Assembly (NCBI GenBank): GCA_938036315.1
Contig: CALHPK010000018.1
Span: 1 to 52,113 of the forward strand
From: an uncultured bacterium
GTDB lineage: Bacteria > Calescibacteriota > Calescibacteriia > Calescibacteriales > Calescibacteriaceae
DNA: 52,113 nt
Reading direction: 5' to 3'
The position numbers and the translations under genes are program-made. Shown here piece after piece: positions 1 through 52,113 of this stretch (positions are counted from its first letter, which is position 1; every line of letters begins with the position of its first letter). The notes under the pieces are model-generated. The model was not told the origin of the DNA and ran no database searches. It saw nothing but the letters and a program-made list of their open reading frames with translations.

Positions 1-324
1 GTTTGGATCAAGGTGGAGCTTTATTGTGAAGCACACATCCTCCGATGTAAGTTCATCTCCGTTGTGAAACTTTACTCCTTTGCGAAGTTTGAATTCCCAT
101 GTTGTGGGATCTATGTTTTTCCAAGAGGTAGCCAGCCAAGGAACAGGATTCCCATCGTAATCAAAGCCAACAAGTTTATCAAATATGTAGTTTATAACTG
201 CGTACGAATCAGGATCAAAAGCTCTGTAGGGGACGATTGCGGGTGGGTCTGATGAGAAGAAAACAACTCTGAGTTCTTTAGCAGAAGCTATTCCATGCAG
301 AAAGAAAAAAAGAAGTGACTGTAG
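1..324 (-). CDS. ABC transporter peptide-type solute-binding protein, 5' end only
   Basis: N-terminal fragment of a family 5 (dipeptide/oligopeptide type) extracytoplasmic solute-binding protein; the rest lies beyond the window start. About 108 codons are visible: a hydrophobic signal-like stretch (SLLFFFLHGIASA), then the typical mature start with 'NYIFDKLVGFDYDGNPVPWL', 'ATSWKNIDPTTWEFKLRKGV' and 'FHNGDELTSEDV', which are hallmarks of the family. It would bind a peptide or other solute in the periplasm for an ABC importer. Odd: between the in-frame TAA at 343-345 and the mature region there is no ATG, GTG or TTG in this frame. A perfect AGGAGG (330-335 on the complement) sits 5 nt before a CTA codon at 322-324, which I used as the nominal start; a CTG at 298-300 is the other near-cognate choice. 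Product class is secure, the start is not. Confidence 0.85.
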
Positions 325-437
325 TTTTGCCTCCTTATCTTGTTACCGATGTGTATTAATGCTAAATATAATTTTAATCACTTGATTGATTTGTTTGTTC
401 TTGATTTTTAGGGTTTGTGTGGGTATGTATCCGGACT

Positions 438-950
438 TTAGGTTTCTTTTTGGGCGACAAATTTAAAGTTTCCAAAGCCAGCTTGTCCTGCTGTGTACAT
501 CACCTTTTTTAGTAAAGAGAAGGGGATTTTTTTGTGCGAGATCAAGTTTACTTCTCCTTTAAATTGGACATTCGGATTATACATTTGGATTTTGAGTATT
601 TTTTCTTTTCTTTTTTCAAGCTCTTCATACAGAGCTGGAATCATAAGATCTTGGGGGTTCAATCCTACAATATTTCCGTCTTGAATGTGTGCTACGATTT
701 TTTTATCGACAAGGATCTCGGATGTGGTAACTGTTATATTTACGAATTCGTTTATTGTTGTTTCGGAAGAGGAAAGCGGAAGTTGTAGCTTTGGTGAGAT
801 TGTAATGTTGGCTTCAGTAGAGGCGGAAAAGCTTTTGAGTAAGAATATTATTATTATAACGAACATATCTATAAGGTTTACCACATTTAGACCTCCTCCT
901 TCACCCATTTCCTCGGGATTGAATCCTCCATGTGCCCTCCTGCGTCTCAT
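438..950 (-). CDS. exbD: ExbD/TolR-family biopolymer transport protein
   Basis: 170-residue ExbD/TolR family protein: the small subunit of a proton-driven ExbB-ExbD or TolQ-TolR motor in the inner membrane. It shows the family layout: basic N-terminus (MRRRR), then 'LNVVNLIDMFVIIIIFLL', the single transmembrane helix carrying the conserved membrane aspartate in 'NLIDM', followed by a periplasmic domain with 'ILVDKKIVAH' and a C-terminal 'VMYTAGQAGFGNFKF' that matches the usual end of the domain. No exbB/tolQ is adjacent; the nearest downstream gene on the same strand is the solute-binding protein 113 bp away. A tolB lies elsewhere in the window (31.6 kb), so it could be the TolR of a dispersed Tol system or an ExbD of a TonB system; sequence alone does not decide. 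Confidence 0.9.
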   Translation of the reverse strand: MRRRRAHGGFNPEEMGEGGGLNVVNLIDMFVIIIIFLLKSFSASTEANITISPKLQLPLSSSETTINEFVNITVTTSEILVDKKIVAHIQDGNIVGLNPQDLMIPALYEELEKRKEKILKIQMYNPNVQFKGEVNLISHKKIPFSLLKKVMYTAGQAGFGNFKFVAQKET

Positions 951-1120
951 AAGTTTATACCTCTTATTTAATCATAACTACATTAATTAATAGCTAATAA
1001 AATTTAGTTATTATAAATAAATAATAGTAATAATCAATTAATAATAGTTATGTTCTGAGTAATCATAACAGCCATCATCATTAGTTATGAGTATTCATCA
1101 TTTTGCGGTGATATCTTTTT
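951..1120. promoter_or_regulatory. AT-rich intergenic with repeated CATAAC/GTTATG motifs
   Basis: This short intergenic region upstream of exbD holds four copies of a CATAAC-type motif: ATCATAAC at 971-978 and 1062-1069, and the inverse GTTATG at 1047-1052 and 1084-1089. The arrangement of direct and inverted copies could be an operator, but the local base composition is very AT-rich, so chance recurrence is possible. Confidence 0.25.
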
Positions 1121-2692
1121 TTAGCTACTTCCTGTCATTTCTTTATACATTTTGCTTTTTGCCTTTTCCCCGGCACTACATATATTAGCTTTGTCTATTA
1201 TGATTGTCTTCCCATCTTTCTCTACTTCAACCTTGTGTTCACATACGCATCCGGGGGCAAATTCGGAAATAACTTTAACTTTCTTGCTGTCTTCTATTTC
1301 TGCCTTTATGGTACCCCCGGTCGGCTTTGTGCAACCATTTTCTATCTTCACATTAGATAAAGTAATATTTATTCTCGTTCTATCTTTTTTCACTATTTGG
1401 ACTGAACCATTAAGAATAGCTCCGTTGTTTTCTTTCACCACGGTTACAGAATGAGAATATGATCGCATCAGAGCACCGTTTACACTAATTTGATTTGTGA
1501 TATTTAAGGAGAATGTCTTACCATCCGGGGTTTTTTCTTTGCTAATAGCTCTGGTTCTTATTGCGGATATTGAGAAAGAGGATGCTGGAGATGAGAAGTC
1601 AACATCTGCAAGAAGTTTTACACTAATTCCTTTGGGATCTTCACTTTTTATTCTCTCGTGGACTATTTTGACCTTTGCTTTCTCATCTCCGTAAATTGCT
1701 ATGAACTTCCCATCAGGTCCAGTGACAGAAGCGGAGAAAATTAGATTTTCCCTTGATTTCTTCTTGATTACAGATAATGTTCCTTTTAGACTGGATATTT
1801 TCCCTTCTTTGATCCAGCTGATATCAACATCTCTTGTGAGTAATATTTCTCTATTTTCTTCTGAGCCTGTGATTTTGACAACGAGTGTAGCAGTAGTAAC
1901 GGATATGCTGAGTTCTTCTTCAGTATCATCTACACTTGTGTTACTGATTTTTATCGCATTTGTAACGGTGCCATCTTCTCCTTTCACACTGCTTATTTCA
2001 ATGTTTCCTGTTACAAAATTTACATATTTGCCATCTTTTCCAAACTTGAGATTATTTAGAGTAAACCTATGAAGAAGTTGATCTTCTATGTATATACCTA
2101 CAGTTCCTGAGATATTGTATTCACCAATTGTGCAGTTTTGTACACTTAGAGTTCCATCTACTTTCATAGGATTGCTTTGGTAACTTCCCTGAAAACTACC
2201 TTTACCCCTCTTAAAGCAATCCAGAGCTCCGCTTGAGAAGAGTTTCAGAAGTTTTTCGTATTTAGATTTTCCCATATGTTCTACGTAGTTGAAGATTCTT
2301 ACAAATTCTTCCAATCTACTTTCACTGAGCATTTCTTTTATGTCAGATTCGTTCAATAGTTCTTCTGGTTCATTGATCTCTTTGAGCAGGATATGAGAGC
2401 TGTTGGGAGCTCTTGCGGTTAGAATTTCTGCTTCATTTATTTTATTTATATACTGCTCTATGAGCAATGGATTTAGTTCTGTTTCAGTAAGTAAAGAGGT
2501 TTCTCCAATAGCTATGTCAGAGTATGATATAACTTCTTGTTGCTCGGAAGCTGGGAGGCTTCCTACACTAATGGTTTGCCCCGCTTTATCTCCTTTTTCC
2601 CCTGCACAATTTATGATAGCAATCAAAAGACCTACCGAAAAGACAGACTTTATCAAGAGACTGCTAGTACTTATTTGTATTTTCTTTTTCAT
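1121..2692 (-). CDS. large secreted lipoprotein, unknown function
   Basis: Not recognised. About 523 residues beginning MKKKIQISTSS, a hydrophobic helix (SVFSVGLLIAII) and a cysteine in 'IINCAGEKG', a lipoprotein-like signal with a non-ideal lipobox. I chose the ATG at 2692 because AAGGAGGTG lies just before it; the GTG at 2704 overlaps that ribosome binding site. After an acidic, leucine-rich helical segment (about residues 40-155), the remainder (about 160-500) is threonine/serine-rich and reads as repeating beta strands ('GTLSVQNCTIGEYNISGTVG', 'GNIEISSVKGEDG', 'GSVQIVKKDRTRINITLSNV'), with two paired cysteines 'GCVCEH' near the end. It could be a surface or periplasmic beta-rich lipoprotein. 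It stands alone, with its own intergenic region on both sides. Confidence 0.75.
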   Translation of the reverse strand: MKKKIQISTSSLLIKSVFSVGLLIAIINCAGEKGDKAGQTISVGSLPASEQQEVISYSDIAIGETSLLTETELNPLLIEQYINKINEAEILTARAPNSSHILLKEINEPEELLNESDIKEMLSESRLEEFVRIFNYVEHMGKSKYEKLLKLFSSGALDCFKRGKGSFQGSYQSNPMKVDGTLSVQNCTIGEYNISGTVGIYIEDQLLHRFTLNNLKFGKDGKYVNFVTGNIEISSVKGEDGTVTNAIKISNTSVDDTEEELSISVTTATLVVKITGSEENREILLTRDVDISWIKEGKISSLKGTLSVIKKKSRENLIFSASVTGPDGKFIAIYGDEKAKVKIVHERIKSEDPKGISVKLLADVDFSSPASSFSISAIRTRAISKEKTPDGKTFSLNITNQISVNGALMRSYSHSVTVVKENNGAILNGSVQIVKKDRTRINITLSNVKIENGCTKPTGGTIKAEIEDSKKVKVISEFAPGCVCEHKVEVEKDGKTIIIDKANICSAGEKAKSKMYKEMTGSS

Positions 2693-2784
2693 AATAAAAT
2701 TCACCTCCTTGCTAGAAAGTTGGTTCAGGGAATAGATTTTATTTGAATTTGCAAATTTTTCAGAAGATGCAGGGTGTGGCAGCG

Positions 2785-2838
2785 AATTTATAACGTAAGC
2801 GGAATTTATAACGTAAGCGGAACTTATAATGTAAATTG
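2785..2838. repeat. 18-bp tandem repeat, three copies
   Basis: Two perfect adjacent copies of AATTTATAACGTAAGCGG (2785-2802, 2803-2820) followed by a third with 13 of 18 matches (2821-2838). Each unit contains a TATAAC/TATAAT-like core. The block lies in the intergenic region between two divergent genes. Confidence 0.9.
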
Positions 2839-2990
2839 TAATATAGCCATAATGTGCAAAAGAAAAGATTCTGAAAAAGGAAGATGGGAAAATATCGTTA
2901 AGATGTAAAAAGGGAATTCAGAGGTATACGATCGGCAAAATATTACGGCACATTTGTGGGGCGGTAGTGAACCTTTAAGTATTTGCAAAG

Positions 2991-3019
2991 TTGTTAAGGC
3001 ATTGTAGAAATAGTATAAT
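2991..3019 (+). promoter_or_regulatory. sigma-70-type promoter of the cobalamin adenosyltransferase gene
   Basis: TTGTTA (2991-2996), a 17-bp spacer, then a perfect TATAAT (3014-3019). The predicted transcript would start near 3026, giving a leader of only about 15 nt that carries AAGGGG (3026-3031) before the ATG at 3041. Confidence 0.7.
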
Positions 3020-3040
3020 GGTATTAAGGGGTTTTTTTAG

Positions 3041-3655
3041 ATGAGCGAAAGTGAAAGTAACAAAAGGAAATTCTTCAGAATTACAAAGATAACTACAAAG
3101 TTCGGAGATAGTGGAGAAACATATATACCTGGAGGATTTGTAGTGAGCAAATCACATTCTAGAATAAGGGCATACGGGGCAGTGGATGAGCTTGTAAGTC
3201 TCCTCGGCTATATCATATCTGTGATTGAGGATTCAGATAGAAAAGATGTTCTCATCGACATAAAGGATGTGCTCAGAAGGATTCAGGATCAACTCTTTGT
3301 GCTTGGTGGCGACTTAGCCAGACTCTTTAGGAAGAGCGATGAGCATCGTCCCAAATCGGTAAAGCAAGCAATGATAGATTGGCTTGAGGAGGAAGAAGAA
3401 AAATTCCTTCAAGAACTTGAGCCCCTTGAAGATTTTATCATACCAGGAGGGAGCAGAATATCGGCTTTGATACATCTAGCAAGAACAGTAGCGCGCAGGT
3501 GTGAGACAGAAATTGTAAATCTTGCCTGTACAGAAAAAATAAATCAAAAATGCATAGTATATATAAATAGACTTTCAGATTTACTCTTTATTCTCGCCAG
3601 AATTGTAAATAAAAGATTAGGGATAAAAGAAGAAATAGTAAATTGGGAAGCTTAA
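3041..3655 (+). CDS. PduO-type cob(I)yrinic acid a,c-diamide adenosyltransferase
   Basis: ATP:cob(I)alamin adenosyltransferase of the PduO/EutT superfamily, which transfers the 5'-deoxyadenosyl group of ATP to cob(I)alamin to make coenzyme B12 in the cytoplasm. The diagnostic N-terminus is present after about 18 extra residues: 'TKFGDSGETYIPGG' (the T-x-x-GD-x-G ATP-binding loop), then 'RIRAYGAVDELVSLLGYI', and near the C-terminus 'HLARTVARRCETEIV' and 'INRLSDLLFILAR', the conserved helices with the R-x-x-ER-like and NRLSD motifs. 204 residues is normal. It heads a plus-strand run with proC, the prepilin peptidase and HMG-CoA lyase and has its own good promoter; no other B12 biosynthesis gene is near, so it may serve salvage. 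Confidence 0.92.
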   Translation: MSESESNKRKFFRITKITTKFGDSGETYIPGGFVVSKSHSRIRAYGAVDELVSLLGYIISVIEDSDRKDVLIDIKDVLRRIQDQLFVLGGDLARLFRKSDEHRPKSVKQAMIDWLEEEEEKFLQELEPLEDFIIPGGSRISALIHLARTVARRCETEIVNLACTEKINQKCIVYINRLSDLLFILARIVNKRLGIKEEIVNWEA

Positions 3656-3721
3656 TTTAGAAGTTGTAGATAATTTAAAATTGTTTAAATTGTGGCTTGA
3701 TAGTAGCATAGCTCTGATGCG

Positions 3722-4483
3722 ATGAAAATAGGCATAATAGGAGTAGGGAAAATAGGGACTGCAATTGCAAGGGGGCTTAGGAATAGTAGCTTCAGATTAT
3801 TCCTTTATGATAAAGTTGGTGTATCACAAGAATTCCAGATGTACGCCGTTGACTCTTGTGAAGAACTTGTAAATAATTCAGATGTAATATTTGTAGCGGT
3901 TAAGCCGAAAGATGTTTACGATGTGCTTACAGATATTTCAGATCTTTCTAAGGATCGTCTTGTGGTATCGGTTGCTGCAGGAATAAGATCAGATGTTATA
4001 AAAAAATTTGTAAGAAGGTGGGCTAGAGTTATGCCCAATATTCCATTAGAGCAAAGGGAAGGAGTAGTAGCGATCTACTCATCGGATAGTAATGATTCTG
4101 AATTGCTTGCCGAGATATTCAAAGATTTAGGAAAAACCTACATCGTCAATTCAGATGATGAAATAGATATTTTTACCGCGGTATCAGCATCTGGACCTGG
4201 CTATCTTGCTGTTTTAATGGAATCTTTTGAAGATGCAATAGTGAGAGCTGGGCTTCCTCGGCAGATTGCAAGAGAGATCTCAGCTCAAACATTTCTTGGG
4301 ACAGCAAAGCTTATACTCAGTGGCAAATCTCCTTCTCAGATCAAAGATGAGGTTATGACTCCTGCAGGAACTACTGCGGAGGCAATTTTCCATATAAATG
4401 AAGCAAGAAAAATTATCTTTTATGCAGTTAGTTCCGCAATCCAAAGATCAAAAGAAATCTCAGAAATTCTAAAGAGTAAATGA
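3722..4483 (+). CDS. proC: pyrroline-5-carboxylate reductase
   Basis: Last enzyme of proline synthesis: NAD(P)H-dependent reduction of 1-pyrroline-5-carboxylate to L-proline in the cytoplasm. The N-terminal Rossmann fold shows 'GIIGVGKIGTAIARGL' at residues 3-18 and 'VIFVAVKPKDV' after the second beta-alpha unit; the C-terminal dimerisation domain carries 'AVSASGPGYLAVLMESFEDA', 'GLPRQIAREISAQTFLGTA' and 'VMTPAGTTAEAI', the substrate-binding signature. 253 residues is slightly short but complete. Its stop codon overlaps the start of the prepilin peptidase gene by 4 bp (ATGA), indicating translational coupling. Confidence 0.95.
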   Translation: MKIGIIGVGKIGTAIARGLRNSSFRLFLYDKVGVSQEFQMYAVDSCEELVNNSDVIFVAVKPKDVYDVLTDISDLSKDRLVVSVAAGIRSDVIKKFVRRWARVMPNIPLEQREGVVAIYSSDSNDSELLAEIFKDLGKTYIVNSDDEIDIFTAVSASGPGYLAVLMESFEDAIVRAGLPRQIAREISAQTFLGTAKLILSGKSPSQIKDEVMTPAGTTAEAIFHINEARKIIFYAVSSAIQRSKEISEILKSK

Positions 4484-5250
4484 TAATAGCAGGAATATTT
4501 TTATCTTTCATCTGGGGAACTATATGGGGATCTTTTGGGTCAACAATAGTATATAGGACTAATAGAGGAATGTCCATTGTAAAACCACCATCGTTATGTC
4601 CTAACTGCGGAAAAATTTTACCTTGGAGGCACAAAATACCAATTTTGAGTTATGTGGTTCTCGGTGGAAAATGCGGTTTCTGTGGAGCTAAGATAAATCC
4701 ATTTTACATTATTACAGAATTTTTATCCGGTATTACTGGCGTTTTTGCTTTCATATTTTCTGATTCAACTTTGAGTTTTTTACTCAACTTCTTCTTCCTC
4801 TGGAGCCTATTGATTCTCACAATATCAGATATTATGTATTTGCATATTCCTGTTTTGAATATTGTTATTGCTACCGCTTCTGCCGTCGTTTATCAGATGG
4901 TTCAGGGTGATTACAAAGATATGATTTGGGGTATGCTTATAGGAGTATCGATCCCTCTGGTTATATTATTGCTGTACAAATTCCTAAGGAAGAAAGAAGG
5001 GATAGGAGAGGGGGATATTTTAGTTATGTTTCCAGTGGGGGCGTATTTTGGTTTTTCCGAAACTTTGACCATCTTTATTTTATCTACTTTGCTAGGAGGT
5101 TTTGTATCTTTAATTCTCCTTATACTTGGAAAGAGCAGGGAGTCTATGATTCCATTTGTTCCATTTATATTTATTTCAGTTATTCTTGTATTTTTATTAG
5201 AGAGATTATATCTGACGGATTTGAGATTTGTCCCTCGTTTTTTGTGGTAA
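4480..5250 (+). CDS. pilD: type IV prepilin peptidase / N-methyltransferase (A24 family)
   Basis: Bifunctional membrane aspartic peptidase that cleaves prepilin leaders and methylates the new N-terminus. The N-terminal domain has the full zinc-binding set C40-x2-C43 and C65-x2-C68 ('LCPNCGKILPWRHKIPILSY', 'GKCGFCGAKI'). The catalytic aspartates are D117 in 'ISDIMYLHIP' and D179 in 'GEGDILVM'. About eight hydrophobic helices. It overlaps proC by 4 bp. No pilin or pil assembly gene is in the window, but the intact active site implies that type IV pili or a type II secretion/competence apparatus exist elsewhere in the genome. Confidence 0.93.
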   Translation: MIIAGIFLSFIWGTIWGSFGSTIVYRTNRGMSIVKPPSLCPNCGKILPWRHKIPILSYVVLGGKCGFCGAKINPFYIITEFLSGITGVFAFIFSDSTLSFLLNFFFLWSLLILTISDIMYLHIPVLNIVIATASAVVYQMVQGDYKDMIWGMLIGVSIPLVILLLYKFLRKKEGIGEGDILVMFPVGAYFGFSETLTIFILSTLLGGFVSLILLILGKSRESMIPFVPFIFISVILVFLLERLYLTDLRFVPRFLW

Positions 5251-5282
5251 TTTCTGCAAACTTGATAAGTAATTAATTTTTG

Positions 5283-6245
5283 ATGATGGCAGATAGATTC
5301 GAGGATGTAACTAAAAGTAGAAGTAGAAGTAGAAGAAAGGATGTGATTATAGTTGAGGTTTCACCACGTGACGGGCTTCAGAATGAGAAAGAGATTGTTC
5401 CAGTTGAGTTGAAGGAAAAATTTATAAGGAAGCTTATGGAAAGTGGGGTTGATGAGATAGAGGTGGGATCTTTTGTCTCTCCAAAGGTTGTCCCTCAGAT
5501 GAAAGATACGGACGAGCTATTTTTGAGGATTGAGAAAAACGGTATACGTGTGAAGTTTTCTGCTTTGGTTCCGAATCTCAGAGGTTTTGAGAGGGTTATG
5601 AATTTGCCGGCTGATAAGAGACCTGAAAAGATTGCAGTTTTTACTGCTGCTTCTGAAACTTTTAACAGAAGGAATATAGGGATGACTATTGAGGAATCTC
5701 TGAGGGTTTTCAAAGATGTGATAATGGAAGCTAAGAGGAATAGATTTGAGGTTAGAGCTTATATCTCTACTGCCTTCTGGTGTCCGTTTGAAGGTAAAAT
5801 ACCACCTGTGAGAGTCATTAAGATTTGTGAAGAGCTTTTTAGTTTGGGTGCAGATGAGATTTCAATTGCGGACACAATTGGTAGGGCTTCTCCTTCTGAT
5901 ACAAGGGAGCTTCTTTCTGACATTGCGAAAAGTTTTGATGTTTCAAAAATAGCTATGCATTTCCATGCAACTTATGGTATGGCAATTACTGATGCTTTTG
6001 TATCTTATGAAGAATTTGGAGTAAGGAGGTTTGATAGTTCAGCGGGAGGGCTTGGAGGATGCCCTTTTGCACCGGGAGCGCGTGGGAATATTGCTACAGA
6101 AGATCTGGTCTTTGCCTTTGAGAGCTCCGGTATAAAAACTGGAGTTGATATCAAAAAGATTATTGATGCTGTATCTTGCTTGCAAATTCATCCTCGCTCA
6201 TCAATATCTCAGATAGAGAAAATAATTATGTATGATGCATCATAA
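5283..6245 (+). CDS. mvaB: hydroxymethylglutaryl-CoA lyase
   Basis: Cleaves HMG-CoA to acetyl-CoA and acetoacetate, the last step of leucine degradation (or ketone body formation). A TIM-barrel DRE-metallolyase: 'EVSPRDGLQNEK' carries the R-D pair at the first strand, 'AMHFHATYGMA' the metal-binding H-x-H, and 'GGLGGCPFAPGARGNIATED' the catalytic cysteine loop specific to HMG-CoA lyases as opposed to isopropylmalate synthases. The start is one of two consecutive ATGs (5283, 5286); a TTG at 5280 is also in frame. Oddity: the N-terminal 18 residues include SRSRSRR, encoded by a 6-bp tandem repeat (AGTAGA three times, 5316-5333). No other leucine catabolism gene is next to it. Confidence 0.93.
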   Translation: MMADRFEDVTKSRSRSRRKDVIIVEVSPRDGLQNEKEIVPVELKEKFIRKLMESGVDEIEVGSFVSPKVVPQMKDTDELFLRIEKNGIRVKFSALVPNLRGFERVMNLPADKRPEKIAVFTAASETFNRRNIGMTIEESLRVFKDVIMEAKRNRFEVRAYISTAFWCPFEGKIPPVRVIKICEELFSLGADEISIADTIGRASPSDTRELLSDIAKSFDVSKIAMHFHATYGMAITDAFVSYEEFGVRRFDSSAGGLGGCPFAPGARGNIATEDLVFAFESSGIKTGVDIKKIIDAVSCLQIHPRSSISQIEKIIMYDAS

Positions 6246-6302
6246 TCATATAGTAGATTATCGGATCACAGTAATTTTGAATAGGTTGTCTAATTTTAGT
6301 TA

Positions 6303-7202
6303 TTAATTTTTTGATAGTCCCTTTTCCGGGAGAAAGATTAAAGGATTGAGGGCTTGAGTTCTCCTTCTTATCTCAAAGTGAAGGTGTGGCATTTGAGCGT
6401 TCCCAGTCATACCAACTTTTCCGATCTCTTGCCCTTTTCTGACAAAGTCATTTTCTTTTACCATGTTCAATTTGTTATGTGCATATACCGTAAAGAAATC
6501 TCCTTCATGTTTTATTATTATGACATTCCCGTATCCTTTAAGGAATCCTGAGAAGATTACGACACCATCTGCTGATGCCTTTATTGGGGTTCCTTCTGGG
6601 GCTTTTATATCTATCCCTTTATGTTCCTTGCTCCCTCTTTGTCCAAATTGCGATATTACTTCTCCATCTACAGGCCAGATAAATTCAGGCTTTGCTGTTT
6701 TATATTTTTCAGGTTTCTGTAGTTTCAGTTCTTCATTTTCTCTCTTCAGTGAAGCTAAATCAGTTTTTTTACTGGGTTGCGGTAAATCTTTTATTGTTTT
6801 TTTCTCATACTCATTCTTTTTTATATCATTTTCATCTTTCCTCAGTTGTTCAGGTTTTTCTTTCACAATTTGTGTTTTTTCTGAGCTATAGTTTTCAGGT
6901 TGACTTTTTGCTTTATCAATTTTTGCTTTATCAAGAGGGATATATATATAGTTTCCTTCTTTGATCTTCTCCGGAGCAAATCTCCAGGGATACTTGCTAT
7001 TTTCTCTTATTATATCTTCTTCTGAGACATTGTATTTTTCAGCTATGTCTTTTAGAGTCTCACCCTTTTTCACTTTATGGTATATTCCGTATCCGCATGA
7101 GTAGGCTATTGTTAGAAGTATAGGAGATAATTTCAGAAGTTTTGTCCATATTAGAAGTTTTGTCCATATTTCCCTTTTAATTCCACAAATCTGCATGGGC
7201 AT
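6303..7202 (-). CDS. LysM and M23 peptidase domain protein (NlpD/EnvC-like)
   Basis: Cell-wall metalloendopeptidase or amidase activator. Order: a hydrophobic signal segment (LKLSPILLTIAYSCGYG, possibly a poor lipobox), a LysM domain at about residues 41-92 ('YHKVKKGETLKDIAEKYNVS', 'IKEGNYIYIPL'), a charged Lys/Glu-rich linker, and a C-terminal M23 domain with 'GSKEHKGIDIKAPEGTPIKA' (H-x3-D zinc ligands) and 'MPHLHFEIR' (H-x-H). The zinc ligands appear complete, so it may be active, unlike EnvC or NlpD. The start at 7202 (or ATG 7196) lies inside pcm, an overlap of about 50 bp. The overlap contains an 18-bp tandem duplication, and a second 15-bp tandem duplication lies in the linker (DKAKIDKAK). 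Downstream of pcm in the same transcription unit, as nlpD often is in other bacteria. Confidence 0.9.
   Translation of the reverse strand: MPMQICGIKREIWTKLLIWTKLLKLSPILLTIAYSCGYGIYHKVKKGETLKDIAEKYNVSEEDIIRENSKYPWRFAPEKIKEGNYIYIPLDKAKIDKAKSQPENYSSEKTQIVKEKPEQLRKDENDIKKNEYEKKTIKDLPQPSKKTDLASLKRENEELKLQKPEKYKTAKPEFIWPVDGEVISQFGQRGSKEHKGIDIKAPEGTPIKASADGVVIFSGFLKGYGNVIIIKHEGDFFTVYAHNKLNMVKENDFVRKGQEIGKVGMTGNAQMPHLHFEIRRRTQALNPLIFLPEKGLSKN
6905..6934. repeat. 15-bp in-frame tandem duplication inside the M23 gene
   Basis: Two perfect adjacent copies of TTTTTGCTTTATCAA (6905-6919, 6920-6934), encoding a doubled DKAKI on the minus strand between the LysM and peptidase domains. Confidence 0.9.
7135..7170. 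repeat. 18-bp tandem duplication across the pcm stop codon
   Basis: Two perfect adjacent copies of AGAAGTTTTGTCCATATT (7135-7152, 7153-7170). The block spans the pcm stop codon (7151-7153) and the N-terminal coding part of the M23 gene, where it encodes the doubled TKLLIW/TKLL sequence. Confidence 0.95.
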
Positions 7203-7873
7203 AGCTTTACTATTTCTATTTCATTTTCTCTAGCTTTAATAATTTTACAAAGGTGTTGCTCGTTGTTTTGGGAAAGTGGCATAATAACAATTCCTCCTGT
7301 TTTGAGTTGTTGAATAAATGGTGGGGGGATTTTTTTAGCAGAGGCCGAAACGCAGATTCTATCGTATGGCGCTTCTTCAACAAATCCTTCAGATCCATCT
7401 CCAACAACAAACCTTACATTTTTTACTCCTAAAAGTTCAAGTCTATTTTGCGCAAGTTGAGAGAGTTCTTCGTGTATCTCCACGGTTATAACCTCACTTG
7501 ATAGTACTGAAAGTAAGGCGGTCATATAGCCTGATCCGGTCCCGATTTCGAGGATTTTCTCCTTTCCAGAAAGTTCGAGATTCTCGAGCATAAATGCTGT
7601 GACAAAAGGCTGAGATATAGTCTGGTCAAATCCTATTGGTAGTGGTGTATCGGAGTAGCTATGCTTTATGAGGTCAGAAGGGACGAACATATGTCTGGGG
7701 ATCAGCATCATAGAAAGGAGGACTTTTTTATCTTTTATTCCTTTGCGTTCGAGGAGTCTTACCATTTTTCTTCTTTTATCGTATAGTTCATAGGTGAATT
7801 TTTCTACGTTTTGTGGGATATTGAGTTTTAATATTCTGCATTGTTCTATGATATTTTGTTGATCCGATAGCAT
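7151..7873 (-). CDS. pcm: protein-L-isoaspartate O-methyltransferase
   Basis: SAM-dependent repair enzyme that methylates isoaspartyl residues of damaged proteins. The family signatures are in order: 'VLLSMMLIPRHMFVPSDL', 'SDTPLPIGFDQTISQPFVTA', the SAM-binding motif 'ILEIGTGSGYMTALLS', 'VGDGSEGFVEEAPYDRICVS', and 'QLKTGGIVIMPL'. The first 36 residues before 'MVRLLERKGI' are an extension relative to many homologues, so the methionine at residue 37 is an alternative start. It lies between the diguanylate cyclase gene (19-bp gap) and the LysM-M23 gene (overlap), consistent with one minus-strand operon. Protein repair enzymes of this type are common in thermophiles but not restricted to them. 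Confidence 0.94.
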   Translation of the reverse strand: MLSDQQNIIEQCRILKLNIPQNVEKFTYELYDKRRKMVRLLERKGIKDKKVLLSMMLIPRHMFVPSDLIKHSYSDTPLPIGFDQTISQPFVTAFMLENLELSGKEKILEIGTGSGYMTALLSVLSSEVITVEIHEELSQLAQNRLELLGVKNVRFVVGDGSEGFVEEAPYDRICVSASAKKIPPPFIQQLKTGGIVIMPLSQNNEQHLCKIIKARENEIEIVKLCPCRFVELKGKYGQNF

Positions 7874-7892
7874 TATAGTTGGGTTATTGTAT

Positions 7893-9281
7893 TTATGGTT
7901 CTGATATTATGCGTCCTCCGCCGGAGAGCTTTGCGGTTAGAAGTTTTCTGTCTGCTTTTTCGAATATTAATTCAGGAGTTTCTCCTTCCGCTGGAAATTC
8001 CGAGATCCCACAGGATATTCTTAATTTCTCCGGTATTACTCCATTTTTAGTTTCTATTGTTATGCTCCCTATCAGTTGAGATATTTTTGCCATGTCTTTT
8101 ATTGCTTGAGTTTTTGATGCTCCTGTAAATACTATAGCGAATTCATCCCCTCCAAATCTTGAAACAAGATCGATTTCTCTTACCTCTTGATTAAGAATTT
8201 TGGCTATTTCTACGATAGCTTTATCCCCTATGTTGTATCCATATTTTAGATTTATGGATCTGAATTCATCTATGTCAAAGAGTGCAAACGCGAATTTCTG
8301 CCCATTTTTTATAAATGATTCTATTTTTCGTATCATAGTTTGGCGTGTCAGAAGCCCTGTTGATTGTTCTGTTTCGTAGAGCTTTTTGATTTCTTCAAAA
8401 AACTGAGAATTTTTGATGGCTATTGCTGATTGTTCAGCTATCTTTTCAAGAAGTTCAATCTCATCTGGAGAGAATCCTCCGATTTTTGCCTTATTGAAAT
8501 TGAAAACGCCTATAGTTTCATCTCTATATTTTATTGGTATTGATAAAAATGATCCCTCTTCCAGAAACTCTCCTTTCCAGTGGAGATATCTTTTATCTCT
8601 CATTGTGTCGGGAATGTATATTGTCTCTTTAGTTGAGAAGGCAAGCCCTGAAATCCCTTCTGTTAGAGCAAATTTTAATCCTTTGATATTTCTGGGGAAT
8701 CCGTAAGTTGCTTTTACCACAAGGAAATCATTTTCTTTCATCAAGATAGCAAATTTTTCTACCTTGAGTTTCTCTCCTATTATCTTTGCTATTGAGTCAA
8801 GTAGGATTTTCAGATCGAGGTTTGAGCTTATTTTTGACGTTATATCATATATGATTTTAAGATATTCAACTTTATTTTTTATTTTCTCTATTTCACTTTT
8901 ACAATTAAGATGTTCCTTGAGTAGGTCTTCATCCCTTTTTATTTTCTGATGTAAATAATCGAGTTCGGTTTTCTGTATTTCGAGTTCTTGAGTTTTTTTA
9001 ATAAGCTTCTCAATGGACTCGAGCAGGGAAATTAGCTCTGGTGGAGCCTTCTCTTTTACAGATTTTGTATCTATGTAAGCTGGATTTTCAGAGATATCTT
9101 TTGTTAACTCTTTTATAATCTGCAACTTTTTCTCTTTTATTCTTTTATTTATGTACCAGCCAGCAAGAAATATCATAATCACAGATAGTGCCCTTATTAG
9201 ATCAGAAATATCAAGATATGCTGTTATCCCCGCAACAATACCGGAAATTACAACCGGAATATCTTCCTTCATAATTCTCAT
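7893..9281 (-). CDS. GAF-domain diguanylate cyclase, membrane anchored
   Basis: 462 residues. Two closely spaced hydrophobic helices at about residues 8-45, a coiled coil at about 75-145, a GAF domain at about 150-290 and a C-terminal GGDEF domain with the active GGDEF motif at residues 377-381. An I-site RxxD (R368-D371) sits exactly five residues before GGDEF, so product inhibition by c-di-GMP is expected. The GAF module probably senses a small ligand or redox state. The start ATG 9281 (alternative 9272) is preceded by TATAAT on the complement only 10 nt away, so the mRNA may be leaderless or nearly so. Upstream is a small lipoprotein gene, downstream pcm. Confidence 0.93.
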   Translation of the reverse strand: MRIMKEDIPVVISGIVAGITAYLDISDLIRALSVIMIFLAGWYINKRIKEKKLQIIKELTKDISENPAYIDTKSVKEKAPPELISLLESIEKLIKKTQELEIQKTELDYLHQKIKRDEDLLKEHLNCKSEIEKIKNKVEYLKIIYDITSKISSNLDLKILLDSIAKIIGEKLKVEKFAILMKENDFLVVKATYGFPRNIKGLKFALTEGISGLAFSTKETIYIPDTMRDKRYLHWKGEFLEEGSFLSIPIKYRDETIGVFNFNKAKIGGFSPDEIELLEKIAEQSAIAIKNSQFFEEIKKLYETEQSTGLLTRQTMIRKIESFIKNGQKFAFALFDIDEFRSINLKYGYNIGDKAIVEIAKILNQEVREIDLVSRFGGDEFAIVFTGASKTQAIKDMAKISQLIGSITIETKNGVIPEKLRISCGISEFPAEGETPELIFEKADRKLLTAKLSGGGRIISEP

Positions 9282-9291
9282 CTTCAGCTTG

Positions 9292-9297
9292 ATTATA
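9292..9297 (-). promoter_or_regulatory. -10 box close to the start of the diguanylate cyclase gene
   Basis: A perfect TATAAT on the minus strand ends 10 nt before the ATG at 9281, with no convincing Shine-Dalgarno in between. The matching -35 region is weak. It suggests a very short or absent leader. Confidence 0.4.
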
Positions 9298-9363
9298 TAA
9301 ACCCATTTTTAATTTTAAGACTGAAAAAGTTAGATTCGAATTTCACAAAAGTCAGTATCTTAA

Positions 9364-9885
9364 TTACCTAAACTCTTTTTTATCTATTTCTCCCTTTTTC
9401 TTCTCCTTTTTTTCTACCTTGCCAAGATATTCGAAGAGTTTATCCTTCAATAGGTAAAAATTCGGGATGGAATAGTAATCTCCTCCTATATCAACCAAGA
9501 ACCAGAAGTAAAGTTCCCCTTTCTCAAGGGTATCTTCTGGAATCTTCACAGAGCATAAATAAATTCCTTTTTTTTCCGTTTTGCTACACTTCATATCAAG
9601 TATCTTTTCTACTCCGAATATTCCCCGTGCGACCACTACAGATATATCAGATGGAAAATTAGTGAGTATGTGTATCTCTACAGGTGGTTCTGAATAGGTT
9701 ATGTATTTATCATATTCTATAAAATATCCTTCATATCGTAATAGCACTTTGCCTTTGGTGGAAAGACAACCTGAGCAAATCAAGAATACAAAGAGTAATA
9801 TAAATAGCAGAATGGTAAAGCGCAAAAATTTATGCGTAATTGTGTTGAAGAATTCTTCTGAAGTGTATAAAATACTCGTATCCAT
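9364..9885 (-). CDS. small putative lipoprotein, unknown function
   Basis: Not recognised. About 173 residues from the ATG at 9885 (a TTG at 9903 is in frame). A long N-terminal region (about 22 residues) precedes a strongly hydrophobic helix ending in 'FLICSGCLSTKG', a plausible but non-ideal lipobox. The rest is a single small beta-rich domain containing 'PVEIHILTNFP', 'GIFGVEKIL', 'GIYLCSVKIPED' and 'LYFWFLVDIGGDYYSIPN', then a Lys/Glu-rich tail. The alternating beta pattern recalls an immunoglobulin-like or carbohydrate-binding fold, which is only an inference. It follows fabD by about 36 bp and precedes the diguanylate cyclase gene. Confidence 0.7.
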   Translation of the reverse strand: MDTSILYTSEEFFNTITHKFLRFTILLFILLFVFLICSGCLSTKGKVLLRYEGYFIEYDKYITYSEPPVEIHILTNFPSDISVVVARGIFGVEKILDMKCSKTEKKGIYLCSVKIPEDTLEKGELYFWFLVDIGGDYYSIPNFYLLKDKLFEYLGKVEKKEKKKGEIDKKEFR

Positions 9886-9921
9886 AGTGAAAAGATCTGC
9901 CAATATAAAGCTAATAAAAAA

Positions 9922-10842
9922 TTATGTATGCCCAATGGATTTAAGGAATGTTTCGATATCTGCAATAGAATTTATTGTATATATCTTTGCAGTGGGTATT
10001 ATTCTTTTTACTAGTGATGATAAAACTCTCCCCGGTCCAATCTCGACAAATTGTTCTACTCCGTCCTGATTCAATTTTTTTATACATCCTAGAAAGTTTA
10101 CACTTGATACTATGCCGTCAAGTAAAGTCTCCTTGATTTTATCTTTTGTGTAATATTCCAGAGTGTGGGCTGAAAGTACCTGAAAATTAAGATCTTTCGT
10201 TTCTATATTCTCCATAAACTTTTTGAGCTTATCATACGCAGGTTGCATAAGTGGACAGTGGAACGGAGCAGAGACTTTAAGATAAGTTGCCCTTATATTC
10301 TTTTCTTTAAGATCTAAATAGAACTTATCTATTTCCTCTTTTCTTCCGGAGATAACTACCTGATTCTCCGCATTGATACTTGATATCCAGATGTTAGAAA
10401 ATCTCTCGATCTGAGGTTTAATTTTCTCTACATCTGCCATAACTGCGATCATTGCCCCTTCAGATGGTGGGACTGCTTCTTGCATAAATTTCCCTCTCAT
10501 TCTGACTATTCTCAAACAGTCTTCAAAAGAAAATCCACCAGCACACGATATTGCCGTGTACTCTCCCAAGCTGTGTCCAGCTCCAATCAAATCGTAAGCG
10601 TTATGTAACCTATTTCTCAGAATCGAAAATAAAGCGTAGCTTACCATGAATATGGCAGGTTGTGCATTTTCTGTCAAGGTTAGAATATCTTCTGGTCCTG
10701 AAAGCATTATTCTTGAAAGTTCAAAACCTAAGATCTGATCAGCTCTTTTGACGAATGAATAAAAAACTTCATTAGATAAAGATTCTCCTCCCATCCCTAC
10801 ATACTGACTACCCTGTCCAGGAAATAGGATTGCCATTTTCAT
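9922..10842 (-). CDS. fabD: malonyl-CoA:acyl carrier protein transacylase
   Basis: Loads malonyl groups from CoA onto ACP for fatty acid synthesis. N-terminal 'FPGQGSQYVGMGG' (residues 7-19), the nucleophile elbow 'GHSLGEYTA' with Ser91, 'QEAVPPSEGAMIAVM' with the conserved loop after the malonyl-binding arginine, 'SAPFHCPLM' with the catalytic histidine, and 'EIGPGRVLSSLVKRI' at the end. 306 residues is typical. Unusually it is not with fabH, fabG or acpP; acpP is 34 kb away in this window. It is the first gene of a probable minus-strand group continuing into the small lipoprotein gene. Confidence 0.96.
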   Translation of the reverse strand: MKMAILFPGQGSQYVGMGGESLSNEVFYSFVKRADQILGFELSRIMLSGPEDILTLTENAQPAIFMVSYALFSILRNRLHNAYDLIGAGHSLGEYTAISCAGGFSFEDCLRIVRMRGKFMQEAVPPSEGAMIAVMADVEKIKPQIERFSNIWISSINAENQVVISGRKEEIDKFYLDLKEKNIRATYLKVSAPFHCPLMQPAYDKLKKFMENIETKDLNFQVLSAHTLEYYTKDKIKETLLDGIVSSVNFLGCIKKLNQDGVEQFVEIGPGRVLSSLVKRIIPTAKIYTINSIADIETFLKSIGHT

Positions 10843-10856
10843 AGCCGTATTCCTTG

Positions 10857-10945
10857 TAATTACATTGTCAATCTTAGTTAATTACATTATCATCAAAGCA
10901 AAATCAGCCCAATAATATAACATCTTATAATTTTGTAATGTAATT
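10857..10945. promoter_or_regulatory. repeated AATTACATT motif upstream of fabD
   Basis: TAATTACATT occurs at 10857-10866 and 10879-10888 (22 bp apart, two helical turns) and again inverted as AATGTAATT at 10937-10945. Such spacing fits a dimeric repressor operator controlling fabD. No known regulator motif is recognised. Confidence 0.3.
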
Positions 10946-11056
10946 CTCATTATTGTCTTGTGCAATAGACTTTGTTTCAGGTTATTAAGGTCACCGCTTA
11001 CGATCAAGGTTCAAAGTAAGCTCACAATTTTGTGATTTTTGTAGAATTTTATAGTT

Positions 11057-11090
11057 TTTGAAGCAGGATCGCGTTTGAAGCAGGATTGCA
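11057..11090. repeat. 17-bp tandem duplication
   Basis: TTTGAAGCAGGATCGCG (11057-11073) directly followed by TTTGAAGCAGGATTGCA (11074-11090), 15 of 17 identical. It lies in the long gap between rfbC and fabD. Confidence 0.9.
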
Positions 11091-11286
11091 TAATTACCTT
11101 AAATATCTGAAATGTATTTGCGCAAGAAGGATACTAAGTCTGTATCTCATCAGATAACTTGTAGGCATAAGTATCAGTTCAAAACTGCAATTTAGGTATT
11201 TTTGTCTATATGATGATCGGTCTTGGTGGATTGTAGGGATTTTTTGTAATTTGTAAGTAAGATATTATTTTTTGGCAATTTGGTTT

Positions 11287-11859
11287 TTATTTTTCATACC
11301 AGAAGTTATTTTCTGCTAGCTCAAGAGGTGGCAATTTTGAATCTTTTTCAGAGAGAATTGGTGAATTGAGTCCTAACCTCTCTATTCCCCAATTTATATC
11401 AATTGTTTTATCATTCCAAACTATACCTCTTTCGTGCTGGGGAGAATATTCTTTTGTAATTATGTACATTACTTCTGAAGGTTCAAGAGCTAAAAATCCA
11501 TGTGCAAATCCTGGTGGTATCCAGAATAATTGTGGTATATCTCCACAGAGTTCTAAAGATACATATTTTGCATACCAGGGTGATCCCTTTCTTATATCCA
11601 CTGCCACATCGAGTATCTTACCTTTTACGCACCTTACAAGCTTTCCTTGCTCCGCAGGTCTTAGCTGATAGTGGAGTCCACGGAGAACACCTTTTCCTGA
11701 GCTTGAAAAGTTTACTTGGACAAACTCAAAGTTTATCCCGTTTTTCCTGAATTCTGAGAGTTTGAACATCTCAAAAAATACTCCGCGGTGATCTTTGAAT
11801 GTGTCAAATTCTATAAGTAGGAGCCCTGGGATTTGTAAAGTTTTGAAACGAAATGCCAT
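11287..11859 (-). CDS. rfbC: dTDP-4-dehydrorhamnose 3,5-epimerase
   Basis: Cupin-fold epimerase of dTDP-L-rhamnose synthesis. Signatures: 'FDTFKDHRGVFFEMFKLSEF', 'VQVNFSSSGKGVLRGLHYQL' with the catalytic histidine of RGLHYQ, 'KGKILDVAVDIRKGSPWY', 'FWIPPGFAHGFLAL' and 'YSPQHERGIVWNDKTIDI' with the tyrosine/aspartate end motif. Complete at 190 residues. It stands alone, without rfbA, rfbB or rfbD, so rhamnose-type sugar nucleotide synthesis must use partners elsewhere, or this enzyme may work on a related dTDP-sugar. Confidence 0.95.
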   Translation of the reverse strand: MAFRFKTLQIPGLLLIEFDTFKDHRGVFFEMFKLSEFRKNGINFEFVQVNFSSSGKGVLRGLHYQLRPAEQGKLVRCVKGKILDVAVDIRKGSPWYAKYVSLELCGDIPQLFWIPPGFAHGFLALEPSEVMYIITKEYSPQHERGIVWNDKTIDINWGIERLGLNSPILSEKDSKLPPLELAENNFWYEK

Positions 11860-12121
11860 ATTTCGAATCCCTTGCTCAGAATAAAATATTAAGTATTGCT
11901 TATTTAGGTAGATCTCCAGAAATTTTTTCAGCCTTTTGAGTTGGAAATCTTACATTGTTATTTCTTGGTTTTACTTTTAACATCGGAAAGAATTTTTATG
12001 AATTACTCAAGTGCGATGTGAAAGTGCTAAATCGACATTAATCATTGTGATAATTGCGTAAAAATGTTGAAGTTTTTCAAATTTATGCTAATTTTCAAAT
12101 CTGATGTAAAGTATTTTTAGT

Positions 12122-13189
12122 ATGCCAATAAGAGTTTTAGTTGTAGATGACTCGACTTTTATAAGAAAGGCTCTGATAGACATACTGAGAAAAGATAAAG
12201 ATATTCAGGTTATAGGGGAAGCGAGAGATGGAGAGGAGGCGATACAGAAATTTCAAGAGCTCAAACCAGACGTTGTGACACTTGACTACGAAATGCCGAG
12301 GAAAAATGGTCTTGAGACATTACAGGAAATAATGAGAATAAGACCTACTCCAGTGGTTATGATATCTTCTTATACAAAAGAGGGGGCTCTAATAACTCTT
12401 CGCTGTCTTGAGAGTGGAGCGGTAGATTTTGTACCTAAGGATATAGAAAAGGGGACACTGGAGGTCTTTAGAAAGGCTACAGAGATAGTGGATAAAATAA
12501 AAAATGCAGCGAGATCTAAGGTTAAGATCCCTATAAGAACGGTTGAAGATAGGACTACTCAAGTAATAGAAAGGACACATCAAGTTGCGGAAAGGAAGCG
12601 GTCACAGATGCTTAGTATGGATTTGACTTCAATTAAAAAAGTTGTTGTGATTGGGGCATCAACTGGGGGACCTTCTACCATCCTTGATATCTTTTCTGTT
12701 ATGAGTCCTCTACCAGCCGCATTTGTAGTAGTTATACATATGCCGCCGGTGTTTACACAAACGTATGCTCAGAGGCTCAGTGAAAGGACAGGGTTTCAAG
12801 CGGAAGAAGCCAAAGACGGGGACAGATTGGAACCTGGCAAGATATATGTTGCCCCAGGCGGTAGGCATATCAGGTTCGCAAAAGATGGAACTATAAGGGT
12901 AGTGGATGAACCGAGAAATTCTATATATAAGCCATCTATCGATTTAGCTATGGAATCCGCGGCAGAAGTTTTTGGGAATAAACTCATAGCAATTATACTT
13001 ACGGGAATGGGAAGTGATGGGGTTGAGGGTATAAAGAAGGTGAAAGCGAGTGGGGGAGTGGTCATTTCGGAGAATGAAAAGAGTGCTGTCATATTCGGTA
13101 TGCCACGGGCAGCAATAGAGTCAGGATGTGTGGACTACATAGAAGATGCTCACAGAATACCCCACATAATTGAAAACCTTGTAAAATAA
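12122..13189 (+). CDS. cheB: chemotaxis protein-glutamate methylesterase CheB
   Basis: Response-regulator methylesterase (and glutamine deamidase) acting on methyl-accepting chemotaxis receptors. Receiver domain at residues 1-120 with phosphoacceptor D55 ('VVTLDYEMPRKNG') and acidic pocket D9-D10; a linker of about 45 residues; catalytic domain with Ser180 in 'VIGASTGGPST', His206 in 'VVIHMPP' and Asp299 in 'LTGMGSDG', the complete triad. 355 residues is standard. No cheR, cheA or receptor is adjacent. It heads a plus-strand series cheB, parA, sirtuin, sugar kinase, esterase with small gaps. No Shine-Dalgarno is evident before the ATG. Confidence 0.97.
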   Translation: MPIRVLVVDDSTFIRKALIDILRKDKDIQVIGEARDGEEAIQKFQELKPDVVTLDYEMPRKNGLETLQEIMRIRPTPVVMISSYTKEGALITLRCLESGAVDFVPKDIEKGTLEVFRKATEIVDKIKNAARSKVKIPIRTVEDRTTQVIERTHQVAERKRSQMLSMDLTSIKKVVVIGASTGGPSTILDIFSVMSPLPAAFVVVIHMPPVFTQTYAQRLSERTGFQAEEAKDGDRLEPGKIYVAPGGRHIRFAKDGTIRVVDEPRNSIYKPSIDLAMESAAEVFGNKLIAIILTGMGSDGVEGIKKVKASGGVVISENEKSAVIFGMPRAAIESGCVDYIEDAHRIPHIIENLVK

Positions 13190-13243
13190 CAAGATAAAAG
13201 GTGAAGAAAAAGTAAATCGTTACGATTATAGGTAGGTACAGGA

Positions 13244-13999
13244 ATGAAAGTAATTTCTGTTTTCTCGGAGAAAGGGGGAGTTGGAAAAACTACGATTACC
13301 TCTAATCTTGGTACAGCTCTTGCCAGAAAGAATTATAAAGTTCTTATACTTGATATGGATCCCCAAGGGCACATTGCCAATCTTTTTGGAGTCGAGCCAG
13401 AAAGAAGGAGAATACTGCAATTTCTGGTTACCGGTACTTTTACCGATGATATTATAAAAAAAACAAGGATCGAGAATTTGTATATAATATCATCTGATTG
13501 GTCGCTTGCAGACTTTACTGTAAATGTTGCTAGACACCCGGATAGGCATTTGAAGCTCAGGAGAATAGTCGATAAGATCAAAGATAAATTTAATATTGTG
13601 ATGATTGATCCTCCTCCTTCTCTTGAACTTATAACTCTGAATGTTCTTTTGGCATCTGAGGGGGTTATAATTCCTGTTGCTCTGACATATCTTGGGCTTG
13701 CAGGTGCTGCTGAAACTCTGAAGATAGTAGCTCAGACAAGAAAAGCTTTCAATTACGCTCCAGGAGTTATAGCTCTTGTTCCGAATATGTATGAAGATAC
13801 CTTAAATTGTAAGGAGCTTCTGGAAAGGCTCAAGGCAAAGGTCGGAAAACATGTGTCCAAAACCATTATACACCGTGACCCCGAAGTAGATAGGGCACAG
13901 AGTTTTTCTATGACGGTTTTAGAGCTAAATCCAAATTCTCAGGCAGCAAAGGATTTTGAGAAACTCGCTGATGAGCTTATTCTCAGGTTAGGGATATAG
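13244..13999 (+). CDS. orphan ParA-family ATPase (Soj/MinD-like)
   Basis: Deviant Walker A P-loop ATPase. 'FSEKGGVGKTTITSNLGTAL' contains the signature lysine K10 and P-loop K15; 'LDMDPQGH' is Walker A' and 'IVMIDPPPSLELIT' Walker B. 251 residues, normal for Soj. There is no parB or centromere-like repeat beside it. Its position 54 bp downstream of cheB makes a role in positioning a chemotaxis array, as for the chemotaxis-linked ParA homologues ParC and PpfA of other bacteria, a reasonable inference; chromosome segregation is the alternative. A purine-rich GGTAGGTACAGGA precedes the ATG. Confidence 0.9.
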   Translation: MKVISVFSEKGGVGKTTITSNLGTALARKNYKVLILDMDPQGHIANLFGVEPERRRILQFLVTGTFTDDIIKKTRIENLYIISSDWSLADFTVNVARHPDRHLKLRRIVDKIKDKFNIVMIDPPPSLELITLNVLLASEGVIIPVALTYLGLAGAAETLKIVAQTRKAFNYAPGVIALVPNMYEDTLNCKELLERLKAKVGKHVSKTIIHRDPEVDRAQSFSMTVLELNPNSQAAKDFEKLADELILRLGI

Positions 14000-14074
14000 T
14001 ACTTACCTACTTTTCTTCTTTTTTTCTCTTTTTATTCAAGTATTAATTTTATAACTAATTTTTTTCTTCTTTTT

Positions 14075-14917
14075 ATGTCTGAGTATAAAAGTGCTGCGGA
14101 TGTAATACTAAAGTCAAAATATACTATAGCTTTTACAGGCGCAGGAGTCTCTGCTGAATCAGGAATCCCAACATTCAGAGATAAAGGCGGACTGTGGGAA
14201 AAATTCCCAGTTGAGCTTTTTGGAACTCCACGTGGAATCATATATGTACTTCTGAATGAACCTCAAAGGTTTGCCGAGTTTATAAGAGGAACTGCCGAAG
14301 TTTTGGTAAAATCTAAGCCAAATCCAGGACACATTGCCCTTGCAGAACTTGAAAAATTAGGATTTCTCAAAGTTGTGATAACCCAGAACATAGATAATCT
14401 ACACCAAGAGGGAGGAAGCTCGCATGTTATAGAGGTTCATGGAAGTGTAACGAGGCTAAGATGTATCTTGTGCGATAGAAGAAAGAGTTTTCAGAAAGAT
14501 TGGATAATTGATAGAACCCTAAAACTTGCCGATAGATTGTCTCGAGTTGATTTCTCTCAGTTTATCCAAGGGGAAAGGATCAACATTGGTATGGTTATTG
14601 AGAAGCTTTCCGATGTTCTGCCGATCTGCGATTGCGGAGGAATAATGCGTCCAGATGTCGTGCTATTTACTGAGCCTGTTCAGGACATAAATATAGCTTT
14701 TGAGTATGCTAAGCAGGCAGATTGCTGTATAATCGCTGGGACTTCAGGAGTTGTCTATCCAGCTGCGTATATCCCCCAAATAGTCAAGAGCAAAAATGGA
14801 TTCCTTATAGAGATAAATCCCACTGCATCAGCCTTCAATTCTGATATCTACATAAGAGAAACTTTCGCATCTGCTATGCCGAGAATAGTCGAGGAAATAA
14901 AAAGTAGAATAAATTAG
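14075..14917 (+). CDS. Sir2-family NAD-dependent protein deacylase
   Basis: Sirtuin that removes acyl groups from lysines using NAD. Motifs: 'FTGAGVSAESGIPTFRDKGG' (20-39, NAD-binding GAG and FRD), 'TQNIDNLHQEGG' (103-114), catalytic His122 in 'EVHGS', and 'AGTSGVVYPAA'. The zinc module is odd: the first pair is normal (C130-x2-C133), but the second is C184-x-C186 ('ICDCGGIMRPDVV') and the spacing between pairs is about 50 residues rather than the usual 15-20, with a helical insert (DWIIDRTLKLADRLSR). 'LFTEPV' replaces the common FGE. 280 residues. It sits between parA and an AmgK-like kinase in the same direction; the substrate is unknown. Confidence 0.9.
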   Translation: MSEYKSAADVILKSKYTIAFTGAGVSAESGIPTFRDKGGLWEKFPVELFGTPRGIIYVLLNEPQRFAEFIRGTAEVLVKSKPNPGHIALAELEKLGFLKVVITQNIDNLHQEGGSSHVIEVHGSVTRLRCILCDRRKSFQKDWIIDRTLKLADRLSRVDFSQFIQGERINIGMVIEKLSDVLPICDCGGIMRPDVVLFTEPVQDINIAFEYAKQADCCIIAGTSGVVYPAAYIPQIVKSKNGFLIEINPTASAFNSDIYIRETFASAMPRIVEEIKSRIN

Positions 14918-14940
14918 CTATATTATGTATATCAGCGAAT

Positions 14941-16011
14941 ATGGAAGAGAATAGATACATCGTTAAGCTCGAAAGATTCCTCAGTAGTAAAAGATGGAAT
15001 GTTGAAAAAATAGAAGCCTTAACACCTGACGCATCAACTAGACGATACTTCAGAATATATTCAAGTCCAGAAACAAAGATAGCTATGGTTATGGGAGAAC
15101 TGGATAAGAATATCATCTTTGAAGAAATTATGGAAAAACAGATTGAATTCAAAGAGCTACCCTTTATAAACATAGGGAGATTTCTCAAAAGAAATGGTGT
15201 TAATGTCCCCCAGATATATGAAGTTGGAGACGGAGTTATAATCTTGGAAGATTTCGGATCAACTCCTCTTGATGTCCTTGTCAGATACGAAGGGTTTGGA
15301 CGTGCCAAAGAATACTATATGGATTCTATATCTGAACTTGTGAAGATGCAGTCCCTGAAAGATGATGGGTCTTGCTATGCTTTTTCTCTTGTTTTCTCAA
15401 AAAATATGTTTCTGTGGGAATTCAATCATTTCACAGAATACTTTATGGGGTTTAAACTGTCTGAGGATTCTATAATGAGGGCGGAATTCGAGAGAATTTC
15501 TGAAGTTCTATCGCAGGCTCAGTACGTCTTTACACATAGAGATTATCATTCCAAGAACCTGATGTGTCTTGGAAATGGTAGAGTTGGGATTATAGATTTT
15601 CAAGATGCATTGCTAGCTCCGTATGTATACGATCTTGTATCGCTAACCTGTGATGCATATATTGATATGCCCCAAGAGCTCGAAAGAACAATATTAGAGC
15701 GTTATAAAGAGCTTACCAAAGACAGGGGAATACTTAGAATTGGAAGTGATTTTGAGTACTTATATCTGATGTGTGGGGTTCAGAGAACTCTCAAGGCTGC
15801 TGGAAGGTTCTTATACATATTCAAAGAAAAGGGTAATCCAAAATTTTTAGAATATATTATTCCTGCGGTTCGCAATGCAATAAGATGTGCAGAAAAGCTC
15901 GAACTTAAGTCAACCGAGAGGATCAAAGAGGAAGCAGAAAGAAAAAAATATTTCATAGAGAATTTTCAGAAACAGCTGAAGATTGATAGTTTTACAAATT
16001 TGAATGAGTAA
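14941..16011 (+). CDS. AmgK-like sugar kinase (aminoglycoside phosphotransferase fold)
   Basis: Member of the APH/choline kinase fold closest in layout to AmgK, the kinase that phosphorylates N-acetylmuramate/N-acetylglucosamine in the cell-wall recycling route. Seen: 'PDASTRRYFRIYSS' (N-terminal nucleotide-binding strands), 'GVIILEDFGSTPLDVLV' (hinge), 'FTHRDYHSKNLMCLGNG' (catalytic Brenner motif with HRD and N), and 'GIIDFQDALLAPYVYDL' (DFG-equivalent aspartate). 356 residues. AmgK is usually paired with the uridylyltransferase MurU, which is not present here. The 3' end overlaps the next gene by 8 bp. No Shine-Dalgarno is visible. Kinase fold is secure; the substrate is inferred. Confidence 0.8.
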   Translation: MEENRYIVKLERFLSSKRWNVEKIEALTPDASTRRYFRIYSSPETKIAMVMGELDKNIIFEEIMEKQIEFKELPFINIGRFLKRNGVNVPQIYEVGDGVIILEDFGSTPLDVLVRYEGFGRAKEYYMDSISELVKMQSLKDDGSCYAFSLVFSKNMFLWEFNHFTEYFMGFKLSEDSIMRAEFERISEVLSQAQYVFTHRDYHSKNLMCLGNGRVGIIDFQDALLAPYVYDLVSLTCDAYIDMPQELERTILERYKELTKDRGILRIGSDFEYLYLMCGVQRTLKAAGRFLYIFKEKGNPKFLEYIIPAVRNAIRCAEKLELKSTERIKEEAERKKYFIENFQKQLKIDSFTNLNE

Positions 16012-18547
16012 AAAGATGGGAATAGAAGATTTTCTTATTGTAAGAGGGCGTCTGTTTATTTTATTTTTTGTGACTGCAGGTTTTGCATTTTTGGGCTGTT
16101 CGAAGGGCGTGAGTGATAGATTTTCTCCAGAGAAAACCCCTTCAAAATTATTCCCTGATAATGTTCTACCCTGCACAGATGAGCAATGGAAAATCACTGG
16201 TGGGAGCTTTGTTCTAATTCGCAATATAGAATATTCAGATGGACTTGTTGGGGACCTTTATCTCCCTTCAGATTTATGGGACTTTCCGGTTGCGATTCAC
16301 GTTCATGGTGGAGGATGGGCAGCCGGCTCGCGCAGGTTGCCTATGGCAAGATACTGGGGAGAGCTTTTGGCATGTAATGGCGTTGCTGTTTTTGATATTG
16401 AATATACCCTTATACCAAAAGCAGATATATACAAGCAAGTCAAAGAGATAAAGTGTGCAATACTGTGGGTAAAGACCCAAGGCAAAGAAAAATACGGTTT
16501 CGGAGATAAAGTCTTTATCTTTGGCGGAAGTGCAGGAGGGCATTTAACCGCTCTTGCTTCATTCTCCGGTGAGGAAATTTTTCCATCTGAATCCGAATGT
16601 AAACATGTCAAAAAAGTGTCATCACCAGATGTGAATGCGGTAATTCCTTTCTACGGTGTGTATGACTTCACTTTAGGATATACAAAATTCTTAAAAAGAC
16701 TTCTGCATCTGAATACATTGCCAGAATCCGAAATAGAAAGAATACTCAGAGAAATTTCACCGATAAACTACACTCAAAAGGTAACTTTCCCGGTTCTTCT
16801 GATTCATGGCAGTGCAGATTTTGTCCCTCTTGCTCAATCTTATCTTCTATATGATAATCTAAAAAGCAAGGGTAAAGAAGCTGAAATTCTCGTAATTGAA
16901 AATGGAGTCCATGCTTTTGATGTATTCCCTGATACAGAGTTCACACAAAAGGCTAAAGTGAAGATAATGGAATTTTTAAAGAAACATAATTTCATAAGTG
17001 TAGAGGGTAAAAAAGAAGTTTCTCCCCTGAATTATCAGGAGCATATAAAGAGGGGTTATAAATTTCTGGAGAACGGAAATTTCAAGCAGGCATTTGCAGA
17101 ATTCAGCAGTGCTGGTAAAAAAGATTGTGAAACAGAGTATGGAAAACTTTTGGCTCTGTCATATGACGCTCTGAATGATACTTTGTCCTCATACCAATCA
17201 GGACTCCTTTCGTACGGAATTTTGAATGAGAGTGTAAATTTGAATATGCCATCTTTCTCATCTTCTCGAATAGGTTTGAAAGCCGATCAGATAAAAGGAA
17301 AAACTGATCTTAATTTTTACTATGAAAATTATATACTTCCACTCAAAAATAAATTTGATACTATTGGAGAACTCTCCCAGTTTGTTATTCAAAATTCTTG
17401 CACTTTTTACATTTCTTCGGGTATACCTATTTACGACAATAATTTTACAGCGGAAATAAGGATTGGGAAGAGGTTTGGTAGAGAGTTCCCACTTTTGGCT
17501 GTTGCTATATCTCAAGCCTTTAAGTTCGTTTTCAATTTAGTTTTTTCACACGACTTGTACTTTGATGTTGGTGCAGAAAAGACCTTAAATTATCTTATAC
17601 CATATGCCTTCGAAGCTGAACAGAAAGATTTCCCAGGGCTTTTGCGCCTTGCTGGAATCCTAATAGAGGAAAATGGAAAATTTTTGAAATTCTACGAAAG
17701 TAGGGCGGATCTTTTTGGCGAAGCAAAGAAGAATCTTTCAAATTCACTGGATTATTTCGCAAAGTTCATTGAAGAAAGCTTTTTAGTGGAGGATGATTGT
17801 GACGTTCTCTGCTGGCGTGACGGGAATTTCTTTGGAGTGATAAAAGTCGTGGGAGAATCTAAGATGATCCAGAATATGAGGCTAACAGAAGGATTAATAT
17901 CTTTTATTTATAATAAGGATTATATAAAGATAGTTGCAGGAACTTTGAGACAGATAAAACTCAGCTTAGACAATGATACTCCAATAAATTTTGGACTTCT
18001 CAATAATCTTGTCCCAGATGTGGCTAAAGGAATTTTTGGGAATATCTTCCCTGATTTTGTCTCAATGAATATAGGAAGATTTTTTGGGTCTAGAAGACCC
18101 CTGCGGGATTTCATTCCAGAAGTTGTGTATACCGATATTCTTCCAAAGAAGGTTAAGAAGCTGGGAGCTGGAAATATTTCTGTGTTACCGTTGTTTTTGA
18201 TTGAGTATGAATTAGGGAAGAGTGCGCAAAGCGAAAACTTTGAGCCAGAGATTTCAAGATGCTTTGTCTGCCCACCCGGAAAGAGATTCCTAAATTACGT
18301 AGGTAGCATCTCAATTGATGGGAAAATTATATCAGAACTCGAAGATGATGAGATAGCCCTTCAGGGTGTTTATGTCTTTTCCAACTTTGGCATTCCATAT
18401 ATTTACTATAAAGATCCTTCGTTTGATGGGAATCTCTACATTTCTTCAGGTGGGGAATTCCGATTAGCAGATCAGTTCCTGATCAATTTTGCGGTCGCCA
18501 GATTCCTGGTTAATTTGGAAAAAGTTTTGAGCATTCTAAGGAGGTGA
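16004..18547 (+). CDS. alpha/beta-hydrolase lipoprotein with long unknown C-terminus
   Basis: 847 residues. N-terminal signal with a lipobox-like 'FAFLGCSKG' (Cys32). The esterase/lipase domain (about 60-335) has the oxyanion motif 'HVHGGGW' (101-104), nucleophile Ser176 in 'FGGSAGGHL', Asp272 in 'HGSADFVPL' and His303 in 'NGVHAFD': a complete triad of the hormone-sensitive lipase/BD-FAE-like group. Residues 345-390 resemble a TPR ('GYKFLENGNFKQAFAEFSSA'). The remaining 450 residues match nothing I know; they contain alternating helical and beta segments and a 'CFVCPPG' pair. It probably acts on ester substrates at a membrane surface. It overlaps the kinase gene by 8 bp and, at its 3' end, the convergent BtuF-like gene by 12 bp. 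Confidence 0.85.
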   Translation: MSKKMGIEDFLIVRGRLFILFFVTAGFAFLGCSKGVSDRFSPEKTPSKLFPDNVLPCTDEQWKITGGSFVLIRNIEYSDGLVGDLYLPSDLWDFPVAIHVHGGGWAAGSRRLPMARYWGELLACNGVAVFDIEYTLIPKADIYKQVKEIKCAILWVKTQGKEKYGFGDKVFIFGGSAGGHLTALASFSGEEIFPSESECKHVKKVSSPDVNAVIPFYGVYDFTLGYTKFLKRLLHLNTLPESEIERILREISPINYTQKVTFPVLLIHGSADFVPLAQSYLLYDNLKSKGKEAEILVIENGVHAFDVFPDTEFTQKAKVKIMEFLKKHNFISVEGKKEVSPLNYQEHIKRGYKFLENGNFKQAFAEFSSAGKKDCETEYGKLLALSYDALNDTLSSYQSGLLSYGILNESVNLNMPSFSSSRIGLKADQIKGKTDLNFYYENYILPLKNKFDTIGELSQFVIQNSCTFYISSGIPIYDNNFTAEIRIGKRFGREFPLLAVAISQAFKFVFNLVFSHDLYFDVGAEKTLNYLIPYAFEAEQKDFPGLLRLAGILIEENGKFLKFYESRADLFGEAKKNLSNSLDYFAKFIEESFLVEDDCDVLCWRDGNFFGVIKVVGESKMIQNMRLTEGLISFIYNKDYIKIVAGTLRQIKLSLDNDTPINFGLLNNLVPDVAKGIFGNIFPDFVSMNIGRFFGSRRPLRDFIPEVVYTDILPKKVKKLGAGNISVLPLFLIEYELGKSAQSENFEPEISRCFVCPPGKRFLNYVGSISIDGKIISELEDDEIALQGVYVFSNFGIPYIYYKDPSFDGNLYISSGGEFRLADQFLINFAVARFLVNLEKVLSILRR

Positions 18548-19420
18548 GGATCTTACAATTTTGTTCTTGATACTAATTAAAAATGGAATGACATCATATA
18601 TGAACGATGGACCATGGTGAGCAAAAAAGTCGTAGTATTCAGGAGTTATAAAGATATTGTTGTTTCGTACAGCGTTTGTATTCTGGAATCTTGAAATCAA
18701 ATTTTTAATTACTTCTTCGCTTTTCTCACGTAAGAACATTTTTCTCTCGTATATAATTATATCTGGATTGAGATCACAAGTTAATTTGTCTTCGGGTTTC
18801 AACCATTCGCAGTTTTTGTTCCCGTATATGTTTTCGAGTCCCAGTATATGTAGTGTATCGGTGATGTAGCTATAAGCTCCAAAAGTTGTTGGGCCCCCAA
18901 GATCTATTTCAATGTATACTTTGAGTTTCCTATCTTTGATAGTTTCTTTGTTCTCAACTCTTTCTCCTGTGGTTTCTTCTGTAGTAGTTAGGTATTCTGC
19001 AAGTTTCTGGAGGAGTTTTTTCTCAAGTTGTCTTGCGTTCTCATAGTATCCGGCTACTATTCCGACTTCTACTGATGTGCTTACTATTTCTGAAAGTGTT
19101 GTTGGGAGTTTTATAGCATAGACATTGTACAGTTGTGAGAGTTCTTTTGCAAGTTTGCGCTGGTATCCAGTTGTTGTGAAGATTATATCTGGATTAATCT
19201 CTTTAAGTTTTTCTTTTCTATATTTTGAATATGAGCCAATTATTTCCTTCGTTCTTGCTTCGGGTGGTCTTAAGCAGAAGGACGATACACCAACCACCTT
19301 CTCACCAAGCCCCATATCGAAAAGAGCCTCTGTAGCAGATGGACTAAGGCTTACGATCTTGTTGCACTTTTCTGGTAGTAGTAGTTCACTTCCTAACGTC
19401 TCACAAAAAACCTTTCTCAT
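18536..19420 (-). CDS. BtuF-like periplasmic-binding-fold protein without signal peptide
   Basis: Class III solute-binding fold (COG0614-type, cobalamin/siderophore). Seen: 'NKIVSLSPSATEALFDMGLG', 'VVGVSSFCLRPPEA', 'EKLKEINPDIIFTT', 'LGGPTTFGAYSYITDTLHILGL' and 'LNPDIIIYERK', giving the two lobes joined by the long helix. It begins MRKVFCETLGSELLLPEKC, with no hydrophobic signal, so it should be cytoplasmic. Such cytosolic relatives occur next to B12 genes in other genomes and are thought to bind cobalamin, an inference here strengthened only by a cobalamin adenosyltransferase 15 kb away. 294 residues; AGGAAGG precedes the ATG. No ABC permease or ATPase is adjacent. Confidence 0.85.
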   Translation of the reverse strand: MRKVFCETLGSELLLPEKCNKIVSLSPSATEALFDMGLGEKVVGVSSFCLRPPEARTKEIIGSYSKYRKEKLKEINPDIIFTTTGYQRKLAKELSQLYNVYAIKLPTTLSEIVSTSVEVGIVAGYYENARQLEKKLLQKLAEYLTTTEETTGERVENKETIKDRKLKVYIEIDLGGPTTFGAYSYITDTLHILGLENIYGNKNCEWLKPEDKLTCDLNPDIIIYERKMFLREKSEEVIKNLISRFQNTNAVRNNNIFITPEYYDFFAHHGPSFIYDVIPFLISIKNKIVRSSPP

Positions 19421-19460
19421 TTTCCTTCCTCTTAATTCCTGATTTACAATTTAAGTAATA

Positions 19461-19466
19461 TATAAT
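19461..19466 (+). promoter_or_regulatory. -10 box immediately upstream of the small metal-binding-motif gene
   Basis: A perfect TATAAT ends 9 nt before the ATG at 19476, with no Shine-Dalgarno between. The -35 is not clear. A leaderless or nearly leaderless transcript is suggested. Confidence 0.35.
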
Positions 19467-19475
19467 AGAATCATA

Positions 19476-19796
19476 ATGAACGGGACTATAAGGGTAATTT
19501 CGAAAATAGTTATATCCATTCTTACCGCGACTGTGTATATAATTTCTCTTTTTTTCATCTTCTCATTTTCACTCCTGTGTAGGTACATAGGCGAGGGAGA
19601 AAAATCTGTGGAGAACTGCCAAAACGTTTATTACAAAGATTTTGACAGAGATAAATATTCAGATGGTGTGACATCTTGTTCGCCGGAACCTGGTTTCTTC
19701 CCTGCTTCAGAGCTCATAAGCACATTCGGAGATTGCGATGACTCTGATCCTATGGTTCACCCTGGTTCAGCAACTGAAGATATTGTGTGTAAGTAG
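19476..19796 (+). CDS. small membrane-anchored protein with single MopE-type metal-binding motif
   Basis: 106 residues. One N-terminal transmembrane or uncleaved signal helix (about 8-38), then a short extracytoplasmic part containing 'YYKDFDRDKYSDGVTSC' and 'FGDCDDSDPMVHPGSATED', the calcium-type 'putative metal-binding motif' found in repeats in MopE and myxobacterial/deltaproteobacterial surface proteins. The usual continuation (C-DG-x-DN-x-CDG-x-DE) is missing: the protein ends three residues after the motif with VCK. It is either a minimal stand-alone version or the truncated remnant of a larger protein, but no continuation in another frame is evident before the convergent gene that ends at 19804. 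Confidence 0.75.
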   Translation: MNGTIRVISKIVISILTATVYIISLFFIFSFSLLCRYIGEGEKSVENCQNVYYKDFDRDKYSDGVTSCSPEPGFFPASELISTFGDCDDSDPMVHPGSATEDIVCK

Positions 19797-19803
19797 CAAA
19801 AAT

Positions 19804-20283
19804 TCATCTTGTCAAGAGTATCTCTTTTGCAAAAAAGAATAAGAACTTGACCATCTTTATAAATTTTAGCTCCAATGCTATTTTTACTGATGATTTTTGA
19901 GAAGGAGCTATTCTAACATCTGGAATGATTTGAAGTATGCCAATTGCTGATATGATTTCAGGTTCCGTCAGTATTTCATAATTTAACTCGATATCGATCT
20001 TATAATTTTTTATGCCTACTGATCTTAGAACTTTGATGAAAGTTTCAACAGTTTTTAGAATCTTCGGTAGATCAAATTTTTTCTTGTTTTTACCGTCAGA
20101 TTTTAGTCTTCTCAATCTTTTTTCGTTTTTTATAAATCTGATTAATCCTGAGGATGCTATTTCTGAGATAAGATCCTGCAAATTCTCGGTTTCGAAAAGA
20201 TGAATTTGGATTCCGAGGATTTTCAAATTTAGTTTGGCTGGGAGTTTCCCGTTATTTTCCCAAAGCTCAAATATTATTTTCAT
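19804..20283 (-). CDS. unknown protein, DUF2953-like layout
   Basis: 159 residues, not firmly recognised. It has no predicted signal; the N-terminus reads as amphipathic beta strands ('KIIFELWENN', 'LNLKILGIQIHLF'), followed by a basic segment (KNEKRLRRLKSDGKNKKKF), a helix, and a C-terminal half 'IDIELNYEILTEPEIISAIG' and 'IAPSQKSSVKIALELKFIK' that recalls the end of DUF2953 membrane-associated proteins. It lies 55 bp downstream of sppA in the same direction and is likely co-transcribed with it. The DUF assignment is tentative. Confidence 0.6.
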   Translation of the reverse strand: MKIIFELWENNGKLPAKLNLKILGIQIHLFETENLQDLISEIASSGLIRFIKNEKRLRRLKSDGKNKKKFDLPKILKTVETFIKVLRSVGIKNYKIDIELNYEILTEPEIISAIGILQIIPDVRIAPSQKSSVKIALELKFIKMVKFLFFFAKEILLTR

Positions 20284-20338
20284 ACTCTTTTAGGATGTAG
20301 TTGAAAATGTGTATATGGGGGTTTTTTGCTTCCGCGCT

Positions 20339-21196
20339 CTACATAAACATTGGTTGGAATATTTTATTTATTAAGGTGTTTATTGATGAATCTATATTTA
20401 GAAGTTCCATAAGAGGTTTTTTCTTCCTTCCCCATATTATTTTGGGTTTTATCTTTATTCCTGCCAGTTCTATTGCCATTGACACTGCATCTGAGAATGT
20501 TCCTGTTCCGTCAATAAGTCCAAGTTCTACAGCTTCTTCGCCGGAGAAGACCCTTCCATCTGCTATTTCATCAATGCTTACTTTGAGATTCGGCCTTTTC
20601 ATTTTTACATCTCTTTTGAACTGTTCAAATAATTTTTGGACAATTGTGTTGATGTATCTTATATCCTCTTCGGTTGGATTTCTCAGTGGAGTTCCAGAAT
20701 CTTTGAACTTTCCAGATTTTACAATAAACGGTTTTATATGGAATTTTTCAATAAGTTCTTCAGCTGAAAAAAAGATAGATATTACACCTATTGATCCGAC
20801 AATTGATCCTGGGAGTGCCAGTATTTTGTCGCATGCAAGAGATATGTAATATGCACCTGACGCTCCTATGTTTTCTATGGAACATATAAATTTTTTTCCT
20901 GTTTTCTCCTTGAATTTCTCTATCTCTTTGAAAATTTCCTGAGAAGCTCCTATAGCTCCGCCAGGGGAGTTTAATCTCAAAATTACTGATTTTATGTTTG
21001 GTATATCTTCTATGCTTTTTAGTTCCTTTATCACTTTCTCGGAAGAGAAAATCGCCTCATCTATTTTCATTATGTAGATTGCTTCTTTATACTCTGTTTC
21101 CCTGATTATGCTACTGAATCCCTTTATCGCAAGCGCTATTATTACAAGTAACAAAATTAATTTAGCTGTTTTGATTATCTTCTTTATAAGACTCAT
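20339..21196 (-). CDS. sppA: signal peptide peptidase SppA (short form)
   Basis: Membrane serine protease of family S49 that degrades cleaved signal peptides. N-terminal transmembrane helix (LILLLVIIALAIKGF), 'ILRLNSPGGAIGASQEI', the nucleophile serine in 'ENIGASGAYYISLACDKI', 'GSIVGSIGVI', and the general-base lysine region 'VKSGKFKDSGTPLR'. 285 residues corresponds to the single-domain SppA of Bacillus and archaeal type rather than the double-length enterobacterial form. GGGAGA precedes the ATG. The upstream region is the 526-bp T-rich intergenic region. Confidence 0.93.
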   Translation of the reverse strand: MSLIKKIIKTAKLILLLVIIALAIKGFSSIIRETEYKEAIYIMKIDEAIFSSEKVIKELKSIEDIPNIKSVILRLNSPGGAIGASQEIFKEIEKFKEKTGKKFICSIENIGASGAYYISLACDKILALPGSIVGSIGVISIFFSAEELIEKFHIKPFIVKSGKFKDSGTPLRNPTEEDIRYINTIVQKLFEQFKRDVKMKRPNLKVSIDEIADGRVFSGEEAVELGLIDGTGTFSDAVSMAIELAGIKIKPKIIWGRKKKPLMELLNIDSSINTLINKIFQPMFM

Positions 21197-21215
21197 TTTT
21201 ATTCTCCCCTATCTT

Positions 21216-21243
21216 TTTTCATATTTTTATTTTCATATTTCTA
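21216..21243. repeat. 14-bp tandem duplication
   Basis: TTTTCATATTTTTA (21216-21229) followed directly by TTTTCATATTTCTA (21230-21243), 13 of 14 identical, upstream of sppA. Confidence 0.7.
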
Positions 21244-21556
21244 TATGCAATTGATCTAAACTTTCAAGATCTCTTAACTCATATTTTATTCCTTTTTTAT
21301 TTTATTTTTATTTTTGCCGTTGTTTCCACTGATAGAAGGAATTTTTCGTATTTTCGTATTGCTCTTTTTCTCTCTATAACTGCAATGATTTATCCTTATT
21401 TCTTCTTTTTCTTCATTTTTTCATTTTTCTATTCAAGGTGGTAAAATAAGCCAGTGATGTTACTTACTTTATACCATATCTCCGTAGTATTTGCAGTTTT
21501 TTCAGCAAATTCTGCTTTATCTTGCCTTTAAATTCTACTTTATCACTTTTACAATG

Positions 21557-21588
21557 TTTTGTAAATATGTTATTTTGTAAATATATTT
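21557..21588. repeat. 16-bp tandem duplication, imperfect
   Basis: TTTTGTAAATATGTTA (21557-21572) followed directly by TTTTGTAAATATATTT (21573-21588); the first 12 bases of each unit are identical. Confidence 0.65.
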
Positions 21589-21711
21589 TACTTACTATGG
21601 AAAAGATTTTTGTCAGATATATATTTGCAAGAAAGTTTAGTGGTTCTTGTATTTTTGATCGTTATTTTATTACTTTTGTTGCTATTGTGCAATATCATTT
21701 ATTTGTTTGGC

Positions 21712-21717
21712 TATAAC
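21712..21717 (+). promoter_or_regulatory. -10-like box adjacent to the propeller/barrel gene start
   Basis: TATAAC ends 5 nt before the ATG at 21723 and no Shine-Dalgarno is present. If used, transcription would begin at or just after the A of the start codon, giving a leaderless mRNA. The -35 element is not convincing. Confidence 0.3.
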
Positions 21718-21722
21718 TTGAT

Positions 21723-24440
21723 ATGTTAGAAATCAGTTTATTCATCCTTGCTCTGAATTATAAGTACTTGAGTTATAATCCATTTTCAAGATGGTATAGT
21801 TTTCAAATAGAAAATGTTGATGTATACTGGGAAGAGAGCGTAAGAGATTATATCCCCAAAATAGCAACTTATATCCAAAAAGCAGTGGAGTACGTGGAAG
21901 ATTATTCTGGTAGAAAGGTCCCTAATTTCACCCTTGTTATTTTTTTTGAAGAAGATGGCACTAAAATCAGCTTTATATACAATCCAGATAAGATATTTTT
22001 GCTTAATCTTGGTGGCTTAAGAGTAGACAATGAGCTTTATCTAAAGAAGATCAAAGATATTATTACCACAATCGTTGCTTGCTCTCTTTTTGACGACTTT
22101 CCAAGCTCTTTAGGTATATTCCCACCAGATTTTTTTGTACATACAGAGGTTATGATAAGCTTCTGTGAATATTTCAGTTTAGACGATGATAATTTTTATT
22201 TTCAGGGATCAATTAACTCGCAGGTTATAAAATTTCTCGAAAAAAAATATGGTAAAAGATTTGTGTTTGATCTTTTTTTAAATAATAAAGTTTCTCTGAG
22301 AGATTTATCTGAATATAAGAAGGAGTATCTATCCTGGAAGATCAGTACTTTTCATGAAGTTACAGAATCGGATAACCAAAATTTGATATTTAGTAACTCA
22401 AGGGGGATAGCTTTTGCTGGTGGGGATCTATTCACAATTTCGGGTGGATATATAGTAAATGTTTCGAATGACAAGAAGATATTCAAGGTAAGGGGAAGTA
22501 ATTGGCTCAGCGGTGGTGGGGAGTTTGTAGTTTTCGACTCGGAGAATGAGCAAGGCTTTTTCAACATATACATTATTACAAATAAGCTAAATATCAAAAA
22601 AATAGATATCCCGGCACGGGCTTGGTATCCAGCAGTATACCCAGAGGGAGATAACGTCAAAATTATATTTATTAAGAAATTAAATGCGTATGACGAGCTA
22701 TGCGAAACAGATCTATCTAGAGCTGATCTTATTGGGAGTAGAGATAAAGTTGAAATTGCATCATTCAACTGCTTTTTGAGATCCGGTGAACTTGAAGAGT
22801 TTTTGACCCCGAGCATTTCTCCAGATGGGAAGAAAATAGCTTTTTCTGTTAAAAGGAAAAACGATTTTATAGATTTAGCTATTTACGATCTTGAATTTAA
22901 AGAACTCTTTTATGTTACTCAAGATAGCTACACCGACATATTCCCTTCATGGTACGATAGCGATACTCTTCTTTTCTCATCAGATAGGCACGGAATTTTT
23001 TCGCTTTTCGCATATAAAATTGGAGCAGGAGAAATTCATTCTATGGCCAAAAGTTCCGAAGGAATTCTTGAAACTTTCTCATATAACGGGAAAATATACG
23101 CAGTATTAGTCTCAGGAGATAAAACCTCCATAGCCGAATTAAGTTACAATGAAAAAAAGATGGAGACATCGGTTAAAGAACCTTTATTCATAGAGATGCT
23201 AATCGTTGAATCAAATGATGTGAAATTTTCGATTGATAAATTTGGCGTTTTGCCTTTTTATTTTTTCGTTTCCGATGCTGGTTTTATAAATTCAGCTTTG
23301 AATGTCTACCTATCAGATAAACTGTTCAGAAACCCAATCTTCTTTGGATTCAAGTACAGATTCCCATTTAGTATTTACTCCAAGAAATTTGAAAACTTGA
23401 GAGAAAAATTGGGTTTGAAAACTAATAGCATTGAGGGGGTAGATGACGTTGGTGGTATGTTAGGTTTTTCAATTCTATCATTACTTAGAGTATCAAATCC
23501 GTATATATATGCCAGTCTCGAGTATATCCCGTTTTCTGAAATTTTTGTAAGAGAGCTAAAAGAGGATGGAATGAGTTCTCTTAACCTCTTTCATGAGAGG
23601 CAATTCAACTCAAGTTTGTTTGGGATTTATTTATTCACGAAGCTTTGGATAATTTTTGGTGGGAGGTTTTCAAGTGTGAACTCTGAGATAAACGATGTAA
23701 ATGTGAGCTCCACTTTTTGGAATATGATCCGCTCTCAGTATGAGAGCTTTGGTTTTGGGAATTTTATATCTCCAGAAATTGGAATTTTCTTAAGAACTGC
23801 GAGAAAGAGTTTTTTTCTTTCTTCGGGATTAGAGGTTAGAGCATTCACAGGTGTGAATGTTTCTCTTCAGAGGTACAGAAGAATTCCTACTTATCTTGAT
23901 TTCTCCGCCAGTTATTTTTCGCCTGAGTTGTATCGGTTGATTTTAGAATTTAACATCAATGGCTTTCTTAGGTTTTATCCATTGGGAAGGTTTAAGGGGA
24001 AATTGGGTTCACTAGATATACCATTTTATTACAGTCCTCCTTATAATTTGGATCCACTATTGCGATTTGAGCCTATTATTTTCAATTTAGAAAATTTGAA
24101 GTGGGATGTAGGTTTGATCAGAGGGGTAAGGAGGAGATATGGAGACATTGCATTGATTCCATCTCTGAGAGGGTATATAAACATTTTCAATTCTGTTTCA
24201 AACTATATCTTTGATATAGAAAGGATAAATTTTGTTCCATTTTTGAGCTATGCTGTTTTTAGTCCAGATTCTGCAGTTCCATCTAGACCATTGAATTTTT
24301 TAAGCTTCGGGACAGAATTGGATATTGAAACCACTATTTTCTTTACATCTCCTTTTACTTTCAAGTTTGGAGTTGCCAGGGGAGAGGTAACCGAGTTTTA
24401 CTTTTCTATTTTTATCTCTGTTGGTAATTACTGGAAATAG
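21723..24440 (+). CDS. TolB-like propeller protein with C-terminal outer-membrane barrel
   Basis: 905 residues. Layout recalls large 'PD40 repeat/translocation protein TolB-like' surface proteins: an N-terminal region (about 20-220) that corresponds to a gluzincin-like peptidase domain but without a recognisable HExxH, a central six-bladed beta-propeller (about 225-490) with the repeat signatures 'ISPDGKKIAFSVKRKNDFID' and 'FPSWYDSDTLLFSSDRHGIF', and a C-terminal part (about 500-905) of alternating hydrophobic/aromatic strands ending in 'GVARGEVTEFYFSIFISVGN', typical of an outer-membrane barrel. A classical signal peptide is not obvious (MLEISLFILALNYKYLS). The function is unknown; envelope assembly or surface proteolysis are guesses. 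Its 3' end overlaps the convergent FtsL-like gene by 29 bp. Confidence 0.75.
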   Translation: MLEISLFILALNYKYLSYNPFSRWYSFQIENVDVYWEESVRDYIPKIATYIQKAVEYVEDYSGRKVPNFTLVIFFEEDGTKISFIYNPDKIFLLNLGGLRVDNELYLKKIKDIITTIVACSLFDDFPSSLGIFPPDFFVHTEVMISFCEYFSLDDDNFYFQGSINSQVIKFLEKKYGKRFVFDLFLNNKVSLRDLSEYKKEYLSWKISTFHEVTESDNQNLIFSNSRGIAFAGGDLFTISGGYIVNVSNDKKIFKVRGSNWLSGGGEFVVFDSENEQGFFNIYIITNKLNIKKIDIPARAWYPAVYPEGDNVKIIFIKKLNAYDELCETDLSRADLIGSRDKVEIASFNCFLRSGELEEFLTPSISPDGKKIAFSVKRKNDFIDLAIYDLEFKELFYVTQDSYTDIFPSWYDSDTLLFSSDRHGIFSLFAYKIGAGEIHSMAKSSEGILETFSYNGKIYAVLVSGDKTSIAELSYNEKKMETSVKEPLFIEMLIVESNDVKFSIDKFGVLPFYFFVSDAGFINSALNVYLSDKLFRNPIFFGFKYRFPFSIYSKKFENLREKLGLKTNSIEGVDDVGGMLGFSILSLLRVSNPYIYASLEYIPFSEIFVRELKEDGMSSLNLFHERQFNSSLFGIYLFTKLWIIFGGRFSSVNSEINDVNVSSTFWNMIRSQYESFGFGNFISPEIGIFLRTARKSFFLSSGLEVRAFTGVNVSLQRYRRIPTYLDFSASYFSPELYRLILEFNINGFLRFYPLGRFKGKLGSLDIPFYYSPPYNLDPLLRFEPIIFNLENLKWDVGLIRGVRRRYGDIALIPSLRGYINIFNSVSNYIFDIERINFVPFLSYAVFSPDSAVPSRPLNFLSFGTELDIETTIFFTSPFTFKFGVARGEVTEFYFSIFISVGNYWK

Positions 24441-24789
24441 GAACGATACGAGGCGAGGAATTCAGAATAGTTTGAATAGATGGGACATCATAACCCATCC
24501 TTTTTGCTATTGGATAAAGGTATACTGGGTTCTCGAGCTTCATCAATTTGGATTCGAGGCTGTCTTTTTTATCCTGGAGCTCCTGAAGCTTCATAACTAA
24601 TTCTGTGATTTTATATCCGTTTCTTACGGTTTGAGATTTAATGTATACTGTCAGGAACAGGGGTGTGAATGTTAGGATTATTCCGATTATGCATCCGAGC
24701 ATCTCACTGCCACCGAATTTTTCTCTCTTTTTCATCCTTGTTTTAAATATTTTATCGTCTGAATCAACCAAATCTTTAACGTCTCTCAT
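24412..24789 (-). CDS. FtsL/DivIC-like small bitopic membrane protein
   Basis: 125 residues: a charged cytoplasmic N-terminus (about 1-30), one transmembrane helix ('LGCIIGIILTFTPLFLTVYI'), a coiled coil ('ITELVMKLQELQDKKDSLES') and 'NPVYLYPIAKRMGYDVPS', which matches the end of FtsL-type proteins, where the coil is followed by a helix ending in an x-G-M/Y-x-x-P-like turn. It may be a divisome component, but it is not near mraW, ftsI or mur genes, so this is an architecture-based guess. It precedes nothing on its strand except the convergent barrel gene. Upstream (24841 on) is the YyaL-like gene in the same direction, 51 bp away. Confidence 0.6.
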   Translation of the reverse strand: MRDVKDLVDSDDKIFKTRMKKREKFGGSEMLGCIIGIILTFTPLFLTVYIKSQTVRNGYKITELVMKLQELQDKKDSLESKLMKLENPVYLYPIAKRMGYDVPSIQTILNSSPRIVPISSNYQQR

Positions 24790-24840
24790 AGCATTTTTTA
24801 ATTTTAAAAAAACGAGTTGCAGATTTCTTGAAGGATCGAG

Positions 24841-26190
24841 CTATGAGTTTGTTAACTTTATGGCAGTAAGGATATCTCTGCTTAGGAGGTCTTTTTGTAC
24901 ATAGGGTATAAGAGAGTTTTTTATTTTGTTTGATTTATCCTGCATTTGTAAATTTTTTAGAGCTTGAGCTATTTTTATATTGCTTACTACATCGACTTTT
25001 TTCTTCTTTAGGAATCCGAAGCCATTTTCATTGAACTCGAAGTACAAAACTTTGCCCATTTTATTTTTGAGGATTTCGATAATTTGTTCTGCTTTGTTTT
25101 TGTAGTTTTTGTCATCTTTTATGTTAAATAGTACAGAGTATGTAAGGAGCAACTGTGATAGATCGGTAAGGAGATTTGATACATTTTTTCTATCTGAGTG
25201 ATACACTTTTTTGATTTTAGAATTTTCTTTCTCGATTAATTTTTCATCTATTTTGTTCAATATTTTTTCAGCGAGTTCAACATCGCCGATCTCTGCGAGG
25301 TTTTGGGCAATCTCGCAATTTACATCGCAAAAAAAGCGTGTATCAGTCTGAGGTTTCTGTTTCAAATCTCTTATGCTCTTGGTAGATTTGTAATATTCAC
25401 TATCTTCAGATATACAAGAGTAGAAATATTCTCCGTTGTATAGTGTTTTTAAAAACTCATAGATCTGTTCAAATTTGGATTTTGCCGTTTCATCTTTGAA
25501 TTTCCTGTGAAATAAATACAACAGCTTTGCATATCTTGCATTGAGAATTGCACGCTTTTTTGTTGAAATTTTCGGATTTTTTAATCTTGCTCCACTGAAG
25601 ATTCCACCTTCTACTTTATCTTCAATTTTGTCAAGTAGGTGTAGAGTGTTTCTGCAGTTCCTCTCATCACCACGGTTTAGAAACATTTCTAAAATTTCAA
25701 TACATATTTCGGATGATATCACCTGTGATTTTAAAAAATCTTCAGCAAGGCGATTCATAAGCTCGTTCATCTTTGAGATGATCTCATTGCCAAAGCTTAA
25801 GCCTTCTTCAATATCCTCAGCAATGTCATCTGGACCGTATTTTAGCACTATATCCTTTTCTCTGTGGATGAGAACCCCTAGTTCTGTCATAAATTTTATG
25901 AAGTGTTCATAGTTGGTAAAGCCCCCTCCGCACAAAATCCGACCATCTTGAGTCAGGATTGAAATAGTTGGAGCAGATTCTATTAAATATTTGATTGCTA
26001 TATCCGGTCTTTCATCGATGTCAACCATAATGGGTTGATACATATTGGAAAGAGTTTCAATTCCTTTTCTCCCGAATACAGCTTTTTCAACGTATTCGCT
26101 TTCCTCTTGCCCGAATTCTTTGAGAAAGACGAGTTTTAATCTTCCATCCTTCTTTAGGATCTCGTTATCCCATTCTTCCCACTTTATCAT
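24841..26190 (-). CDS. diverged YyaL/DUF255-like protein, thioredoxin fold without CxxC
   Basis: 449 residues. The first 105 residues keep the skeleton of DUF255 (the thioredoxin-like domain of YyaL/spermatogenesis-associated protein 20): 'PIMVDIDERPDIAIKYLI' and 'APTISILTQDGRILCGGGF' parallel its 'V-D-x-E-x-RPDI' and 'P-x-x-x-x-TPDG-x-x-x-GGTY' elements, but the Cys-x-x-Cys site is absent. The remaining 340 residues are helical ('ILNARYAKLLYLFHRKF', 'AQNLAEIGDVELAEKILNKI') and look like a shortened six-hairpin repeat, as in YyaL. The enzyme activity of YyaL proteins is itself unclear; loss of cysteines here excludes a redox role. It is followed by the FtsL-like gene on the same strand. Confidence 0.55.
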   Translation of the reverse strand: MIKWEEWDNEILKKDGRLKLVFLKEFGQEESEYVEKAVFGRKGIETLSNMYQPIMVDIDERPDIAIKYLIESAPTISILTQDGRILCGGGFTNYEHFIKFMTELGVLIHREKDIVLKYGPDDIAEDIEEGLSFGNEIISKMNELMNRLAEDFLKSQVISSEICIEILEMFLNRGDERNCRNTLHLLDKIEDKVEGGIFSGARLKNPKISTKKRAILNARYAKLLYLFHRKFKDETAKSKFEQIYEFLKTLYNGEYFYSCISEDSEYYKSTKSIRDLKQKPQTDTRFFCDVNCEIAQNLAEIGDVELAEKILNKIDEKLIEKENSKIKKVYHSDRKNVSNLLTDLSQLLLTYSVLFNIKDDKNYKNKAEQIIEILKNKMGKVLYFEFNENGFGFLKKKKVDVVSNIKIAQALKNLQMQDKSNKIKNSLIPYVQKDLLSRDILTAIKLTNS

Positions 26191-26532
26191 AGGCTTATAG
26201 TCTAATTCTTAGAATTTTATTTTATCACAATGTTCAAAAAAGTGGTTCAATTAAATAATTTATCGAGTTATTATTTATAGAATTTTCATCTCTTCCTAAT
26301 CTGGCATTAGGTCTGCAATTGAATCGATTGAATCAAGGGACTCGTTCCATACTTGAGAATTCTTTCTTATCTTGAGAATTCTTTCTTATTTATCCTATTG
26401 ATCTTGGTTAGGTTTTTTCGCTTCTTTCCCTGAAGGTAGATATTTAGAAATCATCTAAAATCCTTTGCTAAGAGCAAAATTTTTGAAATCCGCTTAAATT
26501 ACATAATAGATTGTACAGCTATCAATTTTTAT
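26191..26532. other. intergenic region with tandem duplication
   Basis: A 342-bp gap between divergent genes. It contains a perfect 19-bp tandem duplication (26352-26389) and a 9-bp one just before it (ATTGAATCG/ATTGAATCA, 26318-26335). No open frame or RNA gene is supported. Confidence 0.5.
26352..26389. repeat. 19-bp tandem duplication, perfect
   Basis: Two identical adjacent copies of CTTGAGAATTCTTTCTTAT (26352-26370, 26371-26389) in a divergent intergenic region. Each copy contains the palindrome GAATTC. Confidence 0.95.
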
Positions 26533-26748
26533 ATGGAGGGTGAGTTAACACAGAAAATAAAAATATTGCAAGAGTTGATGTTAAAATGGGATGAAAGTTT
26601 GAGGGATAAAAACCTCGAGAATATTAGACATTATGCTCTCAAGATCGAAGAGATAGGTAAGGATGTTATGAAGGAAGTTTGGCATAAGGTAATTCCGAGC
26701 GAGAAACTTTCAGATATTATAATCAGGATATCGGAAAATGAAAAATGA
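26533..26748 (+). CDS. small helical protein, unknown
   Basis: 71 residues, unrecognised. Entirely helical and charged ('TQKIKILQELMLKWDESLRD', 'HYALKIEEIGKDVMKEVWHK'), resembling in style the small flagellar or secretion chaperones (FliT/FlgN), but no signature supports that. The ATG at 26533 carries its own GGAGGGTGAG just inside the gene, so translation may start from a leaderless message; no alternative start suits that ribosome-binding sequence. Its 3' end overlaps the following membrane protein gene by 11 bp, so the two are coupled. Confidence 0.6.
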   Translation: MEGELTQKIKILQELMLKWDESLRDKNLENIRHYALKIEEIGKDVMKEVWHKVIPSEKLSDIIIRISENEK

Positions 26749-28222
26749 GAATATAGCTCCTTTTATATTTCTATTTTTCATTGTTTCTTCAGTTCTCATT
26801 TTGTATCCCCAAAATTTTAAAGAGCTTTTTTACTACGATGATAACCCTATAAGATATATGATAGCTAAAAGATGGGTTGAGAATAGATTACCAGCCGAAG
26901 ATAAAAAATTTTTCTTATCTTTCGGATCTGCCGAGTTATACATCCCCTTCTTCTATATTGCAAAATATTTCAAAGTTAACTATAAGTTTGCATACAACAT
27001 TATTTCCTTCGTATTCTTCTTTTTGGGGTTAATATATCTTTTCGTTTTCTTACCCAAAGAGGAAAGGGGTGTTTTGTTTGTACTACCACTTTTTGTACTA
27101 TTTGGTATAGTGTGCATGAAGAAAGGATCAATGCATTGGTTCATATCATCATCAATTATGATGAGTGCTATAATTTCTTATAATTTGAATGTTTTACACA
27201 TACTCTCTCTTGGTGTAGCGTATTTTATATCCCCGCCTCTGGTGGTTCTAGTTTTATTATTCTCCTTGATTCTGTTATATCAGGGGGAGAAGAAAAAAGC
27301 CCTGTTTATCGTTCTACCAATTGTCATTGCTTTGCCAAAGATGTTATTAGTTGGTAACGTGACATCAGATGAAATCAGGAAGGCTTTAATTATGGTAAAT
27401 CAGGTGGGAACAGACGCAATAGGGATTACTCATTTTTTTGTCCCTCCGGATTATCAAATGTTTTTCCGTCTTCTGATTTTAGATTATATAGATAATCCGA
27501 TTCCGATAGGTATTTCAGTATATTTAATTCTCGTTAGGTCTTTACTGACAAAAGATAGATTTTCACTTTTTTTGTTTTTAGCTTTCTATGCATATGTATT
27601 TGTTTCTTTGATTTTTTTTAGAATGTGGAAGGAGGGGTATAACATTTCGGAAGCCTTTGTATTTTTGATTTTGCTCACTTTGTCATCAAATCCCTTTAGA
27701 TATGCTCCTATTTTTGTGAGCTATCTTATCCTTAGGTCAGATAAGAGGCGGTACGATGCAATTTTTGGGGGGCTAATAATCTTTCTATTTCTGTTGGCTT
27801 CAGTTTCTGCTTTGATCAGAGGAAGTGGAGAACTTCCAAAGGGAGTTCCGTTTGATGTAAAACTGCTGAACTACATTCTTGCAAATATGGATGGTAAAAA
27901 TGTGCTTGTTGAAGGAGATATACATATGTTCAGTAAAGGAAGGTTAGTTCACCCACTTTATAACTCGCATATACTATCCTATATTTCAGCAGAAGTTGAA
28001 AATAAAAATTTTTATGGTGGAATATTCCCTTGGGAGCTTCACACTTTTAATTTCTTCGCAGGAAAATTTAGATATGCTGATCTTGAAAAATCAGATATAC
28101 ATAGTTTCATAAAAGAGAAGGAAATAGACATTGTTTTATGTTGGACTGATGTTTGTAAGAGATTTTTTAGCAACGGGATATTCTGGGATATAGGGAGGTT
28201 TTGTGTTGTGAAGTTACAATGA
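26738..28222 (+). CDS. polytopic membrane protein, glycosyltransferase-C-like topology
   Basis: 494 residues with about ten transmembrane helices up to residue 365, then a soluble C-terminal domain of about 130 residues ('NMDGKNVLVEGDIHMFSKGR', 'KEIDIVLCWTDVCKRF'). The first loop has an aspartate pair 'FYYDDNPIRYMIAKRW', the place where GT-C lipid-phosphosugar-dependent glycosyltransferases carry their catalytic acidic residues, and the C-terminal domain resembles the periplasmic part of such enzymes. No sequence family is identified. It overlaps the small helical protein gene (11 bp) and the UbiA-like gene (4 bp, ATGA), suggesting a three-gene operon. Confidence 0.7.
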   Translation: MKNENIAPFIFLFFIVSSVLILYPQNFKELFYYDDNPIRYMIAKRWVENRLPAEDKKFFLSFGSAELYIPFFYIAKYFKVNYKFAYNIISFVFFFLGLIYLFVFLPKEERGVLFVLPLFVLFGIVCMKKGSMHWFISSSIMMSAIISYNLNVLHILSLGVAYFISPPLVVLVLLFSLILLYQGEKKKALFIVLPIVIALPKMLLVGNVTSDEIRKALIMVNQVGTDAIGITHFFVPPDYQMFFRLLILDYIDNPIPIGISVYLILVRSLLTKDRFSLFLFLAFYAYVFVSLIFFRMWKEGYNISEAFVFLILLTLSSNPFRYAPIFVSYLILRSDKRRYDAIFGGLIIFLFLLASVSALIRGSGELPKGVPFDVKLLNYILANMDGKNVLVEGDIHMFSKGRLVHPLYNSHILSYISAEVENKNFYGGIFPWELHTFNFFAGKFRYADLEKSDIHSFIKEKEIDIVLCWTDVCKRFFSNGIFWDIGRFCVVKLQ

Positions 28223-28962
28223 GGATAGTTGAATCAGGATTACTTGCTGGAATTCCTGTATTTGGCTATTTTGTTGGTATTGAGTTTGCACAAGATGTAA
28301 ATTATCTGAGTGTTTTGAGAATATATATCGCGAGTTTTTTTTGTGCTTTGAGTGTTTTTTCTATTGGAGAGATTCACCGTGGTAATTTTCATCTGAAGAT
28401 AAGTTTCATATTTATAGCTTTGAGCATATTTACTACCTTTACTGAAGTAACTTCATTATTTTTCCTTCCAGCAGTTATATATGCTAATTGGTGTCTTTAT
28501 TATTTTTTGAGGCGAAGGTTATATTTTGCTGATATAGTTTTGCATTTTACAGGCGGAATGCTTCAGTTTTTCTTCGGCTTTTGGGTAGCTACAAAACGTT
28601 TCGAGGTTGATCCATATAGTTTCTTTATGTCTTTGCTTCCAGCATTAGCCTTCACGGGTGGGTATATTACTGATCTTATTCAGGATATTCAAGAAGATAA
28701 GAGCATAGGACAGAAAAATGTGGCTGAGAAAATTGGGATAAATTTTGCAATGGCTCTGTCTGTTTTGCTTTTTGGATTGGCATATGCAATTGCGCTTTTG
28801 AGTATAGAAAAATTTAAAATTCTGGTCTTGATTAATATGATCCTGCATGTTAAGGTTTTTTCTGTTTTCTATAAAAAAAAGAATTTTGTGTTCTATCGCA
28901 ATTTTTACAGATTATCTTTTATCATCATTGGGATTGTATGGAGTGTTCAGAAATTCTTATGA
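28219..28962 (+). CDS. UbiA-superfamily-like membrane protein lacking the first Asp motif
   Basis: 247 residues from ATG 28219 (a TTG at 28201 is in frame). Eight or so transmembrane helices. The second aspartate-rich loop of UbiA prenyltransferases is recognisable: 'LIQDIQEDKSIGQKNVAEKI' parallels D-x-x-x-D-x-x-x-G-x-K-T-x-x-x-x-x-G. The first loop, normally N-D-x-x-D-x-x-x-D, appears only as 'SIGEIHRGNF', without aspartates. The substrate diphosphate-Mg site would be incomplete, so the protein may bind rather than transfer prenyl groups, or act on a different phosphate substrate. It is coupled to the upstream GT-C-like gene and ends in a 38-bp convergent overlap. Confidence 0.55.
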   Translation: MRIVESGLLAGIPVFGYFVGIEFAQDVNYLSVLRIYIASFFCALSVFSIGEIHRGNFHLKISFIFIALSIFTTFTEVTSLFFLPAVIYANWCLYYFLRRRLYFADIVLHFTGGMLQFFFGFWVATKRFEVDPYSFFMSLLPALAFTGGYITDLIQDIQEDKSIGQKNVAEKIGINFAMALSVLLFGLAYAIALLSIEKFKILVLINMILHVKVFSVFYKKKNFVFYRNFYRLSFIIIGIVWSVQKFL

Positions 28963-30613
28963 ATTCAACAACTTCGTATCCTGTGGATTTGAGCAGAGTT
29001 TTCATTATAAAATTTTCTGATTCTGCTACCTTTGCAAATTCGTTTTTTACACGTGTATCAATAATCAAGAACCTGAATTTTCTTATTATGAATTTATAAA
29101 TTCTCTCATTCCATTCGAGTGATTCTTGTTGGAGGAAAGTTAAAATCGCCGGTGGATTATATCTCGAATAAGAATATAGTTTAAATGGTAGTGGGAAGCA
29201 ATATTGGGCAATTTTGTTTTCTTCAATATTTTCAACTGCAAATTCAATAATTTTGTTTACCTCGCTCTCCTTGAGATATGGAAGATATTTATTCGGAAGT
29301 TCTGCAATATCTATGATTCTGATTAATGCTGAAATGATAAATATTTTATTTAGTGTGGGTGAAAATTTTTTGAATTCAAAATATACTTTTGTAGCAACGA
29401 TAGCATATAGAGGGAGCAGGATGTATAACATCTTTGGTACATATACGAAAAAACCGGAGAATATAGTGTACATAGCAAAGCAAGTAGCGTATAACAATAT
29501 ATCATCTTTATCTTTTGGGTGCAGAAACACAAAACCATAACACAGTACAATAAGATGAACTAGTATAAAGATATCTGCTAACTTTTTCAGAGGTGGGAAA
29601 TCGTATATCATGCCATATCTTTTATATATGTCAGATATAGAGAATGATTCCTTGATATCGATTAAGGTTGCCTTTAGGTTACTCGGGAGCTTTGCTAATC
29701 TGCCGACGAGCAACTGAAAGTTCTCAGCGAAAGTTCTTCCTCCAGTATACATATATTTTAAATTCTTGTTTATATCATAGATAATGCAATCTGAGCATCC
29801 GTAAACATTTTTGAAATCTACCTTTATAGCTAGGTAAAAGTGAATAAGGTAAGGTACAACAAAAGCCAGAATTATTAAGAATTTTTTCAGTAGACTTCTA
29901 AAATCTGAGAATTTGAAAAAATCATAAATTAAGGCTCCTGCAACTGCAAAGCTTGCCGGAAGGTAAGAGTATAACGTCAATCCGCCGAAAACTCCCGAAA
30001 GGATGTCCTTTCTCGCTTTTAAAAAGTAAATAAACATCATAAAAAAAACAGAACATTGTAGATGATGAAGTTGAGTAACAAGCGAATAGTATGCAGGAGT
30101 GAATGTCAAAAATAAAATACAAAGCAGAAAGGCGCTCTTTATATCATAAAATCTTTCAGAAAGAAACAAATATATTGCTGAAGTTAAAATGGTGAACAAT
30201 ATCATATGTAAAGTGATCATAAAGAGCGTTAAATAGATGGGATGCCCAGTTAGCTTATAAAATGATGAAAGTTCGAAGCTTTCAAAAGGTCGCAATATTT
30301 CCTTGATAAATAAAGGGATAAATGGGGTATAATAGAATATCCAAGATACAGTTAATTCCCTGCCGAAAAGTTCTATTTTTAAGTGAGGGAAGAAAGGAAG
30401 AATTTTCAGAGAAAAAATGTTCCCTAATACATTTATCTTATTTTCAAGCTCTTTGGAGTATATGAATTTATCCCTTTCAAAATCCACCCCAGAGATTATT
30501 TCTCCCCAATCACTTATGATTCCTATTCCCTCTGAGTGAACAGGATGTTTCAGATAAGTTGCTGGAATGTATGTGAGGATCAGAAGCAAAAAAGCAAATT
30601 TTACTCTTTTCAT
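28925..30613 (-). CDS. large polytopic membrane protein, possible glycosyltransferase
   Basis: 562 residues. A signal-like first helix (KFAFLLLILTYIPATYL), a long first loop with 'SDWGEIISGVDFERD' (acidic residues after TM1 as in GT-C enzymes), about ten further transmembrane helices, and a C-terminal soluble domain of about 110 residues. Similar topology to the neighbouring gene at 26738 and the one at 32918, suggesting a set of integral-membrane glycosyltransferases or related envelope proteins. It overlaps the UbiA-like gene at the 3' end. No family signature beyond topology. Confidence 0.65.
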   Translation of the reverse strand: MKRVKFAFLLLILTYIPATYLKHPVHSEGIGIISDWGEIISGVDFERDKFIYSKELENKINVLGNIFSLKILPFFPHLKIELFGRELTVSWIFYYTPFIPLFIKEILRPFESFELSSFYKLTGHPIYLTLFMITLHMILFTILTSAIYLFLSERFYDIKSAFLLCILFLTFTPAYYSLVTQLHHLQCSVFFMMFIYFLKARKDILSGVFGGLTLYSYLPASFAVAGALIYDFFKFSDFRSLLKKFLIILAFVVPYLIHFYLAIKVDFKNVYGCSDCIIYDINKNLKYMYTGGRTFAENFQLLVGRLAKLPSNLKATLIDIKESFSISDIYKRYGMIYDFPPLKKLADIFILVHLIVLCYGFVFLHPKDKDDILLYATCFAMYTIFSGFFVYVPKMLYILLPLYAIVATKVYFEFKKFSPTLNKIFIISALIRIIDIAELPNKYLPYLKESEVNKIIEFAVENIEENKIAQYCFPLPFKLYSYSRYNPPAILTFLQQESLEWNERIYKFIIRKFRFLIIDTRVKNEFAKVAESENFIMKTLLKSTGYEVVEFIRISEHSIQSQ

Positions 30614-30682
30614 AAAAGAAGCTATTTACAGCGAAATTAACTATTTGAAATTTTAGAGTAAAGAATAAGAATCACTCATATT

Positions 30683-31522
30683 TTAGTCTACAAGGAAGAT
30701 TTGTGGATCAATGGGTTTTCCTTTGTATTGGATTTCAAAGTGAAGGTGAGGTCCGGTAACTAATCCTGAATTCCCAACAGCGCCTATAATTTGTCCTTTT
30801 TCTACGAATTCTCCCTTTCTTACGAAGATTTGACTTAGATGTGCGTAGATAGTCTGGAGGTCATTTACGTGCTTGATTTTTATATATTGCCCAAGACCTG
30901 GGGTATAGCTGATTTCTATCACTCTCCCTGCTCCCGCTGCAAGAACTGGAGTCCCAACATCTGCGGCGATATCAATTCCAGTATGTGGTCTGGGCTCTCC
31001 GAATATAGGGTGAAGTCTTGATCCAAATCCGCTTTTGATCACACCATCAACAGGCTTTAAAGTTGGGAAATAATCGCTTATAGTTTTTCTTCTCAAAACC
31101 TCCTCTCTCAGAACTTTTAAACTTTTTTCAAGCTCCTTAAGGTTTTCTTCTATATCATCTTTTAGATCTTTATTCATTTCTTTATAGTTTGCTAAATATA
31201 CTGGTTTTTCATCGCTCTGGATCTTGATAAAATTCAAATGATTGTTGTGTATTCTCTGAATTTCGGCAACTTGGTTTTTCAGGTCGGATATTTTCATTGA
31301 TAAAGATGAGAGCTCTTCCGACTTCCCTCCAGTTGCCCTTTCTTTAGAATTCTTCAGGAGGGATAAAAAAGACAATTGGCTAATTAATGCTAAAAGTATG
31401 GCGAATATTTTCCATCTCTGAATTTCTATAGTATACGATCTGTCCCCGGTTTCTATCCTTATCTTTAATCTACCTTTTTTTCTTTTTTTCCTCGTTGATT
31501 CTAATTCTCCTTCAAATAACAT
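30683..31522 (-). CDS. M23 peptidase with N-terminal anchor and coiled coil
   Basis: About 279 residues from the ATG at 31522 (a TTG at 31561 is in frame). A basic N-terminus, one transmembrane helix ('IFAILLALISQLSFLSLL'), a coiled coil ('SLSMKISDLKNQVAEIQRIH', 'ENLKELEKSLKVLREEV') and a C-terminal M23 domain: 'GSRLHPIFGEPRPHTGIDIA' with H-x3-D zinc ligands, 'IYAHLSQI', and 'TGPHLHFEIQ' with H-x-H. All zinc ligands are present. It is an inner-membrane-anchored peptidoglycan endopeptidase of the MepM/YebA or spoIIQ-like design. It is divergent from tolB with a 74-bp gap. Confidence 0.92.
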   Translation of the reverse strand: MLFEGELESTRKKRKKGRLKIRIETGDRSYTIEIQRWKIFAILLALISQLSFLSLLKNSKERATGGKSEELSSLSMKISDLKNQVAEIQRIHNNHLNFIKIQSDEKPVYLANYKEMNKDLKDDIEENLKELEKSLKVLREEVLRRKTISDYFPTLKPVDGVIKSGFGSRLHPIFGEPRPHTGIDIAADVGTPVLAAGAGRVIEISYTPGLGQYIKIKHVNDLQTIYAHLSQIFVRKGEFVEKGQIIGAVGNSGLVTGPHLHFEIQYKGKPIDPQIFLVD

Positions 31523-31595
31523 CCCATAAAAATTAAGAATGATTCTTGGAATTTTTAGCAAAAATCAAAAATAATAAAAAAAGAAATATAAAATC

Positions 31596-32771
31596 TTGAT
31601 ACCGATTAAAATTTATAATATGCAAGCTATACTTTTACTGATTCTGAGTGTAATAAATCAAAGCGGGGAAAAGATAGTAATAGATATAACGTCTCCAAAG
31701 TATAGACCGGTAAATATTCAGATTCAAAATGTGGGCAAAGTATCGGATGCTATAATGAAGAATCTTTCTATTATAGGTTATTTCAACGTAGTCAATAAGG
31801 ATCCGGATGTTTTCGTCAAAATTGAGAGGAAAGAGGGGGTATTCATATTCAGAGGGGAGTTCAAAGATAATTCTCCGTTTTTTGAGGTTGAGGTTAAGGC
31901 TGGGGATGAAGCAAGAATTGCCGATGCGTTCTCAAACTATATTATTCAAAAGGTAGCAGGTGTCAAGGCGGAACTTTTTGGGAATAATCTGTTTTTCCTC
32001 TCAAACATTGATGGGAAGAAAGAAATATATGTAAGTGATTTCCCTCCGTCTTCATATCAGAAAGTTGTTTCTGCAAAGTCTTTTATCCCAAGTTTTGCAG
32101 TTTCTCCGAAAGGTGATAAGATAGCTTTTGTTCACTATGATGGGGAGAGTTATAGGCTCTACATTACCGATACCAGAACAAAAAAGATTTATACTCCGAA
32201 CATATTTAATGTTGTATCGATTTTATCACCTTTTTTCCTCTCGGAAAACATACTTATCATATCTATGAATAAAGGGGATGGTTCTCAGATATACGCTATG
32301 GATATAAAAAATAGCTCTTTGAGAAAAATATCTTATGGGGAAGCTGATGTATCTGCCAAGGTGACGCCTGATGGGAAAAAGCTTGTTTTAACATCGGGAA
32401 GAGATGGACTACCGCAGATTTATATCAGAGATATCTCCAGCGGATCTGAGCGGAAATTGCCCCTATCAGGAAGGTACAATTCTTCTCCCGACGTCTCTCC
32501 GACCAGAAACGAGATAGTATTCACAAAACTTGAAGGAACAAGATTTAATATATACATATACAATCTTGATGATAATCAAGAGATGCCCTTGATTACCAAT
32601 TTTGGCTCTTCAGAGAACCCAATATGGAGTCCTGATGGGAACTTCATAATTTTTTCATCGAACTATGATGGAGATTATGATCTTTACATAACCGATAGAT
32701 TTGGGACATTTAAAAAGAAGATACTGGATACTAAAAAAGATGAGTTTATAGGATTCCTGTCTCCTAAGTGA
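31596..32771 (+). CDS. tolB: TolB, Tol-Pal system periplasmic propeller protein
   Basis: Periplasmic component of the Tol-Pal envelope system. N-terminal domain 'IVIDITSPKYRPVNIQIQN' (TolB N-terminal fold), then a beta propeller of WD40-like repeats at about 165-391: 'VSPKGDKIAFVHYDGESYRL', 'VTPDGKKLVLTSGRDGLPQI', 'VSPTRNEIVFTKLEGTRF', 'WSPDGNFIIFSSNYDGDYDL'. 391 residues from the TTG at 31596, which supplies a charged n-region for the signal peptide; the ATG at 31620 would leave a very short signal. No pal, tolA or tolQR is adjacent; an ExbD/TolR-type gene is at 438-950. Convergent with the glycosyltransferase-like gene at its 3' end. Confidence 0.9.
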   Translation: MIPIKIYNMQAILLLILSVINQSGEKIVIDITSPKYRPVNIQIQNVGKVSDAIMKNLSIIGYFNVVNKDPDVFVKIERKEGVFIFRGEFKDNSPFFEVEVKAGDEARIADAFSNYIIQKVAGVKAELFGNNLFFLSNIDGKKEIYVSDFPPSSYQKVVSAKSFIPSFAVSPKGDKIAFVHYDGESYRLYITDTRTKKIYTPNIFNVVSILSPFFLSENILIISMNKGDGSQIYAMDIKNSSLRKISYGEADVSAKVTPDGKKLVLTSGRDGLPQIYIRDISSGSERKLPLSGRYNSSPDVSPTRNEIVFTKLEGTRFNIYIYNLDDNQEMPLITNFGSSENPIWSPDGNFIIFSSNYDGDYDLYITDRFGTFKKKILDTKKDEFIGFLSPK

Positions 32772-32917
32772 TTTCTGTGGCTTTTTGATAAGTAAATCTT
32801 GTCAGTGGTTGTTTTTATGGATGTCCTCAAGATAGATGATGTTTAGCATGTTAGAGATATCACCTTGTGTTTATCCTTATTTCAGATTAAATCTCTCCGC
32901 TAAGGAGAAACCTTCAA

Positions 32918-34363
32918 TTATCTTTTTGTCTCCTTATTTCTAAAGATTCTTAACTTTGCACCTTTATAATCTATTTCTTTTAGTAGTTCGAATTCTATAC
33001 TCTCTGGAGGTAGTGTTATAAGGTGTGGAATCCCTCTGATTGATGTGTGGTCAAGAGTGCTTATGATAATCAAAGATGCTTTTGATGAGTCAGTTATCCA
33101 TATGCCTTTTGCGTAAAAAGTTGCAAATGGGAAAGGTTCAAATATCAATATATTATCTCCTAAGTTGCTGTTGATCCACTCACCAGCGAGCTTGTATATT
33201 TTCCTTCTGTCATCTCTGTAAAATGGGTATGCGGCCTGAAAAGTACTCAATATGACGGAAATTACTACCAAGATCTTTACAAACTTTGAAATATAGTTGG
33301 ATTGGTTCGGTTGAGTATCGATAGCCTTAGCACAAATCAACAGAAAAATGGGAAGTACAGGAATAAACATATAGTCAGCTACTCCAACAATTAACATTAT
33401 TGGAATTATCCATAGTATTAAAACTTCTAAAAATTTGATGATATTTGTTCTGATGTTTTCCCAGCTTGAAATTATCTGCATAATTCCAATTCCAAAAATA
33501 ATAATTTGAGATGCTGATAAAATCTTAGGAATGATGTACTTATGGAAAAGGTGGATATTTGCAATGAAAGTTTGGAGATAGGTTAGTAAATTGCTTAATT
33601 CTCTTAATATGTAAGATGTTTTTTGCGTTTCGGAGATTTTGCTGATTTCCGGAAGTTTATATCCTATAAATTTTGATATTATAGAGGGTAGATTACCTTC
33701 TTGGTAAGATAAGATGTTATAAAAAATTGCCGGGATTAAAAATCCAGCTAAGAATAATGTCAAGCTCTTGATTCTCCTTGATATGGTGGCAACCGCTAAT
33801 ATAACCAGGATGTTTTCTGGTCTGACGATGTATCCATATCCTCCTATGATTCCGCCTAAGAAAGTTCCAATTACCCTCCGATCCCCTAAAATTACTGTTA
33901 GATAGAGAGCCAGCCAGAAAAAGAAAGTTTGTGTTGTGTATGGAAGTGTTGATACGCTGGCCCATGCAAAGAGTGGATTGGCCAATAAAAATATAACAGT
34001 ATAGGTGGACGTTTTTTCTCCAAAAAATTCTCTTATAAAAAAGAAGATTAAGATTGCAGTTCCAAGACCGAAGATTAGAGAGGTGATTCTGCCTGCGAGT
34101 TCTGTATCGATTCCTGTGGTAAGGATTAAGGATATTATCCATGAATATCCAGGAGAAAAAACAGGATTGGTAAAGCTTTCCCGCTTGTACGCAAGTTCAG
34201 CAATTCTAAGGTAGAAATATGAATCTGTTGATTCTATAGCATCTGTACCAAATTTTCTTACAAGAATTAAAAAGTAGAAGATGGAAAAACATATAAAAGA
34301 TACCACAAAAGATACTCGGTTAGCTTTATTATTCATCAACTCTTCCTTTATTTTATTGTTCAT
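32918..34363 (-). CDS. GT-C family (ArnT/PMT-like) membrane glycosyltransferase
   Basis: 481 residues. The N-terminal part carries the GT-C signature: 'RKFGTDAIESTDSYFYLRIA' with acidic residues in the first periplasmic loop, followed by 'NPVFSPGYSWIISLIL', which resembles the substrate-loop of dolichyl-phosphate-mannose-type protein and lipid A glycosyltransferases. About eleven hydrophobic helices, then a C-terminal soluble domain ('NSNLGDNILIFEPFPFATF'). It starts 2 nt after the gpsA stop codon and shares gpsA's GAGGAG as ribosome binding site, so translation is coupled. The donor is probably a polyprenyl-phosphate sugar; the acceptor is unknown. Confidence 0.8.
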   Translation of the reverse strand: MNNKIKEELMNNKANRVSFVVSFICFSIFYFLILVRKFGTDAIESTDSYFYLRIAELAYKRESFTNPVFSPGYSWIISLILTTGIDTELAGRITSLIFGLGTAILIFFFIREFFGEKTSTYTVIFLLANPLFAWASVSTLPYTTQTFFFWLALYLTVILGDRRVIGTFLGGIIGGYGYIVRPENILVILAVATISRRIKSLTLFLAGFLIPAIFYNILSYQEGNLPSIISKFIGYKLPEISKISETQKTSYILRELSNLLTYLQTFIANIHLFHKYIIPKILSASQIIIFGIGIMQIISSWENIRTNIIKFLEVLILWIIPIMLIVGVADYMFIPVLPIFLLICAKAIDTQPNQSNYISKFVKILVVISVILSTFQAAYPFYRDDRRKIYKLAGEWINSNLGDNILIFEPFPFATFYAKGIWITDSSKASLIIISTLDHTSIRGIPHLITLPPESIEFELLKEIDYKGAKLRIFRNKETKR

Positions 34364-34365
34364 CT

Positions 34366-35370
34366 TTAAAACTCCTCTTTTATCTCATACTGAAGTAGTT
34401 CCTTTACTGCAGATGGTATATCTAAGTTGAGATACAGTATTTTGTAGACTGCTTCAGCTATGTTCATTCTTATGCCGAGTTCTACTGCAGTATTGTAGAC
34501 TATTTTAGTTGTTGGATATCCTTCAACTACTTCTCCGATTTTGTCAAGAGCTTCGCTGGGAGGAATTCCTTGCGCAACAAGTTTTCCAAATCTTTTATTT
34601 CTAGATAGATATGACAGAGCAGTGGCGAATAGATCACCAATCCCTGCAAGGCCAAAGAAAGTTTCTGATTTTGCTCCGAATTTGTTTCCGAATCTTACCA
34701 TCTCACTTGCAGACCGGGATAGAAGAAAAGCAAGCGAATTTGTTTTGAAGTCAAGTGTCTCTAAGATTCCAGCTGCTATTGCATATACATTTTTTAAAGC
34801 TCCGGCTAGTTCTACACCAATTACATCATAGGAAAGGTAAATTCTGAAAAATGGGGAGTGTAAGGTACTGTACACTTTTTCTTGCACTTCTTTTAAATTT
34901 GAAGCAATAATTGCTCCAGATGGGTATCCTTCCAAGATCTCTCGAGCAAGGTTTGGACCTGAAAGAACTCCTATCTTCCTACAGCAAGTTTGTTCCTTTA
35001 TGATCTCCGTCATCCTTTTTCCTGTGTTAAGTTCGAGTCCTTTCGATGCACTCACTATAATGTGGTCTCCTTCAATAAATTTTGAACTTTTATTGATTAC
35101 ATCGCGAAAGGATTGAGTTGGTATGGCAACAAATATCAGCTTGCAATTTTGGAATATATTCTGGAGATTTTCAGTAGCTGTTATTTTAGAATGTATTGGG
35201 AATTCTCTGAATCTTTTTGGGTTCTCACCTTTTTCATTTATGCTATTTACAACTGCTGGATCTCTTGACCAGATCAGCACTTCTTTTCCATTTCTGCATA
35301 GAATATGAGCTAGAGTCCATCCAAAGCTTCCAGCCCCGAGAATCCCCACAGGTTTATCTGTTTTCCGCAT
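34366..35370 (-). CDS. gpsA: glycerol-3-phosphate dehydrogenase [NAD(P)+]
   Basis: Reduces dihydroxyacetone phosphate to sn-glycerol 3-phosphate for phospholipid synthesis. 'GILGAGSFGWTLAHILCRNG' is the nucleotide-binding loop, 'LIFVAIPTQSFRDVI' and 'IIVSASKGLELNTGKRM' the middle motifs, 'VELAGALKNVYAIAAGI' the catalytic lysine region, and 'FFGLAGIGDLFATA' with 'EVVEGYPTTKIV' the end motifs. 334 residues, complete. It is followed immediately by the GT-C-like gene (2-nt gap). Confidence 0.97.
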   Translation of the reverse strand: MRKTDKPVGILGAGSFGWTLAHILCRNGKEVLIWSRDPAVVNSINEKGENPKRFREFPIHSKITATENLQNIFQNCKLIFVAIPTQSFRDVINKSSKFIEGDHIIVSASKGLELNTGKRMTEIIKEQTCCRKIGVLSGPNLAREILEGYPSGAIIASNLKEVQEKVYSTLHSPFFRIYLSYDVIGVELAGALKNVYAIAAGILETLDFKTNSLAFLLSRSASEMVRFGNKFGAKSETFFGLAGIGDLFATALSYLSRNKRFGKLVAQGIPPSEALDKIGEVVEGYPTTKIVYNTAVELGIRMNIAEAVYKILYLNLDIPSAVKELLQYEIKEEF

Positions 35371-35473
35371 ATTTATATTTTACACATATCTACATTTTAC
35401 AATTTAGGGCATAATTTATCTCTTTCCGTTTACAATCTGTTTATCTGCAGACAGAATCTTTGCAGTTTTTGGG

Positions 35474-36661
35474 CTAATATTTCCTTTGTGCTGTATTTGA
35501 GCTCTTATCTTTGTTTTCCACCTTCTCTATGGTAAAGAAGATAACCGAAAAAGCGATAGTTTCGAATATACCTAAGATCAAGGGTAATTTGCCGACCCCG
35601 AAGCCTTTTGAGAGAATGCCAAATATTGTGGGACCAAGTAGGTTCCCAAATGAGAATGCCCAATCCATAAATCCTATCGTCCCTCCAACTCTGTTTTTCC
35701 GGATTGCTTCTCTGCTGAGTTCTGCCATAATAATGGGATAGATCAAAGATGACAAAACACCAGATAATACAAGTAGAGAAGAGAAAGCAATTGGACTTTT
35801 CAGAAAAGTAGAGATTCCGAGCGCTATGGATGATAATATTCCTAGCAGTGAACAAATTAAGAAGCTATTTTTCAGTCTATCTACAAATTTTGCGGATGCA
35901 TACTGGAAAGCAGAAGAGATTATAGCGTAGGAAGTAAGGATAGCCCCAGTGCTTATCTTTCTGAATTCCATTTCCTCAAGTATCAACGGCGAATATGCTA
36001 TTACAACTCCTCTTTGAACCATTACCAGAAACCATATGAAGAAGGAAACAAGAAAGATGTATGAGCTGAAGATGCTCTTTACCTCTTCACTTGCGGACAC
36101 TGCAGAACTCTTTTTGCTCGGTGGTTCTCTCATAAAGAGTATTACTTCCGACAGGGCTATAGCTCCCATCAATCCCATAAGGTAGAAGGCGAAGGATTCA
36201 CCGAAGAATTCAGAAAGCGCTGCTCCGATGATTGGTCCCAAGCCGAATCCTAGTAATAAAGAGCCTCCAAGTATTGCTGATATGAAGCCTTCTTTGCCAG
36301 CTTTGGCATAGTCTAATGCATATGCAAAGCTTATAGGTAGAACCATAGAAGAAGCAATCCCGTGGACTATTCTCACTCCGAACAATGTCCAGAAGTTATA
36401 AGTGTGAGGGTATAGTGAAGAAGTTATAGAATATATTATTAGGCCTAAGATTAGAATCTTTTTTCTTCCGATTCTATCCGATAGCATTGAAGCTGTGGGG
36501 ACTGCGAAAATTCTTGCCATAGCGAAGCCAGAGTAAATGATTCCTACTAAAGCTTCTCCGCCGATTTTTCTTGAGAAATCGGGAAGAAATGGAATGATAA
36601 ATCCTATTCCTAAAACTGACATGAAGATAACAGTGGCTGAGTATACTATGTGTTTGTTCAT
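35474..36661 (-). CDS. major facilitator superfamily transporter
   Basis: About 395 residues with twelve predicted helices. The MFS motif A is visible between helices 2 and 3: 'SMLSDRIGRKKILILGL', and helices 4-5 carry 'RIVHGIASSMVLPISFAYAL' and 'GFGLGPIIGAAL' (motif C-like, drug:H+ antiporter group). It is probably an efflux carrier; the substrate is unknown. I start at ATG 36661, 7 nt after the menA stop; the TTG at 36691 would overlap menA. The tight arrangement suggests co-transcription with menA, but a link between quinone synthesis and the carrier is not established. Confidence 0.9.
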   Translation of the reverse strand: MNKHIVYSATVIFMSVLGIGFIIPFLPDFSRKIGGEALVGIIYSGFAMARIFAVPTASMLSDRIGRKKILILGLIIYSITSSLYPHTYNFWTLFGVRIVHGIASSMVLPISFAYALDYAKAGKEGFISAILGGSLLLGFGLGPIIGAALSEFFGESFAFYLMGLMGAIALSEVILFMREPPSKKSSAVSASEEVKSIFSSYIFLVSFFIWFLVMVQRGVVIAYSPLILEEMEFRKISTGAILTSYAIISSAFQYASAKFVDRLKNSFLICSLLGILSSIALGISTFLKSPIAFSSLLVLSGVLSSLIYPIIMAELSREAIRKNRVGGTIGFMDWAFSFGNLLGPTIFGILSKGFGVGKLPLILGIFETIAFSVIFFTIEKVENKDKSSNTAQRKY

Positions 36662-36668
36662 GCTCAAT

Positions 36669-37661
36669 TTAGAAGAATATAGAGAGTGCAAGCCCGAGTG
36701 AGTATGTTAACCCAAAATCAAAATTAAGAATGAAAGCTCCTCCAACGTACCACATTGGCCAGAAATTTTTTGGATAAAACTCCGGCACACCGTCAAGAGA
36801 ATCAGGCTTTTGAAGGTCTAATCCTTGTATAGCTTTTATGGCCCTTGGTAGTGATATATACGTGATAAGTATCCCGTATTTCTTTATAGTTAAAAATATT
36901 AGAAAAACCAGAGCGTAGCTGATTGCTATAAGAATCTTTGAAACCTTTTTTGTGGATTGTTCTCCAAGAATAACTGGGAGTGTTCTGACTCCCTTTGCGG
37001 AATCTTCCTTTATTTTATCAAGATGTTTACCGAACAGCACTAAGGAGGCAGTTATACCATAGGGGATTGATACTAAAATAACTATAGGATCTATGAAACC
37101 TGTTATCGCATAAAATCCTCCACATATCATAATGGGTCCCCATACTAAAAAGACGGTAGGCTCTCCAAGACCTTTATGCTTCAGGTAAAATGGTGGTCCT
37201 GAGTATGAGAATATAAAAAGAAATCCTATCAGAGCAAGGATTATTATTGTTAGTCCACGGTAGTATGTCAGATATATTCCGCACAGAAGTGCGCCCCCGG
37301 CAAGTAAGAATCCCAGAGCTAAAGCTTTTCTCTCTCCAAATGAATAAACAGCATGGGTGCTATAGATATTTCTGAAGTATTCTGGTGAATCGATCCCTTT
37401 TTTGTAATCCCATATATCATTAAATACATTACTCGATGCATGAGCAAGAATAAGACCCATTGCATTTGCTAAAAATAGATCTAGATTGAACGCGTTAAAG
37501 TAAGCAGATAATATTCCTGAAATTGCTGTTGAGAAAAAAGTTATTGGTAGAGCTACTACTCTGGCGACACCAATGAGCTTGCTTTTCTGGAAACCAGCTG
37601 TTAACTTTAGGAAGCTACTCCATATCTTTATCTCCAATCTATCAAATTCTGTTAATTTCAT
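36669..37661 (-). CDS. menA: UbiA-family prenyltransferase, MenA-like
   Basis: Polyprenyl transferase of the 1,4-dihydroxy-2-naphthoate octaprenyltransferase (MenA) branch, making demethylmenaquinone in the membrane. 330 residues with about nine helices. First aspartate motif intact: 'ASSNVFNDIWDYKKGIDSPE' (N-D-x-x-D-x-x-x-G-x-D, MenA style); second: 'HLDKIKEDSAKGVRTLPVIL' (D-x-x-x-D-x-x-x-G-x-R-T-x-P-V). Other mena-type genes (menB, menF or the futalosine set) are not in the window. It implies menaquinone-based respiration. The alternative is another UbiA substrate class, but the motif details favour MenA. Confidence 0.85.
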   Translation of the reverse strand: MKLTEFDRLEIKIWSSFLKLTAGFQKSKLIGVARVVALPITFFSTAISGILSAYFNAFNLDLFLANAMGLILAHASSNVFNDIWDYKKGIDSPEYFRNIYSTHAVYSFGERKALALGFLLAGGALLCGIYLTYYRGLTIIILALIGFLFIFSYSGPPFYLKHKGLGEPTVFLVWGPIMICGGFYAITGFIDPIVILVSIPYGITASLVLFGKHLDKIKEDSAKGVRTLPVILGEQSTKKVSKILIAISYALVFLIFLTIKKYGILITYISLPRAIKAIQGLDLQKPDSLDGVPEFYPKNFWPMWYVGGAFILNFDFGLTYSLGLALSIFF

Positions 37662-37784
37662 GATTGTATAAATATAATGTGGAATGGAAAGTATAAATAT
37701 ACTGAAGAAATATTTGGGATTATCCGATACAGTCTTTTAGTTTTATATGATTAAAGAAAAGAAAGGTTGATTGCATTTTGGGGG

Positions 37785-37812
37785 TTGTAATTGATGATTG
37801 ATAAATTATAAT
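37785..37812 (+). promoter_or_regulatory. sigma-70-type promoter of cheY
   Basis: TTGTAA (37785-37790), a 16-bp spacer and TATAAT (37807-37812). The ATG of the cheY gene is at 37829, preceded by GAAGGGTG, so the leader would be about 10 nt. Confidence 0.6.
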
Positions 37813-37828
37813 TGAAGGGTGAAAAGAT

Positions 37829-38215
37829 ATGCCTTTACCACCAAAAGATATAAAGATACTCGTGGTAGATGACCTCCCGATGATAAGAAATATAGTTAAG
37901 GATATTCTGGCAAAGTTAGGATATATCAATGTCAAGGATGCAGAGAATGGTATGCAAGCTTTGGAGAAAGCTAAACTTGAAAAATTTGATCTGATCCTTC
38001 TTGATTGGAATATGCCAGTTATGCAAGGAATAGATGTCCTGCGGGAGTTGAGAAAAACCGAGGTATACAAAAATACACCAATAATTATGATAACTGCGGA
38101 AGCAGAAAAAGAAAAGGTAATAGCTGCAATAAAGGAAGGTGTTACAGACTACATAGTTAAACCTTTCAAACCATCCACACTAAAGGAAAAATTAGAGTCT
38201 GTATGGAAGGAGTAA
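37829..38215 (+). CDS. cheY: CheY-type single-domain response regulator
   Basis: 128 residues, a receiver domain only. All signature residues are present: acidic pair D14-D15 ('LVVDDLPMIR'), phosphoacceptor D59 ('ILLDWNMPVMQG'), switch T89 ('IIMITAEAEKEKV') and K111 ('DYIVKPFKPSTL'), matching CheY of chemotaxis. Transcribed alone from its own promoter; cheB is 25 kb away and cheA is not in the window. It is probably phosphorylated by CheA and acts on the flagellar switch, but a CheY-like regulator of type IV pilus motility cannot be excluded. Confidence 0.95.
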   Translation: MPLPPKDIKILVVDDLPMIRNIVKDILAKLGYINVKDAENGMQALEKAKLEKFDLILLDWNMPVMQGIDVLRELRKTEVYKNTPIIMITAEAEKEKVIAAIKEGVTDYIVKPFKPSTLKEKLESVWKE

Positions 38216-38247
38216 TGTTGTCCCTCCAGGTCAGTCGGTTAAATCAG

Positions 38248-38856
38248 TCAGGGAGACTTGATTGTAGAAATAAGTCCACTTATGATATACTCAATCGCTA
38301 TGGCTGCGATAAATACTCCTGTTAGTCTTGATATTACCACGGAGCCAGTTTTTCCAAGAAATTTATCGATCTGGTGAATATAGGTCAGAATCAGAAAATT
38401 CACAGAAGATACAACAAGTATACTGAGCATTGTGATGAAGATTCCAGCTTCTTTCTGAAAGATTATAACTGTTGTTATTGCACCAGGACCGGCCAGTAGT
38501 GGGAATGCAATTGGGACAACACTTGCACTTTCTGGGTCCAAAGATTTCTCCTCCCATTCTCCTTTGAGCAGTATGCTCATTGATATCACAAAAAGCAAAA
38601 TTCCACCAGCTATTTTTAAGCTGTTCAGACCTATCCCGAATATTCTCAGTATGAGTTCTCCGAGGAGTCCAAAAATGATGAGTAAAAATAAAGAGGCGAA
38701 AAGAGCTTTTCTTAAAATCACCATTCTTTTTTCATGCGTAAGGTTACGTGTCAGAGATAAGAATATGGGAATATTTCCTGGGGTGTCTATTACTATGAAC
38801 AGTGCAATTGATGCTTTCAGTAAAGGGTAGAAAAACTTTGCTAAAAGGAGTTCCAT
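38248..38856 (-). CDS. MarC family integral membrane protein
   Basis: About 203 residues, six transmembrane helices. 'KASIALFIVIDTPGNIPIFL' matches the MarC/UPF0056 N-terminal signature (nPxGnxPxFL), and 'AFPLLAGPGAITTVIIF' its second conserved segment. The physiological role of this family is not settled. I take the ATG at 38856; a TTG at 38904 inside the sufB stop region (with GGAAGG upstream) would add 16 residues and overlap sufB by 8 bp. It is coupled to sufB in either case. Confidence 0.88.
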   Translation of the reverse strand: MELLLAKFFYPLLKASIALFIVIDTPGNIPIFLSLTRNLTHEKRMVILRKALFASLFLLIIFGLLGELILRIFGIGLNSLKIAGGILLFVISMSILLKGEWEEKSLDPESASVVPIAFPLLAGPGAITTVIIFQKEAGIFITMLSILVVSSVNFLILTYIHQIDKFLGKTGSVVISRLTGVFIAAIAIEYIISGLISTIKSP

Positions 38857-38896
38857 TGTGGTTGCGGAAGCTACTCCATACGGACTGGCAATTGAA

Positions 38897-40300
38897 TTAT
38901 CCAACAGCGCCTTCCATCTCGAGTTCTATCAGCCTGTTCATCTCAATTGCGTACTCCATAGGTAAGGTTCTGACGAAAGGTTCCATAAAGCCCCTAACTA
39001 TCAGACCCAAAGCTTCAGATTCTTTCAGACCTCTTGACATAAGGTAGAATATTATTTCTTCTGAAATCCTTCCGACTGATGCTTCATGGGAAACAGTGGT
39101 GTCAATTTCTGAAATTTCAATGTGCGGTATGGTGTCTGATTGAGATTGTTCATCAAGTATGAGAGCATCGCACGAGACGGATACCGATGAGCCTTTAGCA
39201 CCTTCAATAACCTTTACAAGTCCTCTGTAAGTTGTAGTTCCTCCGAATTTTGAGACCGATTTTGATGTTATTCTTGATGATGTGTACGGGGCTGAGTGTA
39301 TAACTTTTGCTCCAGCATCTTGAATTTGATTTCTGCCAGCATATGCTACAGATATTATTTCACCTCTTGCACCTTTCCCCGTAAGGTATATACAAGGGTA
39401 TTTCATCGTCACCTTGCTTCCGATATTTCCATCGATCCATATAACCTCCGCTTCTTCATACGCTACTGCTCTTTTTGTAACAAGATTGTATACATTTTTT
39501 GACCAGTTCTGAATAGTTATATACTGGACTCGTGATCCTGGTAGAGCTACGATTTCGACCACAGCAGAATGTAGTGAATTTGATGAGTATATGGGCGCGG
39601 AACATCCCTCAATATATGTTACAGAAGATCCTTCATCGGCTATTATTAGGGTTCTTTCAAACTGTCCCATATTTTGGGAATTTATTCTGAAATATGCCTG
39701 TAGTGGAAGATCGACCTTCACCCCTGGCGGAACGTAGATAAAAGATCCGCCGGACCATACCGCTGAGTTTAGAGCTGCAAATTTATTGTCAGTTGGCGGT
39801 ATGACCTTACCGAAATATCTTCTTACTAGATCAGGAAATTCTTTTACCGCAGTATCAGTATCAACAAAGATTACTCCCTTTTTTTGTAGATCTTCTCTTA
39901 TTCTATGGTAGACCACTTCTGATTCGTACATTGCGCCAGCACCTGCTAGGAATCTTCTTTCAGCTTCTGGAATCCCAAGCTTCTCAAAAGTTTCCTTTAT
40001 GTAATCTGGAACCTCATCCCAGCTGTGTCCCTTTGAGTCGGTTGGTTTCACGTAGTAATAATACTCGTCAAAATTTATCTCATGAAGTGGTGGTCCCCAT
40101 GTTGGCATATTTTTTTTCTTGAAAATTTCATAGGATTTGAGCCGGAATTCCGTCATCCATGCTGGTTCACCTTTTATAAATGACATCTGTTTTATTACTT
40201 TTTCGCTTAGCCCTTTTTCTGTCTTGAAATCGTAAATCTCAGGCATTTTGAAGTCGTACTTTGAGTAATCAAAATCAATTTGGCTTTTTACAGTTTCCAT
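38897..40300 (-). CDS. sufB: Fe-S cluster assembly protein SufB
   Basis: 467-residue SufB scaffold of the SUF iron-sulfur assembly system. The core is clear: 'GTTTYRGLVKVIEGAKGSSV', 'SCDALILDEQSQSDTIPHIE', 'TVSHEASVGRISEEIIFYLM' with the catalytic-helix histidine and glutamate, and 'YIEGCSAPIY' in the beta-helix. A strong AAGGAGG (40307-40313 on the complement) precedes the ATG. It is not followed by sufC or sufD but by marC, so the usual sufBCD order is broken. Confidence 0.97.
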   Translation of the reverse strand: METVKSQIDFDYSKYDFKMPEIYDFKTEKGLSEKVIKQMSFIKGEPAWMTEFRLKSYEIFKKKNMPTWGPPLHEINFDEYYYYVKPTDSKGHSWDEVPDYIKETFEKLGIPEAERRFLAGAGAMYESEVVYHRIREDLQKKGVIFVDTDTAVKEFPDLVRRYFGKVIPPTDNKFAALNSAVWSGGSFIYVPPGVKVDLPLQAYFRINSQNMGQFERTLIIADEGSSVTYIEGCSAPIYSSNSLHSAVVEIVALPGSRVQYITIQNWSKNVYNLVTKRAVAYEEAEVIWIDGNIGSKVTMKYPCIYLTGKGARGEIISVAYAGRNQIQDAGAKVIHSAPYTSSRITSKSVSKFGGTTTYRGLVKVIEGAKGSSVSVSCDALILDEQSQSDTIPHIEISEIDTTVSHEASVGRISEEIIFYLMSRGLKESEALGLIVRGFMEPFVRTLPMEYAIEMNRLIELEMEGAVG

Positions 40301-40405
40301 AACGTACCTCCTTTTTGAATTCTTTATAAATTAGTCATTTTTAGAAGAAATATCACTTTTGCTGCTGAAATTTTCATTTGTGTGGGATTGATCAAAATCT
40401 TATGT

Positions 40406-41416
40406 ATGGATATTGTCCAGAAAAGGGTTTTATCTGGTATGCGTCCAACAGGTCCGCTTCATATAGGGCATACTAAGGGGGTACTTGAGATATGGAGGGG
40501 GCTTCAGGATGAAGGCTGGAGATGTTTTTTCCTTGTTGCAGATATTCATGCCCTTACAACAGAATGGGAAAATGCTTCTAAGATAGTAGAAAATTCTATT
40601 GAAGTCGTTATAGATTGGTTAGCTTGTGGGATTTCTCCTGAGAAGTCGGTAATATTTCTCCAGTCAGATGTTCCAGAGCATGCTGAGCTTTTTACGTACC
40701 TTGGAGTGCTTACTCCGATTGGTTTGCTTGAGAGAAATCCTACATATAAGGAAGTTTTGCAGGAAGTGAAGGATTCGGAAAAGCTTATGAATCTTGGGTT
40801 TTTCAGCTATCCTGTTTTGCAGGCTGCTGATATTTTGCTTTACAAGGCAAGCAGGGTTCCAGTTGGTAAAGATCAAGTTCCACACATTGAGATAACGCGA
40901 GATATTGCCGAGAAATTCAACAGGGTTTTTGGGGAGGTTTTCCCGCTTCCTGAAGCTATGCTTGCAGAAACTCCAAAGATTCTCGGCATAGATGGGAGAA
41001 AGATGTCAAAATCCTACAATAATGCCATTTTCATCGGCGAGGATATCGGACAGATCAGAGAGAAGATAATGATCTATATGACAGATACTCAGAGGAAGAC
41101 AAGGAAGGATCCAGGGGAGCCGGAGCGCTGTCCTTTGTATACTTTACATAAAGTTTTTACCACTCCTCCGGAGCGAGCCGAGATAGAAAATGGCTGTAGA
41201 AATGCAACTATAGGTTGCGTTGATTGTAAGAAAATTCTCCTGAAGAATATGATCCCTGAATTGGAGTCCCTGCAGACCAAAAGAAAAAGTATGGGTAGAG
41301 ACTTTGCTATTGATGTGCTAAAGGATGGAGCTAAAAGAGCAAAAGAGTTTGCACAAAATACTATGAATGAGGTTAGAGAGGTGATTTTCCGAAAGAAAGG
41401 GACCAAACTCTTATAA
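40406..41416 (+). CDS. trpS: tryptophanyl-tRNA synthetase
   Basis: Class I aminoacyl-tRNA synthetase. 'SGMRPTGPLHIGHTKGVLEI' contains the HIGH motif, 'PVGKDQVPHIEITRDIAEKF' the tryptophan/ATP-site segment, and 'GRKMSKSYNNAIF' the KMSKS loop. About 336 residues from the ATG at 40406; the GTG at 40382 adds 8 residues without a ribosome binding site. Divergent from sufB; about 46 bp before tatC in the same direction. Confidence 0.96.
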   Translation: MDIVQKRVLSGMRPTGPLHIGHTKGVLEIWRGLQDEGWRCFFLVADIHALTTEWENASKIVENSIEVVIDWLACGISPEKSVIFLQSDVPEHAELFTYLGVLTPIGLLERNPTYKEVLQEVKDSEKLMNLGFFSYPVLQAADILLYKASRVPVGKDQVPHIEITRDIAEKFNRVFGEVFPLPEAMLAETPKILGIDGRKMSKSYNNAIFIGEDIGQIREKIMIYMTDTQRKTRKDPGEPERCPLYTLHKVFTTPPERAEIENGCRNATIGCVDCKKILLKNMIPELESLQTKRKSMGRDFAIDVLKDGAKRAKEFAQNTMNEVREVIFRKKGTKLL

Positions 41417-41462
41417 ATACAAAAGGGTGATGTTATAGAAATATAGGAGGAAGTCGATTAGT

Positions 41463-42281
41463 ATGGCACAGGAAAGAAAAATTGAGGATGTGATGGAAAA
41501 AGATGAAGGTAAAAGTGCTGGAGGTGAAGGGGAGAGAAAAGATGGTAAAAACGCTGAGCAGGAAGTCAGCGAAGAAGTCGAGATTACAGGTCAAACTATT
41601 ATTGAGCATCTTGAAGAATTGCGTGCTAAGTTAATTCCACCTATTTTGATTTTTATTATAGTTACTTTGATAGGAATTCCTTTTTCCAAATTTATTTTAG
41701 GGATGTTTCTTTATCCTTTCAGGGATATTGTTTCAAATTTTATATTCATAAAGCCTTTTGAGTCGTTTTGGATACATATTAAAGTGGTGATTTATTTTGC
41801 TGTTTTGATATCTGCACCTATTTTTTTATGGCAGATTTGGAGGTTCGTTTCACCGGCGCTTTATCCTAATGAAAGAAAGTTGGCAAGGATAGTAGTTATC
41901 GGGGTCTTGATACTCTTTACCGGTGGAGCTATATTTGGGTATTTTGTCGTTCTGCCGGTATCGCTTAATTTTTTAATAAGGAATTTTTCAACTGATAAGA
42001 TTCAGGCTTATCTCAGTATAGCTGAGTTTATTTCTTTTGCGATAAAGTTTGCAGTTGGGTTTGGAATAGCCTTTCAGACTCCGATAGTGGTTATTGTTCT
42101 TGTAAAACTCGGGGTTATTGAGAAAAAATCTCTTTCGAAGTTCAGACCATACGTTATAGTTTTGGCTTTTGTTGGAGCGGCTATAATAACGCCTGGTCCG
42201 GATGCATTGAGTCAGATAATTTTGGCTATACCCCTTATAGTTTTATGGGAATTAGGCGTTTTGATATCTAAGCTTATTTAG
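41463..42281 (+). CDS. tatC: Sec-independent protein translocase TatC
   Basis: Core subunit of the twin-arginine translocase, which exports folded, often cofactor-containing proteins. Six transmembrane helices from about residue 55, with 'IIEHLEELRAKLIPPIL' (the conserved signal-peptide binding site near the N-terminus), 'FVSPALYPNERKLARIVVIG', 'FAVGFGIAFQTPIVVIVLVK' and 'FVGAAIITPGPDALSQIILA'. A 40-residue acidic, Lys/Glu-rich N-terminal extension is unusual. AGGAGG lies upstream of the ATG. No tatA is beside it. Confidence 0.96.
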   Translation: MAQERKIEDVMEKDEGKSAGGEGERKDGKNAEQEVSEEVEITGQTIIEHLEELRAKLIPPILIFIIVTLIGIPFSKFILGMFLYPFRDIVSNFIFIKPFESFWIHIKVVIYFAVLISAPIFLWQIWRFVSPALYPNERKLARIVVIGVLILFTGGAIFGYFVVLPVSLNFLIRNFSTDKIQAYLSIAEFISFAIKFAVGFGIAFQTPIVVIVLVKLGVIEKKSLSKFRPYVIVLAFVGAAIITPGPDALSQIILAIPLIVLWELGVLISKLI

Positions 42282-42328
42282 TTCAGGATACTTTCAGGTT
42301 ATATTTTCTTATTTTTCAAAATTTTAGA

Positions 42329-42347
42329 TTCCTCAGATTTTGAGGAA
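42329..42347. terminator. possible hairpin between convergent tatC and hisH
   Basis: TTCCTCA (42329-42335), loop GATTT, TGAGGAA (42341-42347): a perfect 7-bp stem that overlaps the hisH stop codon. There is no clean T-run directly after it on either strand, so it may be a weak bidirectional terminator. Confidence 0.35.
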
Positions 42348-42956
42348 ATTCTCGATGATTTTGAGACCTTTCTCTCCGCTTTTTTCAGGATGAAATTGCA
42401 CCCCAAAAATATTATTTTTGTGTACCGCTGAGACGAACTTTATTTCATCGGAGTCAAGTTCACCGATTTTGACTTCCTCTTGCGGGATAACGAAAAATGA
42501 GTGTATATAATAGAAATATTCATATGAGGAAAGTTTGTTGAAAAGTAAAGAGTTAGGAGAGATGTATGTTTTAGCCCAACCTATATTTGGGATTCTGATT
42601 TTGTCAGATATGTGCCGAAGACTTTTCACTTCTCCTCTGATGAATTTTAAACCTTCTACCCCGGGGGATTCTTCAGACCTTTCAAAGAAGATTTGCATCC
42701 CAAGGCATATTCCTAAAGTTAGTTTACCTCTCTCAAGGATGAGTTCATACAGTGCATCCAAGAGTTTTAGCCTTTTTAAATTTTCAATGCCTTTGCCAAA
42801 TGCTCCGACACCTGGGATAACAATTTTATCTGCATCAGTTTGTGGTTTGTGGCTCAATACAACAGTATCTATGAAATTCCGGAATGAACCAAACACACTT
42901 TTTAAATTGCCCATTTCATAGTCGATTATCCAAATTTTCTGTTTAGGAATATCCAT
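42333..42956 (-). CDS. hisH: imidazole glycerol phosphate synthase, glutaminase subunit HisH
   Basis: Glutamine amidotransferase subunit that supplies ammonia to HisF in histidine synthesis. Triad of a class I glutaminase: Cys84 in 'LGICLGMQIF', His189 and Glu191 in 'GVQFHPEKSG'; also 'VIPGVGAFGKGIENL' and 'PNIGWAKTY'. 207 residues. hisF and the other his genes are not in the window, so the operon is dispersed. The gene follows the coiled-coil membrane protein by 8 bp. Confidence 0.95.
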   Translation of the reverse strand: MDIPKQKIWIIDYEMGNLKSVFGSFRNFIDTVVLSHKPQTDADKIVIPGVGAFGKGIENLKRLKLLDALYELILERGKLTLGICLGMQIFFERSEESPGVEGLKFIRGEVKSLRHISDKIRIPNIGWAKTYISPNSLLFNKLSSYEYFYYIHSFFVIPQEEVKIGELDSDEIKFVSAVHKNNIFGVQFHPEKSGEKGLKIIENFLKI

Positions 42957-42964
42957 CGCTATGG

Positions 42965-43426
42965 CTACAAAATTCCGAATTTTTTTAGTATAGCTTCTAT
43001 TCTCGGATCTATCTTTGATAGTTCTATGAGTACTTCTGTGAGTGCATCCACTAATTTTTTTAGATTGCCTCTTTTTTCAATTTCTTCTAAGGTTTCTTCC
43101 TTTGCCCGTCTTATTATTGTTCTTCTGTCCCAGAGAGCAAACCCTATTACTCCCAATGTTAGTGTAGTAAATATTCCAGCTAATATGATCAAGAATGTCA
43201 TAAACTGGTCAAGCCTTCTGTTTATGTCTTCAAATCTTCTGTTTATTTCTTCGAATCTATTGTTTATGTCATTGAACCTTTCGCTAAATCTTTTTTCTAA
43301 TTGTTCGATTTTTGTTTCAACTCTTATAAGTCTATCTCTATCTTCAAGGGTGTAAGGTACTTCTTTCCCGTAGGCATTTGATGTAAACAGTGCGGAAACA
43401 AGGAAAACTATGAATATATAGATCAT
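42965..43426 (-). CDS. membrane protein with heptad coiled coil, unknown
   Basis: About 153 residues from ATG 43426 (GTG 43513 is in frame and overlaps the previous gene). A signal peptide ('MIYIFIVFLVSALFTSNAYG'), then 'LEDRDRLIRVETKIEQLEKR' and a coiled coil with near-perfect heptads ('RFEEINRRFEDINRRLDQF'), one transmembrane helix ('FLIILAGIFTTLTLGVIGFA') and a basic cytoplasmic tail. The same architecture is common in small proteins of Aquificales and other thermophiles, with no known function. Encoded by 21-bp direct repeats (43215-43277). It lies between the glycosidase-like lipoprotein gene and hisH. Confidence 0.75.
   Translation of the reverse strand: MIYIFIVFLVSALFTSNAYGKEVPYTLEDRDRLIRVETKIEQLEKRFSERFNDINNRFEEINRRFEDINRRLDQFMTFLIILAGIFTTLTLGVIGFALWDRRTIIRRAKEETLEEIEKRGNLKKLVDALTEVLIELSKIDPRIEAILKKFGIL
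43215..43277. repeat. 21-bp tandem repeats encoding coiled-coil heptads
   Basis: Three adjacent 21-bp units (43215-43235, 43236-43256, 43257-43277) that encode successive seven-residue repeats of the coiled coil; the first two differ at only two positions. Confidence 0.85.
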
Positions 43427-43503
43427 ATTTAAAAATGTAATATTTTTTGAATATCTATATTGAAATGGTGTCAATTTTGCTTGTTTAGAGAGTGTGGATT
43501 GCT

Positions 43504-44838
43504 TTACTTGCACCAGATATTTTTGTTTTCTTTATTCAAGTTTTTGTATGTATAGAAGGCTTTTTTCTTTTCGCCGTTTGCTCTGTACAGTCCCCAGTAA
43601 CTTTCAATTCTCTGGTATGGGGGGCGGGATTCCTCCTCAATTTCTGTTGAATCCAACCTGAATAACAAAATGCCATGAATTTTATCTTTTGCTTCAGCAA
43701 AGATGTTGCTGATGTATTCTGATTGATTATCTTCAGAAAATCCAAGTTCTGTTGGGGCTGATGGATATCCGGTCTCGAGAATTAGTATTGGCTTTTCTCT
43801 ATTTTTTGAGCTCAGGAAGTCTTTTATAGTTTTTATTCTTTCTGAGACGATTTTTGCTTTTTCTGGAGATGTGGCGGTTTGGCCGAGAGCTACCGCTAAA
43901 TAATTTGGATAAAAATCAAACCCTATAACATCCATGTAATCAAGAAAATCTTCAAGATCAACTTCAATACCACCTTCTACCCATTTACCTTTTTGAACCA
44001 AATCTATATGATACATAAAATCTGTGTGTAGGTTTATTGTTGTTAGAACTTCATTGTCTTCTTCCTTTATACCTTTGTGGATTATTTGTATAAGTTCTTT
44101 TATAAATTCTCTTGAGCACCAAGAAGGTCCATGTCTCCAGCCGAATGCTAATGTTTCACAGGTTACATTGACTTCGTTTTCGAGTATCCACATATCTACC
44201 AGTCCTTTGTATACTTTTGCTAGGGCTCTTGAATTGAGATATGCCCACCCGAGATAATACTCATGTCCAACAGTATCAGGGAGATATCTTTGGGGTAGAT
44301 CATAAGGATTGAACTCCATCTTGTAGGGGCAGTAATCGGTTTTATAACACGGAAGTTCTCCTGTATATCCTACTGATGCGCTTCCGATTATGAAAATTTC
44401 ATCGCCAAAGCTTTCTCTCAATTTTTTGAGGAGAAAAATATATTTGGATAACTCCAGTAGATTTGCTGATCTTATGTACTCATCTACTATTTTTTCATTT
44501 ATTTCTGATACTTTGTATTTTTTGTCAAATCTTTTTATGGGGATGTGTGTAGTGGCTTTTACGGTATTTATTGATAATTCTTTTATATCTTCTACGAGTT
44601 TTTCCATCTTTTCTTCGATGGAAAGATTTCTATATGGGGCATATGGATAAAGATATTGTGGAGAGGATATATGTATACCATAGAGGAACCCACATAATCT
44701 TTTGGTTTTCGGCTGATCTGATTTGTTGGCAGAAGAACTGCAACTATTAAAGATAAAGGCAAAAGAAAAAGAAGCAGTATAATGAATAACAAAGTAAAAA
44801 AGTATATATCTGAAACTGCTGAGATTAATCAGATTCAC
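43504..44838 (-). CDS. glycosidase-like lipoprotein (clan GH-A type TIM barrel)
   Basis: 444 residues, GTG start at 44838 (no ATG in frame). Lipoprotein signal with Cys33 ('FIFNSCSSSANKS'). The rest reads as a TIM barrel. In clan GH-A glycosidases the acid/base is an N-E pair at strand 4 and the nucleophile a glutamate at strand 7; here 'WILENEVN' supplies N221-E222 and 'ILILETGYPS' supplies E355, with 'GFDFYPNY' at about strand 6. This resembles family GH53 (endo-galactanase) or a related family, but I cannot name the substrate. Surface-anchored. Its end overlaps the GTG alternative start of the coiled-coil membrane gene. Confidence 0.75.
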   Translation of the reverse strand: MNLINLSSFRYILFYFVIHYTASFSFAFIFNSCSSSANKSDQPKTKRLCGFLYGIHISSPQYLYPYAPYRNLSIEEKMEKLVEDIKELSINTVKATTHIPIKRFDKKYKVSEINEKIVDEYIRSANLLELSKYIFLLKKLRESFGDEIFIIGSASVGYTGELPCYKTDYCPYKMEFNPYDLPQRYLPDTVGHEYYLGWAYLNSRALAKVYKGLVDMWILENEVNVTCETLAFGWRHGPSWCSREFIKELIQIIHKGIKEEDNEVLTTINLHTDFMYHIDLVQKGKWVEGGIEVDLEDFLDYMDVIGFDFYPNYLAVALGQTATSPEKAKIVSERIKTIKDFLSSKNREKPILILETGYPSAPTELGFSEDNQSEYISNIFAEAKDKIHGILLFRLDSTEIEEESRPPYQRIESYWGLYRANGEKKKAFYTYKNLNKENKNIWCK

Positions 44839-44903
44839 AGATTATAGAATATTGATTAGCTACAAAAATTTTTGAAAACTTGAAAATTCTTAAAGATATG
44901 TAA

Positions 44904-44969
44904 AAAGATAATGTGATAGAATTAAGATTATGTAATAAAGATAATGTGATAGAATTAAGATAAAGCGAT
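44904..44969. repeat. 33-bp direct repeat upstream of acpP
   Basis: Two adjacent units of period 33 bp (44904-44936, 44937-44969); the first 25 bases of each are identical. Each copy includes TGATAGAAT, which resembles an extended -10 element (TGnTATAAT), so the duplication may double a promoter. Confidence 0.8.
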
Positions 44970-45007
44970 AAAATTGAGATTTGTGAAGTTAGATTGGAGG
45001 TAAGCCT

Positions 45008-45247
45008 ATGGATGACCTTGGAACTAAGGTGAAACAGGTAATAGCAGAAAGGTTAGGTAAGAAGGTAGATGAGATAAGAGATGATGCATCATTTATCGAG
45101 GATCTCGGGGCGGATTCTCTTGATATTGTTGATATGGTTATGAAACTTGAGGAGGAATTTGGAGTATCAATTCCTGACGAGGAACTTGAAAAAATAAGGA
45201 CAGTTAAGGATGCCATTGATTATATAAAAACTAAAAAAGGAGGGTAA
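45008..45247 (+). CDS. acpP: acyl carrier protein
   Basis: 79-residue ACP that carries acyl chains on a phosphopantetheine attached to Ser37 in '[20 protein letters not shown]'. The acidic helix II ([11 protein letters not shown]) and '[19 protein letters not shown]' are complete. GGAGG precedes the ATG. It is separated from the other fab genes in this window (fabD at 9922) and followed after 6 bp by the FBP aldolase/phosphatase gene, a probable bicistron. Confidence 0.97.
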
Positions 45248-45253
45248 AAAGTT

Positions 45254-46393
45254 ATGGCTAAAAAAGTCACCTTATCTCTTATAAAGGCGGATGTAGGTTC
45301 AGTTGCTGGGCATACTGCTCCACATCCGAGAATGTTGTCTGCGGCCAAAAGTGTTGTTTTAGACAGCGTAAAAAAAGGTATAATTGAAGACTTTATGCTT
45401 GCAAGGTGTGGAGATGACATATCTATTCTCATGTCCCATGACAAAGGAGAGAATAATGAGAAAGTTCATAAGATCGCTTGGGATGCGTTTATGGCTGCTG
45501 CTGAGGAAGCTAAAAAAATGCACCTTTATGGGGCGGGACAAGATCTCCTGGCTGAGGCTTTCTCAGGGAATATAAGAGGACTTGGCCCCGGAGCTGCGGA
45601 GATGACCTTTGAGGAGAGAAAATCAGAACCAGTAGTCGCACTGCTTGCAGATAAAACCGAACCGTCAGCTTTCAATTTGCCGCTGGCAAGAATTTTTGCT
45701 GATCCATTCACCACCACAGGACTTGTAATAGACAAAAGAATGCATGATGGCTTTTTCTTTGAAGTTGTCGATGTAAAAGAACACAAAAAGATAAAAATTT
45801 CAACTCCTGAGGGTCTTTACGATCTCCTTGCATTCATAGGAGATATAACACGATATGCTATAAAGAGGGTAATATCTAAGGATAATTCTATAGGTATTGC
45901 TGCGGTGGTATCAACTGAGAAACTCTCTTTAATTGCGGGAAAATATGTAGGTAAGGATGATCCTGTGGCGCTTGTGAGAACTCAATCGGGTTTACCTGCT
46001 GTGGGAGAGGTACTTCAGCCTTTTGGGTTTCCTGCTCTTGTGTCGGGGTGGATGCGTGGTTCGCACTGGGGACCTTGGTATCCGGCAACTCAAGATGATT
46101 CAAACCCAACTTTCTTTGATGGGCCACCAAGAATAGTTGCTCTCGGATTCCATATTACAGACGGCAAAATTCAAGGGATAGAAGAAGAATCTCGTCCAGG
46201 TGAGCACCTGCCTATAGACTACTTCAAAGATTCAGCGTGGGACTACGTAAGGCGACAGGCTATGGAGCACGCAATCTACATAAGAAGACACGGTCCATTT
46301 ATGCCATCTATATTACCTCCAGAAGAGCTTGAATATACAACGCTCCCGGAGATCCGCAAAAAGCTCGAGAAAGCATGGGAACCAGCTGACTGA
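45254..46393 (+). CDS. bifunctional fructose-1,6-bisphosphate aldolase/phosphatase
   Basis: Family FBPase type V (FBPA/P), the dual gluconeogenic enzyme that joins triose phosphates and then dephosphorylates FBP. Signature strings 'LSLIKADVGSVAGHTAPHPR', 'LYGAGQDLLAEAFSGNIRGL', 'ADPFTTTGLVIDK' and the catalytic 'YVGKDDP' with Tyr231, Lys234 (Schiff base) and Asp235 in the aldolase/phosphatase switch; a second Tyr in 'LEYTTLPEIR' near the end. 379 residues. Known from archaea and deep-branching, mostly thermophilic bacteria, so it is a taxonomic clue to unidirectional gluconeogenesis in this organism. Confidence 0.97.
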   Translation: MAKKVTLSLIKADVGSVAGHTAPHPRMLSAAKSVVLDSVKKGIIEDFMLARCGDDISILMSHDKGENNEKVHKIAWDAFMAAAEEAKKMHLYGAGQDLLAEAFSGNIRGLGPGAAEMTFEERKSEPVVALLADKTEPSAFNLPLARIFADPFTTTGLVIDKRMHDGFFFEVVDVKEHKKIKISTPEGLYDLLAFIGDITRYAIKRVISKDNSIGIAAVVSTEKLSLIAGKYVGKDDPVALVRTQSGLPAVGEVLQPFGFPALVSGWMRGSHWGPWYPATQDDSNPTFFDGPPRIVALGFHITDGKIQGIEEESRPGEHLPIDYFKDSAWDYVRRQAMEHAIYIRRHGPFMPSILPPEELEYTTLPEIRKKLEKAWEPAD

Positions 46394-46497
46394 AAACTTT
46401 CTAATATAAAGGGCAATTCTTAAGTAAGATCAATATTACCACCATAATATAGCGCCTTTTGATCTAATTTAGTTGATTATGATCTTGAAAGACGTAT

Positions 46498-46523
46498 TAC
46501 TAAATTGCGGTACTAAATTACAG
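46498..46523. repeat. 13-bp tandem duplication, imperfect
   Basis: TACTAAATTGCGG (46498-46510) followed directly by TACTAAATTACAG (46511-46523), 10 of 13 identical. Confidence 0.6.
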
Positions 46524-46668
46524 CGCCTTATCTGATCTGAATATTATTGAAAATTTTAGAAATGATGGCCTGCAAAATCTTTTAGATATTCCATACATCT
46601 AAATAGTATCTAATGCTACATTGTAAAATTAGGGATTTTCATACTGATAAGTACTAAAAGGTATGCCG

Positions 46669-46700
46669 ATTGTCGACAAGAGATATTGTCGACAAGAGAT
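46669..46700. repeat. 16-bp tandem duplication containing a TTGTCGACAA palindrome
   Basis: Two identical adjacent copies of ATTGTCGACAAGAGAT (46669-46684, 46685-46700). Each contains the perfect 10-bp palindrome TTGTCGACAA, so the locus carries two inverted-repeat sites 16 bp apart about 60-90 bp before the next gene: a good candidate operator. Confidence 0.9.
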
Positions 46701-46760
46701 AAAAAATGTATGGCAGAGTGCGATCACCAAAACTTTTAAAATTATCTTATGGAGGATTTT

Positions 46761-47213
46761 GTGCTGATTGCTAATCTTTTCTTTCTTGTTATGATTATAC
46801 TATTTGCAGTAAAGATAAGGCTAGATTTTGAGAATCTAAAGAAAAAGTTCTCTGAGCAATCCGATGTCTGCAAGGAAATGAAGATAAAGAGCATCTCGGA
46901 TGAGGAAAGGATTTCGTCAATTGAGAGTGATATCAAAAGTCTTGATGGGAGGATTTCAGCAATACACCAAGAAGTAGAAAAGATAAAGTTATATTACTTT
47001 AATCAGCGAAGTTTGAAAACTGATGATTATCATAAATCCTCAGCAAGTCAAATAATGAGAGCAACCTATAGCACTATTGATGGTGAGGATATGAAAAGTA
47101 AAATTAGAAAACTTCTTCAGGAAGGTAAAACGCCGGACGAAGTACAGAAAACTCTCGGAGTATCCTACGAAGAAATTAAACTTGTTCTTAACTTAATGAA
47201 TAAAAAATATTAA
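46761..47213 (+). CDS. single-pass coiled-coil protein with C-terminal DUF6115-like helix-turn-helix
   Basis: About 150 residues. I prefer GTG 46761 because GGAGG (46751-46755) lies 5 nt upstream; the ATG at 46749 overlaps that site. N-terminal transmembrane helix ('VLIANLFFLVMIILFAVKIR'), a coiled coil (about 20-90), and a C-terminal 'IRKLLQEGKTPDEVQKTLGV' plus 'SYEEIKLVLNLM', which matches the small helix-turn-helix tail of DUF6115/SwrB-like membrane proteins often linked to flagellar genes. It is followed after 14 bp by the TPR protein gene and is likely co-transcribed with it. Confidence 0.65.
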   Translation: MLIANLFFLVMIILFAVKIRLDFENLKKKFSEQSDVCKEMKIKSISDEERISSIESDIKSLDGRISAIHQEVEKIKLYYFNQRSLKTDDYHKSSASQIMRATYSTIDGEDMKSKIRKLLQEGKTPDEVQKTLGVSYEEIKLVLNLMNKKY

Positions 47214-47227
47214 TTAAGGGGTTCGCT

Positions 47228-49267
47228 ATGGAACTTTTAGGTGTTCTCTTTTTCTTGGCGAGACTGAAAGATTTAACCATTGAACATATAGGTATAAATT
47301 CAAAACCAACGTTCTCTTATGTCATAATCCATGTCAGTTCCTCTGATTTTGAGCTCGAAAAAGATAAAGAAGACAAGAATATAAGAATTCTCGTCAGGGG
47401 AGTATCTCCGCCTTCTAAGAAGCTTCAGATCAGAGGTGATAAATTGGTGAAGGACTTATATGTCATCCCAGTCAAAGAGGATAGGGGTAGGATAAGTTCT
47501 CTGGTTTCGATAAAGCTCCACAGAGAAGATATTGATTGGTATGTTGTCAAATCAAGGGGCCTTATTTTTGTTTTTATTGGGAAGGGACTTCCTTTTTCTT
47601 ACAAAATTGATCTTGAGGAATACTTTAAAGAATCAGTAAGGGTGGGGAATTTTTCTGCTTTAGATATTATGTTTTCATTCTCGCAAGTAGAAGATGCTTC
47701 AATCCGTTCTTTAGCTTTGTACTACATAGGAGAAATGTTTACAAAGATGGGACTAACCCAAAGATCAAGATTATTACTCTTGCGAGCTGGGGCTTACTAT
47801 GGAATTTCTGCATCTGAGTATCTATCGCTGGGCAAAGTTGAGGAATCGGTAAACTCGAGATTGAAAGCATCCGAAGTCTTCAGAATTGCCAGATTTTATC
47901 CGGAGGCAGAGTATCAGGCCTTACAAGCCATTAAAACTCTTGAAGATCAGCAGGAGGGTATCAGAAATATTCCAGAAAGTAGATTGGGCGAGCTGAAAAC
48001 ATTATCCATATGCTACCGTTCTTTAGCCCTTGCAGGAGCAAGGAAGTTTGAGAAAGCTGTTGAGAATTTTTACATGATAGATCTTGGAAGGGGAGTTCCT
48101 GATTCTTCAAGGGATTGCATATATTCTTTTTTGGGTATAATAGAATTTGAAAAAGGTAATTACGATGAGGCACAAAAGTATTTGAGTTATGTCAGTAGCA
48201 AATTTATTATGTCAGAACCATTAGTATTTCAGCGATATGTGAAAACACTTATGAATACTGGAAGGTTAGAGCTTGCAAAAAAATATGCTTTTTCAATGAT
48301 AGATTCTATGTATCCAGAGATGCAGGGTCAGGGGCATATATATTTTTCGCAAATCCTTATCAAAGATGGAAATTATCAGACTGCTATAAGGTATATCTGG
48401 AGGACTATATCAAAGTTTGCGGGGACAAGATGGGAAATTTCGGCTCGCCTTATTGCTGTTGAGAATAAAGAAGAACTTGCAAAGGTATATAATCAAATTC
48501 CAAAAAGAGAAATTCCCAAAAATGATCCTGTTTTAAATCCTCTGCCAAATCTTAGATTTATTATCTCTCGTTTTATATTCCCCGAAAGTTATGAAGCAGT
48601 TCCACTTTATATATCCGAGATAATAAATGAAGTAAGGGAAAGTAAAGATTTAGATATCATATCAAAAGAAATCGAATATTTAGATGAGATTCTTAAGGTT
48701 TTTAGAGTTTTGAATTTGCCTCCAACTATCAGAGAGAAGGTAAAAGAGAAGAATCTTGAACTTGCCCGAGAACTTGTGAAAAAGGATAGAAAGATTGAAG
48801 CGGTATCACTATTTGTCGGAAACAGGGATTTCTTCCCACCAGACTATTCAGAGGATATTGAGTTTCTCAAAAAACTTGCCGAAAGCTTAGGTTTTTCAGA
48901 ATCTGCTACGAGCTCAGAAACCCCCCAGAGTGTGAAACCATCAGGAAAGGTGGAGGGTAGATCAGTTGAGGATCTGCCAGGAATTTACACTATAAGATAT
49001 ATAGAGCAATTTATTAATGAAAAAAATTGCGACAAAGCTTTATCATATTTCGAAAAATACAATGATAAGATAAAATATTTGCCTGATTATGAAGATATAG
49101 CTTTCAGATTAGCCTATTGCCTTTTTTCTATAAAAAGCCCTCTTCTCCAGGAGTTTTGCTCTATCTATCCAATAGATATTTTTTGTTATCCATCACGGAC
49201 AACTTACGATGATATTTTAGACAAAACAATAAAAGAGATAATTGAAGGGTTAAAGCATTCTAATTAA
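47228..49267 (+). CDS. AMIN-like and TPR-repeat envelope protein
   Basis: 679 residues. Short hydrophobic N-terminus (ELLGVLFFLARL), which may be a signal. Residues about 15-115 form a beta-rich domain with the rhythm of an AMIN domain ('FSYVIIHVSSSDFELEKDK', 'RGLIFVFI'), found in T4P secretin-associated and amidase proteins. From about 130 to 420 there are TPR-like helix pairs ('ALYYIGEMFTKMGLTQRSRL', 'FLGIIEFEKGNYDEAQKYLS'), and the C-terminus has another helical section. It probably works in envelope assembly. Coupled to the coiled-coil/HTH protein upstream. Its 3' end overlaps the convergent pgpA by 18 bp. Confidence 0.7.
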   Translation: MELLGVLFFLARLKDLTIEHIGINSKPTFSYVIIHVSSSDFELEKDKEDKNIRILVRGVSPPSKKLQIRGDKLVKDLYVIPVKEDRGRISSLVSIKLHREDIDWYVVKSRGLIFVFIGKGLPFSYKIDLEEYFKESVRVGNFSALDIMFSFSQVEDASIRSLALYYIGEMFTKMGLTQRSRLLLLRAGAYYGISASEYLSLGKVEESVNSRLKASEVFRIARFYPEAEYQALQAIKTLEDQQEGIRNIPESRLGELKTLSICYRSLALAGARKFEKAVENFYMIDLGRGVPDSSRDCIYSFLGIIEFEKGNYDEAQKYLSYVSSKFIMSEPLVFQRYVKTLMNTGRLELAKKYAFSMIDSMYPEMQGQGHIYFSQILIKDGNYQTAIRYIWRTISKFAGTRWEISARLIAVENKEELAKVYNQIPKREIPKNDPVLNPLPNLRFIISRFIFPESYEAVPLYISEIINEVRESKDLDIISKEIEYLDEILKVFRVLNLPPTIREKVKEKNLELARELVKKDRKIEAVSLFVGNRDFFPPDYSEDIEFLKKLAESLGFSESATSSETPQSVKPSGKVEGRSVEDLPGIYTIRYIEQFINEKNCDKALSYFEKYNDKIKYLPDYEDIAFRLAYCLFSIKSPLLQEFCSIYPIDIFCYPSRTTYDDILDKTIKEIIEGLKHSN

Positions 49268-49690
49268 AGCTTGCATTACAATATTTGTTATTATCCCACC
49301 TACCACATCATCAAGGAGTATCCCATAAGGCGATTCCATTTTATCAAATATGTTAACCGGTGGGATTTTCAAAATATCTATAAGCCTAAATATCGCAAAA
49401 GATAAAAGGAAGTATTCTACTTCTTTGGGTAGAAAGATTATCGAAAGCCCCATCCCTATAACTTCATCAGCAACTACATAGTGAGGATCTCTTTCCTGCC
49501 ATATTTCATTAATTTTGTGTGCAAGAAAGATAAAGATAAGGGCTAAGATGGTGATAAATAAAATTTGAAAATACGTATTCATAAAATAAAGTGCAGTAGC
49601 CGAGACTATAGAAGCAACTGTTCCTTGACCAATCGGAAAGAAGCCGATTCCAAAGAATGTGAAAAACAGAATATACAATCTTTTTTTCAT
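49250..49690 (-). CDS. pgpA: phosphatidylglycerophosphatase A
   Basis: 146-residue membrane phosphatase that makes phosphatidylglycerol from its phosphate. 'FFGIGFFPIGQGTVAS' (family N-terminus), 'HYVVADEVIGMGLS' with the conserved acidic residues, and 'FRLIDILKIPPV' and 'GILLDDVVGGI' (D-I-x-K-P and LDD) match the PgpA family in order. It follows tilS by 26 bp on the same strand. Confidence 0.92.
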   Translation of the reverse strand: MKKRLYILFFTFFGIGFFPIGQGTVASIVSATALYFMNTYFQILFITILALIFIFLAHKINEIWQERDPHYVVADEVIGMGLSIIFLPKEVEYFLLSFAIFRLIDILKIPPVNIFDKMESPYGILLDDVVGGIITNIVMQALIRML

Positions 49691-49716
49691 AATTCGTTTG
49701 ATTTGATTTTTATATG

Positions 49717-50592
49717 TTAGAATGCTCTTTTTAGTTCTTCAAAATTAATTTTCCCATTCTTTTCTTCGAAAAGCTCAATCTGTTTTTTTATGAGAGGTGA
49801 GATTTTTTCAGAGATAGCTTTTTCCTCTTTGATAACCTGAGCTAAAAAATCGACAATTTCTATCGAGGAAAGCCAAAATTTCATAAATCCTGATAGCAGA
49901 TTAGAATATATTTCGTCAGGTAGTAGATTTAAAAATGCTCTTATTTGGTTTCTCAGATAAGATAGATCATAATTTGATGAATCTTCAATAAATGGGATCT
50001 GCCTTTCTCTGAGAAAGCTTAAGATTTTACTTCTTCTTATGACAAGTATTGGTCTTACTACTGCTACAGAGCATATATCTGTGTTTTTTATGGAGATCCC
50101 ACTTGCACTGAAGAATCCCCCACCTCTTATCAGGTTTATAATAAATGTTTCAATTTGATCATCAAGAGTATGGGCTGTTGCGATTTTTGTGGCTCCGAAT
50201 TCCCTTGCGGTCAAGTCTAAAAAATTATACCTCTCTTTACGCATTTCGGATTCTGTTTTGAGTACTCTCTGAGCTCTTCCAATTTTGTATTTTATTCCCA
50301 TGCTTTTACATAGTTCTGCGACAAAGTTCTCATCTCTGAAAGATTCCTCTCCTCTGGTCAGGTGATTGAAATGCCCACACACAACTTCTTTTATACCAAA
50401 CTTTGATCTGAAGTTTGAAAGCATGTAAAGTAGAAAGGTTGAGTCCTTCCCACCTGACACTGCAACCAGCACTTTATCACCTCTGTCAAATAGCGAAAAT
50501 TTTTTAGAAAATTTTACAGCTAATGCTACTGGATCTTGTGGGAGCGACTCAAAAAAAACTTTAGGAAATTTACTACCCTTAGAGTTATCCAT
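49717..50592 (-). CDS. tilS: tRNA(Ile)-lysidine synthase TilS
   Basis: PP-loop ATPase that converts C34 of tRNA(Ile2) to lysidine. 'KVLVAVSGGKDSTFLLYML' is the PP-loop, 'GHFNHLTRGEESFRDENFVA', 'RKERYNFLDLTAREFGATKI', 'ATAHTLDDQIETFIINLIRG' and 'EDSSNYDLSYLRNQIRAFL' are TilS signatures in order. The loop reads SGGKDS, as in TtcA, where TilS usually has SGGxDS with V or other residues, but the flanking motifs are clearly TilS. 291 residues, a short form lacking the full C-terminal domains. Confidence 0.9.
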   Translation of the reverse strand: MDNSKGSKFPKVFFESLPQDPVALAVKFSKKFSLFDRGDKVLVAVSGGKDSTFLLYMLSNFRSKFGIKEVVCGHFNHLTRGEESFRDENFVAELCKSMGIKYKIGRAQRVLKTESEMRKERYNFLDLTAREFGATKIATAHTLDDQIETFIINLIRGGGFFSASGISIKNTDICSVAVVRPILVIRRSKILSFLRERQIPFIEDSSNYDLSYLRNQIRAFLNLLPDEIYSNLLSGFMKFWLSSIEIVDFLAQVIKEEKAISEKISPLIKKQIELFEEKNGKINFEELKRAF

Positions 50593-50684
50593 ATATCAAT
50601 TTTTGTTCAGTTATATATTATAGCATTTTCTGCATTGTAAGTAGTATCACTAAAAGAGTAAGGAAAAATGCACAAATCTTTTAT

Positions 50685-50867
50685 CTATAACCTTGTATAT
50701 GCTACCACAAGTAAGAGCCCTGTCCCCATCCTGTCCCATTCTATCTCTCCCTCAACCCTATTTAGTCTATTTATAACAGAATACACGGTTTCACTTACTC
50801 GCCTTAATTGTTTGGAACCTTTCCCAGACCCGAACCCAAGTCCAACCCCAAAACAGTAGTTTGCAAA
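50685..50867 (-). pseudogene. possible gene remnant, open frame without a start codon
   Basis: On the minus strand an open frame of 60 codons runs from just after a TGA (50868-50870) to TAG (50685-50687). It reads as plausible protein: 'GVGLGFGSGKGSKQLRRVSE', 'TVYSVINRLNRVEGEIEWDR', then 'MGTGLLLVVAYTRL'. There is no ATG near its beginning and only an internal GTG, so it could be the 3' end of a decayed gene. The upper part is G-rich, with four G-runs (50823-50849 on the complement) of G-quadruplex type. An alternative is non-coding, structured DNA. I do not recognise any family. Confidence 0.35.
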
Positions 50868-50942
50868 TCATTAACTATCTCAATTAAAGATCGCAAAAGA
50901 ATATTCAACCCGGATTTCAGATTGAAGATACAGAATATAGCT

Positions 50943-51030
50943 AAAACACTACAACCGCAATTGTATCACTAACCGCAATTGTATCACTTGATGAAAAAAC
51001 ACTACAATTGTAATTGCGTTGCTCGATGAA
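50943..51030. repeat. nested tandem repeats upstream of the AAA-ATPase-like gene
   Basis: Core: two identical copies of AACCGCAATTGTATCACT (50953-50970, 50971-50988). Flanking this, AAAACACTACAA occurs at 50943-50954 and 50996-51007, and a diverged third unit (TTGTAATTGCGTTGCTCGATG) ends near 51030. The block ends about 60 bp before the ATPase-like start and may be regulatory or a site of repeated slippage. Confidence 0.8.
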
Positions 51031-51090
51031 CTTGAGCATAGCTAAAAATTTTGTAAATCCTTTTGGAATTTTTACATTAGTATATGAGGT

Positions 51091-52113
51091 ATGAGAAAAA
51101 AGCTACCAATAGGAATTCAGAGCTTTGAAGAGATAAGAACTGGCGGATGGTATTATGTAGATAAAACTCATTTTGTAGAAAAACTTGTAAACACAGGAAA
51201 ATATTTTTTTCTGTCAAGACCAAGAAGATTCGGTAAATCTCTGTTTCTGGATACTCTCAAGCAAGCCTTCTTGGGCAAAAAAGAACTTTTTGAAGGTTTG
51301 TACCTGGAGAAAAACTGGGATTGGTCAAGATCATATCCTGTGATTCACATAGATTTAGGTGAGGGGGTGATCAGGAATGTAGAAGAGCTGAGAAAAATGA
51401 TATATTCAGTGCTCAGGGAACATGCGGAAATTTATCAAGTTGAACTGAAGGAAGATCTACTACAGTTAAGATTCAGAGAGTTAATAATCCAGCTTCACAG
51501 GAAATATAACCAAAAAGTAGTAGTTCTAATAGATGAGTATGACAAACCTATTTTGGATAGAATCGAGGAGAAAGAAAAAGCAAAAGAAATCAGAGAAGAA
51601 CTCAAGAATTTCTATGCTATCTTGAAAAACACAGACCCGTATCTGAAGCTTGTGTTTATAACAGGGGTGTCAAAGTTCTCAAAAGTATCACTGTTTTCAG
51701 GATTGAATCAGCTAGACGATATAACACTTGATAGAGACTATGCTGAGATCTGCGGATACACTGAGAAAGAATTAGTGGAGACTTTCAAGGATGAGCTAAG
51801 ATCTGAAGATGAGCTGAAAAATATAAGATTGTGGTATAATGGGTATAGTTGGTGTGGTGAGAAAGTCTACAACCCCTTTGATATACTCCTGTATTTGCAG
51901 AAAAGAGAATTCAGACCCTACTGGTTTGAGACAGGGACTCCCGAATTTCTCATAAAATTACTAATTCAAAAGAGATTTCATATACCAAATCTTGAAAATC
52001 TGAAAGTGAGTGAAAGGCTAATAGGTTCATTTGATGTAGATTTTATAGAGCCAGAAAATCTCCTTTTTCAGACAGGGTATCTTACAATAAGCAAAGTAGA
52101 AACAAAAGGAGCA
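51091..52113 (+). CDS. AAA-ATPase-like / PD-(D/E)XK nuclease family protein, 5' part
   Basis: First 341 codons; the gene continues beyond the window. It matches the family with an AAA-ATPase-like domain (PF09820 type) followed by a PD-(D/E)XK nuclease domain (DUF1703). Seen: the N-terminal 'LPIGIQSFEEIRTGGWYYVD', Walker A in 'LSRPRRFGKSLFLDTL', Walker B in 'VVVLIDEYDKPILD', 'FITGVSKFSKVSLFSGLNQL' (sensor-like) and 'LWYNGYSWCGEKVYNPFDI'. The nuclease domain is not yet reached. GAGG precedes the ATG. These genes are often multicopy and variable; the repeat-rich upstream region fits a recently acquired or mobile locus. Function is unknown, possibly defence-related. Confidence 0.9.
   Translation, partial: MRKKLPIGIQSFEEIRTGGWYYVDKTHFVEKLVNTGKYFFLSRPRRFGKSLFLDTLKQAFLGKKELFEGLYLEKNWDWSRSYPVIHIDLGEGVIRNVEELRKMIYSVLREHAEIYQVELKEDLLQLRFRELIIQLHRKYNQKVVVLIDEYDKPILDRIEEKEKAKEIREELKNFYAILKNTDPYLKLVFITGVSKFSKVSLFSGLNQLDDITLDRDYAEICGYTEKELVETFKDELRSEDELKNIRLWYNGYSWCGEKVYNPFDILLYLQKREFRPYWFETGTPEFLIKLLIQKRFHIPNLENLKVSERLIGSFDVDFIEPENLLFQTGYLTISKVETKGA

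Follow-up and report, generated by a model that had tools for sequence, protein, structure and literature searches.

The window, a stretch of 52,113 nucleotides, is one entire contig (C18) of a draft genome (1.87 Mb in 32 contigs, ~85% complete) from the Calescibacteriota (Calescamantes), a group known from hot springs of 70–90 °C (PMC4791363). It carries short tandem duplications, several of them perfect. Upstream of the gene at 3041–3655, named cobalamin adenosyltransferase from its TIGR00636 match, an intergenic 18-bp unit is present in two perfect copies (2784–2822) and a diverged third with 13/18 identical bases (2784–2838 in all). Two perfect pairs lie in frame within one M23-type peptidase gene: a 15-bp unit at 6905–6934, which repeats KAKID in the protein, and an 18-bp unit at 7135–7170, near the start of the gene and overlapping the 3' end of pcm, which repeats IWTKLL. 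Both peptide repeats are absent in all four family relatives, a comparison of poorly conserved, variable segments at ~46–51% identity. The other perfect pairs are intergenic and have units of 19 bp (26352–26389), 16 bp (46669–46701, including 1 additional base) and 18 bp (50953–50988).

Imperfect duplications accompany these. Intergenic pairs were found at 11057–11090 (17 bp, 15/17 identical), 21216–21243 (14 bp, 13/14 identical, in a T-rich region), 21557–21588 (16 bp, 14/16 identical) and 46498–46523 (13 bp, 11/13 identical). A compound intergenic array at 44893–44980, upstream of an acyl-carrier-protein-like ORF, contains a 33-bp pair (44904–44969, 29/33 identical) with inner periodicities of 19 and 14 bp. 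Within the ORF at 42965–43513 on the minus strand, a 21-bp unit, a multiple of three, occurs 2.7 times at 85% identity (43215–43270). TRF added two pairs absent from the original prediction, a 17-bp unit at 35368–35401 (88% identical) and a 15-bp unit in coding sequence at 5154–5183 (80% identical), which may be chance, and it also reported 1.9 copies of an 18-bp unit at 51152–51185 (88% identical).

All eleven loci listed in the original prediction were recovered within one base of the positions given there, and the "five or six" perfect pairs that it counted proved to be six (the first two copies at 2784 and the pairs at 6905, 7135, 26352, 46669 and 50953). Perfect adjacent pairs with 15–19-bp units thus number six in the window and zero in 30 dinucleotide shuffles, and these loci are certainly genuine. 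When mismatches were allowed in 13–19-bp pairs, we found 7 cases with at most one (0.15 in shuffled sequence) and 13 with at most two (1.3 in shuffled sequence). At three mismatches the window had 30 and the shuffles 9.9, chance explaining about one third; the pairs at 46498 and 21557 are therefore individually doubtful and could be chance, whereas those at 11057, 21216 and 44904 are likely genuine. The unit sequences are unrelated to one another and, as had been argued, represent neither microsatellites nor copies of one dispersed repeat.

The scan of the window genome covered 1197 kb (~1.2 Mb of the 1.87 Mb) and gave 115 perfect adjacent pairs with units of 10–31 bp, or 9.6 per 100 kb, against 3 in shuffled sequence. 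Short tandem duplications are very likely enriched genome-wide: the shuffled-sequence control that had been proposed, run on 1.2 Mb of the genome, bears out the excess, and the suggestion of an active process making short tandem duplications of unrelated sequence is supported. Pairs with one mismatch are also in excess (85 in the window genome, 8 in shuffled sequence), suggesting that duplication is ongoing and did not occur in one burst.

The lengths of the units are less uniform than the window had led one to expect. All six perfect pairs in the window have 15–19-bp units (P about 1e-4, for a range chosen post hoc), in agreement with the uniformity first described; genome-wide, unit lengths span 9–31 bp. 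Of the 109 perfect pairs beyond the window, just 22% fall into the 15–19-bp range, so that the anticipated sharp peak is lacking. The excess over chance begins at 8–9 bp, the longest units have 31 bp and those between genes are mostly 10–14 bp. This continuous spread bears on the proposal that the pairs are footprints of excised mobile elements that left their target site duplications behind, as such duplications have a fixed length. Direct repeats separated by fillers of 1–20 bp, the shape of some footprints, are indeed enriched as well (74 in the window genome, 2 in relative G003), but most pairs contain no filler, and the fillers are unrelated by eye and have no clear joint signature. The element search used RVT_1 and TnpB-type domains: no reverse transcriptase was found with the former, and TnpB-type nucleases numbered none in the window genome and one match in G003. 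We consider excision footprints a very improbable source.

The distribution of the pairs carries the mark of selection. Their density is 74 per 100 kb in intergenic sequence and 3.1 in genes, a 24-fold difference (genes were called with a simple longest-ORF rule, and the coding/intergenic split is therefore approximate), and 24 of the 34 coding units are divisible by three (P = 1e-5). The scarcity in genes and the preference for multiples of three indicate real mutations filtered by selection; neutral mutations weeded out of coding sequence leave just this pattern, which argues against assembly artefacts, and likewise binding sites, as the principal source. An assembly or amplification artefact could be entertained for Candidatus Calescibacterium nevadense (G004), a relative whose genome is a JGI draft with a record name suggesting a composite assembly, but artefacts do not feel selection, and we regard this explanation as the least credible of all. 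Functional repeated sites kept by selection, such as operators in pairs or RNA elements, would fit with the majority of the duplications being intergenic. On the other hand, the units are mutually unrelated, many lie in genes and in frame, and the window gave no Rfam match. The intergenic density is also similar between divergent, co-directional and convergent neighbors (68–80 per 100 kb), and the equal density in convergent regions, which have no promoters, already disfavors this reading. It is thus highly unlikely.

To place the frequency in context, we compared four other genomes of the family (G001–G004; the next-closest relatives share the domain only), the five family genomes being each 82–86% complete, and 24 unrelated genomes of similar GC from other families, 795 kb in total. 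Ca. C. nevadense is as rich as the window genome, with 24 perfect pairs in 213 kb (11.3 per 100 kb). The other relatives and the controls have 0–3 per 100 kb: 6 pairs in 196 kb in G002, 1 in 145 kb in G001, 0 in 200 kb in G003 and 5 in the 795 kb of control sequence. The difference between the window genome and the controls combined with G001 and G003 is large (P = 3e-25), and the duplications are ~15 times as frequent as in the other bacteria sampled. Within the family, the rate is thus characteristic of some lineages.

For the analysis of the joints, a sequence L-U-R was taken to have become L-U-U-R, and microhomology was counted as bases that L and U have in common at their ends, or U and R at their starts. 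Among 139 cases, 47% shared no base at the joint and 21% shared one, so that 68% had at most one; the corresponding values for random placement are 52%, 28% and 80%. Sharing is thus only slightly above random, and slippage between preexisting repeats, one of the mechanisms first put forward, explains the joints poorly. More generally, a polymerase or nascent 3' end could step back 10–30 nt and recopy, by slippage or template switching, in a lineage with a high rate of such events or a weak removal of them. Joints sharing at least three bases occur roughly twice as often as under random placement (17% vs. 8%), and slippage may account for this longer-overlap minority. The genome encodes MutS, yet MutS is not expected to repair loops of this size. 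Most joints, however, share zero or one base. We also compared the potential of the units to form palindromes or hairpins and saw no clear effect, the mean longest stem being 3.80 in the units and 3.59 in random intergenic segments.

The bases next to the joints show a different kind of signal. Reading 5' to 3' into the joint, C is found at position −4 with a frequency of 0.28 at outer and 0.30 at inner joints, against ~0.16, a position picked from the data before any enzyme was considered. Among 69 unambiguous cases, 15 show C at −4 on the same strand at each of the two joints, while 3.9 are expected from random duplications of matching length, overlap and coding or intergenic location (P = 6e-6). 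The full signature is seen in the window at 50953–50988, where the plus strand reads CTAC at the outer end and CACT at the end of the unit, with C at −4 in each, and the pair at 26352–26389 has C at −4 at its left outer edge. The same-strand signature peaks at −4, the next position being −3 (9 vs. 4.0 expected), and it is present for unit classes of 9, 10–13 and at least 14 bp; duplications of 6–8 bp, expected by chance, show no −4 peak in the window genome and G003. In a strand-aware motif search, the log-likelihood ratio was 137 against 71 ± 9 in matched random sets, and at each joint −4 contributed most. Cases with 1–4 shared bases, a set that partly overlaps the first profile through the one-base-overlap cases and is not fully independent of it, have C at −4 of both joints in 28 of 66, with 9.7 expected. 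In Ca. C. nevadense the signature is weak (6 vs. 2.6 at −4 and 7 vs. 2.4 at −3) and the marginal frequencies are flat.

A, G and T at −4 show nothing comparable, and because the excess is for C alone, the signal is not hidden homology. Imperfect microhomology was likewise rejected as its source, since −4 has no general excess of matching bases. Neither slippage nor template switching would be expected to place C at −4 on one strand at both joints while leaving other matching bases there without excess, and as an explanation for the set as a whole we consider them unlikely, if worth keeping in view.

The strand arrangement separates the models further. A model in which the marked cuts are on the same strand fits both the marginal and the joint counts with a cut-strand C frequency of 0.42 (0.33–0.51), and it is 8–9 log units better than opposite-strand models of staggered breaks; it is ~2 log units ahead of a model with a single joint marked on both strands. 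These comparisons bear on the proposal that staggered double-strand breaks or offset nicks were filled in and then joined by Ku-independent blunt end joining. Fill-in and joining predicts tandem duplications of variable length with no microhomology, as observed. Taking C at −4 as the mark of a cut, however, places the cuts on one strand; the opposite-strand outer–outer arrangement is rarer than expected (1 vs. 5.2), and the model is 9 log units worse. Moreover, neither Ku, for which a Bacillus subtilis positive control was detected, nor an ATP-dependent ligase was detected in the five family genomes (82–86% complete each). The staggered-break route, also among the mechanisms of the original prediction, is on this evidence decidedly improbable.

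Type IA topoisomerases cut a single strand, hold on to its 5' end and join this to a 3' end. For both topoisomerase I and reverse gyrase, the preferred cleavage sites have C at −4, four nucleotides 5' of the cut (PMC7587558). The C enriched at −4 of the joints (~0.42 on the inferred strand) matches this preference, and all five family genomes encode two PF01131 proteins, one topoisomerase I-like and one of the size of reverse gyrase. In the window genome the reverse gyrase is intact, with 1264 aa and a TIGR01054 score of 1151 bits. A Y-family polymerase was not detected in the genome search.

These features can be combined in a mechanism. A type IA topoisomerase, either topoisomerase I or reverse gyrase, perhaps the latter, would cut one strand at CNNN| and stay bound to the downstream 5' end. 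The 3' end left free would then grow by 10–30 nt, displacing the downstream strand, or a 3' end would be supplied by the sister strand. Once the extended end again reads CNNN-OH, the enzyme could ligate the retained 5' end to it, and the additional 10–30 nt on one strand would become a tandem duplication at the next replication. The duplicated stretch would be exactly that between two same-strand CNNN sites, with neither homology nor Ku required. The loci are best read as independent, mostly recent local tandem duplications of ~9–31 bp that arise at an unusually high rate in this Calescibacteriota lineage and are eliminated by selection from the greater part of the coding sequence. While the duplications, their excess and the joint signature were observed, we infer the acting enzyme, the extension or sister-strand exchange and the resealing, and our confidence in this mechanism is evenly balanced. 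The cut-strand C frequency of 0.42 is below the level expected from the in vitro preference, meaning either a loose preference or a topoisomerase origin for just some of the events.

Active tandem duplication between genes has a parallel in Ehrlichia ruminantium, whose intergenic tandem repeats arise from an active duplication process, but the units there are much longer and variable in copy number, and we know of no joint signature for them. Nor do we know of a report naming type IA topoisomerases as makers of duplications like those described here, and none was found in the literature searched, a coverage that excludes most subscription journals. A cleavage complex as a source of indels, including de novo duplication of previously unrepeated sequence, is familiar from yeast and human enzymes, where Top1 makes 2–5-nt deletions and Top2 2–4-nt de novo duplications (PMC11477040). 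Those enzymes are of types IB and IIA and the units are far shorter, whereas here they are 9–31 bp with a type IA signature; Top2 duplications also need non-homologous end joining, while in the present genomes Ku was not detected. In E. coli, loss of topB (topoisomerase III) raises deletions between short direct repeats (PMC5426353), so that a type IA enzyme there alters the rate of small rearrangements, although the duplications studied here arise without repeats. In the archaeon Sulfolobus acidocaldarius, likewise from a hot environment, tandem duplications of >5 bp made up 13 of 163 spontaneous pyrE mutations (8%), compared with 3 deletions (PMC7785828).

Short tandem duplications are a common type of insertion, and their origin without microhomology is unexplained. 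A lineage ~15-fold richer in them and with a base-specific joint signature represents a natural mutator that can be dissected with the help of its sister species. Tentatively, and with slightly more doubt than confidence, we suggest that in some thermophilic bacteria 9–31-bp tandem duplications stem to a large extent from a type IA topoisomerase, perhaps reverse gyrase, in a mutational process with its own signature (same-strand C at −4 of the two joints and little microhomology) and a rate differing strongly between close relatives. If so, the type IA enzymes, universal in cells, would join the indel-writing topoisomerases, and it would be worth examining the mutation accumulation data of other organisms for C at −4 next to the joints of duplications, with S. 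acidocaldarius a natural place to look.

The presence of the enzymes does not track the rate: both are also encoded in G001 and G003, which are nearly devoid of duplications, and as all five genomes have both, something else must set the rate. Loss of MutS and loss of the Pol I 5' nuclease were considered and rejected: the window genome has MutS, and it retains the 5' nuclease domain of Pol I in an open frame of 901 residues, giving no indication of a flap-nuclease defect. The rate differs strongly even though G001, G003 and Ca. C. nevadense share a genus label.

The duplicated units are skewed in base composition at their starts. On either strand, G was approximately twice as frequent as C in the six bases at the 5' end of the units in the genome carrying the window, in Candidatus Calescibacterium nevadense (G004) and in another genome of the family (G002), the counts for these genomes being 195:93 between genes and 107:60 in genes. 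As positions +2 to +5 contribute to the excess, the C at -4, the proposed type IA topoisomerase mark enriched four bases before both joints on the same strand, accounts for only part of it. Among the coding duplications for which this C allowed assigning the cut strand, the inferred strand was the template in nine and the coding strand in four, numbers too small to judge.

Direct repeats 13-30 bp long with a filler of 1-20 bp between the copies were also strongly enriched, totaling 74 in the window's own genome (e.g., at L015:12903, L016:4679 and L054:2240, positions on stretches read from it), 19 in G004 and 2 in G003, a further family member. In approximately one third of the cases, the filler resembles a diverged portion of a longer unit; the other two thirds seem to be true fillers, and no clear C at -4 signature was found in repeats with such apparent fillers. 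In none of the genomes G000-G004, the five of this family, each 82-86% complete, did we detect a Y-family polymerase, Ku, ATP-dependent ligase or reverse transcriptase. In the own genome, the gene directly 3' of that for reverse gyrase is mutL-like and has the same orientation, the two being 141 bp apart (L112:3013-8652).

Within the window (1-52113), all six perfect duplications have units of 15-19 bp, compared with 22% elsewhere in the own genome (P ~ 1e-4 in a post hoc comparison). The window also contains a compound repeat array with nested periods of 14, 19 and 33 bp (44893-44980), located just upstream of an acyl-carrier-protein-like ORF.
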